A program made the translations under genes and the position numbers. Under the pieces are notes generated by a model. That model was not told the DNA's origin, made no database searches, and worked only from the letters and a program-made list of their open reading frames with translations. Below are positions 1 through 64,000 of a stretch of 64,000 bases of DNA, in pieces (positions within the stretch are counted from its first letter, which is position 1; each line of letters begins with the position of its first letter). Source of the stretch: Utricularia gibba (taxonomy: Eukaryota; Streptophyta; Magnoliopsida; Lamiales; Lentibulariaceae). The stretch lies in assembly GCA_002189035.1 (NCBI GenBank), contig NEEC01000018.1, forward strand, positions 372,001 through 436,000, read 5' to 3'.

Positions 1-2585
1 TAAAAACATTTTGAAGGACTTAAGATCAATAAAAGGTCCCATAAAGTTATCACTGAATCTATAAGCTATCTCATGCAAGTGTATATACAAAGAACAATGA
101 AAAAAACTCTTGGATAATCAGATTTTCATTGATTGCATTGTTGCAACATTATTTCTCATTACTAATATGTTATCCACGTATAGTATGAGAAATATGGTTA
201 TCAAGCCATTTAACTTCTTCTATACACAAGGTTCATCTTCATTTTGAGAGAAACCAAACTCTTTGATCATCTCACCAAATTTGATATTCCAACTTCTTGA
301 ACCTTGCTTTTACCCATAAATGGATTTGTTTAGTTTACATACTTTACTAGGATCTTGTGTGAAATCTTCAAGTTGTGTCATGTACACTTCCTCAGCTAAA
401 TTTCCATTTAGGAAAGCTGTTTTCACATTAATCAACCATATCTCATAATCAAAATGAGCAGCAATGGCAAGTAAAATTCGAATGGACTTTAGCATAGCAA
501 CACATAAGAAGGTTTCGTCATAATCAATACCTTGTTTTTTACAATACCCTTTTGTCATAAGTCGTGCCTTATAGGTAGATATATTTCCATCCATGTCAGC
601 TTTCCTTTTGAATACCCATTTGCATCCAATAGGATTTACTCCATCTGGAGCATTGACCAATGTTCTCATACATGGAATCCATTTCTGCGATCATGGCAAC
701 AAGCCATTTATTTGACTCAACACTTCTGATTGCTTCGTCACAAGTCCAACGTTCCTCATCTAATATGAGATCACCCATGCCTTCAACATCAACAATAAAA
801 CCATATCTTATTAAAGGGTCACATTGTCGGACTGATCTTATGATAGAAAATGTGCTTGGTGCATTTGGCAAGTGAGATTGCTCAGGTTGATTGCTTACTA
901 GTACATTACCAGCTTTTGGGATACAATTTCGAGATGGTGAGCCTAGGTTAACTTTTGAGTCACCCATTGGTGCCTCTATAGGTGTTGTTGACTCTTCTGA
1001 ACCATCTCTTCAAGTTCAAAACGACTCCTACTTGCTTCTTTGAGGAGAAATTTTTTCTCTAGAAAGACAGCATTCCTTGAGATGAAAACCTTTCCCTCTT
1101 GAGGATGATACAAGTAGTATCCCTTAGTTTTTTTTGTGGATATCCCAAAAAGAAACATTTATCAAATTTGTTCTCCAACTTATCTGACTTCAACCTTTTT
1201 ATATAAGCAAGTCATTCCCAAGCTTTGAGGTAGGAGAAACTTGATTTTCTACCAGTCCAAATCTCATAAGGAGTGGTTTCAACCGATTTCGATGGGGACT
1301 TGTTCAAAACATGAGCCACTGTCTCATAAGCTTTGGTAGTTCTGCAAAACGCATTATGGATTGAACCATGTCAAGCAAAGTTCAATTTCTCCTTTCAAAA
1401 ACACCATTGTACTCAGGTGTATCAGGAGGAGTTCTTTCTGAGACAATATCATTGTCTTTCAAATGATTCTTGAGTTCATTACTCAAATATTCCCCACCAC
1501 GCTCAAGTTGGTTCTCGACCTCTATCCGAAACTCTTTGAACTTTTCAAAGGCTTCAAACTTGCATTTCATCAAGTAGATGCATCTATATCTTGAATGGTC
1601 ATTTGTAAAAGTGATGAAATACGAGAAAACTCCTCTAGGAGTGATATTCATTGGGCCACATACATCAAAATGTATTAAATCAATAAATTTTCAGTTCTTT
1701 ATCCTTTTCCCAGAAAAAGGTTGCTTTGTCATTTTGTTCAATAAACAGGATTCACATGTTTACTAAGATTCATAATCTTCTGAGTCCAAATATCCCAATC
1801 GATATAAATACTCAACACGCTTCTTGTTTATGTGGCCTAAACAACAATGCTAAAGGTATGAATTCAAGACATTGTCAATCCTTGGCATTTTTATACACAT
1901 GTGAATTTGTTCTTAATCATACTGATCCAAAACATATTTTTCGTTTACTATCATCCTAATACCATAATGCACATTCTCACGTCGTATGGAAAAACAATTG
2001 TTCTTTATAAAAAATTCGAAACCAATCTTGTCCAAATAAGAAATAGAGACGATATTGTTAGACAATGAGGGAACATAATGAATAGAATCTAATTCAAGAG
2101 ATAATCCTGAAGATAGGGCGATGTGGCAAGTCCCAACTGCCATGGCACCAACTTGTGCATTATTCCCAACTCTTAGGTCAACATCGCCTTTCTTCAAGAT
2201 TCAACTACTTATTAGTGCAACTGTAAGCACCATAACCAGAATCTAATACCCATGAACCATTCTTGATAGTAGTGCTAATCTCAATCATGTGTATACCTAA
2301 AGCTAAATTCCCATTCTGCTTCTTGCCCTTGATTGACTCTAGGTAAGCTTTGTAGTTTTTCTTCCAATGACCAAATTTCCCACAATGAAAACATTCACCC
2401 TTAGCCGGTTTTTCAATTGACTTCTTCTTCTTGATCTTACTTTTAGCTTTGAGTTTCTTGTCTCTACTCTTCTTCTTGGAAACCGTTTTCCTTGAAGAGA
2501 CAAGCATGACATTCTTTTGTTCCTTTGTGATAGTTGTCTCAATAGACTTAAGTAATTGAATTAACTCAGGAATAGTTTGATCCAT
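1..2585 (-). mobile_element. Ty1/copia retrotransposon relic A (gag to RT, degenerate, runs off left edge)
   Basis: Read on the minus strand the pieces follow copia order. A Gag zinc knuckle and protease start lie at 2205-2585 (CFHCGKFGHW, then WVLDSG). A protease/GAG-pre-integrase stretch lies at 1913-2197 and an integrase core fragment at 1382-1651. Reverse transcriptase follows from about 967 down to 310 (IDYDETF, AMLKSIRILLAIAAH, KTAFLNG, EEVYMTQ). Frames break between every piece. The last cysteine of the knuckle is replaced by tyrosine, and the first catalytic aspartate of RT (normally DVKTAFLNG) reads NVKTAFLNG, so the element is dead. RNase H and a 3' LTR would lie left of the window; bases 1-300 continue the same degenerate pol. 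Domain calls are family knowledge applied to visible motifs. Confidence 0.9.
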
Positions 2586-3300
2586 TTAATTGATCTTTAT
2601 CAAATGTAATCTACTTCCACTATGTCTTTTGAGATGGTAACCCCCTTTACTAACAAAATGAGAAAATCAAATTTTCTTAGGGGGATAGTGTCCCATTTCA
2701 TTCATCTCCACCTTGACTGTAGCCAGTAAGCTTTAATGAATGAAACATGTAGTCATCTTATGCTAATTGTATCTCTCATACAATCACTATATCATTGAGT
2801 CATCAACTCTTGATGTAAAAACTATTTACCTCAATCTTTCCTCCAATTTTACCGACCTTGGCTTTAGTCAACAAGTTGATAAAACCAATTAAGCCAACTC
2901 ACTTTGAATCTAATTTCATAATTTGAACATGCCATGTATAGTGGAGAGCTTGATAGTAGTAAATAACTCAAATAACTCTATGCACTAAAAATGACTCTTG
3001 ATCTCTTTATGTCAATGGAATAAATAAGTTTAATTATTTAGTAGGGGATTTTTCCATAGGTAACTCTTGCACTATGAATATTGATGTCCTATTAGATAGG
3101 CATCTTGACAATCCTTGTCTTTTCGTTCATAACACATCGCTTGACAATGTAAGACTTGTAATCTCTTCTAGAATTGATCAAGGAGATTTGTTTTTTTGAA
3201 GGAGATAGAGATTGTTATATTGATGATTCATGCCAATCAGAGTCTTGGAATGCAAGCCCTGAATATAGCAAAGATGAGGGTCAAACGTAATGTGGCATTT
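2586..3300. other. Unassigned AT-rich stretch between two copia relics
   Basis: No open frame with recognisable similarity is visible. It lies immediately upstream (minus orientation) of the zinc-knuckle fragment of relic A, so decayed gag or 5' untranslated/LTR sequence of that element is the likeliest content. No boundary motif could be fixed. Confidence 0.4.
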
Positions 3301-3303
3301 GTT

Positions 3304-6200
3304 CTATGAGGTAATTTTGTGGACAAAAAAGAGATTAACGTGGAATTGAGGTACATAGAGAATATTTTGTAGGCATAAAGTAGAACTAATGATCAATATG
3401 CCCACATATGTCACATTAACCTTCATTCCATTAGAAAAGCTAACATAGGTTGATGTGGGATTGAAATTAGAAAACAAGTGTAAACTAGAACGCATATAAT
3501 CACTTGCCTCTAAATTTATAATCCATATGTCAGGTGATGATAGCATGCATTTGGGAACAAATCAGGTATGGAGTTCATGAGAGAAACAAGGTGTACTCAA
3601 AAAAGGCACAACTATAGTGGGCTTTATGTTTTTAGATTTTGCTGCTTGTAGATGTTTGATGCGTGTTATTTCCACAACAAATTTTAATATTTTTAAAACT
3701 CGTAAAACACAGAAGTGTAGTACGGGTGTCAAACACAGGGAGTTGTTTTTCAATGAATGATGAGGTTACACCGAATACAACTATCACGATTTGTAAACAG
3801 TTTTTTAAGTAAAGGTACGAGAAACATAAATGATGTTTGAGTAAGGAGGTAAGAGGGTTTTAAGAAAACAACAGAAATAAACACAAGCGATGAACCTTAA
3901 CTAACGTGAATGTTCATGGGTTGGAATCCTGTCCAGCTATGTTCGTTGCATCTTCACTCTTCTTTGGTCTTCTCGCGTACTCGATCATAGAAGTAAGGAA
4001 TTGTCTACCTTCCCTTACACTCTCTTGCAAGAAGGCACGGGAATAGCCCGACATTGCTCCTCCTTAGACGAACATGAAGATAAAAGGTTTTGCCAACATA
4101 CCTTCACGACCAAATTGCGCGTGTGTGCCTAAGTGTTGCCAATGACCCAATAAGTCTATATACAAGGTCTCTATTTGTCCATTAATCCTGAGGTATGGCC
4201 ATAGACAAAACATTGTCTTCCTCCTGCCAAAAGGCCATAGAGTTGGTACCCTCTACCTTGCCCCTCTCCAAAACTCGCGGGAAGTGATCAGCTAATCATG
4301 AATCTTGAATAAGGGTACTATTACAGAAAGACTGTAATCATAGTCGTGCAAAGACATACGGAACCTGTTCAGATTCAAAGAAGAGATGAAGATAAGCTAA
4401 CGAAATGTAGATCTGGGGGTATCCCAACCCAGAAAAGGAAGTTTCTAGCTGCAAATGGCCATACAAACTAAAGAAAACGAAAGCATATTCTAGAGAGAAG
4501 CTAGAGAATAATCCTCTAGAGAGAGAAACAAAAGTCTAAATTGAATTGAAAATTCTAAAAACTTGTTCGAACTGAACTGAGCTGAACTATTTTGTCTGAG
4601 TTTTCATGTTCCTCTGGTTATGCTGGACTTGGGGTGACTTGCAAGGAAGCTTCTGTTCTGACAATGGTATGCTAATGATTTCGTCTATCAAAAACTCCTG
4701 TGTTCCGCACGTCAAGGCTCATGATTCGGCGTCTGCAGTCTTCTGGAAATCAAGGGGGTGTCAGCTCGGGAAGATCCATTTTGTCGCCATCTGTTGCCCT
4801 CGTTCTCTCACTTCCTGCCACGTGTGTGCCTTTAGAAAAACTTAAATAAAACTAGCAAAAATATTAGATAAAATATAAGATTTAGGATAATTACCCTAAA
4901 CTAGATAAAAGTCTAAATCTCATATTATAAACTCCTAATTAGACAATTCTAATCACATCTAGACATAAAAACAATATAATAAATAGTGAGAAATTGACAC
5001 TTAACAATGATGTACGATGATCTCTTTGTAAAAGTGATTTTGGGCCCTCTATTTTTGGAACTTCATGATGCTGTTCTTGTCCCTGTGCCACAATGTTATT
5101 AGCATAAGTTTGTTTTGACCAAGCACTAGGTCTATGCAAGTCACTTTTGTGTTTGTAATGAGCTTCATCTTATGACCTTCATAACAACCAACAATTTTGT
5201 AGCATTTATCCACGATGTGGTTGTGAAGTCCACAATATGTGCAATCAGTTTCAGCTGGCCTTGAAGAATTAGGAAAATGATAATAGTTTTTAAAGGCATA
5301 GTTAGAGCACCCACAATACTTGCAAACAAACTTTGAGGAATCCTTGATATTCATGGCTGACCTTATTGATCCTCATTTGCCCATATGTGTCATGAGTACA
5401 AAACTTTCTATGAGTGTGGGGAGGACAAGAACCTTTCAGTATTGCTCTTTCTAAAAAACTACATTATACACCTCATCAAAATTGCGAGGATCAGCTCTAA
5501 CAAACATCGATGATCGTATTGCATTATATTCTTTATTGAGAGAGGTCAGAGACTTAAACACTCTATCCTTGAAGGCTTGGAGCGATATTCATCATATTCT
5601 TCAAAATATTCATTTTTGCCCTCCCTACATTACAATGTAGTAAAGGCTGATGGAGATCATATTCTTCCCAAAAGGCTGTGAATTTATTGAATAAATTATC
5701 AACAATGTGGGTGCCCCTGAATTAAAGTTACCAATTTCATGTTTGGAGTTGAGCCACCTACCAAATCTCTAAGGTAGAATCCATCAATTGTATTATTTCA
5801 ATAGTATTGGGTTCAACACATCGATTCAACCAAGAAACCACCATTTCATTGCAACATTCCTAATCATCATAGTGAGGATCTGATTTTTCTAGGTTCTAAG
5901 CATCACCATTGATAAAGCTAAGTTTTAGCCTAATAGAGTGTCCCCTTCTGACTTGATGCACCTAGGTGAAGTAATTGGATCATTTCATAGGTACGTAGGT
6001 TAGCATGATTTCTCCATAGTATGTAGAGAGAATAGGGAAAGGGGATACTACAGCTAAAATATTTGTTCTGCTCATCAATGTCGCAAGGAGTTGTTTGAGA
6101 AACTCATATGAAACCATGGGAAAAACTGGTTTAACTATATTGATTTGAAGTTGGAGAAGGAACAACGGAGTTCCATGCTCGGATATTGTATAAGAAAATC
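3304..6200 (-). mobile_element. Ty1/copia retrotransposon relic B (gag/protease), split by a solo LTR
   Basis: On the minus strand a Gag amino-terminal region (about 5400-6200, many frame breaks) leads to a plant-copia Gag zinc finger at 5049-5354 (CTYCGLHNHIVDKCYK). A protease-like segment follows at 3304-3546 (WIINLEASDYM, LQNILYVPQFHVNL). In the protease segment the usual LDSGA active site reads LEASD, so the catalytic Asp-Ser-Gly is lost. The Gag and protease parts are separated by the solo LTR at 3657-5006, which explains the otherwise unusual gap. The zinc finger differs from that of relic A, so two different copia lineages lie side by side. Integrase and RT of relic B were not found. 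Confidence 0.8.
3657..5006 (-). repeat. Solo LTR (family 1), inserted in copia relic B
   Basis: Read on the minus strand it begins TGTTAAGTGTCA and ends ACACGCATCA. It aligns along most of its length with 60310-61526 on the plus strand. Shared blocks include TACAGTCTTTCTGTAA, AACAACTCCCTG and the CTAATTAGGAG area near the 5' end. Flanking five-base stretches are ATGTT (3652-3656) and ATGAT (5007-5011), a near-perfect target duplication. No internal retroelement sequence accompanies it, so it is best read as a solo LTR left by unequal recombination. It is more GC-rich than its surroundings. Confidence 0.82.
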
Positions 6201-6579
6201 AGAGTCTAGAGGAGAATATCTTGCGAGGATCATGTTGTCGGAGGATTTTGAATGAATATAGAGAATTGTTTTGTAAAATGTTTTAATACAATATCTCTAC
6301 TTGTACAACATATTTATATACAATAACTCTTAGATATATGTGTACAACTGTCACATTTCTATTAGTATATAATGAGCTAGTGCTAATGTTTCATCTTATC
6401 CAACGACAAGTTGTTGCATATTATGTGGACTTCCTTGATATGGGATTCAACAATGAGTGGTTGTCTTTTAATAATTTTGATATACCCAAGTCATTTTTTT
6501 TAGTTCAAAATATTGACTTTTTCTCCTTATTCTTGGATTTATTCTTGCTCATGGGTACAACCTTCACAAATTACAAGTT

Positions 6580-8860
6580 AAGGGTCGACATCTAAACCTT
6601 GACTCGGTGAGTTAGGGTCGATGAGTTGAAGGCCTTGACCCCTCATTCGAGTTGACCCATTTTATTTAATTAAAACATAATTTTAATTAAAATATACCTT
6701 GAAAATTAAATAAATCATACAAAATCATTATAAAAAAAGAATATAAAGTATAAATTCATTTTGTATGATTTTATGTTTTTCTCCTCCTTATTCCAAGCTT
6801 GGGACTATCAATGTAAAACATTAACAGAGCTAAAAACGTTTTTTGGTTAGTTACATTTAAAAAATTAAAGAAAATAAAACAAAACAAAGATAAATTTACT
6901 TAGTTTTTGAAGAGGATGAATCATCATCATCATCATTGTCATCCTTGAAGAAATTTTGTAATCTTTAATCCGCAGCAATCCAATCTTTTAGGCAAATGCA
7001 AGCTTCCAAGGTAGTTGCAAATAACGATGGTCTTGTAGAAGTTAGAAATCTACCTAACAAACTAAACACACTCTCGAATACAACCATGGAGGCAGGTGTT
7101 GTTAGGATGTCTCTTGCAACTTGTCATAAAGTATGATAAAGAGAAACTTGTGTTTTATACCACTTCAAAATAAAGGTGTCTCCCTTGAAATGATGCTGAT
7201 GAGTTGCATTGTACAAAACAACCTCATTAGCTTTTATGGTTTTGTTTGATGAAGCAGCTATCATAGAGTAATAATCATAAGAAGCAAATATAGGGGCACC
7301 AATCTCATGGCTAGATGTTGTGTTACCAATATCAAGTTCATATAAATCATACACGGGTGACAATGATTCAACAACATTATCATACATACTTTTAAAATCT
7401 AAACATTTCCCTACAAAACTAAAATTATTCAAATAATCACAAAAAAATTCAATCCCATTTGCAAACCAATAGCTTTTACACATGGTCAAGCATATTAGTA
7501 ACAAGGAATAAAGCAGGTATGGTTTCAAAATACTTTAAAAACCTTTTGACCATAGTGGTAATAATAGCGACAATGATCTTATTGTTAAAAAACTTGTTAA
7601 CATAGCAGCTATAGAAACTAAAGCAAGTAGCATAAGATGAGTAATAGGATAATAAATGCCAATAAAAATCTTCATAATCTTGTAGAAAACTTCCAATAAT
7701 TAAATTAGAATATCAAATTTCACATAAATATCATCATGAATTTAAATATCTAGCTCATTATGCATACTCAAAAACAATGAAACAATATCTTTATATGGAA
7801 TAAAAGACCTAAGTATAATAAATGTAGAATTCCACCTAGTGGATGAATCTCCTTCTAAAGTTCTAAAAGGAACATTTTTAATTTCACATAGTTGTTTAAA
7901 AGAAGTTTTATAAATACTAGATCTTTTACTTACCAATTTATATATAAAAGCCAATGCATATTTCATATCATTTAAGTCTATAGCATCTTGCAGACACAAA
8001 TTTAGAATATGGCAAATACATATGGATCTAAAAAACATCTATTTAACATAGGATTCATAGATGACTTCTAGATTATAATAGTAGTAGCATTATTAGAGGC
8101 ATTATCAAGATTGATATTGAAAATATGATCAAGAATTAAATACTCAATGCAAATATTAATAATAAACTCAGCTGTTTGTATATCAATCCAAGAATTCTCT
8201 TTTGCACTATTCATTGGCTATCAATCCAATGAATACTTAAAACAATATGATATTCTCCAATATCTCCACATTTACCATTGATATCAAAAAAAATTAAACT
8301 AAACATATGATATCTAATAATTTGAAGAATCAAAATCCCAAAAATCATGAATCATACTAGTATAAATCAATATACAACAAATTAGAAATGGAAAAAAAGG
8401 ATTGAACAAGGGTTTCAAAGCAATTAACAGACACAAAATAAAAAAAATAGGAAATTCAAGAAAAATAAAAAAATAGAAATTAAAGTAATGATGGTTAAAA
8501 GTTTAAGAATCAGTTCTTCAAACAAAAAATTGCAATTATTGTTGGTAGTCATGTAATTGAGACTGAAAAACAAAACGTTGGTCTCTACTTAGGTTTAATG
8601 AAGAAATAGAATGCAATGCAAGCTTTAAATTTAAATATTATAATGAAAAATTGGGTTTAGTTGTTAGCCCGTTAGTCCAAACTTTAAATTTTTGTAGAAA
8701 AATTGAAAAAAAAAAATCAAATTTTACCTTAAACTAGGCTTAACTCACCAGGTCAATCCTAACTCATTTTCCATGAATCCAAAATCCGACCCTAGATGGG
8801 TTGACTCGTCGGATTTACGAGTCGACGCTGACTTGTGTCCAGATCTATTGTTGCTTCACA
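6580..8860 (-). mobile_element. hAT-superfamily transposon relic (Ac-like transposase, broken)
   Basis: The minus strand carries transposase pieces in the expected order. A segment at 7742-8038 has CHILNLCLQDA and STRWNSTFIILRS, typical of the hAT catalytic region. 7124-7528 and its continuation to about 6960 carry the carboxy-terminal dimerisation domain: ARDILTTPASMVVFESVFS, GRFLTSTRPSL, then CLKDWI. Frames are broken, and the amino-terminal BED finger was not recognised. The edges near 6590-6660 and 8740-8850 share a GC-richer subterminal theme (GACTCG, GAGTTG, GGGTTGACTCG) against an AT-rich interior, as expected of hAT ends. Exact TIRs and target duplication could not be fixed. Residues 6338-6595 on the plus strand are not a gene I recognise. 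Confidence 0.82.
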
Positions 8861-8869
8861 AATACTCCT

Positions 8870-10880
8870 TTGACACAATATTTGACTCATCATAAATCAA
8901 TAGGATGACCGCATTGTTTCATAAGGAACTCTATTACTAAATAAAGTCATAATTTTTGTTAAAAACATTAACCCCCGAGAGATGGAAGCGACAAACAGAG
9001 ACAACGCGAAATTTGGCTCTCGGTTCAAGGGTTGGACTCCAATAGAGTTTCATCGGAAGACGGCACGGGCCCAGTCCATTGGAGATGCTTGGCGTGCAAC
9101 TGCGAATCATCTGTGTCGAATTTGGCATTATAAATATCATCCTGGACGCTGATTCTTTATTTATGACTCATGGATCTGAATCTTCAGAAGTGCCATAATT
9201 CTGGTTTGTTGGCAATGAATTAACTACATCGCACATGAAAATGAAACTTCCACGCCAAATAACTACAGCACTGTAGTATCTGTGGCAAGCTGTTGCTTTT
9301 CTTGTTGTTCAGGTTAAGTGTATGACTGATGACAGTTTTTTTACCTGCTTGAATGTGGAACATGTTTTTCAATCTTCCAAGGAGCCCCACTGATGAAGTA
9401 AATGCAATCTCTTTTCTTTGTAAGAGAACTCATAAGCAAATCGTGTAATGCTTTACACTGGTGGATGAGATACATTAACGAGCGTTTCGAATAGGGGCTT
9501 CACTTAAACCTACGTCGATTATGTTCGATTTTCACATTTTCAGATTGATGGGTTTTCTGTTACACCTTCCTCTTCTTTGCCCTTTTCGTTTGGAGCCTTA
9601 AATTGAGACCTGTTGCAATATGTTGTAGGACCAAGTCCTCGTATGAAGTGAAGTGCATTACTTGACGAGGATGCTGCAGAAGCGAAGCTGCTGCTGGCTA
9701 CGACTGGTGGGGTTGCAACTTCCAGGCAGATGACTCTGTCAGGCCGAGGACAGCACCAGACTCATGACATTTCTTTCCCACTGTCTAAAATTTTACGCAG
9801 TTTGGTGAACCTTTTATCCACTACGGGAAAAAATCGCAAGTTTGGCACTTTCTTTCTTGTTTTCAAAAAATATCTTTAAATCAGTTTGAGTAAACACATC
9901 AATCTTTTTGAAGATACGAAAATAAGGCATTATCCATAATGTGGGTTGGCAGGCAGGAGGCATTTGTGGGCATTGATTTGTAGCATGAAATGTACGAATT
10001 GTTGGGTTAGGTGAAGCTAAAAGTAACATGGGGTGGGGTGTGCGGTGACGAAGAGCGAGTAATGATCCTTGGACCATGGAGAGATGCATAGATAGATAGA
10101 TATTCCCGTAGCAGCAGCAGCAGCAGCAACAGCGTAGCACACCCCACCCCCACCCCACACAGGCAGCCGGCAGAGCGCAGGAGCAGGCACTGCACTGCGT
10201 CAATGAAGGATACGATACGCATGCAGCAATTAATGTTCACAAGCACTGCAGCTTTCCTCGACGATGCCAAGAATAGAGAGGCCCTTGTCTGGCTGCCTTC
10301 CGGCGCGAGTTGAGGTCCAAGTCCAAGGCCAAGGGATGGCTGGCTGGCTGTGTGGTCCACCCTACCCGATACGTTATATGTTCTCATCACATCTAAGCGA
10401 TTTTTTGTTAAGGGCTAGGGGATGGATTTCTTTACTTATTTAAGATATGCAGCTTAAATTGTCTTCAACATGATCACATTTGATTTAGTATTATAACAAA
10501 ATATCAACATGTTTTAGCAAAATCAGCGTATAAAAATAGAGATAAAAACATTTGATACAGCATGAAAAGATATTTTATTATTTAATGCATGACTATCATG
10601 GAACATAAACTAATTTTCTAGTTAAGTTTCATATATGAATAATCCCCTCTTACACAATGCTCTTTACCAAACACGTTCAAATTTTATCAAATTTAACATC
10701 TGTATGCAAACTAACCTGGAACAAATTGTTCAGGGGGTTTTAAATCACATATTACACATATCCTAGATGCAATAAGATTAAGGTAAGATCGTGGAAAATA
10801 ATGATTTAGGGAAGAAGGCAGTATATATGCATGGACTGCACTCGCAAATGGTTCACATAATCTGACTGGTTATTGAATGA
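8870..10880. other. Low-copy-looking intergenic DNA with no supported gene
   Basis: This stretch is more GC-balanced than the repeats around it. It contains a CAG-type microsatellite at about 10110-10132, C-rich tracts near 10140-10160, and promoter-like GGCCCA/TGGACTGGGCC sequence near 9070. No reading frame shows a known domain or a convincing exon chain. The minus-strand frame at 10007-10390 with its run of leucines is the CAG repeat read in another frame. Part of the right edge is probably 3' flank of the EPFL gene that ends at 10888. Confidence 0.4.
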
Positions 10881-10887
10881 TGAGTGC

Positions 10888-11418
10888 CTACGGTTGATAT
10901 AACCTATTCCCACACCTGCACTTCCAAGCCAGAAGATAGTAGCTGTCATTGTCGTGCTCGTCGCCATCCTTATCTCCGTTCAGCAGCGAAAGAGAAGGAG
11001 AAGAAGAAGAAGAAGATGATGATGATGATGATGCCGATGAAGATGATGGACGAGGATCTGCGTTCATGTTTGTGAGGCGGTGTGGTGGAATTACGAGAGT
11101 CGCCTCGCAAGGTCTGCATCTCATGCATTTGTCCAGGCACGCAGGGGGCCTTGACCCCAACACTATCTTCCTCATTTCTGGCCTTTTCGCTTGCCCTTGG
11201 TTTCCTGAAACGGCCACCCCAAAACATTTACTTAGTGCGGTCCATGCTGAGGTCATTGGAAGCAAACAACTAAAGCTTTAGAGCAGGGATTGCTTGTAGA
11301 TTACCTGAACCCAGGCAGAGGATAAGAAGGATGGAAAGAAAGAAGGCTTTGAGACGCACAAGAGCCCCCCGGTGCTGCAGTTAGCAGGAGAAGCGAATGC
11401 TTTTATTTTCAACGACAT
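10888..11418 (-). CDS. EPIDERMAL PATTERNING FACTOR-like (EPFL) secreted cysteine-rich peptide
   Basis: EPFL peptides are secreted ligands of ERECTA-family receptor kinases and TMM that steer stomatal and growth patterning. Two exons are proposed, 11418-11305 and 11204-10888, with a GT-AG intron. Exon 2 encodes GSRPPACLDKC, MRCRPC, ATLVIPPH and, at the carboxy end, YYLLAWKCRCGNRLYQP. Its six cysteines fit the family scaffold. Exon 1 encodes a basic amino terminus and a hydrophobic stretch (FFLSILLILCLGS) suitable as a signal peptide. It stays in frame from the ATG only if one extra G is present in the run at 11365-11370. With it the total is 432 bases, 143 residues. The loop between Cys4 and Cys5 carries about 20 serines plus an Asp-rich stretch encoded by a microsatellite. 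The exon 2 call is firm; the start is inferred. Alternative: an extra exon ends before an acceptor-like site at 11375. Confidence 0.85.
10996..11052. repeat. GAA/GAT trinucleotide microsatellite inside the EPFL coding sequence
   Basis: On the plus strand runs of GAA pass into runs of GAT. On the coding (minus) strand these read as repeated TCA and TCT/TCC serine codons. The length is in frame, so repeat changes would lengthen or shorten the peptide loop without breaking it. Confidence 0.9.
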
Positions 11419-12129
11419 GCTTCAGGACGCAGCTTTCCGGGAGAGAGTGGCGGAGATGAAATGAAACAGAAAGCTTTGGAGTTCGACACCTCTTAAAAAG
11501 AGTAGTTTACTATCACCATTATTAGTATGTCAATTAAATGATTGTCTGACACTGGCAAACAAACGCCGTATGACTCCTCACTAGTCACTGCAGAAAACAA
11601 TGTAGTGTAGTGCAGTGTACTGCTATGACTTCTGTCTTGAAGGAAAGTGGCTGGTTTCTTTTCTTGGGAATCTTTCATCTCTTTCAGCTGGCTCGCCATT
11701 CTCAATCTCAAACTGTTTTCCATCGTTCACCTAACTGCTGGGGGTTACTGACAACCATTTTTCGTTTCTTCAGAAACGATCTGCGACTTCCCAAGTCTGA
11801 ACCTCGTCCCCTTCCCATGCCATTAGACTAAGAAGAGTCAAGTTGGATAGACTCAATTCTAAATATGTAGATTCAAGTTGGGATTTTAGTAGCTTTTGCA
11901 GCTACTAGATGAATTGCGTTCAAAGCTCAAGGATCACCAAAGAGCGTTTTCGCTTTCTTTTTTTGTTTTTGGTAGCATAAACCAGAAATATTCCAAGAGC
12001 TGTGTTTTTAAAGAATGCAATTAGAAAATAAGTATAATATGAAGAAGAATTAGTTCTGATAGCTAACAGTAAGTAAAGCGAGTTGGATCCAGAGAACAAA
12101 ATTGAGCCTGAGTGCCATTTTGTTCTCTT
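11419..12129. other. Spacer between EPFL and RBP47-like genes
   Basis: Both neighbours are on the minus strand, so this region should hold the EPFL promoter and leader (left part) and the RBP47-like 3' UTR (right part). No coding exon, repeat family or RNA gene was recognised. The short open frames here lack domain similarity. Confidence 0.5.
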
Positions 12130-14277
12130 TCAGCTGACTTGTTGCTGGTGGGTACCATACACGGCGGGGTAAGCTCCGTAGGCTGCAGCAGCGTACATGG
12201 TGGGGTCCTGAGGAAGCACGTGATAACCATATGGCTCGAAAAACGGCGCTGCGTAGTATGGTGGCGTCCATGGATTACCGTACTCGCCTCTCCCCTGCAT
12301 CGTCAAGTGATGTTAAGTGTGGTTATAATATAAAAATGGCCACAGAAATCACGATTCATGAGGAAGCAGAGTAACAGGCATCAGTCAGGGCCTTTGCCTG
12401 TTTGTTTGCTGGGTTTCTTCCCCAAGAAAGGCGGACTGACTGCTTTCCAATCATTGTGCCGTTCAAGTTTTGCAACGCCTCCTCAGCATCATTCCTATCA
12501 TCAAGCAGCTGGGGTGATCCTGCTCACACTTATCATGTCAAGTTGTCAAGGGATGTTTACCTGTTAGCAAAATGAACAAATCCACAGCCTTTCCCGATTG
12601 GTACTTTGACTGATAAGATCTCTCCGTATTGCAAAAAGGGTTGCTGCAGCTCTTCTTCGGTAACATCTGCGTCCAGTCCTCCCACAAAAATCTAAGAAAA
12701 TCAGAGCTGAGTGAATAGTTTTCAAACAACAAGTGGAATAGAAGAACGAGAACGAGTGACCAACTGTTGTGTTGTTGGTATCCCCTTCATTCTGAGATGA
12801 TCCTCCATTTGAATAACCACCTATTAACATGACAGACGCATTGGAAATCAAATGAATATACCAGCCTAAAAACCATTTACTTTTGCTTTTCATCGCAATC
12901 AAACAGCAAATTAAGACAACATAGAAAATAAATGGGAGATTACCATGTGAAGAATATTGTTGCTGGTAACCAGAAAATTTTCTAGGTGTTGCTGGGGATA
13001 CGCATAGGGCGACCTGAGCAATAAACACCATTCATTTCGGACATTGCCTGCGTCTTTTCAGCATCATCTCCAAATCTCACAAAACCATATCCTTTAGAAC
13101 GTCCAGAGGTTGGATCAATGACAACCTTTGCCGCTTTCACAGAAGGATATTTACTAGAAAACTTTTCATGAAGCAAAGCATCAGTAACATCTGCGGCTAA
13201 ATCTCCTACAAATATAGAAAGATCGGAACCATTATTTGTTCGCTTATCCCACGTGCTAAACACAGCCCAATTTAGTCGAAAGTGCTGCTCAGTGTTAGGC
13301 ATTAAACTTGAAGAATAAGTTTGTAAAACTTTTTCAGCTGCAGCATGCGTGGAAAACTCAACAAAACCATATCCTTCTGAAAACCCTGTTTGTTTATTGC
13401 GTATAACCTTTATAGAGGAAACCTGCACAGGTGCATAAAAGTGTCAACAATAGCAAAAATACATCCAACATACTAGACAACTAGTTGCAAAAAAGGCTCA
13501 TCATAACACTTCAAAATCAAGAACTGCAAATGCCTTTAAGAAAAAAAAAGAGCATGATAACGTGGCATGCTTAATTGTGAATGGTTGAAAAACGCCACAT
13601 TTTCACCTGTTTCGACAAAAAAAAAGGACAGCTTTATGGAACATATCAGATGCGTTTGTAGGTTTAAAGTGCCTTATTCTCCAAAATTGAACTACATGAC
13701 AACACCAATGGAAAAGGTAGTTACGGTTATTTCATCGCGCAGAGATAGAATGAAGTTCAATAATTATCAAAGGACACATCTTTTTTATCTCAGCGACGAT
13801 CAAGAAGAAGGCTTGGCGCAATCCCCATCACAAACAACAAGTTTCAGACAAAGCAAGAAATTTTATCGTGTAAAGGAACCAGCTTTAACCGGTGAAATAT
13901 CAAAATATATACCTCCCCGGTTGAAGCAAAGCAGCTTCGGAGATAATCTTCGTCCATCCAATTATGGAGGTCACCAACCCAGATCGTGTGATTCTCACCG
14001 TTGGCCCCCCCACCATTGCTCCCTCCTCCTTGGTGCTGCGACGGAGGCGGCAGCGGCGCCTGCGGCGGGTGGCGGTAAAGGTGATGGTGGTGATAAGGAA
14101 CATAATACGGCGCCGGCATCATCCTATGTTGCATCATCATTGCCGCCGCCGGGTACCGCATCGCCATCCATTGCTGCGCAGTCACAGGGACCATCAGCTG
14201 CGGGGCGCCACTGCAGCACCGCTGCTACTCTCCTGACCACCCTCCACAACCGGGTCCTGTGCCTCACCGTCCTGCAT
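12130..14277 (-). CDS. RBP47: RBP47/RBP45-type RNA-binding protein with three RRMs
   Basis: Nuclear/stress-granule poly(U)- and poly(A)-binding proteins of this plant family have a Gln/Pro-rich amino end and three RRMs. Proposed exons: 14277-13913, 13422-12944, 12820-12765, 12691-12561, 12494-12398, 12294-12130. RRM1 spans exons 1-2 (TIWVGDLH, EGYGFVEF), RRM2 is in exon 2 (LSIFVGDLA, KGYGFVRF) and RRM3 in exons 4-5 (IFVGGLDA, GKGCGFVHFA). The amino end (QQWMAMRYPAAAMMMQH) is RBP47-like rather than RBP45-like. Two frame breaks occur, at G4 runs 14202-14205 and 12994-12997. Adding one and two bases restores the conserved reading and gives about 431 residues. The last intron would need a GC donor (12397/12396); if retained, a stop follows at 12356-12358. 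A downstream start (Met at 14194) is a less likely alternative. Confidence 0.9.
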
Positions 14278-14433
14278 CCCCAATGGAATATCACGAGTAT
14301 CCCAAAAAATACGCTTCACCTTCAAAACTAGTAATGCTAATTTCGAAGGATAAAGAAAGAAAACTTGAAGAAGACAGAAGAGGAAGGAAGACTGCAGCAC
14401 ACTGGCGTTGATTGATTGAAGATCCCAGGGAAG

Positions 14434-14480
14434 TATTTATACTACCACAATTTAAGTGGGCGTGAATTGATGGGCCGATA
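14434..14480 (-). promoter_or_regulatory. Core promoter of the RBP47-like gene (TATA box and TGGGCC element)
   Basis: On the minus strand TATAAATA lies at 14441-14434, about 160 bases before the start codon at 14277. Upstream are TGGGCC at 14471-14476 (plus strand) and nearby TGGGCT/AGCCCA motifs near 14483-14500. These resemble TCP-bound site II elements common in plant housekeeping genes. The assignment is by position and motif only. Confidence 0.6.
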
Positions 14481-14509
14481 ACTGGGCTGAGAAGCCCAAA
14501 TGCATCAAT

Positions 14510-15330
14510 CGGCCGAAGTCACATATGGGAATATAATCTGATCTTCAAACGACTACCCTAATAAACAATTCCATAACCCAAGGTTTTTTTGTTATTATTT
14601 CCCTAATTAAATCACCCACGTGGAACTCAGAAATCTAAAGACATGTGAGTCGTCGTCAATATATTATGACTTTTTTTCTATCGCATATTAAGATAAAAAA
14701 TGTATACATATGATGTTTATTTTTTACATACAATATTAGTAGGATTGTTACTTTTTAAATTAATCTCATCCCTCAAATAATATCCCGTTTATACGATCCA
14801 CGAGATATTTTTAGAGTAAAATAAGCAAAGTTAGATATTTTCAATGAAAGTAAAACAAATTTTGAATATTGAATTGACGGAAAGTTATTGAAAATAGGTA
14901 GGGTCAGGTTCTACATTATTTTTTTTTTAAATTAGTAAATTGTGATGGAATAAAGTCCAAGACTAAATTGTAGATAGGTTTTGAATTCACTTGATGTTTA
15001 TTATTTCAGTCTCAACCTGGTAGCCCTCATTGTGCCCCAAGAGAATGGAACTCAAATGGTTCAAATTGTGGGGAATGACAAGTCCGATGAGTATCAAGGC
15101 ATAAGTGCGATAAGCAAAACTGTTGTTTTATGAATCAAGACATGCTTGATAAACTTAGATAACTGAAGGCATATATTTAGTAAATATCTGTAATCTTCAA
15201 AATATGGTAATATACATAATATCATTAGTATATCATATTATATCTAACAATAAACCATTATACTTTCATATACTTTGATATAAAAATTGAAATTGGCGGG
15301 AAACATTTCATCCCAAACCAATTTTATACA
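14510..15330. other. AT-rich intergenic DNA upstream of RBP47-like gene
   Basis: No gene or recognisable transposon domain was found. The nearer part may include distal promoter of the RBP47-like gene. Confidence 0.4.
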
Positions 15331-15338
15331 ATATAACC

Positions 15339-16473
15339 TAGAGGCGGGTTCGGTTCGAACCGAAACCGCGGTTCCGGTTTCGGTTCAGTTCCAGGAGGTG
15401 GATGTCCGTACGGTTTCGATTCGATTCGGCAATTTGGAACCATGGAACCGATGGTTCCGACCCGTGTATGAACCGTACTGTTCACGGTTTCGAACCGAAA
15501 TCGTCGGTTCGGAACCGAAAAAAATTAAAAAAAAATTAAAAAATTAAAAAATTAAAATAAATAAATAAATAAATAAATGTATATGATTACGGACACCCAC
15601 ACGATGGAAGTGGGTACCTGGAAAATCTTCTGAAACATTCTTTCCCAGACACTCTGGCAATAGATGTGGGTGCTTGGAAAATGATCTAAGAAACACTCTT
15701 TCCCAGACACCCACATCCTTAAGATACATGAAATATGTGATGTTAATTTTGAAAATGCAATGTATTTAATCCTTATAATATTTTGTTTCCAAAATATATG
15801 AAATAGAAGTTGTTTTATTTTAATTTGAAAAATACACAATACTTATAAAAGATTATATAAAACAACTATATAAACATCTTCATTTTAAAAAAATAAATAT
15901 ATAAATAATAATTCTATTCATTTTATATGATTTGTAATCTTGTTGTATTTGTTTTAAAAAATTTAATTTTATCAAATATATATTCAAATACTAATAATTT
16001 AATTATTTATTTCATTTATTTAAGTCACAAATTATATTGATTTTAATTATATTTTATTGAAATAGTCTATCAAGTAATTTAAGTTATAGTTTTTTATAAA
16101 TTAATATAATATATTACATAATATATCTAATTAAATACAAAAATTAATATTATTAAACATATTATTTGATAATATTTAAATATAAAAAAATAATAATTAT
16201 TACAAATTTCACTACCAAACACCCACAATGATTCATATAGGTGCCTGAAAAACATCTATAAACAGTAACCGATCGGTTCCGGTTACGGTTCAGTTCCCGA
16301 ATATCGGTTCCGGTTCCGAACCGAAACCGTCCATACGGTTTCGGTTTCGGTTCGGTTCAAGGTTTCGTCTGTACGGTTCCGAACCGAAACCGGAACCGTT
16401 GTCTACAGTGAACCGCGGTTTTGAAACCGACGGTTCGTTGGAACCGTTCGGTTCCGAAACGAACCCACCTCTA
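15339..16473. mobile_element. hAT-type non-autonomous element (MITE) with iterated GGTTCGGTTCC ends
   Basis: The element starts TAGAGGCGGGTTCG and ends CGAACCCACCTCTA, an imperfect terminal inverted repeat with hAT-like tips. It is flanked by ATATAACC (15331-15338) and GTATAACC (16474-16481), an 8-bp target duplication with one mismatch. About 170 bases at each end are packed with CGGTTTCGGTTC / GAACCGAAACCG units in both orientations. The 0.7 kb core is AT-rich, with a duplicated block (ACACTCTTTCCCAGACACCC type) at about 15590-15725 and a third diverged copy near 16215. No transposase frame is present, so it would need a hAT transposase in trans. The subterminal units are plausible transposase binding sites (inference). 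Confidence 0.88.
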
Positions 16474-16481
16474 GTATAACC

Positions 16482-16950
16482 GTCTTGAGAACACAAGAAA
16501 GTTGGCTGAATTTACAAACTGTGTCATAAAAATTAGATTTACAAAATAGTTGATCTTGATTTCCAATTGGCAAAGTAACTAATTTTTACAAAAATATTTG
16601 CAATATAACTAATATTCTAAATAAATGAATCTTTTATAAATATTATTTATAATCTTTAAATGAATTAAAATTTTAAAAATAAATTTGAAAAAAATTCGAA
16701 ATTTAACATAAAATTAAGATTATTCGAAAAATACATAAATAAATATTAATTAAATCATTAATTAATTTACAATACTTATTTTAAAATACTTCCAAATTTA
16801 GGTTTATTATTAGCTTATCTTTTTAATTTTATTAAAATCACATTAAAATGTTTTTTTCAAATATAATTTTTTTAAAAAATATAACTATACTTGATCTCAA
16901 TCACATATTCACTATTTCTTACATAAAACATCAAATGTCATATATATAAT
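16482..16950. other. AT-rich spacer
   Basis: Very AT-rich sequence between the hAT MITE and the family 2 LTR copy. Nothing recognisable is visible in it. Confidence 0.4.
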
Positions 16951-16951
16951 A

Positions 16952-18065
16952 CTGCACAAAACTATGAAATTAATGAATAAAAATCATTTCCACAATAAAT
17001 TATTATTGAAATTTTCTTTAACTCGATACTCAAAAATGATCGAAAACAAAACAAAAGATCAAATTTTAAAAACTATATAAAAAATGATTTTGGATTTGGA
17101 ATCTACTTTTCTAAAATTTGCGTATATATGTGTGGGTAAAACTTGCGCAAGTTATGAGATTGTTATTCTAAAATAGTAATATTTGCTAACCGTTATAGTA
17201 TCGTCCTTGATTAGTGGAATTATAAAATTAATCATGCCATCATAGTCACTTCACTTATTGTGATAACTTTTATTTTTCATACACTTAAATTTAACTCTCA
17301 TATCTCATGTCTCACAGATAGATTAGATAAAATGTGTGTTATCAATAATATTCGATTGAGGCCTTCTTCTTAGATACTTGAGGATAATCCATGATTCTTC
17401 TGCATTCCCTTAGGATTATGTGATATTAAAAAGCATGTTGATAAAAAAATAGAATTAAAACTCAAATTAAATATAAAAAAATACAATAAAATAGTCATAT
17501 GTGCATGACTTGCACAAGCGAGTCTTTAACGCAAATCTTTAACCGCAAATGCCTATACACACATGTTTAACTCTAACATATAAAAATTAATGAAAAATAA
17601 CATGAAATAAAAAAATTCAAAAAATGTCAGACTCAACCATTTACTCCTAGATTGACTTAAAGACTATGATCTAACCAATAGTTTGATGTGGCGATTTGAT
17701 GGGTTTTTTAATGGGAGTGTATCAATTCTTCTATTTGAATGTTCTAATATAATGTAATTTTTCTAGAATAATATTAAAAAAATTTAAAATAAAATATAAA
17801 TCTTATTTTATTTTAGAATCTTTCACTAAGTTTTCCATCGAAAAGACAAAATCTTTGACTGTATCAAATCCAATTCAATTTATTCTAATTTATGTTGAAA
17901 TTATCTTGAAAAATTATAATACATACATTCCCTTCAAAAAGATTATATACAAGATATAAATTTCAACTAAAAACATATAGAAAGTAAAATAAAAGAAATG
18001 CAAAATTGATCTAACAGAATTATAAAAAACATAAATATAAGTAACACAACATTAATTATTAACTT
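16952..18065 (-). repeat. LTR family 2, copy A (diverged)
   Basis: It aligns block by block with 46344-47474 and 56114-57244. Shared landmarks, in the same order, are GTGTGGGTAAAACTTG, the GTTATTCTAAAATAGTA block, ATCATGCCATCATAG, TCTCACAGATAGATTAGATA and a closing AAGTAACACAACATTA. It is the most decayed of the three and its ends cannot be set to the base. Orientation is taken from copy B. Confidence 0.72.
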
Positions 18066-18069
18066 CAAT

Positions 18070-20070
18070 ATATACTTACTTTTAAATAAATCTTAAAAAT
18101 TATATTCTAAACTTATGAATTTTAATTAGACATTTAACATAGTTATCATTTGTTAAAAACACCATAATTTGGTATTTATATTGAATTTTTATTAAATATA
18201 AACAATTATTATAAAAATGAATTTAATTAAATTTTATAAATTATCCTAGAAACTAATGACATATATTATAAAGTTTATAATTATTCGGCAATTGAAATAA
18301 CCCTGTATTAGTTCTTTAATTCCTTTTTGCAAAAATAAGAATAAAAGATAATATATTAATAGGATCATAAATTATTCTTCACAAAACATGGGTGATGCAA
18401 ATACCATAATCCACGCATATAGTGAAATCACACTAATGGGAAAATTAACCACCAGTAATAGATGGATAATAAATGGTAGAAGAAGAAAACGCAAATCAAC
18501 TTCAATCAATTCTAAGCAAGAGTATTTGAACAACCAAGAGTATCAAGTGTATAAAAATATGATCGAATATCATTTGAGCCATCAATAATATTAAACCCAA
18601 ACAAATAATCCATAAAAATAATTGAATAAATAATATTAAATAAAAATAACATTAGTACATCAAATAATAAATAATTCAAAATAATATTTAAGAGTAACAA
18701 ACCTAAATATTAGCTACTCACAAACAAAACATATGATTTCAAAATAAAAGTATTGGGATATAAAATAAATAATTATTAAGTGTATTATAAATTAAATGCA
18801 TATAAAATGTAACCCATATAATCCTAAAAACTTAATGATAAATTAAAAAATAGAATGACATAATAATTTGAATATTAAATATTCACAAACAAACAAAATA
18901 ACAAATAAAAGTATTCATGAGTATAATAAGTATTATTAACTATCATATTAAAAAAATTAAATACATTTAAAACATAAAATTATATCTCTAAAGAATATAA
19001 TTATAAATTTAAAAAAACTTCAAATTATATTACGTTATGGATGAAATATTTATGTGCTGTTAATCTTATGATATATAAGGATATATATACAAAAAATTGA
19101 TATAATTTATGAATAAATTGAAAAAATGTTGAAAAATTTTCAAGTTAAAAATATATTATATGGAATCTAAATAATTTAGTCGAGTGTGATCCAAAATTAT
19201 CAATTAATGTAATTGAAAAAATGCCATAAAATGCAATATGAAGATAATTACATGAAACAAACATTTAGTACAAACACATGACATGATTTGACAAGATATA
19301 TACATTCTATTAAAAAAACAAATACACGCAGAGTCGCTCATTTATTAATAAATATGGTTTTTTTCTAAATGATAAACTTTATTTAAAAGGAATTTATTAT
19401 CAATGATTTTTCATGAAATAGAATATAATTTAGTATTCATATTGTTATTTAAACCTGATTTGATAAAATTAGATTTAATATAATGTGTAAGTGCAAATAC
19501 ATTTTTAGTATATCAAGTTTCGTTTGCAATTAGAAAGAGCTATTAGTCCTATATTATTCTTTTCAGGTATATATTTCACGAATTACACATTCAGATTGTA
19601 AACCTTAATACAAATCCTAAATCCTAAGACTCGAACTATAATACTGATTGAGTTTTTATTATAATATAATAATATAATACATATTATAATATCACAGGTT
19701 AATAATGAATTTGTTGTTTTAATATAAGATTAAGTTAAAATAATACCTTATTTAATGTTAACTCTCAATTTTTGTATTTTGTAATTTTTTTAATAATTCT
19801 CATTTCTAATATATTTTATTAATTATCTATCACATGATTTATTTTTCAATTTAAAAAAAAAATTGATATTACACTCGATGAATATAATAGCATAACATCG
19901 AGTGCAATTTAGTATTTCATTTTGCAAATATTAATTCAAAATTATAAAAAAAAGGAAATGTCGCATATCGGTTTACTTAGTTTGTTGAACGAAAAAGCTG
20001 AGTTTGAGTTGTTTCCTTCTCTTTCACACTCCCTTCACACTCCCGCATTCCGGTCGAGATCTTCAAACCG
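18070..20070. other. Strongly AT-rich intergenic DNA
   Basis: No supported gene. The open frame at 18388-18588 is short, AT-rich and without similarity I can name. The inverted phrases ACACTCGATG and CATCGAGTGC near 19870-19910 form a short imperfect palindrome. Confidence 0.4.
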
Positions 20071-20072
20071 GC

Positions 20073-20083
20073 TAGCTCCCATA

Positions 20084-20117
<34 letters not shown>

Positions 20118-20278
20118 AATTCACCGCCGTATGGCTGACCGGTGATTACTAGCGATTCCGGTTTCATGCAGGCGAGTTGCAGCCTGCAATCCGAACTGAG
20201 GACGAGTTTTTGGGGTTAGCTCACCCTCACGAGATCGCGACCCTTTGTCCCGGCCATTGTAGCACGTGTGTCGCCCAG
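20073..20278 (-). pseudogene. rrn16 (fragment): Nuclear plastid DNA fragment: 3' part of chloroplast 16S rRNA
   Basis: The plus strand reads AGCTCCCATAGTGTGACGGG, GGCGGTGTGTACAAGGCCCG and on to TGTAGCACGTGTGTCGCCC. This is the reverse complement of the conserved region around helices h41-h43 of bacterial-type 16S rRNA, in the plastid version. About 205 bases are kept, then similarity stops abruptly on both sides. Differences from the plastid sequence as I recall it are all transitions equal to C-to-T on one strand (for example CGGCGATTAC reads CGGTGATTAC, and CTCGCGGGATC reads CTCACGAGATC). That is the expected decay of a methylated nuclear insertion. It is not a functional rRNA. Confidence 0.92.
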
Positions 20279-20282
20279 TGTT

Positions 20283-20590
20283 CCTAGTGCCCTGAGTATG
20301 AATCTCATGTTGAAATTTATTGAGAGCGATAGTCGTAGTGGTTTTTTTTAATGCGTGAATAGAATGCTGTGTCGGATATTTGATCCCGTATTCTATCAGG
20401 AGGGCTTTTCTATTTCCTACATCAACCTACCATTCTTCTTAGCCCTTCATTATGCACACTTGGAAGTCTTTATCACCGACACGTATCTGGAAGATCTATT
20501 ACACTTGATGATATTAAAAAAATCAATAGATTGCTTTTGTCAAATATATGATATAATACACCAAAATATTAAAGTTATATTGCAATGATT
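20283..20590 (+). other. Unidentified segment next to the plastid fragment, with a 77-codon frame
   Basis: Directly after the 16S fragment composition stays more balanced than the surroundings to about 20510. A frame at 20355-20588 encodes DPVFYQEGFSISYINLPFF and LEVFITDTYLEDLL. I do not recognise it. It may be more organellar DNA inserted in the same event, or an unrelated scrap. Confidence 0.3.
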
Positions 20591-20639
20591 ATATAGAATT
20601 TATATTATAAGATACAAATATATTTGTAATAAAAAAATG

Positions 20640-21840
20640 ATATCTAAGTGTTACCTGATGGTTGACTCATAGAAAAGTCGATTAAACCATACGAATGATT
20701 AGTGGAAGAAAAAACTATATTCTACATTCGATGGACCGTTGATATTGTAGTTGGGTGCAAGTATCGGTTAGAAAAAAGAACATATATTTACAATATTCGA
20801 TGGTTTTCACAAAATATCCTATAGTGCAACAATCGATTACAAGCAAAAAAAACATATCTATACTACACTTGATGGTTTACGTAGAATCCTAGTGAAAGAA
20901 GTAGTTGTTAATTCAAAATGGTATTTACTATTACTGCTCTCAAATGTAAATTACAAATACTATCGAGTGTGTCAACAAATTAAAAATTTCAAAATATTCA
21001 CATTTCACTCTATAAATGGAGTGCACATTTAATATTATTATGTATATAATTGTGACAACACTTATTAAGATAGTGATAAAATTATTTTGTGGCAGAAGTA
21101 TTCTTCGGGATTCATTAGGTTATATTTCATATAATATGTATCCTATTTGAATTTTCAAATTACATTTGAAAAGTAAATTAAATATATAGACGATTAGCTT
21201 GGTATAAATGCATATAATATTTGAATTATTGTAAAATTTTATGATAAATTATTAAAAGAAATAAATGTGTATACATTTCTGATTTTAATACTTTAAGATA
21301 CATATTAAATCTAAACATTAATTTACAGGATAGATATATATTTGGAACATGATATATCGCTTGCTTTTTTGTCTCTTTAAATTAAATGTATTGTTTTCAT
21401 TTTATAATTTTTTGAAAAACATTAATATGTTATATTAATATATGTGAAAATTTGAAAATGAATGTGGATGTTATTGAGCCATATTCATGTAGGATAGAAT
21501 ATTTTAAACTATCGAGTGTTCATTTTGATTGGTTTGATCAAAATTATGAATATGGATATATATTTGATTGGACATAACGAACTGAGGAAAATAACATACG
21601 AAGAATGTTAGTACATGAACAATACTCAAATAAACTAATTTTCATAATATATTAATTTAATTTGTAAATTTTGATCAAGTGTAATTAGCAATTTGTTACA
21701 ATACATGAACAATAATAATTTTCTTTTTTTAAAAAATATTCGATTCCTACAAGACCTATGACATATCATGAAATTGAATTAATTGATTTGATAGATAACT
21801 ACCACTATAGATAACTATGTAAAAGATGTTAATTTTGAAA
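20640..21840. other. AT-rich DNA with scattered TCGATGG / CTCGATG motifs
   Basis: Short near-repeats (TTCGATGG, TTGATGG, ATCGAGTGT) recur about every 80-150 bases between 20650 and 21520. They resemble subterminal motifs of a DNA transposon, possibly of the Mutator-like relic that follows. No frame of note. Confidence 0.35.
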
Positions 21841-21849
21841 TTTCAGGTA

Positions 21850-23150
21850 CAATATATGTAGATTTAGAAGAAAGTGAATCAATAGATGAACCAATACCTT
21901 AATTACAGATCACCTAAAAATTGATACATTTGATTATTTTTTGGAGACCTTCGGTATTAATATGTTACCCGATGATATTATTCCTAATATGGTTGGAACA
22001 AGAGTGGAAGTTAATATTGAACATATTATTTCTCCTTCAACAAATAATAATCAATTTCTTTAGGTAGATCCTATTGATATTATAGTCAAGTTGAATTCTT
22101 ATAATATTCAAGAAATAGAGTGACGAAAGACGATATACTTTCAAAAGAGACAAAGTTTGATTGATGTTGTCACACTCTACCACTTATTAGTGGCCAATAG
22201 AATGTTCAATGTTAATCACAAAATAATATATAATATTATATATAATGTAGGCAATGGAAATTCTTAGAATATTTATTTCGTTTGTATACAAATATACAAA
22301 AGTGTGCTAAAACCTAAAAGATCTCTGCTTTTAAAAATTACACTTGCAATGTTACACATGTGTTTGATAAGCTATGCTTCTATCAATTTTATTGCATCAA
22401 AATTGAAAGTTCAAGCAAATTAAAAGCGCATATAGTACATCTGATATGAGTCAATTTTTTAAAGAAAAGTGAGATTATGTTTTGTTCATGTTTTGGCATG
22501 CATGGACATGTCTTATATGCACTTATGAGTGGCAATATGGTTCATGAGAGTTTTTAACACGAGAATTTTCTCATTATTTGATGGAAATGCGACGTATAAA
22601 TCCTGATACTATAATTAGATGGTAGCATAATTGAGGTTCAAATATAGAACCATTGTAATGAGACATGTTTGATCATTCGGATTTACGATTTATACTTTCC
22701 AGTATTGTCATCATGTATTATGCATTAATGCAACCCATCTTTTATGATCGGCATGGATATAGGTTATTTTTTTATGTCGCTATTGATGCAAATAATTGTA
22801 TTTGTCCCATTTGCGTATGTCTTTGCTTCAGAAAAATCTGATCATAATTGGGCTTGGTTTCTTGAACAATTCAAGGAGAATGTCGTTCGCACATCATAAT
22901 ATTTGATGGTGTGTTTTCCATATTCAAAAGAATATGATATGTCATATAGGCTCAAGATCATCAGGTATATTTGAATTAGTTAGAAAAAAATCTATGCTAT
23001 AATGGAAAACAACTACAATTGAGCGATAGAGCAAATTCAAAATAGATATAAAAAGATATATAATATCTTCTCGGTATCAATAATAAAATATGGATGCTAT
23101 TTTATGATCAAAGAAGAGTGAAATATGTACATTCATTCACTAAAAATCAC
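21850..23150 (+). mobile_element. Mutator-like (MULE) transposase relic 1
   Basis: Fragments in several plus-strand frames match plant MULE transposases. An acidic amino-terminal piece begins near 21860 (VDLEESESIDEP). Near 22740-22880 lies a catalytic-domain segment, FYDRHGYRLFFYVAIDANN, followed by FAYVFASEKSDHNWAWFLEQF in a shifted frame; the consensus is a DANN...P.AFA...SE...W.WFL pattern. Multiple stops and shifts make it dead. Edges are approximate and no terminal inverted repeats were identified. Confidence 0.75.
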
Positions 23151-23154
23151 AAGC

Positions 23155-25065
23155 ATAAATTTCTAGAATCATATGGAAATTTATAAATTTGAATCAAAAC
23201 TAGAATCAAAGTATTGTTTAGATTCAAATCAATCAAACTTTAGTTTTTATGAATGTGTTTTATACAAGACAAGTCAGTACCCATACTCATTCCACTCAAA
23301 ACACATAGTTCTCTTCTCATGTGTGTATTATATTTATAAAAATATATTTTATTTTAAAAATAATAGTTATTATTATTTTAAAAAGTAATTTATTATAACA
23401 TAATTCATAAAATATTAAAATATAGTTATAAAATATTTTGTATCATATTATATTGAAATAAGTTAAATTATTATTTATTTAAAATATATTGTAATTTATA
23501 CTATTATAAAAATATATAATGAATTTAAGTACAAAAAATTGTGATTTTTTAAAACTCATACAATTGATCTAAAAACATAATTGTATTAGATGTTTATTAA
23601 AGAAAAGTTAAAGTGCTTTATATTAAATGAGAATAAATTCAGTCAACGTACATTTAACTAGAATGCTTCAAATTATTATTAAATTTTATTTATGTTTTTT
23701 GAGACTAAAAAATAATGTAGAAAAACAAATTCATACTTGATAGAGATTACGAAATCATAACAAGTATAATTTACTTGGATAGTCAACCGAATTTGCATAT
23801 TGATGAAGTAATGAAAAATTCATTAATATAATATTTTAATGATTTTTGGATAATTTTTAAATATTAATATAAAAAAATCACAGTCGATGATAATGAAATA
23901 TATCCATTAAATTCATAAAATATAAATATATAATTGTATATATATCATAACTATTTTACAAATATCGTTAAAAAACTTAATTATTTTGAAAATATCAAAT
24001 TCAAATTAGTTATTTTGTCAATAATAGTTACTGACATTAATCATTTCTTCAATTTACTGAAACAAAGTTATTTAATCTTTCTTCATTTATGTTGTGATTT
24101 TTACATTATAGTATCTTTTTTCATTTTTGTTTAGTTATTGCGATGTTGATATTTCTAGTTGATGATTTTTTATTTAAATTTTTCAATGAATATATTGTAT
24201 GAAAATTAATTTTTCAAATAATATACAATATTTCATCATATCACATGAGTCTTGATAATGATTGAAAGTCGTAAATTGTAAACAAACTAAAGAATAACAC
24301 CAATTGGATAAGGTACTCATGACACCCAGATGAATAGAGGTTACTCAATTGTTGAAGCAAATTATTAAATTTGAGCGTAGGAGGGATAATGGATTCAAAA
24401 TAAATGACCTCCAAGTTCTTGAAGAAGCTTTTTTAAATCCATGTCTAGACACACATATTCTAACTATTCCTCTCATTCATTCAAAATGTGGAACATATTC
24501 AACAATATCAATACAAAGTGAATTGAGGTTTTCTATTGTTTAAATATTTCTTTTAATATATGAGTAACCCATTTTCTTCCATGATACAATCAATATCTAA
24601 TGCTTTATTGTTTTGAAGATCAAAGACAAGATTGTAGAAGCTAATTTTCTGGGTAATTTTTATATATCTTGGTTAAATAGTTTTAGCATTTGACAAAGTT
24701 GCCCTCCCACAATTCGAGTCATTTTCCGCCATTCGGTGTGAAAAGTACCCTGTGCATTTAACATTGCAAACATACGACTCAAATAACTTTACGAATAAAT
24801 ACAAAACAAGTTTCTTGAACGGAGATTAGGGTTCAGGGGCATTTTTACATGACCTACAAACTCAAATTTCAAGTAGTCACCTACCAGATACGGTCCTAGT
24901 TTAGAGATGGTGGATGCCACCCAAAATGGGGATGAAGGTAGCATGGCTATTGCACAGCACATCTTTCCCGGGCCAACCTCAACCATGATCATGCAAAAAC
25001 AAGCGTCTGTTGTCTGCAATCTGGATGCATGGATCCGAAAAGCGTGTGTTGGGCTCGACCAGTAA
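23155..25065. other. AT-rich intergenic DNA upstream of the MUS81 3' end
   Basis: No supported gene. The 24349-24543 plus-strand frame (LKQIIKFERRRDNGFK) is unassigned and may be more transposon debris. From about 24780 to 25071 base composition changes; this is likely the MUS81 3' UTR and flank. Confidence 0.4.
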
Positions 25066-25071
25066 CATGTT

Positions 25072-28000
25072 TCACCCTTCCCAAACCAACTGGAATATGT
25101 TTCTGCTGGCAGATCCACTTATGAGGCCGTTGCTCTGCTTCCTCAGCATGTCCTTCTGTGCAGCAACATCGCCATCCTGTGTTTATTTCAACAATTTGTG
25201 CAATGAGTATAAAAGGAAGCCTCAATGACCCCCTCACGCCCAAGTAAGCATATATCAAACTAGAGTAGTGCACTATATCCACGCGACAGATACATGTATA
25301 CACAACTGATTTGAACATGAAGCAACCATCAGAGCTGGATATATCACTGTAACTGGATGAGCGTCATCTTACTAGGAGAGGATATGTAGAACTTACAATA
25401 ATGGAGAACTTACAAGGCAGGAATATGCACGAGCAAGAGAAATCAAAGTTGGATACATCTCCAGAACAGCAAGAGCAAGATCTTCAGTAACTTGAGGAAC
25501 CTGTGGGAAATACTAGAACAGCTTATTAATATCAGATCTAATCTGATATGACAGCATCAACGCTACATGCTTGTCTTCAATGCTCGAAATTCATGACTGA
25601 TACGTTATTTTCACTATTTTCTCTCAATTAACGGAAGTTAGAAAAATTAATCTGCAGTTGCTGGTGCAAGAAGCAGGAAAACGATCCTGCAGTCTACCTG
25701 CATTAGTTGGACTGCGAAGACGTCACTAATGGTCAATTTCTCTAAATCATGACACATTTTGATGAATTCATGGAAAGGACGGCACACCCCTGAAGACGTT
25801 TCTTTATGATCCAAAGACCTGTAGTATTCGTTTATCGACTGAGTTAGATACCCATATCTTTTCAGTGTATCAAGTAAGCTCGCTGTCCTTTGTACATCAA
25901 AACCCTCCAATATCTCTGTTGTGAAGCAACTGCAAAACAGAAGAATTTGACCAGTGTGTATGTATGGCAGTTTGTCAACCAAATCAACATGCATGAACAT
26001 TGTCACCAACTCTTGTTCAGTGATTATCTGAATGTTTGTTGACACTTGAATGAAAGAACATGCTGCATCCCTTACGCTGTTTTCACACTTTCTGCAGATT
26101 GACAGATATTTGGATCACCTTCGACCAGGTAAATCATCTTCTTCAGCCCACATCTCTTTACATTGTTGTCCAATACAGCAGAAAGAATGCGAAATATCAG
26201 GATGGGAAAAGAAAGACATGCTTGTAAGAAATAATGTCATTTTGAAGAATTTTCATGGATATTTGATGTCAGCAGGACAAGAAAACAAACAATTCATACT
26301 TATAGAACATGTAAATGGTTCATTCCATCTGTCGAATATACTTTAAATCCCGCAATTGGATTGCACAAAGCTCAAACTATTTCCACTAATTTACAAGGTC
26401 ACCACACAACCAAACACAAAACCGGAATCCAAAATCCACTTTCTCTGGACTTTGTAGCACCCATCAGAACTATAAACTTATTACGTAAAAAACCATGAGA
26501 TGCAAGCAAAAGGATAGTGGCACATTTACCTGCAGCCGCAATTTCTGATCTCGATATCTGTTGTCCCTAATTGAAGTGCGCAGATCATCAACCTCTTTTC
26601 TTTCAACAATAAAATCAAGAACATATTCAGTGCCTAGGTACGTATGACGAGCTACCCAAATTCCATCACCCAACGGTAGTCTTCGAACCTACAAATAAAT
26701 GAAACTGTAGGAGGCTGCTGACTAACAAAGACAGTAATACACCAATGGCATAATTCAGAAGATAGGTTTTTTTTTAAAAGATCGTAACACGCAACTAATC
26801 ATCACTAGTACAAGAAAAGAACATTTTGTACAAATTTACAGAATGCACACAGAAATGAACTAACCTCTATCTGAATCTTAAACTGAGAACATATTTTCTC
26901 TATGATTTTCCCCGAGCGAAAACTACATATATCATGGATAGCAGCAATAATCACAAAGAGTTATCATTAAAGAAACACTATATATCTAAATTTGGATGAT
27001 GCACAATTATAATTAAGAATCCAGATTTGGCATACTTGCTAAGACAATTAAACAAGGAAAAACAATATAATGTCATGAATCTCGAACAACTCTGAATACA
27101 AATAAAAGTCAAAAATTGAAAACTGCCAAAAACCGTGCCCATCATGAAGTTAAAAATATGCAGCTCTTACCCTTTAGATGTAAATTGCTCCCTCTGATCT
27201 AGTATCAAAATTACTTCATACACATCACCAAATTCCTCTCCATACATCAGTGGTGGCGTAGATAGCCTATTAGTTTTGGCATGTTTGCTCAAATCATAAC
27301 CCTGGGCATACCAGGAGAGGTGTAAAATACTAAGCAAGACATAAACCATAAGATACCCAACTCCTTGACATAGACGAGCTAATGCCAAAAGACAAGTTAT
27401 TGTTAACTTACATGGGAAGAGCAAGCTTTCAAAGTGCCAGAACTCTTTTCAAAATTGTTGGTAAGTGATATTTTTTCGCTACGTGCTGCATGCTCATGTG
27501 CATGTGGATAAAGACCATTTAACCTTGAATGGGCTGTGCAGGGAAAGTTGATCATCACAAGGCAGCACATTTGCCAATATGATGTTTCTTTATGAAATGC
27601 GGATGTTTACCAGGATTAGAATTTACAGAGATTGATTTGTAGACCTCATCTTCTCTTAGCCGGCAAAGAACGGTTGGCCAAAGTGAAGATATATCCTTTT
27701 CTGAGTTTCCCATAATTTCAGAAAAGACCTGGATAACTCTTTGGCGAGAAAATCCCATGCTCATGAACTACAAAGAAAAACGAAAAATGAGCATGATTAA
27801 CTGAAAATTTCGGAATGATGTGATGAATGATGAAAAACTTGAAGAAACTATTCAGATGTAGCATCTTCTTTCATCTACAAATCATCAAATCACTTTCAGC
27901 ATATAGACTTGACAGACATGTAAATCATTGCCAGATGTTAAGCATATCTGCTGAACTTCAGAAACAATGAAACACACATAAAAAAACAGGGGGTACAATA

Positions 28001-29494
28001 TTTCAGGTAGTGTGATGCCAAAGAAAATTAGAAAGACCTTGTCAAGATACTCCACAGGGACATCTGTTGTTTTTTCAGGTTGCATCAGCTTAAATGTTGA
28101 CGCTTTTTCCATTGTAACACAACCAACTATCACCGGATCTTCCAAATCTTTTTGTGTTTCAACTGTGAGATCCTTCTTCTGCTGCAGAGTCGAGCATTCT
28201 TCTTCTAATCCAGATCTTGAAAGGCATTCATTTGCTACTTCCTTGCCTTCCTCGGTAAGCATATACCTGCATGGATAACATATCAGGACTAAAATTTATG
28301 CAGTTCAAATGAATGAAGAATTACATCCTGATGGAAACCCACATAAATGAAAAGGAAAAAATGAGGGGGAAAACAAATGCTTATAGGGGTTCAGTCGATG
28401 CATTATTAATTATATGACATCAACATAACACCACAGAAGCATACTTGGCCGGGCAGCTAGATTTCAAAACAAGCCCCCTCGAGATAAGTGTTTTCATACA
28501 GCTCCATCCACTGTACCATTCCCTAGGTGAGCTTCCAAAATGGGTAGCTTTCCCATTTCCCTTTCCTGGGCTGGATCAAGGAAAAGAATGTGGAAACATT
28601 CAAGATCAGCATCACTACTTCAAATTTTGAATTACTTGAATACAAAACTTACGCAATTGGCACACGAGACAATCCACTTGCTTCAGCAACATCAATGAGT
28701 TCATTTTTATGCATAAATCCATCCCCTTCCTTGGTTTCCCTGATTCCAAAACCATAGAAAAACATTGGTTTTCACAATACAGCACAAACAAGACCAAGTA
28801 ACAACCACAAATACTCACAGTGCTCATGATGTACCTGAAGAGTGTAATAAGTAAGGCATAGGCAACAGAGCTCTTTTGAGGAATATATCGTTTTGTCCCT
28901 TTAGTCGACTTGCCTAAAAGCAGTTTATTGTTAAGATGCTCAGCGGTAGATAAAAAAGCATAAATTGTACCTTTATTAGTCAAGCTGCTCTGTGGTACAT
29001 CAGACTTGTTAGCAAAAAAACCTTTCATTTGCTTCAAAATCCACTTACCAACTCCCCTAGAAGTTCCATTGGCAAAAAGTATGTATCTTAAATGTCGGTG
29101 ATACAGCACGCACAAAAATTAGAATAAGTAAATTACATAACTGATTCCATCTTATTGAAGAAAAACGTCATATAAAGTGCATATCCCTTATCTCTTAAAT
29201 ATAAAGAAAAGTATCTGGTTCCGGAAAAACGTAGCTGTAAAGTTGGACATCAAGCATGCATTAGTAATAGGAACATGTGTAACATTCCCAAATTCAAACT
29301 CACTTAATTTCAGACAAATCCCTAAGCGTCGTGATTGGAGTTTTGCAAGCACAAACATTGGAATAAGCCTTGGACATCGTCATGTCCATGTTGCTAGAAA
29401 TCCCTTTTGCGCTCTCACCCAGTTCTTGCCATGTGTTCCACAGATACCTCGCGATTTCCTCGTTTTCGGGGCAGGTCAGAGTTTTCCGGTCCAT
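25072..29494 (-). CDS. MUS81: Crossover junction endonuclease MUS81 (XPF-family), intact
   Basis: MUS81 pairs with EME1 to cut branched DNA (flaps, replication forks, nicked Holliday junctions) in somatic repair and in a subset of meiotic crossovers. Fifteen exons: 29494-29304, 29056-28971, 28913-28835, 28739-28653, 28570-28445, 28266-28038, 27767-27611, 27533-27412, 27301-27171, 26922-26865, 26688-26530, 26155-26076, 25929-25698, 25500-25414, 25176-25072. All junctions are GT-AG, phases agree, and the sum is 1929 bases (642 residues). Visible parts are the amino-terminal helix-hairpin-helix (PENEEIARYLW, TPITTLRDL, GVGKWIL), a winged-helix middle (EWYSGWSCMKTL), the ERCC4 nuclease with GDGIWVARH and the metal-binding ERKEVDD motif, and the carboxy-terminal HhH (QVTEDLALAVLEMYP) ending RNIFQLVWEG. 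Exon 7 adds a short UBA-like stretch. Nothing suggests inactivation. Confidence 0.96.
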
Positions 29495-32100
29495 CTATCG
29501 ATTGACTATTCAAAGGGCGACGTTGGAGGCTTCATCTGATGCGCATTCCTGCAAAGAACATCTATTCGACGCAGCCATAAGTGAGAACTGCGAAGAGGCT
29601 TCTTTCAAAACAAAAATGGCGGCCAAGATCCAACTAAAACCTTATAAAGGAATTTTATTGATCGAATGCCAAGTGCTAGCCTTTCTGCTTAAACAAGCAA
29701 CAGATTCTCATCTGCGTTTCTGAACCAGCAAAAGGTGCGGTATGCCTTGTCAAAGCTTTGCACGTCTACTGGGGTGATATCTTCGCTGCTCACGAAACGA
29801 CCTCAATAGCACAATCCTCATTAACCAAAACAAAGCAAATCAGCCTCGAATTCGGAAGCATTTGAGAAAATCAAAGACGTGGATCTCGAAATCTGTATGT
29901 AAACGTTTTGCGCGGTGTGTTGATGAAAAAATGATACGTTTTCATATTTGAATATTAAAAATAAATAAAATAATAGATAATTATAAAAATATAAAACTAT
30001 TTTTTGTGTGTGACAATATGAATACAAAGTGGCTAAATTTCACATTTATATTCATTATTTCCGATGTGAATGTTGAATATGGATGTAAAATGGGTCAACA
30101 TTGAGATAATATGAAATATAAATTTTTCCGAATCATATATTGTACAAATGAAGACTTCCTATCTGTCGTACGTAATGTTTAATTGTACGTATCATTTATT
30201 CTATGATGTTTTTGATGCATTGCATCTGTATATCGCACGAGGATATACTTCAATAACACCTATGTTTATTCTCTGAATCTCAAATGAGTATTGATTATGA
30301 CTCTTCTAGACATGAGATAACTTTTGATTATTATTACCTTTAATCATATTTAACAAATATTTACTAATCAAATTATATTTGAATACTGATCAAAATATAT
30401 ATATTTGGATGGATAGATTATGTTTATGAGTTTTTTTAACAACGATTTTGATGATCTAAGAAATAGATGTGTGTAGCTGAATAATCAAATTATAGAAATT
30501 ATAGAATTGAAAGAGCAAGTAAATAAAAGAAAATTCAAAGATCACTACAAAGATATGTTAACTTATAAGCTGTGTTCAATATAAATGAATGAAAATTTAT
30601 GGATAATTAATTAAAATTCGTATATAATTATTTATGAATTTAATATTTTGTATAATATATATTTTCGATTCTTTTTATATATTTTCATTTTAAAGTTGAT
30701 TTAAATAATAATAATAATAATAATAATAATATGATTTTATATTAATAAATTTTATGAAATGAAAGTAATTTACAAGGTGCAGTTACTTTACAAATAATTT
30801 ATGAAATTAAATTGTTTATCCAGCACAGTTACTGTACAAAAAACGCCCAAAAATATCTTCCTTCAAGATCATGGATTTAATATACAAATGAAAGTTGCGT
30901 TGGGATGGGCTAAGCTGATCCAACCTTATTCTTAAAAATTTGCACCAAATTTCGGGATAAGATCTATAGAGTCTTGTATGATCCTACTTCACTTATTCAT
31001 TGGATCTTTTTTTAAATATTGTATAAAGTTAAATATTTAAATTATAAATATTGATGATAATCAAATACCTAATAGAAAATTATCATTAATTTTAATTATT
31101 TATGAAAAAAGGATATAATTCATATAAAATGAATTAAAATTATCTGAAAATTAAATATTTCCATTTAAAAAATAATTATAAATAATATTTAATTTTATAT
31201 TCAAAAAATATGAAAAATATGTGGACCAATTTTGTTGATAACCTTGTTGGACTTTTCAACCTCGAGTCGAAGTCCAAAAAGTCCGATGATAATATGGGTC
31301 TAAATTTTAATCTATAGTTTAATTGAACAAGTTGGTATTGTCCAAATCTGAAATGCAAAAATTTGTCGAGAAAATGGCTCATCCAACAAATAAGTAAAAA
31401 ATTAAGTTAGTCTATATAATGAACTTCATTTAGTATATAGTGTACATATAATATATGATTCACCATGCATATTAAATATATCATTTTTAATTAATGTTTA
31501 CTTAATTTTTATAATAATTATATTGATTTATTATATTATATTTTCTTCTCACACACTGTCTAATAATCAATTTTGTTAATGTAAGATTATGGTCGTGATG
31601 AGTTTTGTAATTGATTGGGGGCATATTGTTAGCCACACGTGCGAAGGGTGGTGTTTCACGTCGCCCTGCTTGATGACAAGGAGCACGCAAAGGGAAAGCA
31701 AGAAGCCACAAGCCCAAGTGTAGATATTCTTCAATGCACGCACACTCCCAAATGGCATAAAAAAAGTGAAGTTGTGCGTTTTTTGGAACTTTACCGATTT
31801 GATATCGATGTATTAAACTGTGAGATACGTCAGCGCTGGAACCCCAAATGCCTGTCTGTGGCAACAACAAACTTGCACAGCATTCAATATTCATGAGTCC
31901 TGCTCCATCTACATTAAATTGGGAGGGTCTGTGGCAATCAAAAAGGCTGGTTTATTTATGGTACTGTTAGATCACTTCAAACCGATACATCTTCTAGTTT
32001 AGAACAGAGAGTGCTTAAGCTTGTCAGGCCACAGTTCAACGCATACCAAGAACTCCAATTTTCTAGTAGATTTCAAGGACCAGACTCTTCTATTCAACAT
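29495..32100. other. MUS81 promoter side and AT-rich intergenic DNA; GIF 3' side
   Basis: 29495-29810 is the MUS81 5' leader and proximal promoter. 29900-31560 is very AT-rich with an ATA/AAT microsatellite at about 30704-30731 and no gene. 31570-32110 is more balanced and sits downstream of the minus-strand GIF gene, so part of it is probably that gene's 3' UTR. The minus-strand frame at 31502-31894 is not recognised. Confidence 0.45.
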
Positions 32101-32110
32101 AGTTCTATGA

Positions 32111-33088
32111 TCAGCTGTTTTCCTTCCCGGTCTCTCCACCACTGCGACTGGTGGAGGAGTTTATCAGCCCTTCAGTAGCAGCAACACCCGGTTTATCTCT
32201 AGCGTTACCTTCATGTGTGTCAGTTGGTCCTGGTCTGAGTGGTTGATGCATCTGCAGACCTTGCAATTGGTGTGGGGTACCGAATGGCGCCCTTGGGGTA
32301 TAGCAACTGGCTGCTGAGCCATGGCAGCTGCCTGAGGATGCTGCATGAGATAACCTCCTTGCTGGATTCCAGGATGAGGAGTCAACTGTTTTCACGTATA
32401 TTCTGAGTCAGGATTTAAGCCACAGTCAATTAATTATTCAATGCTGATTGCTAGAGATACCTGCGTCGGTATCACCGATGGTTGTGGCTGTGCATCTGCA
32501 ATAGCAGCCAAATACATCAAGTTCTTCTGAAGTTGAGCCTGATACCTGATCATCCCCGAGTTAAAAAAAGAGCCAATATCATTAGCCACAGAGAAAGTAC
32601 TTGCTTTTTCTCAGAAGAAAAACAACCAAGAGGAGACTTACTGTGCACATTCAGCAAGCTTGCCAAGATTCTGATTATCCAAAATCGCTAATATCAATTT
32701 TTTGTTCTCATCAAGGTACTGCATGATCAATTTTATCACAAGTATGGGTTACCTAGGCAATTTTATTGCTGAATACGGGGTGTGGAGGGAAGAAACCATG
32801 ATCAACAATGGGATTGCTCTTATCGATATTCATTAGCTATTCATAGCAGAAACATAGTAAAGACAGAGACGGCATTCGAAAATCCCTGTACCAAATTCTT
32901 GTGAAGGAGCTACTAACGAAGGGGCACAAAAAGCATCCAGAAACAGGAACAAGCCTGAGTTTTTAAACACAATACAGTCATGGAATAGCAAGAGAAGAAA
33001 GAGCAAACACCTTCTGAATCTGTTCCGTGGTTATGGGAGTAGGCGGAAATGATGGCATGACAGGAAACATTGGCGCCGGCTGCTGCAT
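32111..33088 (-). CDS. GIF: GRF-interacting factor (GIF/SSXT family transcriptional co-activator), GIF2/3 type
   Basis: GIF proteins bind growth-regulating factors through an SNH domain and recruit SWI/SNF remodellers to promote leaf and organ cell proliferation. Exons are 33088-33011, 32718-32642, 32545-32461 and 32385-32111, all with GT-AG introns. The SNH domain runs through exons 1-3 (ITTEQIQKYLDENKKLI, LGKLAECAQYQAQLQKN, LMYLAAIADAQPQP). Exon 4 gives a Gln/Gly/Pro-rich tail. It breaks frame at the G4 run 32295-32298 (plus strand). One more base there joins VAIP to RAPFGTPHQLQ and carries through to GGETGKENS, about 171 residues, as in GIF2/GIF3 tails. Without it the tail ends early at 32164 in an unrelated cysteine-rich sequence. 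The family call is firm; the paralogue is an inference from the PSFPPTPITTEQIQ amino end. Confidence 0.92.
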
Positions 33089-33710
33089 CTTTTCTGTTCA
33101 CCAGTTGGATAGGAATCCCCAGACCTTTGATTTCACGCTTCAAAGAAAAAGGCAGTATCAAATTGCGCGGAAAAGAAGAGAGGGGAGAGAAACCCTACTC
33201 ACACACCACCAGAAACCGGGGAAAACCCCAACACCTACAACGCTTGAATTGACAGTTGACACACGGAGAGAAATCGACAAGGAAATTCAACGTTTTCGGG
33301 AAAAAGATTACAAGCTGCAAATAGGGTATGATTTTCTGTGAGAAAAGGATTACAGGTGTACTGCTGAGGAATCGGGTTCTGGAGACAAACCCGACTTCCA
33401 AAGAAATTAAAAATAATAATATTTTTCATTATTTTTTAACCATTTACCTGACAACAATTCTAAAAAATCAGGGAGAGCGTAATTTTTTGTTAAAAAAAGT
33501 GTACAATTTCCTAACTTCTTATTTATTAAAACATAACCAAAAGATTTTTTCACATCAATTGTGTTAAGAAAAAGATTCATATATAAATACATTTGGATAT
33601 AATATATTAATAAATAGCAATATATACCACATAAACTTAAAAAATTCTTTTATATATTACCCTAATTTTATTTCAAACTCATCTCTTTTGGTTTCTCACC
33701 TCATTATTTT
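33089..33710. other. GIF 5' leader/promoter region
   Basis: Upstream of the minus-strand GIF start codon. Contains purine-rich sequence typical of plant leaders (33170-33200). No other gene is supported; overlapping short frames on both strands show no domain. Confidence 0.45.
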
Positions 33711-33714
33711 AGTT

Positions 33715-33900
33715 TACTCCAATCTTTTTTGGACCTACCACCCTCATTTCCAATCACTTCAATGGTCATAATTATGTGGCATAGTGGAAGTCGATTTATA
33801 TAGCTTTCAAAGGATGCAATCATCTCCACCACATTGATGGATCCATGAAGTCATAATCATGAACTCTAGGGCAAACATTGTAGGTGATGCAGTTTCGAAA
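33715..33900 (+). mobile_element. Copia-type Gag amino-terminal scrap
   Basis: The plus strand reads, with breaks, NHFNGHNYVA, WKSIYIAFKGCNHLHHIDGS. This matches the start of plant copia Gag polyproteins (LNG.NY..W...M...L.G..L..H.DG). Only about 60 codons remain. Confidence 0.6.
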
Positions 33901-34109
33901 AGAATTTTGCTCAAAAAAATAGAATTTACACAACAGTAAGAGAATTTGTATGCTTCAAATTCCATACTTCAATGAAGAACAATATCACAAATTTTCGTAA
34001 ATCAATTCACAATAGGATAAATCAGTCTCATGGAATGAACATCATCATTTCAATATCTTTTCTAGAGTTTTTAGGTATAATAGCAAAACAAGAATGAAAA
34101 GTTCAACTA

Positions 34110-34330
34110 CATATCACATGCTCATAAATATAAATAGGGAAAGCAAAAAACAACTAGGAAGATAATCCCAACAGCAAGTAAACATCAGCACCAAACAAAC
34201 CAACAGCAAGGATTGGCTGAAAACCGCCTTACATTGAATAGAAACACCTTGGGCAGCACAAACAGCAACTTCTCGGCATAACTCCTGCAGTCCACCTTGA
34301 GAAACACACAATAAATTCAAAGAATACTAA
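34110..34330. other. Short unique-looking segment, unassigned
   Basis: Less AT-rich than its surroundings. On the minus strand it reads GGLQELCREVAVCAAQGVS. I could not assign it to a family; a captured host-gene exon or repeat debris are both possible. Confidence 0.25.
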
Positions 34331-34399
34331 CTACAATTCCTATAATTCCTATACACAGTCACGAACAAGGCAACATTACTTTACCTAAATTAGGCGTTG

Positions 34400-35480
34400 G
34401 TTGCTCCCCTCCACAATTGGGTGTTTACCTTAGTCTTGTTGGGCTTCAACTCCCAAGGATAATAAGGGATCATATGTCGGACTCTATATCTTTTATTAAC
34501 AATGAAAAAAATTAAGTTGATCACAATAACAATATACAATACTTTATGTATTGTAGACATTGAAAATGTCTATACAATGAATGAGGGAAGGCAAACGAAT
34601 GTTGTAAACATTAACATTGATACGAGCTAGGACCTCGATAGGTCCAATCTTGTTATTTTCAAGCTTGTGATATTCATGTATTGGATAACGATCCTTAGTG
34701 AGGATCACCAAAACCTGATCCCGCATAGTGAATTTAACATGTCACATCTTTCGATTAGCATCCCTTTTGTCGGCTTTAGAGGCAGCAATGAGCCTCGTCT
34801 TGACCTCTTCATGCCTCTACTTCAAATCATGAACAAAATCTAATGCCTTTTCATTGAATCTAGCAATATTAACAATAGATGTCAAATCAGTAGGACTACT
34901 TGGCTTGAAAGAATAAACTATCTAGAAGGAATTAAACCCACTGCTGCATTTAGTCATATGATTATGCACAAATTCAGCTTGGCTAATCTTCATGTCAAGT
35001 TTCCCAAATATCTGTTCATAGCTTTTGTCTGGCCATTGATTTCCAGGTGATAATCAAAGCTGAATTCACTATGGTACTTATAAATTTCCATAAACATCTC
35101 AAAAAAATGGCCCATGAAGTAAGTGTCTCGATCAGAAACAATAGGCATAAGTAGCTCGTGAAGTATGTAGACTTCTTGGAAAAATAACTGGGCTACTGGT
35201 TGAGCATCATTAGTTTACTTGCATGGAAGGAAATGAGTCATTTTAAAAAAATGATTCACCACCACAAAAATTGAATCAAAGCTCCAAGAAGAGAAGGAAG
35301 TCCAAGCATAAAATCCATGCTAATATTTGCCCATGATTGGTTGTTGAGGTATTGGGGGAGAATGATACAGTCCAACATTAGTGACAGCATCTTTGATGCA
35401 ATGACACATTAGACATCCTCACACAAAGCGAGCAACTTGTTTCTACATATCTAGCAAAAAATAAGACTGACTTATCAAGT
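34400..35480 (-). mobile_element. Ty3/gypsy pol relic (integrase carboxy end)
   Basis: On the minus strand 34544-34726 encodes RDQVLVILTKDRYPIHEYHK, KIGPIEVLARINVNVYNI and LPSLIHCIDIFNV. This is the post-integrase module of gypsy elements (GD.V.V.L.K.R.P....L.....GPF.VL.KI..NAY...LP). Upstream on the same strand (to about 35460) lie degenerate integrase core and zinc-binding sequences (a CLMCHCIKDAV-like piece near 35390). Many stops are present; LTRs were not found. Confidence 0.75.
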
Positions 35481-35754
35481 ACACAATTCAATCGTGACTC
35501 ACGTGGCCTTCATAGGATCTTTTATTAAGGGTAAATTACTTCTTTCACCAAAAGTTGAAGAGATAATTCCAAATTATAACCAACTTTATCTTTTAATATT
35601 CCATCTCATTTCCACATCAGCATTTCTTGTATTTTTTGCACGAAAATTCACTCATCATTTTATGTGTATTTTTTATACGAAAAATCACATAAATAGAATA
35701 TTGTATTTATTTATTTTTATATTATATCATAAGCAATCCGTTCAATGCATTAAT

Positions 35755-35980
35755 ACATATGTGACATTGACATGTTTAGATTTTAATACTAAAATTTTGA
35801 AAAAAGTTTGGTATAACATTAAATTAATTTATCTTTTTTCCAATTCAAAATTAAAAAATGAAGCAATAGTACACATGTGATACTAGCATGTTCAGATTTT
35901 AACATTAAAATTTTGAAAAAGTTTGGTATAATAGTAAATTCATTTATCTTTTTTCCAATTCAAAATTAAAAAACGAAGCA
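35755..35980. repeat. Two-unit tandem duplication (~110 bp units)
   Basis: 35755-35865 and 35872-35980 share CATGTT(T/C)AGATTTTAA, TTTTGAAAAA(A)GTTTGGTATAA and CTTTTTTCCAATTCAAAATT at matching spacing, with scattered differences. It lies just upstream of Mutator-like relic 2 and may be part of its terminal region. Confidence 0.8.
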
Positions 35981-36042
35981 TATTATGAAATATATCTCTC
36001 ATATCATCATTCTTCCTCCTCTTCTTTCTCTCATAATTTCAA

Positions 36043-37160
36043 TGGCTTCCTCTCCAATTGAGATCCGATTGTACTGAGGAGTTAACTTGTTTTATGGAAA
36101 CAATAGTATGTGCTATGACTCACCATCGCAATTTTTTGTTTGGGTTGCTCGGGATACATCCATATCCATGCTACTGTCGTTGATTTATGAAATTATGCAA
36201 TTATCTTCAACTGAGTATTCTATTAGCATTATTGTGAATTATGTTGCTATAGATCCAATAATGGGTTTTCAGAGGTACTGCTATCCTTTTGATCAAATGG
36301 ATGATAGTTTGTCTTTAATTTTTAATCAAAGTCGTATGATTTCAAGTGTTGATAATATATATTAGTACAAATTCAAGTTTCATGAATTTGATCATTCAAA
36401 AATACATTGGTATGTAAATTTTTTTTCTAAATAATATTTATTATTATTAGTTTTAAATTACATTTAGGATATTTTTTTGGATTCACATGATTAAAATATG
36501 CTAATGGTATATTGTATTTTTAATTTTTGAAAGATGCTACTAAATAAGCTGAATATGAAATGATGCAATAAGTTATTTCATCTCCACTTTCTTCAAGTGA
36601 TGAGAATAATGAACAAACAGAAGGTAGATATTATGAAAGTTATATGACAATGAAAATTCCAACAATAATTGAATATGAAAAGATTTTGAACTTCTTTGAT
36701 ATAATATGTGATGATTCATGCAAGAGGGTTTTCTTTAAAGATATAATTTCAATGAAGTAAGCATTGAGTTATTATTGTATCATGAAACTGAAAATGTCTT
36801 TCCATGTTGAGAAGAGCAACAACAAGCAATATGAAATAAATTATATCAACCGAAATGCAACGCCTTCATGTGAATAGCGTGTTAGGATATGGAACAACAG
36901 TGTTACTCAGTTTTGAACTATGACACAATACGAGGGCCTCATATTTGTTTTTCTAACAGTTTCAAAATTGCTAGAAATGATAGTATTACTAGCAAATTTG
37001 TATCTCTTCACATCATGAACAAGGTTAAAGCGAATCCAGGGATACATGTTTCTGATTTCATTGATGATATTGATGAAATTTATCATTTCAAGATATTATA
37101 TAAATTTGAATGGATTGTTGTTAGGTGTGCTATCATGCATATGTATGGTATTTGAGAGGA
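36043..37160 (+). mobile_element. Mutator-like (MULE) relic 2, amino-terminal half
   Basis: A start-like MASSPIEIRLY at 36043 is followed by a stop. The frame then continues (36087-36365) with NSMCYDSPSQFFVWVARD-type sequence of the MULE amino-terminal domain. Further on (about 36640-37160) come KIPTIIEYEKILNFFD, SFHVEKSNNKQYEI and, at 36889-37155, ITSKFVSLHIMNKVKANPG then HVSDFIDDIDEIYHF. This is the stretch before the catalytic domain (SxxVxxxIxxxxxxxPxxxPxxIxxDIxxxYG). Stops and shifts interrupt it, and the catalytic domain is missing. Confidence 0.75.
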
Positions 37161-37164
37161 ATCG

Positions 37165-37985
37165 ATGACAAAACTCCATTCTTATTTGTTATGTATTAAG
37201 GAATTCAACCCAGATAATTCATTTTTATTATTCGATAAATATTGATATTTTTTTACTAATATATTTGTTTTATCACATATACTATATTTGAATATGAAAA
37301 TTTTCGTTCTTATGATAACAAGCCAATGCTACACTATGTATTTTGGACTTTTGGATCATGTGTCTATTTTCACAATAGAGTTCTTCAATTAATTGTAAGC
37401 AAATACTTGATTCCGGTACACATAATCGAACCCCTTTAAATAGAAAGCCATTTATAAAAGCCTAATCACCTTATTGTCCATCCCAATATAAGGCAACAAT
37501 AGGACCATAATACCCATCTTCAACATATAATTCCTTCAATGACTAAAATCTGGTCCGACAACTATTTTACTTAATACCCATTTTTGCAATTTTGACAAAC
37601 AATGAGAACAATCGATGACAAAGTCCCATTTTTTTATTCAAGAGAAGTGATTCTCTAGTCTAACAACTAATTTACCTACTCTTCAATCATTAAAATTGTT
37701 GATTTGTATTTCAAATAATATCCAAAAAATCTGCAGAATGTTAATTTTTTACTGGGGTTGGTTTATTTTAAAAATTAGAATTTGTTATTTATTTGGTTCA
37801 AAATATAGCGTTAAAAATAAATTAGGATAAATATTCAAACATTAGGGCTTTAGGCGACAGGCCTGACGCCACAGCAGTGAGTGTAGGCGTTGTTCACTCT
37901 CAAGTCTCACCGGATTTTTGCTGGTGGATCAGGTTGAGCTATCTGTTTTCTTGATTCCTGAAGCTTAGTTACCCTGGAGCAATCT
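37165..37985. other. Intergenic DNA and 5' leader of the NDUFAF7-like gene
   Basis: No gene seen between the Mutator-like relic and the start codon at 37991. The last 150 bases are less AT-rich and probably hold the promoter and leader. Confidence 0.45.
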
Positions 37986-37990
37986 CAGAA

Positions 37991-40900
37991 ATGGCTGCAC
38001 GCTTTCCCTCGCTGAAACACGTATCTACTTTTATCACGTCTGCAAGAGGTCAGGCCATACGTATACGTTGAACTGCCTTATGGGTTTTATATCTTGTGCT
38101 TTTTAAACTTCTTTTGTCATCATACAGCGACAGCATTTCAGCGAGCTAACTTCTCTTCCGGCCTTGTTGGTGAACATCCAATTCTGGTAATCTTTCCCGT
38201 CTTCTGTATGAAAAATGTGTGGTTTCGAAGATAGACACGAGCATCAAAAGGCTGTGATCAACGGAAGTTTTGATTTTCGTCGTTTTGTGGTTGCAGGTAA
38301 GAGATTTTATTCACAGGGCCCTTTATGATCCAACACATGGTTATTTTTCTCAAAGACCGGGATCTGTCGGAGTGCTTGGTGAAAGCATCAAGTTCAATGG
38401 GTTGGAAGGTTTTCTTTCTTTTTTTTCTGGTTTTTGTGTACCTTTTTGCATTACACATTCTTCTGGATGTAGTTTTGGCTAACATATAATTAACTTTTAT
38501 GTTATTGAATTGCTTAGTTTCTTCTAGTGTTCCTTGATTATTTTTTGATAGAAACAGATGAGCTTATGTTCAGTTTGAAAGCATTCTACAAAAGATTTAA
38601 TCTGATGCTGGCCAGTTACTCGGGTTTTTATTTTCTGTGGTAGCTACACTGTGGCAAGATATGCATATGGTGCTTAATTCGGTAGGACAGGATTGATGAC
38701 AAGCCAATAACAGTGTCAGAAAATCGCCCATGTTTATACAGTTCAAATTCGAATGTGGCCAAGGAAATAATTATGTGTATTGGCTATTTTCAGAAACAGT
38801 TTCCATTTTTTTTTTCTGCTTCTTTTATAAATGGAATTTACATGTGAGGTCACACAGATCGTAGGATCTCTCTGTTTTTTTAGGGAAGTCCTTGTTTTTT
38901 TTTAGGATCGCTTGTCACTTATTCCCATTGTAATTCTTACATGAATTTGGTCCATGCATATTGATGACTCTGAAGATTTCGGGCACATTAGCTCATAGTT
39001 AACTTGTCCAGGAAGACAAGCTTACATGAATCACCTGGATAAGATCTATAAGCAAAATGATGTATCGTGGTTTACACCAGTTGAGCTTTTTAAAGTAAGT
39101 TCGATAGGAGCTTCATATCCATTACTCTCAACTTTATGTCATCTTTCCCGTAAAATAATTTTTCATCACAAAAAAGGCTTCCTGAAGCTCTTGTATCTTT
39201 AATGGATCTTGTCTTCTGTTGGTATTTCGTTATAAACAAGATGTATCCAGAAACCATTTGTAATCCCTATGACTGTGCAGCCCTGGTATGCTCATGGAAT
39301 TGCAGAGGCCATTTTGAGGACTGCAAACCTTTCATTTCCATTAAAAGTGAGTGTGTGTGCATGCTACCTTTCATCATGTTATACCCCATGTTTAGTTTAA
39401 GTTTTTTGCATTAATGACTAAACTAAATTCTCTCTGTTTTTCAGATATACGAGATTGGGGCGGTTCTGGAACTTGTGCAAAAGGTGTAATGGATTACATG
39501 AAGTTGAATGCACCCACAAGAGTTTATGATAATATGACTTATGTGTATGTATATTTCTGATGAACCATCTTTTGGGGTTTTAACTTATGCTCACTTTTAT
39601 ATTAAACATGTGTCAACATCTTTTAAGTTCACGTTTCATTTGTTGCTGAAAGAACAATCAACGGTGTTGTGTGATATACTTTTAACAGAATACTAGACTT
39701 GTAGATTTTTTCAGTTTTTAGATTAGATATTTTTGTCCCCATCTCGAAGTGTCTTACATAATTAGCTGAGTATTACCTTTTCTCAGGCTTAATTTGTTTC
39801 CACAATTTAATGCAGCTTATGATGAATTTTACTGATATTTTTGGGTTTCTATTTTCTGAAGTTATGATTGCATTTTTTCTGCAGTTCAGTGGAAATCAGC
39901 TCTTCACTTGCCAAGAAACAGCTGGAGACTATTGGAAAAGTGGCTAGTCACGCAGCAAGGTTTAGAGTAGAATGTCGTGATGCAGCTGATCCAACTGGCT
40001 GGGGTGCTGGTCTTATCTCTGCACACTTACTTTTTAATCTTTCTTTGTTGTCCTCATTGATCATCAGCATTCCCTGTGTGTGTGTCCCCTTTACTGCGAA
40101 TTATTACGTTACTTCCATGATATGTCATGAACTTAATCAGATATTCTTTAACTAAACAGTTGTTGAAGAACAACCGTGTTGGGTTATAATATTGGAGGTA
40201 TGCCAAAGTTTTTGTAGTTGATTTTACCCTTTTTTGCTTTATGACAAATGATAATCATGTTTAGCTGCCTGAACCAAAAACCCCTGATCCTTTTGTTTAA
40301 TTATGCAGGTTCTTGATAATCTTCCTCACGATCTTTTGTTCTCTGATAATCAAGTTTCGCCTTGGATGGAAGTTTGGGTTGGTAAAAAAGATGATAGGTT
40401 AGCACTACTTTGTCATATGAGCGCTTGCTTATTTAGCTTCTTACCAATTCTCAATTTTTTAATAATCAATCTGCAGTATCAAACGTGCTCTGTCTCCTAT
40501 TCTCGTTTTGAAATATCATCATCTTACTCTATACTGCTGTTGTAATATAAATTGATGGGCTAATTTTGTTTTTCACATAGTCTTTCATGGTGTGAGTTAT
40601 TTTCATGAAATGGTACTGGTAACATGTTTATAGATCTTAGGATTCACCCTATTTACTCTTGATCCAGAATCACGTCTCTGTTGTTTCAAGCGACTGCATA
40701 GAATTGCTCTTTGATATTATATTTTGCTAACTTCTGTTTTTCAATAGTTCAGAGGTGTGTGAGATGTATAAACCTCTCCAAGATACATTAATTACAAGTT
40801 GCATGGAGATCCTTGGTTTGCAAAAGGATGGGCCAACTCCCCAAAGCTTATCGTCTTCAGTTGTCAAGAGTATTTTGGCTAAAGTATTTCCAAGACCTCG

Positions 40901-41717
40901 AAGATGCTGGTTGCCAACTGGTTGTCTAGTAAGACGTTCTTGAGTAAGATTGATGAATTTGCTAGATCCTCAGTTGTATGCTTTGATATCCAGTGACATG
41001 CAACTTGGATTTGCAGAAACTTCTTCAAGTTCTTCATGGGTCTTTGAAAAAGATGTCCATGATTGTATCTGATTTCAGTTACCTACCAGATGTTAGAATA
41101 CCTGGTGAACGAGCTCCCCTTGTTTGTAGCAAGGTATACAAGACCAAGTTCTTTTAATTCGAGTCATTCGAATGCTGCTGTTTTCTTCAATTATGAAACT
41201 GTTTCTTCCAATACTCCATTTGTGGAACTTAATTCCTGTATTGTTGCAGAGAAATGGCTTTAGCTCTGACTATAACAATTATCTTGATGCAAAGGTGACC
41301 TTCGCCTGTAGTCTTATTCTTCTATGTACCTGCTATTGGGCGCACTAGATATTTGATGTGCTGTATTTCTTCTTTAGGGTGACGCCGATATATTTTTTCC
41401 AACGGACTTTTGGTTTTTGGAGCGTCTTGATCATTATTGCTCAGGATGCCTGAATTCAGGAGAAGAAAAGTTGAAGAAAGGGAAGAAAAGACGGACCCTC
41501 ACGGTAATTTCTCTTCTCTTAGTCCCAGTCTTGAGTCATTTTTAATATACTGAGCATCATTTCCCTCTGTCTACACTCAAAGCTGTATACATCATCTTTC
41601 ATGGAAGAGTTTGGCCTTCCTTCCAAGACCCAAACGAAGGACGGGTACAACCCAATGCTGGATGACTTCAAGAATACCAAGTTCTATTTGAGTGTCCCAA
41701 CGCATAACACCAAGTAG
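37991..41717 (+). CDS. NDUFAF7: MidA/NDUFAF7-family mitochondrial SAM-dependent methyltransferase
   Basis: NDUFAF7 (MidA) methylates an arginine of the NDUFS2 subunit during assembly of respiratory complex I in mitochondria. Fourteen GT-AG exons: 37991-38048, 38128-38186, 38297-38408, 39012-39094, 39281-39346, 39445-39544, 39885-40003, 40160-40197, 40309-40397, 40748-40928, 41017-41133, 41250-41294, 41378-41503, 41583-41717. A basic, Ser/Thr-rich amino end fits a mitochondrial presequence. Then follow VRDFIHRALYDPTHGYFSQR, WFTPVELFK, the SAM-binding YEIGGGSGTCAKG, VSVEISSSLAKKQ, EVLDNLPHDLL, PTDFWFLERLDHYC and the close FYLSVPTHNTK. The SAM motif reads only if one G is added to the run at 39457-39460; as given, exon 6 meets a stop soon after. 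Adding it makes 1329 bases, 442 residues. Confidence 0.93.
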
Positions 41718-43900
41718 AAGATGGCATGAAAGCAGGTAAGCCACAAGCAATCACGATTCCCAGACGATGAGATGAAACCATGGCGTTTCATCATATAAAA
41801 CATGGTTGAAAGTTTTCCCACTAACGAGATAGCCTAAATTTGAACTTGGAGTTCTATTTTGCATGACTAAAAGTGGTGAGTGTTATCGTAGTCGTTTTTA
41901 AATCTACCCAATGTTCACTAGACATCTTACAAAATAACTGTCCATCATAATTCCTCAAACCAAGTTCAATTTTGAATTGAAGGCAAAAAGATAACATTTC
42001 ATTGGAGAAATTGATTCCTTTCATATTACTATTTGGGTCTTTTCTATAATTTGAAGCTGTGATTCGGATTATATAGAACAGAATCATATATAGAATTTCA
42101 AATATTATATCAAGTGCAACATATTTATGTCAGAAAACAAACCCACACGATCGTAAATAATTTATTCAAAAAAAATCAAGGCCCACTTTAAGTCATCTTC
42201 AATATTCTATCGAGTATGTCTCATTTAAAGTATGAAACCATATTTGAATGGAATCCAACATTCCGTCAATTTTTCCTTTTTTTAATAGAAAAAGATATTT
42301 TCTTACCAGATATTATGATAATAAAAATATGTTAATAATATCTTCTGAACAAATTTTACAAATACTTTAACCTTGTATAAGTACAAAATATTATGTTTTT
42401 ATTAAGAATTAATTTTTATTTAACAAATAAAAAACAATTTAATCGCACAGTTAGATTGACTTGAACACCAAGTGTATTCGAGAGATATTAAGTTTCCGGA
42501 GGACGTCTTTGCATTAACTCGAGTGCCTTAATAATACATGATGCCAAGGGACAACTTGTTCAATTGGGTTGAAGTTCTTCCTATGTAAAGATTTTGACAA
42601 CATCATGTACTTGTTATAATAATGCCAAGATGCCATCATAATAATATCTATGCTTTGGTTAAATGTAGCAGTCACTGATTGATTGACCTCTTTAAGCTTG
42701 AAAAAAGTACAGGAAATTGGCGTTTTGCATGTGTAAGAGTTTTCATTTTGTAATTTATTTGAAATTTTTTTTAATCTATTAATTTTTTTACTTTTTTATT
42801 TTTATTTGTAAAACGCCTTAGATTTTAGGAAGAAATTGGTGTTTTACATGTATTAGAGTTTTTACTTTATAATTTGCTGTAACATTTTTTCTAATTTATA
42901 AATTACTTTACTTTTTTTTTATAAAATATCTTAGATTTATGAATTTCTTTGTAAAATAATGAATAAATGAGTGTAATACCATAAATTATATATTTTGTTT
43001 TGTTAAATGTCATAATTTTTTTTATATTTACATAATACCACAATTTTCCTATTTCATTTATAAAATATCTTATATTTATGAATTTCTTTGTAAAATACTT
43101 TGACAAATAGCACCAACTTTGACAAGCACCATTCAGTTATGGGTGCTACATATGTGGCACCATATTTGGTAAGCATCGTTCAAGCCGGGATTGTTTATTG
43201 GTATCTTATGTCATAATTTAATTATTTAAATAAAAAATAAAAAATAAAAAATAAAAAATAAAAAATTATAATAAATGCAAACTACCTTATTTATTTTTCA
43301 CCTAACTCTTCCTCTTCTTCTTCTCTTCTTGTCACTCAAATAGTTTTCATTCTTTTCATTCTTGGTACAAGTATAAGTTCCAAGAAAATCAAGGTATATA
43401 AATTTTTTTTCTTTTGCATTGTTTTACTACATAAAAAGAATTCTTTTGTATTTTGATGATCACTAAATTATGTAATTATGATTAATATGCATATATTTTT
43501 TGACATTATTGTTTTGAAAAAATAATGATTGATTTTTTTGTTCAACCTTTTTTTTCATGTTTTTATAGTGCTAGAAATTGTTTTTAAATTTTTTGAATTC
43601 TTTAAATTATTTTATTTTATCAATTTTATTTTTTAAATCAATAATAGAGTGTTGAAATTTTTTATATCTGTAAATCACTATAAACATTTTTTTGTCATTT
43701 GATTTATTTTTAAAATAACTACAAATGTTTTTAATAGTTTATATTTGACTTATTTAAATTCTTAGTAATTTTTTTCAAAAAAAAATCTTTTCAATTTTCT
43801 AATACTTAATATTTTTTCTCATCAATATTTGTTTTTTAATATTTTGAAAATTAACATGATAGATGAGTATTGGAAATAAGAATAAACAAATATATATATG
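41718..43900. other. Intergenic DNA with short tandem repeats
   Basis: 41718-41880 is probably the 3' UTR of the preceding gene. At 42711-42950 two imperfect ~120-bp tandem units occur (AAATTGGCGTTTTGCATG / AAATTGGTGTTTTACATG), and the phrase TTTATGAATTTCTTTGTAAA recurs at about 42935 and 43075. An AAAAAT microsatellite lies at about 43225-43266. No gene. Confidence 0.5.
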
Positions 43901-43929
43901 GTGCCAGTGAATTTTATTATTTCAGATAA

Positions 43930-44210
43930 GAAAGTAGATGAACGAATTACAGATGAACCATCACCTCATGTTGGCTACCATACTTTTATTGTTAGTACAT
44001 AATATTTTAGATGTGGGTTGAGATTACCAATTCAACCATTCATCGAATCTATGCTTTGTTAGGTACAAGTTCATTTATCTCATTTGACACCAACTTCCAT
44101 TAATAATATTATCACATTTATGAAGTTATGTGAATGAAGTATTCCCACTTTGTGTGGGTGCATTGTTTAGTATTGTAAAATATTCAAGAGTTGCTCACAC
44201 AAATCATTTG
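43930..44210 (+). mobile_element. Retroelement scrap with plant transposon-associated domain
   Basis: A broken plus-strand frame reads YFRCGLRLPIQPFIESMLC then HLSHLTPTSINNIITFMKL. This resembles the conserved (F..GLRLP...F...L....L.P.Q..PNSW) region found in gag-like proteins of plant gypsy elements. Only about 80 codons are left. Confidence 0.5.
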
Positions 44211-44219
44211 AGGATATCA

Positions 44220-46340
44220 TTGAAGTCAGAAATCAAGATCATAAGAAGTTTGCAAGATTCTTATGGATAATAGTGGATTAATTTCGTATGAATCACTCCT
44301 TAAAAAACACATGAGGATTAAGATACCTAGACAGGTTTTGATCTCATTAAATATTAAAAAACCATCTGATAAGAATTTTATTTTTACATATTTTGTCATT
44401 TAATGTTTAAGATAATGTTTTCATTATCCTCATACATTGTTCCCTCTAACATAGACTCTTGTATAGAGGCTATTGATGTCTCATGAGTTCAATTTACGTG
44501 CTCTCTATCATCATATATCTCATTTGAAATATATTCATGATCATCCAAAATAAAAGTTTAAAATACAAAATATTAACGAATACAAGAATATGAATATCGA
44601 AATATAATTTCTTGTATTTTTGTTAAAAAATCCAAAGTTGAGTAAAACCTATTACTTCAATTGACTTTAATTTTTGGCACGTATAAATTCTAAAAGTGTT
44701 GAATTTTTTAAACTATTCTAAAAGTGTTGCATTTAAGGTAAATTGAAAATGCGAGAGTGATATTTGGAGAGTCTCACCTATAATTTCAACAAGTTTATCC
44801 AAAGTAGATGTGTATTTAACTTTGATGATTTTCATACAATCCTTATCATATACAGTGTATTCAAATCCATCTTGCATTACATTTGTGCATTTGTGTCATA
44901 GAACACTTTGATGAGAACCTTGCTCATTATCTTTCAATGAAAGAAAAAATCTCAAAAGAAAAACTAATGAAGCAAAATTAGTTAAAAAGTAAAATACGAT
45001 ATCTTTTACACGAAATTATCAAATTCTGCTAAAAAAATAGATTCACTTGACAAAAAATCAGCACAACCCGAAAACTATTGCACCACTTGTAGTTGAAAAG
45101 TTAAGAAAAAAATGAAGTGATTCATACTAAAGATGCATTTTAATATAGAAAATGAGAAAAATATTCTATATTGTGTGGTTGTGATTTATAGAGGATAATA
45201 TGAAAACAAACAAGTGATAGAAAATGGTAAAAATGGATATCATGAAAAGCAAGTGATAATATAAATTTTGATTTTAATTTTAAATTTTTTTAAACTTTTT
45301 TTATTATGTACTATTTAATTTTTTTTTCTATCTTATATTTGAAAAATATTACTTTAATATTTAGTTATGAGTTGCTATAACTGGTCATGCATGACATCCA
45401 TTCTCTTTATTTGATTTGAAAATTTTTCTTTTATTTACTTGATTTGTTCAAAAAATTCTCTATTCATCTACTCTTAACTCTCAATGATTTAACTCAATAA
45501 AACTCTAAAAGATGGACATTGAAGTTTTCTCCAACTCTAATTTGAGTTATGTTTGTTATCAATCTGATTTCCATGACTTTCTCCTTGCGCAAGTCTATTG
45601 TGGGATCTCATGAATTTCTCTTTAACTCTTCATCCTCATAATCACTTCCAAAATCATTGTACTTTTAATCAAACAATGAATAAGATTGATACCTTATGTA
45701 TTGCTAATTTATGATCATCCAATCTTTTTCGTACCCAACATCACTACAATAACCATGAGATTCATTGACAATCCTTTCTTTGGTGTAGTAATGATTTGTT
45801 ATTGAAAGTGTGCTTTATTTTTTCGTTCATGCTTGCACAAACATCAATTTATCCTTGTTAAACTTGCATGAAGGTGTTAATTCTGAATATGAAATCAAAT
45901 GATTTACCTGATGGCTATGTGATTCGTGCTTAAGAATATATATCCCAACACGTAATTAAATTCAGAATAAAATAAGTAATCTATCTTCCTAGACTGCATC
46001 CTAGAATCTGTCACCCAAGGATTTCTGCATTGAAAACTCACTTTGTTCTTCATAATATTGTTCTATAGATGGTTTTTAGATCTAATTCGCCCATCAATTT
46101 CTTGAATTCTTGATTAAAGATTACATTTCGATCAATTCTCCGAACATCTACACAAAAAAATGGTGAAAGAAAATTGAAAAAACAAAGGATATTTTTTTAA
46201 TATGAAAAAGATCAGTTGCTTGCGCAAGTGTGCAAATAGACAAAAACTATGAAAATAATAAAAAAAATAAGAAATAATAGGAAACAAAACCACAAAAGAA
46301 ATCTAAAGGAATACAATTCCCTAACAACAACGCTAAAAAC
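44220..46340. other. AT-rich repeat debris without a supported gene
   Basis: No open frame or domain could be supported. Position between a gypsy-like scrap and a solo LTR suggests decayed retroelement internal sequence. Confidence 0.35.
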
Positions 46341-46343
46341 TTG

Positions 46344-47474
46344 TGGATAATTCTGCAAGTGCATAGAAAACATCGAAATAATAAAATAAGATTGTATTTA
46401 CAAAGAATTGTTATTCAATTTTTTTTTTCAAACAAAAATTGAAAAAGACCGAAAACAAAGAACAAGTGGGGTTTTAAAAAAAAACTCAAAAAGTGGCTTT
46501 GGATCGATGATCTACCTTCCCTAAAACTCATCTATATCTATGTGTGTAAACCTTGAGCACTGATGTGCTTGCACAAATTTTGGGGGTGTTATTCTAAAAT
46601 AGTACTACTCGGTGATCGTTATAGCACCGTCTCTCGTTTAATGGGATTATAGAATCAATCATGTCACTAGACCTATTTCACCTCTTATGAGAACTCATGT
46701 TTTCCTTATCTACCCTCACACCTCACACTCAGATTAGATAGAATGAGTCTTAGCAATGATGTTTGATTGAGCCTTTCTCCTTAGTTTCAGGCCAACCTGA
46801 GATTCTTTCAATCTCTTTTGGGGTTATTTGGTATTGAAGAACACGTTGGTAAAGAAAAAGTTGCAAAAAACATGATCAAATCTCAAATTAAATGTTGAAA
46901 AACGTGATAAATCAGTCATACGTGCAGGACTTGTGCAAACAAGACTTCATCGCAGATCCTCAGTTGCAAGAGCCTACACACACATGCATGATTTTAACAT
47001 GAAAATATATACAAAAATAGAAAAAATACAAAGGAAAAGTGATTCAAAGACATCTCTAATAATTGAGGGAGTAGGGTATTTATAGGAAATCAAATCCAAA
47101 TCTTCGTATCGGGCTTGCTTGATGGGTTTGGATAAGATATTATATCCAAATCTTTTATCCAAATCTTCCACAATCATTTTCAAATATTTATATTATTCCT
47201 GAATTTTGGATCAAATCTTCATCATTTGACCAAGTATTGGGTTGATATTCATGATCCATCAAGTCCATAATTTATTAAGTCTTGATTTCTCCTCAAATTG
47301 ATCAAAAAATGTCATAAAAATCCATAAAATGTACTTTCTGTCCAAAAGGATCAAAGTAATATGAAAAATTCAAAATCAATTAAAAATAATGAGAAAGTAA
47401 AGTTCAAGGCAAGTAAAAACAACTTTAAGAGTAATAAAAGAACATGTTTTGGAACGACACAAAATCACTTATCA
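46344..47474 (-). repeat. LTR family 2, copy B (best preserved, probable solo LTR)
   Basis: The plus strand begins TGGATAATTCTGCAAG and ends AAAATCACTTATCA. The flanking five bases are ACTTG (46339-46343) and AGTTG (47475-47479), a target duplication with one mismatch. On the minus strand CCTATAAATACCC (about 47080) is a good TATA box, so the LTR is oriented minus, with ends TGATAAGTG...TTATCCA. It matches copies A (16952-18065) and C (56114-57244) across its length. The short frames inside are incidental. Confidence 0.8.
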
Positions 47475-47949
47475 AGTTGTCCACACTTAGATATTATTTG
47501 TCCTCAATTGTTCATGGTATTTTCCTTCAAAATAGCAACTTCCAAATAGAAGTAAGGCTAGCGAAATGCAAAATTATTCAATAGTGCACCATCCACTAGC
47601 TCCACATGCACGTAGCTACTCCTCACAGGTGTCACTCAATACACTCAACAAAAGAAATCCATAAAAGGAGGGTATAACAAATACAATTAGAAAGATTGGA
47701 CGAGATAACAATTTCAGTGAATAAAAAATCACATCTATGGCACAAATGATTTGATCACTCTAGCATGGACAATTTAAAACTCTTGCAGAAAGATGAGATC
47801 ATTGGAGAACTATCAGATATCAGGTTTTAATTCTATTGCCGCATATTATAAAGGAAAAGAAAACTCTTTCATGTGAGTCTAACTAAAAGCAAAGTAAAGC
47901 TGGAACTGGTACATGCACACCTCTATGGACCTTTTAAAGAGCCATCCTC

Positions 47950-50080
47950 GATAACTATAGTAATTATCATGAAGTTTATTTTTTAAAAATCCAAATCAAA
48001 AGTTTTCTACATATTCAAGAGATTCAAGATAATCTAAAAAAAAGTGGTCATAAATTGAAGAAATTAAGCTATGATAATGGAGGGGAATTTTTGCCAAAAT
48101 TATTGAGCCAATACTAAAACAAGGAAGGCATCATTCATGAGCTCACAGTGCTCTACGCTTGAAAACATAATGAAGTTAGTAAGAGAAAAACATAAATATA
48201 TTAAATATGACAAAATGCTTATTATTACAAAAATCAGAGATAGTTTTCAGAATAATTTATTTATTAAATTTACTTCCCTTAAGGTTCATAAATGGTAAAA
48301 TAGCATGGGAACTTTAGTCAAGAAGAAAGATAAGTATGAGTCACCTGAAATATTTGGTTCCATATGCTATTTGAATGTCCCAAAAGAAAAATGAACCAAA
48401 TTGAATGAATGAAAAAGGCAAGAAATTTTCATTTGAGATATCTTGTTACCAATGTATATAAAGTTTATTTTTTAAAACAAAAGAAAAATTATCATTAGTA
48501 GAGATGTAACGTTTGATAAAGAAAAATGTTATACATAGAATAACATCAATTTTATGTATGGACGATCTACTTTAGAGAAGAGGTCATACTTCCCTCAAGA
48601 TCCACAATCTATTCGACATCATGGAAATTCATCTAAGAAAGTATTTATGGAGAAAATTCATAAGAAACTAGAGAGATAAAATGGGACAATCTCAACACAA
48701 ATGAATCTGAAACAACTGGACTGGAAATTTCGACATAAAATCTTGAAGTAATGGATATTGCAATTCTAGAAACTACTTATGAACAAGAAAATTTCACAGA
48801 TTAGTTTGAAAATGTATAGACATAGAAATGTCATCAATTGACATAAATAGTGATGGATGGGATAGAGAACTAGAGGTAAAAAAAATAAAGAACACCTTTC
48901 ACCTTATATCAGGATCAATCATTATATTTCTCAACAGATTGTTAGAGTAAATTATGGTAAAGTTTTTGCCCTAGTTACAAGGTTCAATATAGTGAAATTG
49001 ATGCTTGCTATCTTAGTTGACTAAGGATGGAGAGTTCATCATATGAATATTAAAACCGTCTTCCTGAATGGTATACTTATAGAAAAGGATCTATTGCGAC
49101 CAACTCGAAGGATTTATAATAAAAGAAGAAGAAAGAAAAGTGTTGAAACTGAAAAAGACATTCTATAGACTAAAACAAAGACATAGGTTTGAAATGAAAA
49201 GATGAATATTTTTTGAGTTAAAAATGTTCACAAAAGTACATGGCGAATAAATACTATTTATTAAAGTTACCAAAGGTGACAAGTTAATAATCAACATATA
49301 TGTTGATAACTTATTGTAACTTCCAACAATGATGCATTAATAAAAAACCTAGAGAAGGGCTCAAGAAAGAATTCAAAATGATTTGACTTGAGTGTCATGC
49401 ACTATTACCTAGGAATAGAAGTGGATTAGCAAATAAAAAAAGGTACATTTATGCATCAAAGTAAATATTCTTCAGAATTGATTAGAAAATTTAATCTAGC
49501 ATATGCAAATAGATGCCGTTCTACACTGAATGCTACAAAGTAAATGGAAAACTTAGTGGATGATCTTGATTGTGATTAAATCCCCTGCAAAAGCTTGGTA
49601 GGAAGCTTAATCTATTTAAATTGCATTTGACCTAATCTTTACTATATCATAAATATTCTATCAAGATACATGAAAAGTCCCAAAATGAGTCATTACCATA
49701 TTGTCAAAAGAGTATTGAAGTATGCTAAAAGAATATCGATGTATGGAATATTATACACATACTTAGAAGGAAGTTATTTTACTCTAATTGCATACTTAGA
49801 TAGTGATTATGTGTGTGGTACAAATGATAAAAGTACCTCAGAGTATATCATTTGTATGAACAATAATACTTTCTCATGATCAATAAAATTCAAACTATAA
49901 TGACTCAATCTACATCAAAAGTCAAGTATATTTCTAACGCACTTGCATCAAATCAATGTTTTTGGTTGAGACAACTAATTATGGAAATTAGGTTTAGACA
50001 AGAATGTACTATACTATTGAGATTGGACAACAATGCTGCCTTTCATATAATAAAAATCTTTTTTATTATATAAATCCTTT
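47950..50080 (+). mobile_element. Ty1/copia relic C (integrase to RNase H, degenerate)
   Basis: The plus strand carries, in copia order with many breaks, integrase core sequence near 48050-48170 (KKLSYDNGGEFLPKLLSQY). Reverse transcriptase is near 48960-49110 (FALVTRFNIVKLMLAILVD, NIKTVFLNG; the catalytic Asp before KTVFLNG is Asn). RNase H follows at 49670-50075 (HIVKRVLKYAKRISMYGILY, AYLDSDYVCGTNDKSTS, then STSKVKYISNALASNQCFWL and LRLDNNAAFHI). The order and direction oppose relics A and B. No LTR pair was found. It is non-functional. Confidence 0.85.
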
Positions 50081-50084
50081 TTGT

Positions 50085-51970
50085 ATCACTTGCATACATG
50101 TGTTTGAACTCTTAAACTCTATTTAATGTATTGCAAAACATGAAACATCGCTTTTGGCTGCCTATTGTGTGTTTTTCAATCTTCTTCTTTAAATCCATGA
50201 ATCCAAAAAATGTTCACACCTTAATAAGCATGACTCCTCAAGTCACTAGGCTCGTAGTCCTTTTCATACATTTTGTACTGATACTTTATTATCAAGATGA
50301 TATCTTCCCAAGTGTTCACTAATATAGAAATACCTTCTCGATTGCTTTCTACTAGAGTATTTGTCATATGAATATACATTTTTAGGAAAACCCTCCTAAG
50401 TTATTCATCATATAGAAATATCATCGTGTATACTTTTTGCTTGGATCTCATTTGATCTAGGCTTTATTTTCATAGCGACTTCATTTACACCACAATAGTG
50501 ATGTAAATGGATAGCTTCCCTAATATACATTTGAGAAAACCCTCAATCTTAGATGCAACTCCTTCCAATAAAAGATTCCAAGTATTTGAGTGTCTATAGA
50601 GTCAATTACTAATGATAGAAAGAAGGTGACTTCATGACTTAATTGAGACACAAAATGTTAGCTTGCAGTCTTACATTCTAAACTTATCCAAAAATTATAA
50701 TGCATAATCAGTTTAGGAGAGGTAGAGCCAGCTACAAATTTGCACCACTTGTACTTAAAAGAAATAATTGAAGGTATCTAAATAGTAAATTCTTCATTGC
50801 AAATTCAATTGATAAATTTGTGATTAGATTGAGTATTAATCTATAAGACTAACTTACAACAATAATATTATCTACACAAAGAAGTAAAATTATTCTCTTT
50901 CCTTATATCCAAGATTAAAAAAAATGATCTACAATGTTACAAAAGAAATAAATGGTCAAGAGAAACAAATGAAAATGTTTGCTTAAGTACATGGAAATGA
51001 GCTAATATTTAGTTTACAAATACATGTAGGAAACATGTATTTTTTATATTGAATGATATATATATATATTCATTAATGTTTTTATGAAGAAAAATACATT
51101 TTTCATATCTAGGTGTCATCTCCCAATTATTAGTAAATGCAATAGATATTATAAGTTGAATGGGCAATCAATCAGTGATCCATCAAACGTAAGTTTTGCT
51201 TTGAATACCAATTGTATATTGTGCAATGGCTTGTGAGACAAAAGGCATTCTTTTATGGTGTATAACTTTTAACTCCTCATCTTTAATCCTTTCTAAAAAA
51301 AAAACAATAAAGTTTTCGGTGAGAATTTTTTTTATATCTTATAAATATTAAAAACATTTGTAACTAAAGAAGAATAATTGGGATATAACGGAGATATATA
51401 CCTATGTTATATAGAGATGATATAGAATTTTGGAGATATATACCTATGTTAAAATTTTTTATGATTAAATTATATAAAGATAACTGGAATAAACAAAAGT
51501 TTGAAAAATGAAAATCCCTTGTAATTAGAAATATTTTTTTAATCATTTTTTATTAATGAAAAAATATTATTATCCTTCAAAAACTAATATGCTTCATAAG
51601 TTAATATTTATCTTAAAATATAAAAAAAAATAATACATTAAATATGCATGGTAAAGCATATAATAAAAGTATGTTTAGGTTTTATTATTATTTTAATATT
51701 TTATTAGCGCTAAGGTTTTATTAATTGTATTTTTGTAGTTGTAATAATGAGAAGTGCATATGTTTGTGTGAAGGGCATATTCTAAAAGCAGAAGTGGAAT
51801 ACTAACTCACATTCACAACAAATCAACACACGGTAGAGAGCACAATGTTCAAAGGATTCACAACTAGGAGAGCAAAGATTCCACATCACAACAAATGTTA
51901 CAAAGGGCCTACCACGAAATGCTTCACATGATGGTCGTAGAATACAGAATAAGGTGATGCTGCTGCAGTT
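50085..51970. other. AT-rich intergenic DNA; HSFA5 3' flank at the right edge
   Basis: No supported gene. 50090-51250 may include decayed 3' portion of copia relic C. 51780-51973 is the probable 3' UTR of the minus-strand HSFA5 gene. Confidence 0.4.
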
Positions 51971-51973
51971 ACC

Positions 51974-53504
51974 TCAAAGAGTGAGACGCTCCATTCGGCT
52001 ATTGTAGTTCGTTAGATTGCTCAAGTTGGACTCTTCGTTTTCAGAACAACCAGGCCGCTCTGTTAGAAACTGTTCCCAGAACAGATCGTTCACTCGAGTG
52101 GTGGTCACCGGTGCTGGCTCATCATTTGGAGCATCATACTGAGACGAGGCACTATCACCGCTTGCACTAGCATTAGAGTCCAGCCTTGCCACTGTGAGCA
52201 TATCCTCCCTTGGCTGAGAGCTTTCAACAGGGGCTTTACTTTTGGTAACTTCCAGAGATGAAGATGCAAGCGTGAGATCTAGAAGGTGGGAAAGGTGATC
52301 ACTGCCACCTCCGTCTACCAAAGATGAGGTTTGGGTGGAATGCATCTTGGAGCTCTCAGATCCCAACCTTCCTGGTAACGGTGATTCTGCATTCAAGTTA
52401 AAAGAAGCCCCATTGTCTGACAGCTCGATTATTTCTGAGGCACTTAAGAAACCAGTAGCAGCTTTGGCATGGAAATCCTTCTGCACACTCTCACTTCTCC
52501 ATTGAGGAGTTACTTCATCGTCATAGGAGCTCGTCATGCCACTAGATACCAAATTAACATCAGAAGCCGCAGGCAATAACTCCAGCCTAAGTGTGTTGCA
52601 CAAGTCTGGTTGTGAAGTGCCTACAAGCTCAGGCCTACTGCTGCAGTGACCTTCGGTTACAGGATCCTCTTGAGCTGTTTCCGCGTTTTCCCCTTGAGGA
52701 GCTCTCCGTTTCTTCTTGTATACTGAAAAATCCATTGATTCAAGTTTCAGAGCTAGTTTGGCAACAAAATCTGGATTCAGGAATGCTTTGTCCAGGTAGG
52801 TAAGCAATTTCTCCTGCCTCTGTTCCATGGAGCTTATACGCCGTGTTAGATTCTCCAACTGACCCTTTGTTGCAGATTGCTGCTCCACGAATTTTAAAAC
52901 TTGTCCTTCAAGAACACGCTTTTCCCGGGTCAGCTTATCTACTTCTTCTTCATACGCTGCTCTCTCTGGATCAATTGAAATTTGAGGCTGGCTATGGCTG
53001 TGAATAGGTTTTCGACGATAAATATTCTTGAGAAGATGCTGGTGGTCCTTCACAAAATCATCATTAGCAAATTCCCATCTTTCAGGATCAATCTTCCTAA
53101 ATCCCTATATCAAAAGCAGGTAAAATCCTTAACAAAAGCAGCCTGGATTACAGAATCATGCCAAACAAAAAAAGATAGTGAACAATTTCCATTCCAAATT
53201 TAGCAGAAGATGCAATCCAAATAAATTACCAACGCCCCATTCAATCCCAATTTCAATCCACTCATTCATGAACAACCATACATACATATGTGTTGAGTTG
53301 ACGGATGAAGCTGGAGAAATTGTTGTGTTTGAAGTACGACGGAAGGAGAACGCGGGCGAACTCCGGCGGGTCCCAAACGATGAAACTCTTAGTGCTCCCA
53401 CTCCACGATACGATGGAGTCCGTCGCAGAATCGTCAACCATCTCGTAGGTTTTCAAGAGAAACGGCGCAGGACTTCCGCCGCCGGCCGAAGGTCCTCCGT
53501 CCAT
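51974..53504 (-). CDS. HSFA5: Heat shock transcription factor HSFA5, intact
   Basis: Class A5 HSFs are nuclear factors binding heat-shock elements; A5 is known to interact with and restrain HSFA4. Two exons, 53504-53286 and 53104-51974, split at the position usual for HSF genes inside the DNA-binding domain; 449 residues. The DNA-binding domain covers about residues 12-105 ([73 protein letters not shown]). A heptad-repeat coiled coil (HR-A/B) follows from about 127 to 190. A basic cluster YKKKRR serves as NLS and the AHA activation motif is [15 protein letters not shown] near the end. The protein closes with RMERLTL, as A5 members do. It shares a 152-bp divergent promoter with the gene at 53657. 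Confidence 0.96.
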
Positions 53505-53656
53505 GGAACCTAACGAGCGATTACGGAGATCCTGCGTTTATATTTTTTATTGCTTATAAAAAAAAATAGGACTCAGAATATTAAATAAATATTTCAGGTA
53601 CTGAAATTGACTAGAGACTTTCTTTCCTGCACTCTGCAGATTCGTTTTCAGTGGAG
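53505..53656. promoter_or_regulatory. Divergent promoter between HSFA5 and HPM1-like genes
   Basis: Only 152 bases separate the two start codons. The span must hold both leaders and both core promoters unless start sites overlap. An AT-rich core (53539-53570, including GCTTATAAAAAAAA) offers TATA-like sequence for the plus-strand gene and, read backwards, TTTATAAGC/AATATAAAC for the minus-strand one. No clear heat-shock element (nGAAnnTTCn) was seen. Confidence 0.7.
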
Positions 53657-55327
53657 ATGGGTTCAAACCAATTCACTGCGTCAACAGAACATGTTTTTCG
53701 TCTCTTCGACGACAACAATACGGCCGGTTTGAGCTTTCTCGGCTTCCCTGAAAAACCCCTTCCGCCACCGCCCCCGCCAATCGAAGTTACGGCACAGGAG
53801 GTAATAGTTACTGGGGATGATTTATATTTCCACTCGGAATGCTAGTGGGCAATCCTGATTGATTTCAAATATTAAGGATAGGTATTGCCAGACACGAAGT
53901 ATCACTTGGATCCTGTTAATGCTGGTGGGCTTACTCTTCTCAAGGTTTGTTGTAATTTTTATTGAAGATTTTCTGGTAAAACTGTAACTTTTTTAAAAAC
54001 CTGTTGAAAGCAACTTTTTTGCTTCCTTGTGCTGATATAGGTGAGCTTTGTTTAGTTTTCTTTTAGGGCCTTCTTCCTTTTTAACCTCGGTCAAATATGT
54101 CTTGGATTCTTTGACATTGTACTGCATGTTTTGACTTCAAGTAGTTGTAATCTGTCTTTGTAATAGGGAAGGGTAAGCACTCGCGATGTGTTTGCTCTGT
54201 CGAATTCAGATTTGGTACCGGGTAAATATGAAGGTGAGTCTGCTACCTCGGTAATTGGCTCAGGATATCTAATACAATTTGTAATAATCATGTCGGAATA
54301 TTTCGTGTGGAGCAGGAGGCTTGAAACTATGGGAGGGTTCACTAGACTTAATTGAAGCTCTTAGTTCTGAGTTACAGCAGGGAAGGATTTCTTTTGCAGG
54401 AAAGCGAGTTCTAGAGGTGGTATTACTGAGATTATGTTCTGAGTTCTCCCACATATGCCATTAGAGTGGAAGCTTTTTTGAAGCCATGGAGGAATGCTAA
54501 TTAGCATAATACCACCGTATAATAAAACCATAAAATATGCAACTTCTTTCCGAGGATCTAACTGTAGTTGTTTATCTTTTCCCTTCTCAGCTTGGATGCG
54601 GTCATGGACTACCTGGTATTTTTGCCTGTTTAAAGGTGGAAATGGTGTTGTTTCATGTTGATTTGCGTTAACATCACTCCTATCATCATCTCCTTCGATT
54701 TTTCAGGGTTCAGAAGCTGTGCACTTTCAGGATTTCAACGCAGAAGTACTGCGTCACCTCACCCTACCAAATGTTACCCATAATATAGAACGCAGTCAGG
54801 TGGAGGTGAGCCAGGGCAGTTTAGAGACTCGTTTTTTCTCGGGTGACTGGGGTGATATGGAGTCCATTTTGCCCATATCTAGCAATGGTAGCCATACTGG
54901 TTGCACAGCGGAGGGCCAAAGAGGTGGTTATGATATTATCCTCATGGCTGAGACAGTGTACTCGATATGCTCACTGTCAAAACTGTATAAACTAATAAAG
55001 AAGGTTTGATGTGATTGTTTGCTTCATCTTTTTGTACTTTTATAATATTAACTCATTTCTGTTTCTTCCTGTGTTTTCCAGTGCTTGAGTAAACCCGATG
55101 GAGTGGTGTACATGGCAGCAAAAAAGCATTATTTCGGGGTAGGAGGAGGATCTTCACAGTTCCTATCTGTTGTTGACGAAGATGGTACGCCCAAGCTTTT
55201 TCATCCTTCTCTCACCAGATGCTGAACACTCACTTCTACTTCAGGCACCTTCTCTAATTCGTTGATCACGGAGATTGCAAATGGTTCATCTAATGTTCGT
55301 GGAGTGTGGAAACTTCAACACAAATGA
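53657..55327 (+). CDS. HPM1: Protein-histidine N-methyltransferase, METTL18/HPM1 type, intact
   Basis: Members of this SAM-dependent family methylate a histidine of ribosomal protein uL3; the plant homologues are little studied. Eight GT-AG exons: 53657-53800, 53882-53944, 54167-54233, 54316-54416, 54591-54635, 54707-55003, 55082-55184, 55245-55327, summing to 903 bases, 300 residues. The SAM-binding motif I (KRVLELGCGHGLPGIFACL) spans exons 4-5. Then come EAVHFQDFNAEVLRHLTLPN, the FFSGDWGDM stretch, GYDIILMAETVYS (motif with the family ILxxETxY signature) and KPDGVVYMAAKKHYFGVGGG. It ends RGVWKLQHK. An upstream GTG codon is not used. The amino end holds a run of prolines (PLPPPPPPIEV). Its head-to-head partner is HSFA5. 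Confidence 0.95.
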
Positions 55328-55329
55328 TG

Positions 55330-56110
55330 TGTCAGGCCGTGTGCTTAAACTGTTGGAAACGATGATCAATGAAGCTTCTTCCTGGGCATAGAGCGTTACA
55401 GCAACATTGATTTCAGTTGTTTTCCATTGATGCGGCAAACCATGTGTTGTATGGCTACTTTTCATGAGATGATCATTAACGTAGAAATGAATCCATAGAA
55501 AACCCTGACCATTAAAGTAGAGTTTACCTGGGGGTATTTTAATTTTCTACCCACTGTAAAATATGTGAATTTGTAAAGTGTTCACTGTGAGATAATATGT
55601 GAAAAAAGTACTCATTTGGTAAAATTAATTTTCTTTTATTTAAATTACATTAAACAAAAATTCTATAAATCTATTTTATCCAGATATATACTGATTTGGA
55701 TTCGGATTTGGATTTTTATTTCTACTTGTGTACATAACTTGGAAAATATGAATTTATATTAAATATATGATAATTAAATATAAAACTAAGTCAAAACCAT
55801 AAAAAAAATATATTTAATTTTTTAGTTCGTTTTTAAATCGGAAAAATATTTTCTTTTATTTAAAAATTGAAAAATAATTATATTATCAATTGTCAAGGAC
55901 ACATACAAGATGTGATTAGTAAAAATAATCAAAAAAATTTAAAATATTCAAACAATGTGAATGTTAATTTATATGTACTCATTTTACATTGATTGTATGT
56001 ATAATAAATATAGATGTAACGAAATATATTTATTAATTAAATAGATTTTAATCAATATATCGATTCAAAATAAATTTAAATATGCAATAAAAATTTTTAT
56101 CATATAATAA
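55330..56110. other. 3' UTR of the HPM1-like gene and AT-rich spacer
   Basis: About 55330-55560 is probably 3' UTR. The rest is strongly AT-rich with nothing recognised. Confidence 0.45.
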
Positions 56111-56113
56111 TGA

Positions 56114-57244
56114 TGATAATTCTCCAAGTGTACAAAAATCATCGAAGTAATAAAATAAGATCGTATCCATAAAAAATTCTTATTAGAATTTTATTTTTGA
56201 ACAAACACTCGAAAATACTAAAAACAAAAAAAGATTAAATTTAAAAATAATAAGAAAAGTGGTATGCGATCTAACATCCATCTTGCTTAAAACTCGTCCT
56301 TGTGTGTATGCAAACCATGAGAACTGACCTTCTTACGCAAGATTTAGAGGTGTTATTCTAAAGTAGTGGTACTTAGTGACTGTTATAGCACTATCCCTTG
56401 TTTTATATAATTATTAAATCAATCACGTCATTAGAGTCATTTTCCTGCTTGTGATAACCCATATTTTCCTCATTCAAATCTAATCTCTATACCTCACATC
56501 TCGTAGATAGATTAAATAGAATATGTCTTACTAACGATGTTAGATTGATCCTTCTTCTTATGTGTTTGAGGCCAACTTTAGATTCTCTCACATATTTTTT
56601 GGGTTTTGTAATACTAAACAGCACATTGCTAAAAAAATAGAATAAAACCTCAAGTTGAACATAGTAAAACAATCACACATGTAAGACTTGCATAAGTAAG
56701 GTTTCACCATAGATACTTACCTGCAAGCTCACACGCACATACACGATTTTTAATAACAAAAATTGATGAAAAACAAAAGAAAGGAATCAAAAACATGTTG
56801 GACTCGACTTAAAACCCTAAACTGACTCTCTCATTCCTTCGATTTTCGGTAATAGTCTTTGTATAATGGTATGGATTTATCGGGCTTTTTTTATTGGGTC
56901 ATATCAAATCTTCTATCCAAATCTTTTGAGATGTAATGCAGATTTTTTAAGATAAGATCTAAATTTTATAAGATAAGATGCGAATCTTATCTGAGCCTCT
57001 TTAACTAGGTTTTTATTTGGATAAACCAAAGCTTTGCTTCCACCAAAATTAATTTGAAAATCCTCTAAATGATACCAAAATTGTCCTGAAAAATTATAAA
57101 ACATATTTCACTTCCAAGAAGATCAAAGTGACATAGAAAAATATAAAATTCTTTTAAAAACATAAAAAAAGAATAAAGTGATGCAAACCGTCGTAAAAGA
57201 GTACTAAAAAGTATAAATAGAAGTAACATAAAATCACTTATTTA
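56114..57244 (-). repeat. LTR family 2, copy C
   Basis: The plus strand begins TGATAATTCTCCAAGTG and ends near AAAATCACTTATTTA. It aligns with copy B through the TCGAAGTAATAAAATAAGAT, GAGGTGTTATTCTAAAGTAG, ATCAATCACGTCATTAGAGT and AAGTAACATAAAATCACTT blocks. The terminal CA has decayed, and no clean target duplication was seen. Confidence 0.75.
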
Positions 57245-57329
57245 ATAATAAATTTTATTATGTTGAAAGAAATTTATTTAAATAAATTATTTGATTCTCA
57301 TGTGATGTTTTTATTACTCTCATCTAAAG

Positions 57330-58350
57330 CATATTATGATTGACCTCCATAATTTTTTATTACCTATTATATTTAGTTTTACATGTGCCTGTTCTATATG
57401 ATTGTCTACTAGGGTATCCATTATCATGCATTTTAGAAATATTGAATAACCACACACTCATCAGAATCTTTATAAAGAAGATCGTACATGTGAGTATTTT
57501 TGTTGAAGGTAATAAAATCAATGATGAAGATTTCACAACTTATGATACACCATCTGTAGAATTTTCAGATTTCGATGTAAATATTGAATTGCAAGATCTC
57601 TTGAATCAAATATTTACATTACTTGGAATCAACTCAAATGGGTACACAATTAATCTGTCTACCCAATACTATGATTAGGACCCTAAATCAAATACAATAT
57701 ACGACTATTTTTTCCCAAATGTAACTTTCTTATTTCTTTTATTTCAATCATATTACTCTGTTTGTAGATTTGTACATAGATTACAACAAATCCGTTGGAT
57801 CCTCTCATCTAGGAGAGATCTCAATGTATTTTGATAATTTTCTAAATAATTATATCAATATTGAAGATGATGATCTAGTAGATACAAAAGAAAGTAAAGA
57901 AGGTTTACTACGTAATTAATTCTCTTAATTTTAATATCTTATGATATCTAACAATTTTATTTTATGATATATATTATGAATCTAATTCAAATTTTATATA
58001 TTAACAGAATATATAGATTATAATTTTGGAACAGCTACGAATCCCCACAATGATGCTTAGTAGAATTACGACAATGAAAACCAAGCATCAAAAGTATAAC
58101 TCCCGCTTGAAGCAAGTGAGTCTGATGAGGAAAGTAATAGAAATGATGGAAATATTACATCACACGAGGGAGAGGAATATGAATCTCCATGCATTGTTGG
58201 TCAGCTATATGTAGATAAGAGAAGACTTTTGCAATGTCTTGTGGAATTACATCATAAGAATTGGCAAAGAATACATTGTGCATGATAAAGAGTCAAGAGT
58301 TCTCGAACTTTGTTACCCTCTATTTGGAAAACAAGAATGCAAATAGAGAA
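57330..58350 (+). mobile_element. Mutator-like (MULE) relic 3, amino-terminal part
   Basis: The frame at 57340-57678 includes IFTLLGINSNGYTINLSTQYY, and continues in shifted frames with VDLYIDYNKSVGSS, DESDEES-type acidic sequence, VGQLYVDKRRLLQCLVELHH and KESRVLELCYPLFGKQECK. These are the amino-terminal and zinc-ribbon-like segments that precede the catalytic domain in plant MULE proteins. It breaks off at about 58350, where Athila-like sequence begins. The catalytic part is absent. Confidence 0.65.
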
Positions 58351-58354
58351 TCTG

Positions 58355-60309
58355 TGTAGCACAAGCCTAGAGTTCCTTCCCGGAGAACAGGATGTGGATG
58401 AAGCAACTCAGCCCACACAGCGAGGTAAGGGACAGCACGGCCGCACAAAATTCTGGCGAGACCGAGCACTAGAGTCCCCTGCTTGGACTCAGCTGAAAAA
58501 CACTGTTAAATTTTCAGATAAGAATGCTCAACTCCTATTTAATCTCTTGACCTTGCACAGAATTTTGTTTGATTTTAAATTGCATACGCCTACTTTGGTG
58601 CATCTGAATCTTCTTGCTGATATTAACCGTTTATTTGATGCTTCTTCTGAGTGGCGTAAATTTTCTGAAATTAGCTTACCGATTTATCCCAAACTTGTTT
58701 TCGAATTTTATACAACTTTTGTGTTTGAGGATGTGGCTGGAAATCCCCTTGCTGAAAATTTGATTTCTTTCCACCTTGGAGGCAAAAATTTTCGTATGTC
58801 TATCAATGATTTTAATGTGGCTTTACGCTTTGTTTCTGAATCTGATTTAGCCACTACACATTACCTCCAAGTCTTTTGTGATTATTCTGACGATTTTAAT
58901 GTGCTGAATGCATATGCTCCAATGTCTGTCTGTGAGCCCCATATTCTGTACACAAACTCAAGGCCCATTACTTGAGGGCACCTGCTCTTTTAGTTTTGAA
59001 CAGGTACTTGGGAGACTGTTACAGTGCAACCCGACAAGGCACCAGCACCATTGCCAAGGTCATTGTATTCTTCCTATGGGCGATGATGAAGAAGCTCTCC
59101 ATCAATTTGGGATGGTGGATTGCAACCCAAATGCACTCCATCACTGCTAAAAATGAAAGAGTGCTCCCTTTGCTTCTCTCGTCACAAAGCTCGCCCAACA
59201 TCTCAAACTACCTAAAGGAGGTTGAGGGAAAGGCTGTCTTTGTTCAAGCGGGTACCAATAGTACCATTACTACTATGCCCCCCTCCATTGTGAATCCATA
59301 CGGTGCACCAACAGACGTTCCTCTCACCACTGCACCTTCAAGCCCCACCAAACATACCCTGCTGCTAGCTATTCAGAGTCTCCAGGAACAAGTTTCTGCG
59401 CTTTCAACGAAGCTGGACATTCTGATGGCTACTGCTTCACACCCCGGCATGCCCCATGACTAAGGTAACCTCCGCTGCACTTGATGATGAGGACATCCTC
59501 AAAATTAAGTGTGGGGGAGGAGTTTATGTCTCTTTTTATTTTCTAGTATTTTCTGGGCATTAGGACTTATATGTCAAACTGTTTTGAATTTTTTTTCTGT
59601 TTTCGTGCTTCATGTTTTGTTTCTCTTTTGTTTTTCTTTATGAAAAATCTCCACTATGCTCCTCAATTACATTTGATTCCATGAATAAGGCTATAATTCT
59701 TAGGATTGATCATGCTTAGGTTCATGAATTCCTTGCTGCTAGGAAAGCACTTCAATTATTTTTCCTTCTAGATATCAAGCTTTTGTTGCATGTTTTAGGA
59801 AAGACCATACCATGACTATGATTACATTTTCATTCCTTATATATATTATGTTGTGAATAAATTTTTGCTGCTCCTATAGTGACCAGACCGAGACTGAAAA
59901 AAAAAAAGAAAAATAGAGATGCCAAAGGTAAGGATGTTTGGCGAAACCGTGGTTAACACCACACATGAGGTTTCGTAATCCAAATATTCTTCCCCAAAGC
60001 GGGGACCTGTATGTGAAAAAAAAAATGAAAGAGAAAAAGGTCTTGAGTCACTATAGTGTATGTTATTTGATGTTTTTTACCTTGATAATGTTAGTGTATA
60101 AGTAGTCATTGGTTAAATCTTTATCTGATACATGCGAACTTGAGTGGCTTGCCTTAATTTGATTGAAAGATAGAAAAAGAATTGAAGTAAATGCCTGTTG
60201 TAGGATGAATGTACCTTAGTAATGCATCATAACTAAGGTTCGGCCCTTTTTCGTGGACTGCTATGATTTTCATACTTGAGAACAAGCATGATTTAAGTGT
60301 GGGGGAATA
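58355..60309 (+). mobile_element. Athila-like retroelement internal region with ORF1 (gag-like) protein relic
   Basis: Two overlapping plus-strand frames, 58310-58975 and 58972-59463, carry a protein like the ORF1/gag-side protein of Athila-type Ty3/gypsy elements. Recognisable parts are LPIYPKLVFEFYTTFVFED, NLISFHLGGKNFRMSINDFN, VALRF, LLVLNRYLGDCYSATRQG, and a carboxy-terminal coiled-coil-like SLQEQVSALSTKLDILM. A stop at 58973 splits it. No pol follows; instead there is about 850 bases of untranslated sequence ending in a polypurine tract (GTGTGGGGGAATA, 60297-60309) directly before the LTR. It is probably a non-autonomous or deleted element. The first frame is fused to MULE relic 3 upstream. 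Confidence 0.7.
59535..59890 (+). repeat. Athila-like 3' untranslated block, copy 1
   Basis: It matches 63560-63905 in direct orientation: CATTAGGACTTAT, CGTGCTTCATGTTTTGTTT, AAAAATCTCCACTATGCTCC, TAGATATCAAGCT and CTATAGTGAC occur at the same spacing with scattered substitutions. It lies between ORF1 and the polypurine tract. Confidence 0.85.
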
Positions 60310-61526
60310 TGTTAAGTGTCATTTTCTAGTTATTTATTAGGTATTATTAAGTATTAATTTAGTGATAAGTTGCCCAATTAGGAGTCTTATTATTAAGTAT
60401 TTGATTTTTATTAGAAAATCCTTATTTTCCTACTTTGTGTATATTTTATGTCTTTTTTCTCACACTTTGACCAAGGCATGTCAGAAGACTGTCATGGAGT
60501 GTTGCAGGAGTATTGCAGGTGGTCAGACTCTGAGTTTTCGTGCCTTGTACGGGAGTTGGAATGATTGTGGGCGGAAGACTGACGCTGGTCATGGCCCTTG
60601 ACTTACGGCATGTCAGAGTTTGCAACAATGATTGGGCATAAACTTGCACGCAAAGAAAAGCTGCTGGCGCACGCAAGACAGAAGGAATGATGGGAAGGGG
60701 ACCCAGTAGAGTTAATACACGTGAGGAGAGATATAAAAGCCACTTGGAGCATTTAGTTTCGAACTTTGGCCATTTCCTTTCTACACTTAGAACTTTTTAG
60801 GTTCTTCCTCCTCTCCAAGGAGGAAGAACACTTAGCTTTCAATTTCCTTTCTGTTTTTATGGCCCTTTGTGGCTAAAAACCTTTAGTTTCTGGGAATTAA
60901 ATGAAGTTTCCTTCCAAGTCCTGAGCAATATACTCGGTTCTTCGCTGAATTGATTTCGGATTCTGCATACATCCACGCATATGGTTACAGTCTTTCTGTA
61001 ACGACTCTTAGTCAAGGTCCATGAGTAGCAAACCACTTCTCGCCCATTTTGGTGAATATCAAGGTGAAGAGCACCAACTCCAACCCTGCTAGTTCGAGGG
61101 AAGTAGCGGATTGTTTGTGGCCTAGGTACCGCGACTGTGGACAGGTTGTGATCTTGGACCTGCCACTAGCCTTTGGCAACAGCTGGGCACACGCGCACAA
61201 TTCGGTTATGAAGGCAATCGAAGGCAATTCTCTTGTCTTCCTAATCGTCCAAGGGGGAATCACATGAGGCTATTCCCGTGCCTCCTTGTCAATCAGAGTG
61301 TAAGGGAGAGTAGACTATTCCTTGCTCCTATAACCAGCTATTCGGAAGAAATCAATGAAAACCGAGGCAAGGACGGACAGTGTTTTACGTTTTACTATTC
61401 CTTGTGCAAACACTTTTTACAAAAACAACTCCCTGAGATCGATACTCGTACTACGCTTTCTAGTGTTTTGCGTTTTCTAGTATCTCAAAGTAAAAATGAG
61501 TGATGTGAAAAGTGTGTTGTACGCTA
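60310..61526 (+). repeat. LTR family 1 (3' LTR of the Athila-like element)
   Basis: Starts TGTTAAGTGTCATTTTC directly after a polypurine tract and aligns with the solo LTR at 3657-5006 (minus). Both contain a leader-like block (ATGGCC.TTTG..GCTA.AAAC), TACAGTCTTTCTGTAA and AACAACTCCCTG near the 3' end. TATATAAAAG-like sequence near 60730 (GATATAAAAGCCAC) is a plausible LTR TATA box. The right end is approximate. The short frames in it are incidental. Confidence 0.8.
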
Positions 61527-61559
61527 AAAACCCATTTCTTTCCCTCTAATTTAAAGAGA

Positions 61560-63260
61560 CTTTGTCACAAAGCTCTAATTCAAAAGAGGATCTTCCTACT
61601 TGTATTAAACTTGTTTTACAGGAGTTCATTGATGTTTTTTATGAGGAATTACCTGGATTACCACCATAATAAGGAATAAAATATAAAATTAATTTGTGTA
61701 GCTTATATGGCTAACCCAGAAGAAACCAAAGAGATTAAACGTCAAGTTGAGGAACTCATGGTGAAAAGTTTGATGAGATAAGATATTAGTCTATACTCAG
61801 TTTCAGTGTTATTGGTGCTAAAACAAGATGGAACCTAGAGAATATGTATAGTTTCTAAGGCCATCAACCAAATAATGATTAAGCATAGTCATCCTATACC
61901 TAGTCTTTATGATATGTTACATGAATTACATATATCACAAATTTTTTCTAAGCTTGACTTGCATAAGGGATATTTTCAAATTAGGATGTGGAAGGGAGAT
62001 GAATGAAAGGCATCTTTCAAAACAAATTTTGGTTTATATAAATGATTGTTTATGCCTTTCATGATATTAATGAATTATGTATTGTATTCTTTCCCTAGAA
62101 ATTTTGTTATTGTTTAGTGCTGTGTGTCTTGAGAAAAGAGTGTTTCTATACTAACATCAAGAAATGTGACTTTTGCAAAAACAAAATCTCTTTTCTTGGC
62201 TACATTGTGAGTGATGTGGATACTTCAGTGGATGAAGAAAAAAGTGATGGCAATTAGAGAATGACCAACTCCTATCACGATTGGAGAAGTACACATCTTC
62301 AATGGATTGGCCAATTTTTACAATCATTTTGCCAAGGATTTAAGCACACGCTGAATCATTGAACGAGGTTATCAAGTAGATGCTCAATTTTTTTTGGGAG
62401 AAGCACAAAGAGTCTGCATTTATGCAATTCAAGGATAAGCTTAGCTCAAACCCTTTATTTGTGTTACCTGATTTTTCGAAAACATATGAAATTGAATGTG
62501 ATGCTACTGGAGTTGGAAAAAAGTGTTGTTTTGGTGCAAGGAGGCCGACCCATTGCATACTTCAAGGAAAAGCTTGGTGGAGCAACACTCAATTACCCAA
62601 CTTATGATAATGAGTTGTATTCATTGGTAAGAGCTTAAAAGACTTAGAAACATTATATGTGATACAAAAAGTTTGAAGCATATGAAGAGTCAAAGAAATT
62701 TAAATAGGATACATGCAAGATGTATGGTATTCATAGATATGTTTTTCTATGCCATAAAACACAAGAAAGGAAAAGAAAACATTATTGTTGATATTTTGTT
62801 AATAAGATACACACTTTTGGCTACTCTTAATGTTCAAATGGGATTTTTGCAATAAAATAGTCTTATACTCTTGATCATGATTTCAAATATTTATATTTTC
62901 TTATGAGGGTAAACCTCATGAAACTTATCATTGGGAAGATGACTTTCTTTTAAAGAAAATCATGTTATGTATTCAACAATGTTCCATTTGAGAGTTCTTT
63001 GTGAAGGAGGCGATTGGTGAAGAACTTATGGGACATTTTGGAGTCATCAACACATTAGACATGCTTCAAAAACATTTCTATATGCCTAACATGAGAAGAG
63101 ATGTGGATAGGATGATGCGACCCTCCAAACATCAAGTGTTTCGCAAACAAGATCTTGGGTTTCAAATGAAGGAATCCTTCAAGAAAAGAATAAGTTGGCT
63201 CTTAATGAATGAAAATCCTTACAACTCAAATTATGAATCACACTCACAGAATAAGGAATG
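61560..63260 (+). mobile_element. Ty3/gypsy pol relic (RT, RNase H, integrase zinc finger)
   Basis: Broken plus-strand frames follow gypsy order. The RT start is near 61610 (LVLQEFIDVFYEELPGLPP), with RT core traces near 61790-62040 (FSKLDLHKGYFQI-type). RNase H is at 62380-62600 ([30 protein letters not shown]). Its end is at 62673-62855 (FYAIKHKKGKENIIVDIL). The integrase HHCC finger is at 63001-63130 (GHFGVINTLDMLQKHFYMPN). Every segment is interrupted. It follows the family 1 LTR but may be a separate element into which, or next to which, the Athila-like copy inserted. Confidence 0.82.
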
Positions 63261-63264
63261 AATT

Positions 63265-64000
63265 GGGAGTGATAAACCATACTAGATACAACAATCAAGA
63301 TTTGATAAGTCTAAAGTTTTACAAGAAGTGAAGTAATGAGCACTACTCTCAAAATAAATAACAATCAAAGTTATTCTAAACAAGTATGAAGCCCTTCTTA
63401 TATAGGCGAATGATTTGGCCTACTCAAAAAAAGTAGGAATAATGTACTTTGGAGTAATGGACCTCCATTACTCTAGTTGATGCATTTTGAGTAGCGTTAA
63501 TTTTATGTCAAACACCTTATTACTTTGTTGATTGACCCATAATCCTTTAAGCACCTCTTTTTTCTTCTAATTTTTAGTATTTTCTAGGCATTAGGACTTA
63601 TGTCTTAATTTGAGTTCAATTTTTCTTTCGTGCTTCATGTTTTGTTTTTCTTTTTTATGTGAAAAAATCTCCACTATGCTCCTCAAGTATATTTGCCTCC
63701 ATGAATAAGGTAAAGATCTTAAGATTGATCATACTTAAGTTTATGAATTCCTTTCTGTTAGAAAAATACTTCAATTAATTTTTCGTTCTAGATATCAAGC
63801 TCTTATTGCATTTCATAGGAAAGATTACACCGTGACTACATTTCCATTCCTTGCACAAATTATGCTGTGAATAAATCTATGCTGCTTCTATAGTGACTAT
63901 ACTATTAAAACTTTAAAAGATTTTATTAGTAAAACACAAATGTGTAATATGAGTATCGAATAAGGAGAGTTGTTTTTCTTGTGAAAGGTGATGTTACATC
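63265..64000 (+). repeat. Second Athila-like 3' untranslated block, runs off right edge
   Basis: 63560-63905 is the direct-repeat partner of 59535-59890. 63265-63540 is unassigned AT-rich sequence with no gene. After 63905 the two copies diverge. A polypurine tract and LTR would be expected beyond the window if this copy is complete. Confidence 0.7.

Follow-up and report, generated by a model that had tools for sequence, protein, structure and literature searches.

Frame breaks in four genes of a Utricularia gibba contig point to base losses at G/C-rich sites in the assembly

Results

Gene models and frame breaks in the window

The window, the whole 64,000-nucleotide stretch analysed here, carries four genes with interrupted reading frames and two neighbouring genes used for comparison.

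10888..11418, minus strand: EPFL gene with two exons and 431 coding bases as called; Pfam EPF (PF17181), E 2.3e-19
11365..11370, minus strand: break in EPFL exon 1, C6 (coding-strand G6) lacking one base
12130..14277, minus strand: RBP47-like gene with six exons and 1293 coding bases as called
14202..14205, minus strand: break in RBP47-like exon 1 (site 1), G4, one base short
12994..12997, minus strand: break in RBP47-like exon 2 (site 2), two bases missing, at the end of RRM2 (RPMRI..ATPRK)
32111..33088, minus strand: GIF gene (SSXT domain) with four exons and 515 coding bases as called; Pfam SSXT (PF05030), E 3.1e-23
32295..32298, minus strand: break in GIF exon 4, coding-strand C4 lacking one base
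38297..41717, plus strand: NDUFAF7-like gene, 12 modelled exons, 1211 coding bases as called; Pfam Methyltransf_28 (PF02636), E 4.2e-32
39457..39460, plus strand: break in an NDUFAF7-like exon, G4 in GAGATTGGGGCGG lacking one base
51974..53504, minus strand: HSFA5, intact, both exons open
53657..55330 (ends approximate), plus strand: HPM1, intact, one C5 run called correctly

Also present, at 300-2600 and 58289-59460, are degraded open frames resembling reverse transcriptase/integrase and other mobile-element sequences.

The five G/C runs to which a preliminary description had assigned the frame breaks are all found at the coordinates it gave, and each of the four models is out of frame there. 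Placing every break inside a G/C run is right for four sites, which are one-base losses, but not for 12994-12997, where the two missing bases probably adjoin a C run. Likewise, one added base brings the coding sums of EPFL, GIF and NDUFAF7-like (counting exons from 38297 onward, earlier exons lying outside the model) to a multiple of three, but the RBP47-like sum of 1293 is already divisible by three as called because its -1 and -2 breaks cancel, and three added bases restore it. The restored proteins match Pfam RRM_1 (RBP47-like, three domains, E 4.9e-50), SSXT (GIF), EPF (EPFL) and Methyltransf_28 (NDUFAF7-like). Every modelled intron begins with GT and ends with AG, apart from a single GC-AG intron of the RBP47-like gene (12295-12398, CAG followed by GCAAAG), which precedes the last exon.

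The claim that the added bases recover family-conserved sequence is firm for NDUFAF7-like and for RBP47 site 2. Restoring one base in NDUFAF7-like gives the SAM-binding motif EIGGGSGT, joined across the break as EIG-GGSGT, and the aligned structure PDB 4f3n has EFGAGTG; the protein as called reaches a stop 10 codons past the break and has no Pfam match. At RBP47 site 2, the missing bases are best read as GG belonging to a conserved glycine codon (RPMRI-GP-ATPRK, with ATC[GG]CCCAGCA encoding I-G-P-A), and the restored sequence would be ATCGGCCCAGCA. In all RBP47 paralogs in the genome, RI and A are separated by two residues, the first of them mostly G, and yeast NAM8 has VGP at the matching position. 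Lengthening the C run, the repair first proposed, yields the non-conserved I-P-P-ATP and was rejected. The recovery is fair for GIF, whose intact paralog L003 on contig C98 has C5 (ATACCCCCGAGAGC) and a single open frame through to the stop. Substitutions after the GIF break fall 11/9/10 at codon positions 1/2/3, a weakly constrained tail with no frame signal; this pattern was rejected as proof of frame, and the tail as read fits the paralog DNA equally well.

The recovery is weak for EPFL and RBP47 site 1, both in unconserved N-termini, where the case rests on stop codons and splice phase rather than conservation. In EPFL exon 1, the frame of the ATG conflicts with that of the signal peptide. 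Because of an in-frame TAA at 11381-11383 the signal peptide has no start, and the model requires a loss between this codon and the exon end. The lost base would lie somewhere in 11305-11381, with the G6 run as the likeliest place, and the splice phase matches that of the paralogs L035 and L036. At RBP47 site 1, stop codons in both frames place the break within 14197-14224; a conserved N-terminus was rejected as proof, because the paralogs align only from residue 37. The same lack of N-terminal conservation leaves room for these two sites to be alternative starts or exons, with a downstream in-frame ATG in RBP47 and an unseen 5' exon in EPFL. This is unlikely, since about 18-24 codons in the ATG frame lead into each gene and one base connects them to the rest, and since the genome-wide error described below makes a single lost base likely.

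HSFA5, HPM1 and MUS81 had been listed as free of such breaks, which is borne out for HSFA5 and for HPM1, whose exons join in frame. The intact frame of HSFA5 tells little, because exon 2 contains no G/C run of five or more. Counted over the coding exons of five genes, breaks occur in 5 of 19 G/C runs of four or more versus 0 of 52 A/T runs of that length (Fisher p = 0.0009, the placement of a break within a run being partly a matter of choice). Under-calling is not universal, because true C7 runs are sometimes called correctly, as at 14005-14011 in the RBP47-like gene and in the tubulin gene L050.

Frame breaks in conserved genes across the genome

As a control, the genome to which the window belongs (100.1 Mb, 516 contigs) was searched with conserved proteins that served as probes only. 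The set comprised tubulin, actin, eEF1A, eEF2, HSP70/90, histones, ubiquitin, CHLH and PRP8, about 87 kb of coding sequence. A break was scored where neighbouring matches lay in different frames with a gap too small for an intron. Of this, 82.6 kb contained 16 breaks, 15 of them one-base, and the DNA was read at each. Over the about 87 kb, 17 breaks were found, one per 5.1 kb of coding sequence. All 17 are base losses at G/C-rich sites (p = 8e-6 under equal chance of loss and gain), 16 of them of one base; neither insertions nor A/T-run losses were found among them.

The breaks, written as run length before and after the loss, are C6>5 and C7>6 in beta-tubulin, C7>6 and G5>4 in actin, C6>5 and C7>6 (or GG>G) in polyubiquitin, G4>3 and C4>3 in HSP70, C5>4 in alpha-tubulin, C5>4 in HSP90, C5>4, C4>3 and two further losses of C or G in eEF2, and C3>2 and the loss of CT from CCTCCC in eEF1A. 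The seventeenth, C4>3, lies in CHLH (Mg-chelatase subunit H) near C304:1367470, where ATC CCC AAT is written ATCCCAAT. CHLH matched at one locus only in the genome search and is apparently single-copy, and the plant bearing this break appears to be green. PRP8 has an intact PROCN domain. Four of the five window sites and most control sites lie in homopolymers, the exceptions being 12994 and the eEF1A CT.

Four near-identical eEF1A genes, one of them inverted, are clustered at C1:2665964-2677634 and provide an internal yardstick for assembly error. In the exon-2 coding sequence one tandem copy is missing CT and C, three bases in all, and is otherwise identical to its three sisters there. The eEF2 gene at C451:6032474-6035085 carries three separate losses inside a stretch of about 650 bases.

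At the genome rate, about 0.9 breaks are predicted in 4.8 kb of the window versus the five observed (p = 0.003, for a comparison chosen after the fact). The excess perhaps reflects local coverage or G/C-rich first exons.

That the frameshifts are real and some of the genes are pseudogenes or truncated variants is what the assembled letters show at face value. GIF and RBP47-like would then partly retain their main domains, with the SSXT domain of GIF whole, and Utricularia is generally known for gene loss. The interrupted open frame is indeed shared with true EPFL, RBP47, GIF or NDUFAF7 pseudogenes. However, the identical lesion type, and no other, occurs in tubulin, actin, ubiquitin, eEF2, HSP90 and the single-locus CHLH, and here splice sites are intact and other lesions absent. 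The additional lesions and relaxed constraint of a pseudogene were not found in NDUFAF7-like or in the broken eEF2 gene, the GIF tail giving no frame signal either way: NDUFAF7-like has a single frame switch across 12 exons with every splice site GT-AG, and the eEF2 gene with three breaks has substitutions of 9/3/70 at codon positions 1/2/3, which indicates strong purifying selection. Real frameshifts are thus very improbable.

One locus assembled twice

Part of C451 (C451:6688233-6703460) was assembled a second time, redundantly, as contig C81 (37 kb). Over 11.3 kb the two differ by 2 substitutions versus 18 small indels, 16 of which lie in homopolymers (12 in G/C runs, 4 in long A/T runs). 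A stretch of 3.67 kb has no substitution and 7 one-base indels, each in a G/C run of 2 to 5; the further 7.6 kb has 2 substitutions and 11 indels (5 in G/C runs, 4 in A/T runs of at least 7, 2 elsewhere). Run lengths disagree in 9 of about 55 G/C runs of four or more versus 4 of 182 A/T runs of four or more (p = 0.0004). Contigs C241 and C304 were considered as a second redundant pair and rejected as diverged copies; retained as a contrast, they differ by 16 substitutions and 2 gaps (p = 1.5e-6 against C451/C81).

Losses at G/C-rich sites across the genome might also be expected from a real mutational bias of the plant, as in mismatch-repair deficiency. Slippage, however, should also yield insertions and strike A/T runs, frameshifts in essential genes would be purged by selection, and in C451/C81 the run lengths of one locus differ with almost no substitutions, so that such a bias is barely credible. 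Scarcely any weight falls on the proposal that G/C-run bases are truly lost at a high rate and that the frame is restored in RNA, by transcript slippage or editing, so that protein is made.

Discussion

Three controls, namely the 17 of 17 losses in coding sequence, the CHLH break and the run lengths of C451/C81, agree with the proposal of the preliminary description that G/C under-calling rather than pseudogenization underlies the breaks. Judged from the sequence, the five breaks are most probably long-read consensus errors that dropped bases at G/C-rich sites, with the genes intact in the plant (probability about 0.95). The loss would mostly take one base out of a run of three to seven, and the consensus step, not base-calling alone, is presumably at fault. 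Two refinements to the earlier account are needed. Shortening of G/C runs in one direction holds in that all coding breaks are losses, but 12994 is not a simple shortening. Restriction of the error to G/C holds among coding breaks, but A/T runs of 7 or more are also mis-sized outside conserved coding sequence; the error looks G/C-only in genes, since these seldom contain long A/T runs.

The artefact is an ordinary sequencing one of a class already well known. For PacBio CLR assemblies polished with Quiver/Arrow, indel errors in homopolymers are described in PMC4853030 and in PMC9985148, the latter citing Watson and Warr 2019. The present case is alike in that homopolymer indels break frames, and the assembly appears to be a PacBio long-read assembly of Utricularia gibba. 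In contrast to those errors, the sites here are coding and G/C-rich with a true length of mostly 3-7, at about one break per 5 kb, and A/T runs were seen affected only at 7 or more.

U. gibba DCL3 was reported to lack about 600 N-terminal residues (PMC8333044). The DCL3-like gene at C213:2760370-2763414 lacks the helicase part, its matches beginning at residue 629 of the Arabidopsis protein. A further artefact is unsupported here, as the missing residues exceed the effect of a one-base error; the published truncated DCL3 is not overturned, because the N-terminal part is absent here too.

EPFL, RBP47-like, GIF and NDUFAF7-like should therefore not be called pseudogenes. With a frame break in roughly every 5 kb of conserved coding sequence, a considerable fraction of the gene models of this assembly carries a false frameshift. 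Working genes can look dead, and wherever gene loss, truncation or relaxed selection is claimed from this assembly, a check against reads is needed.
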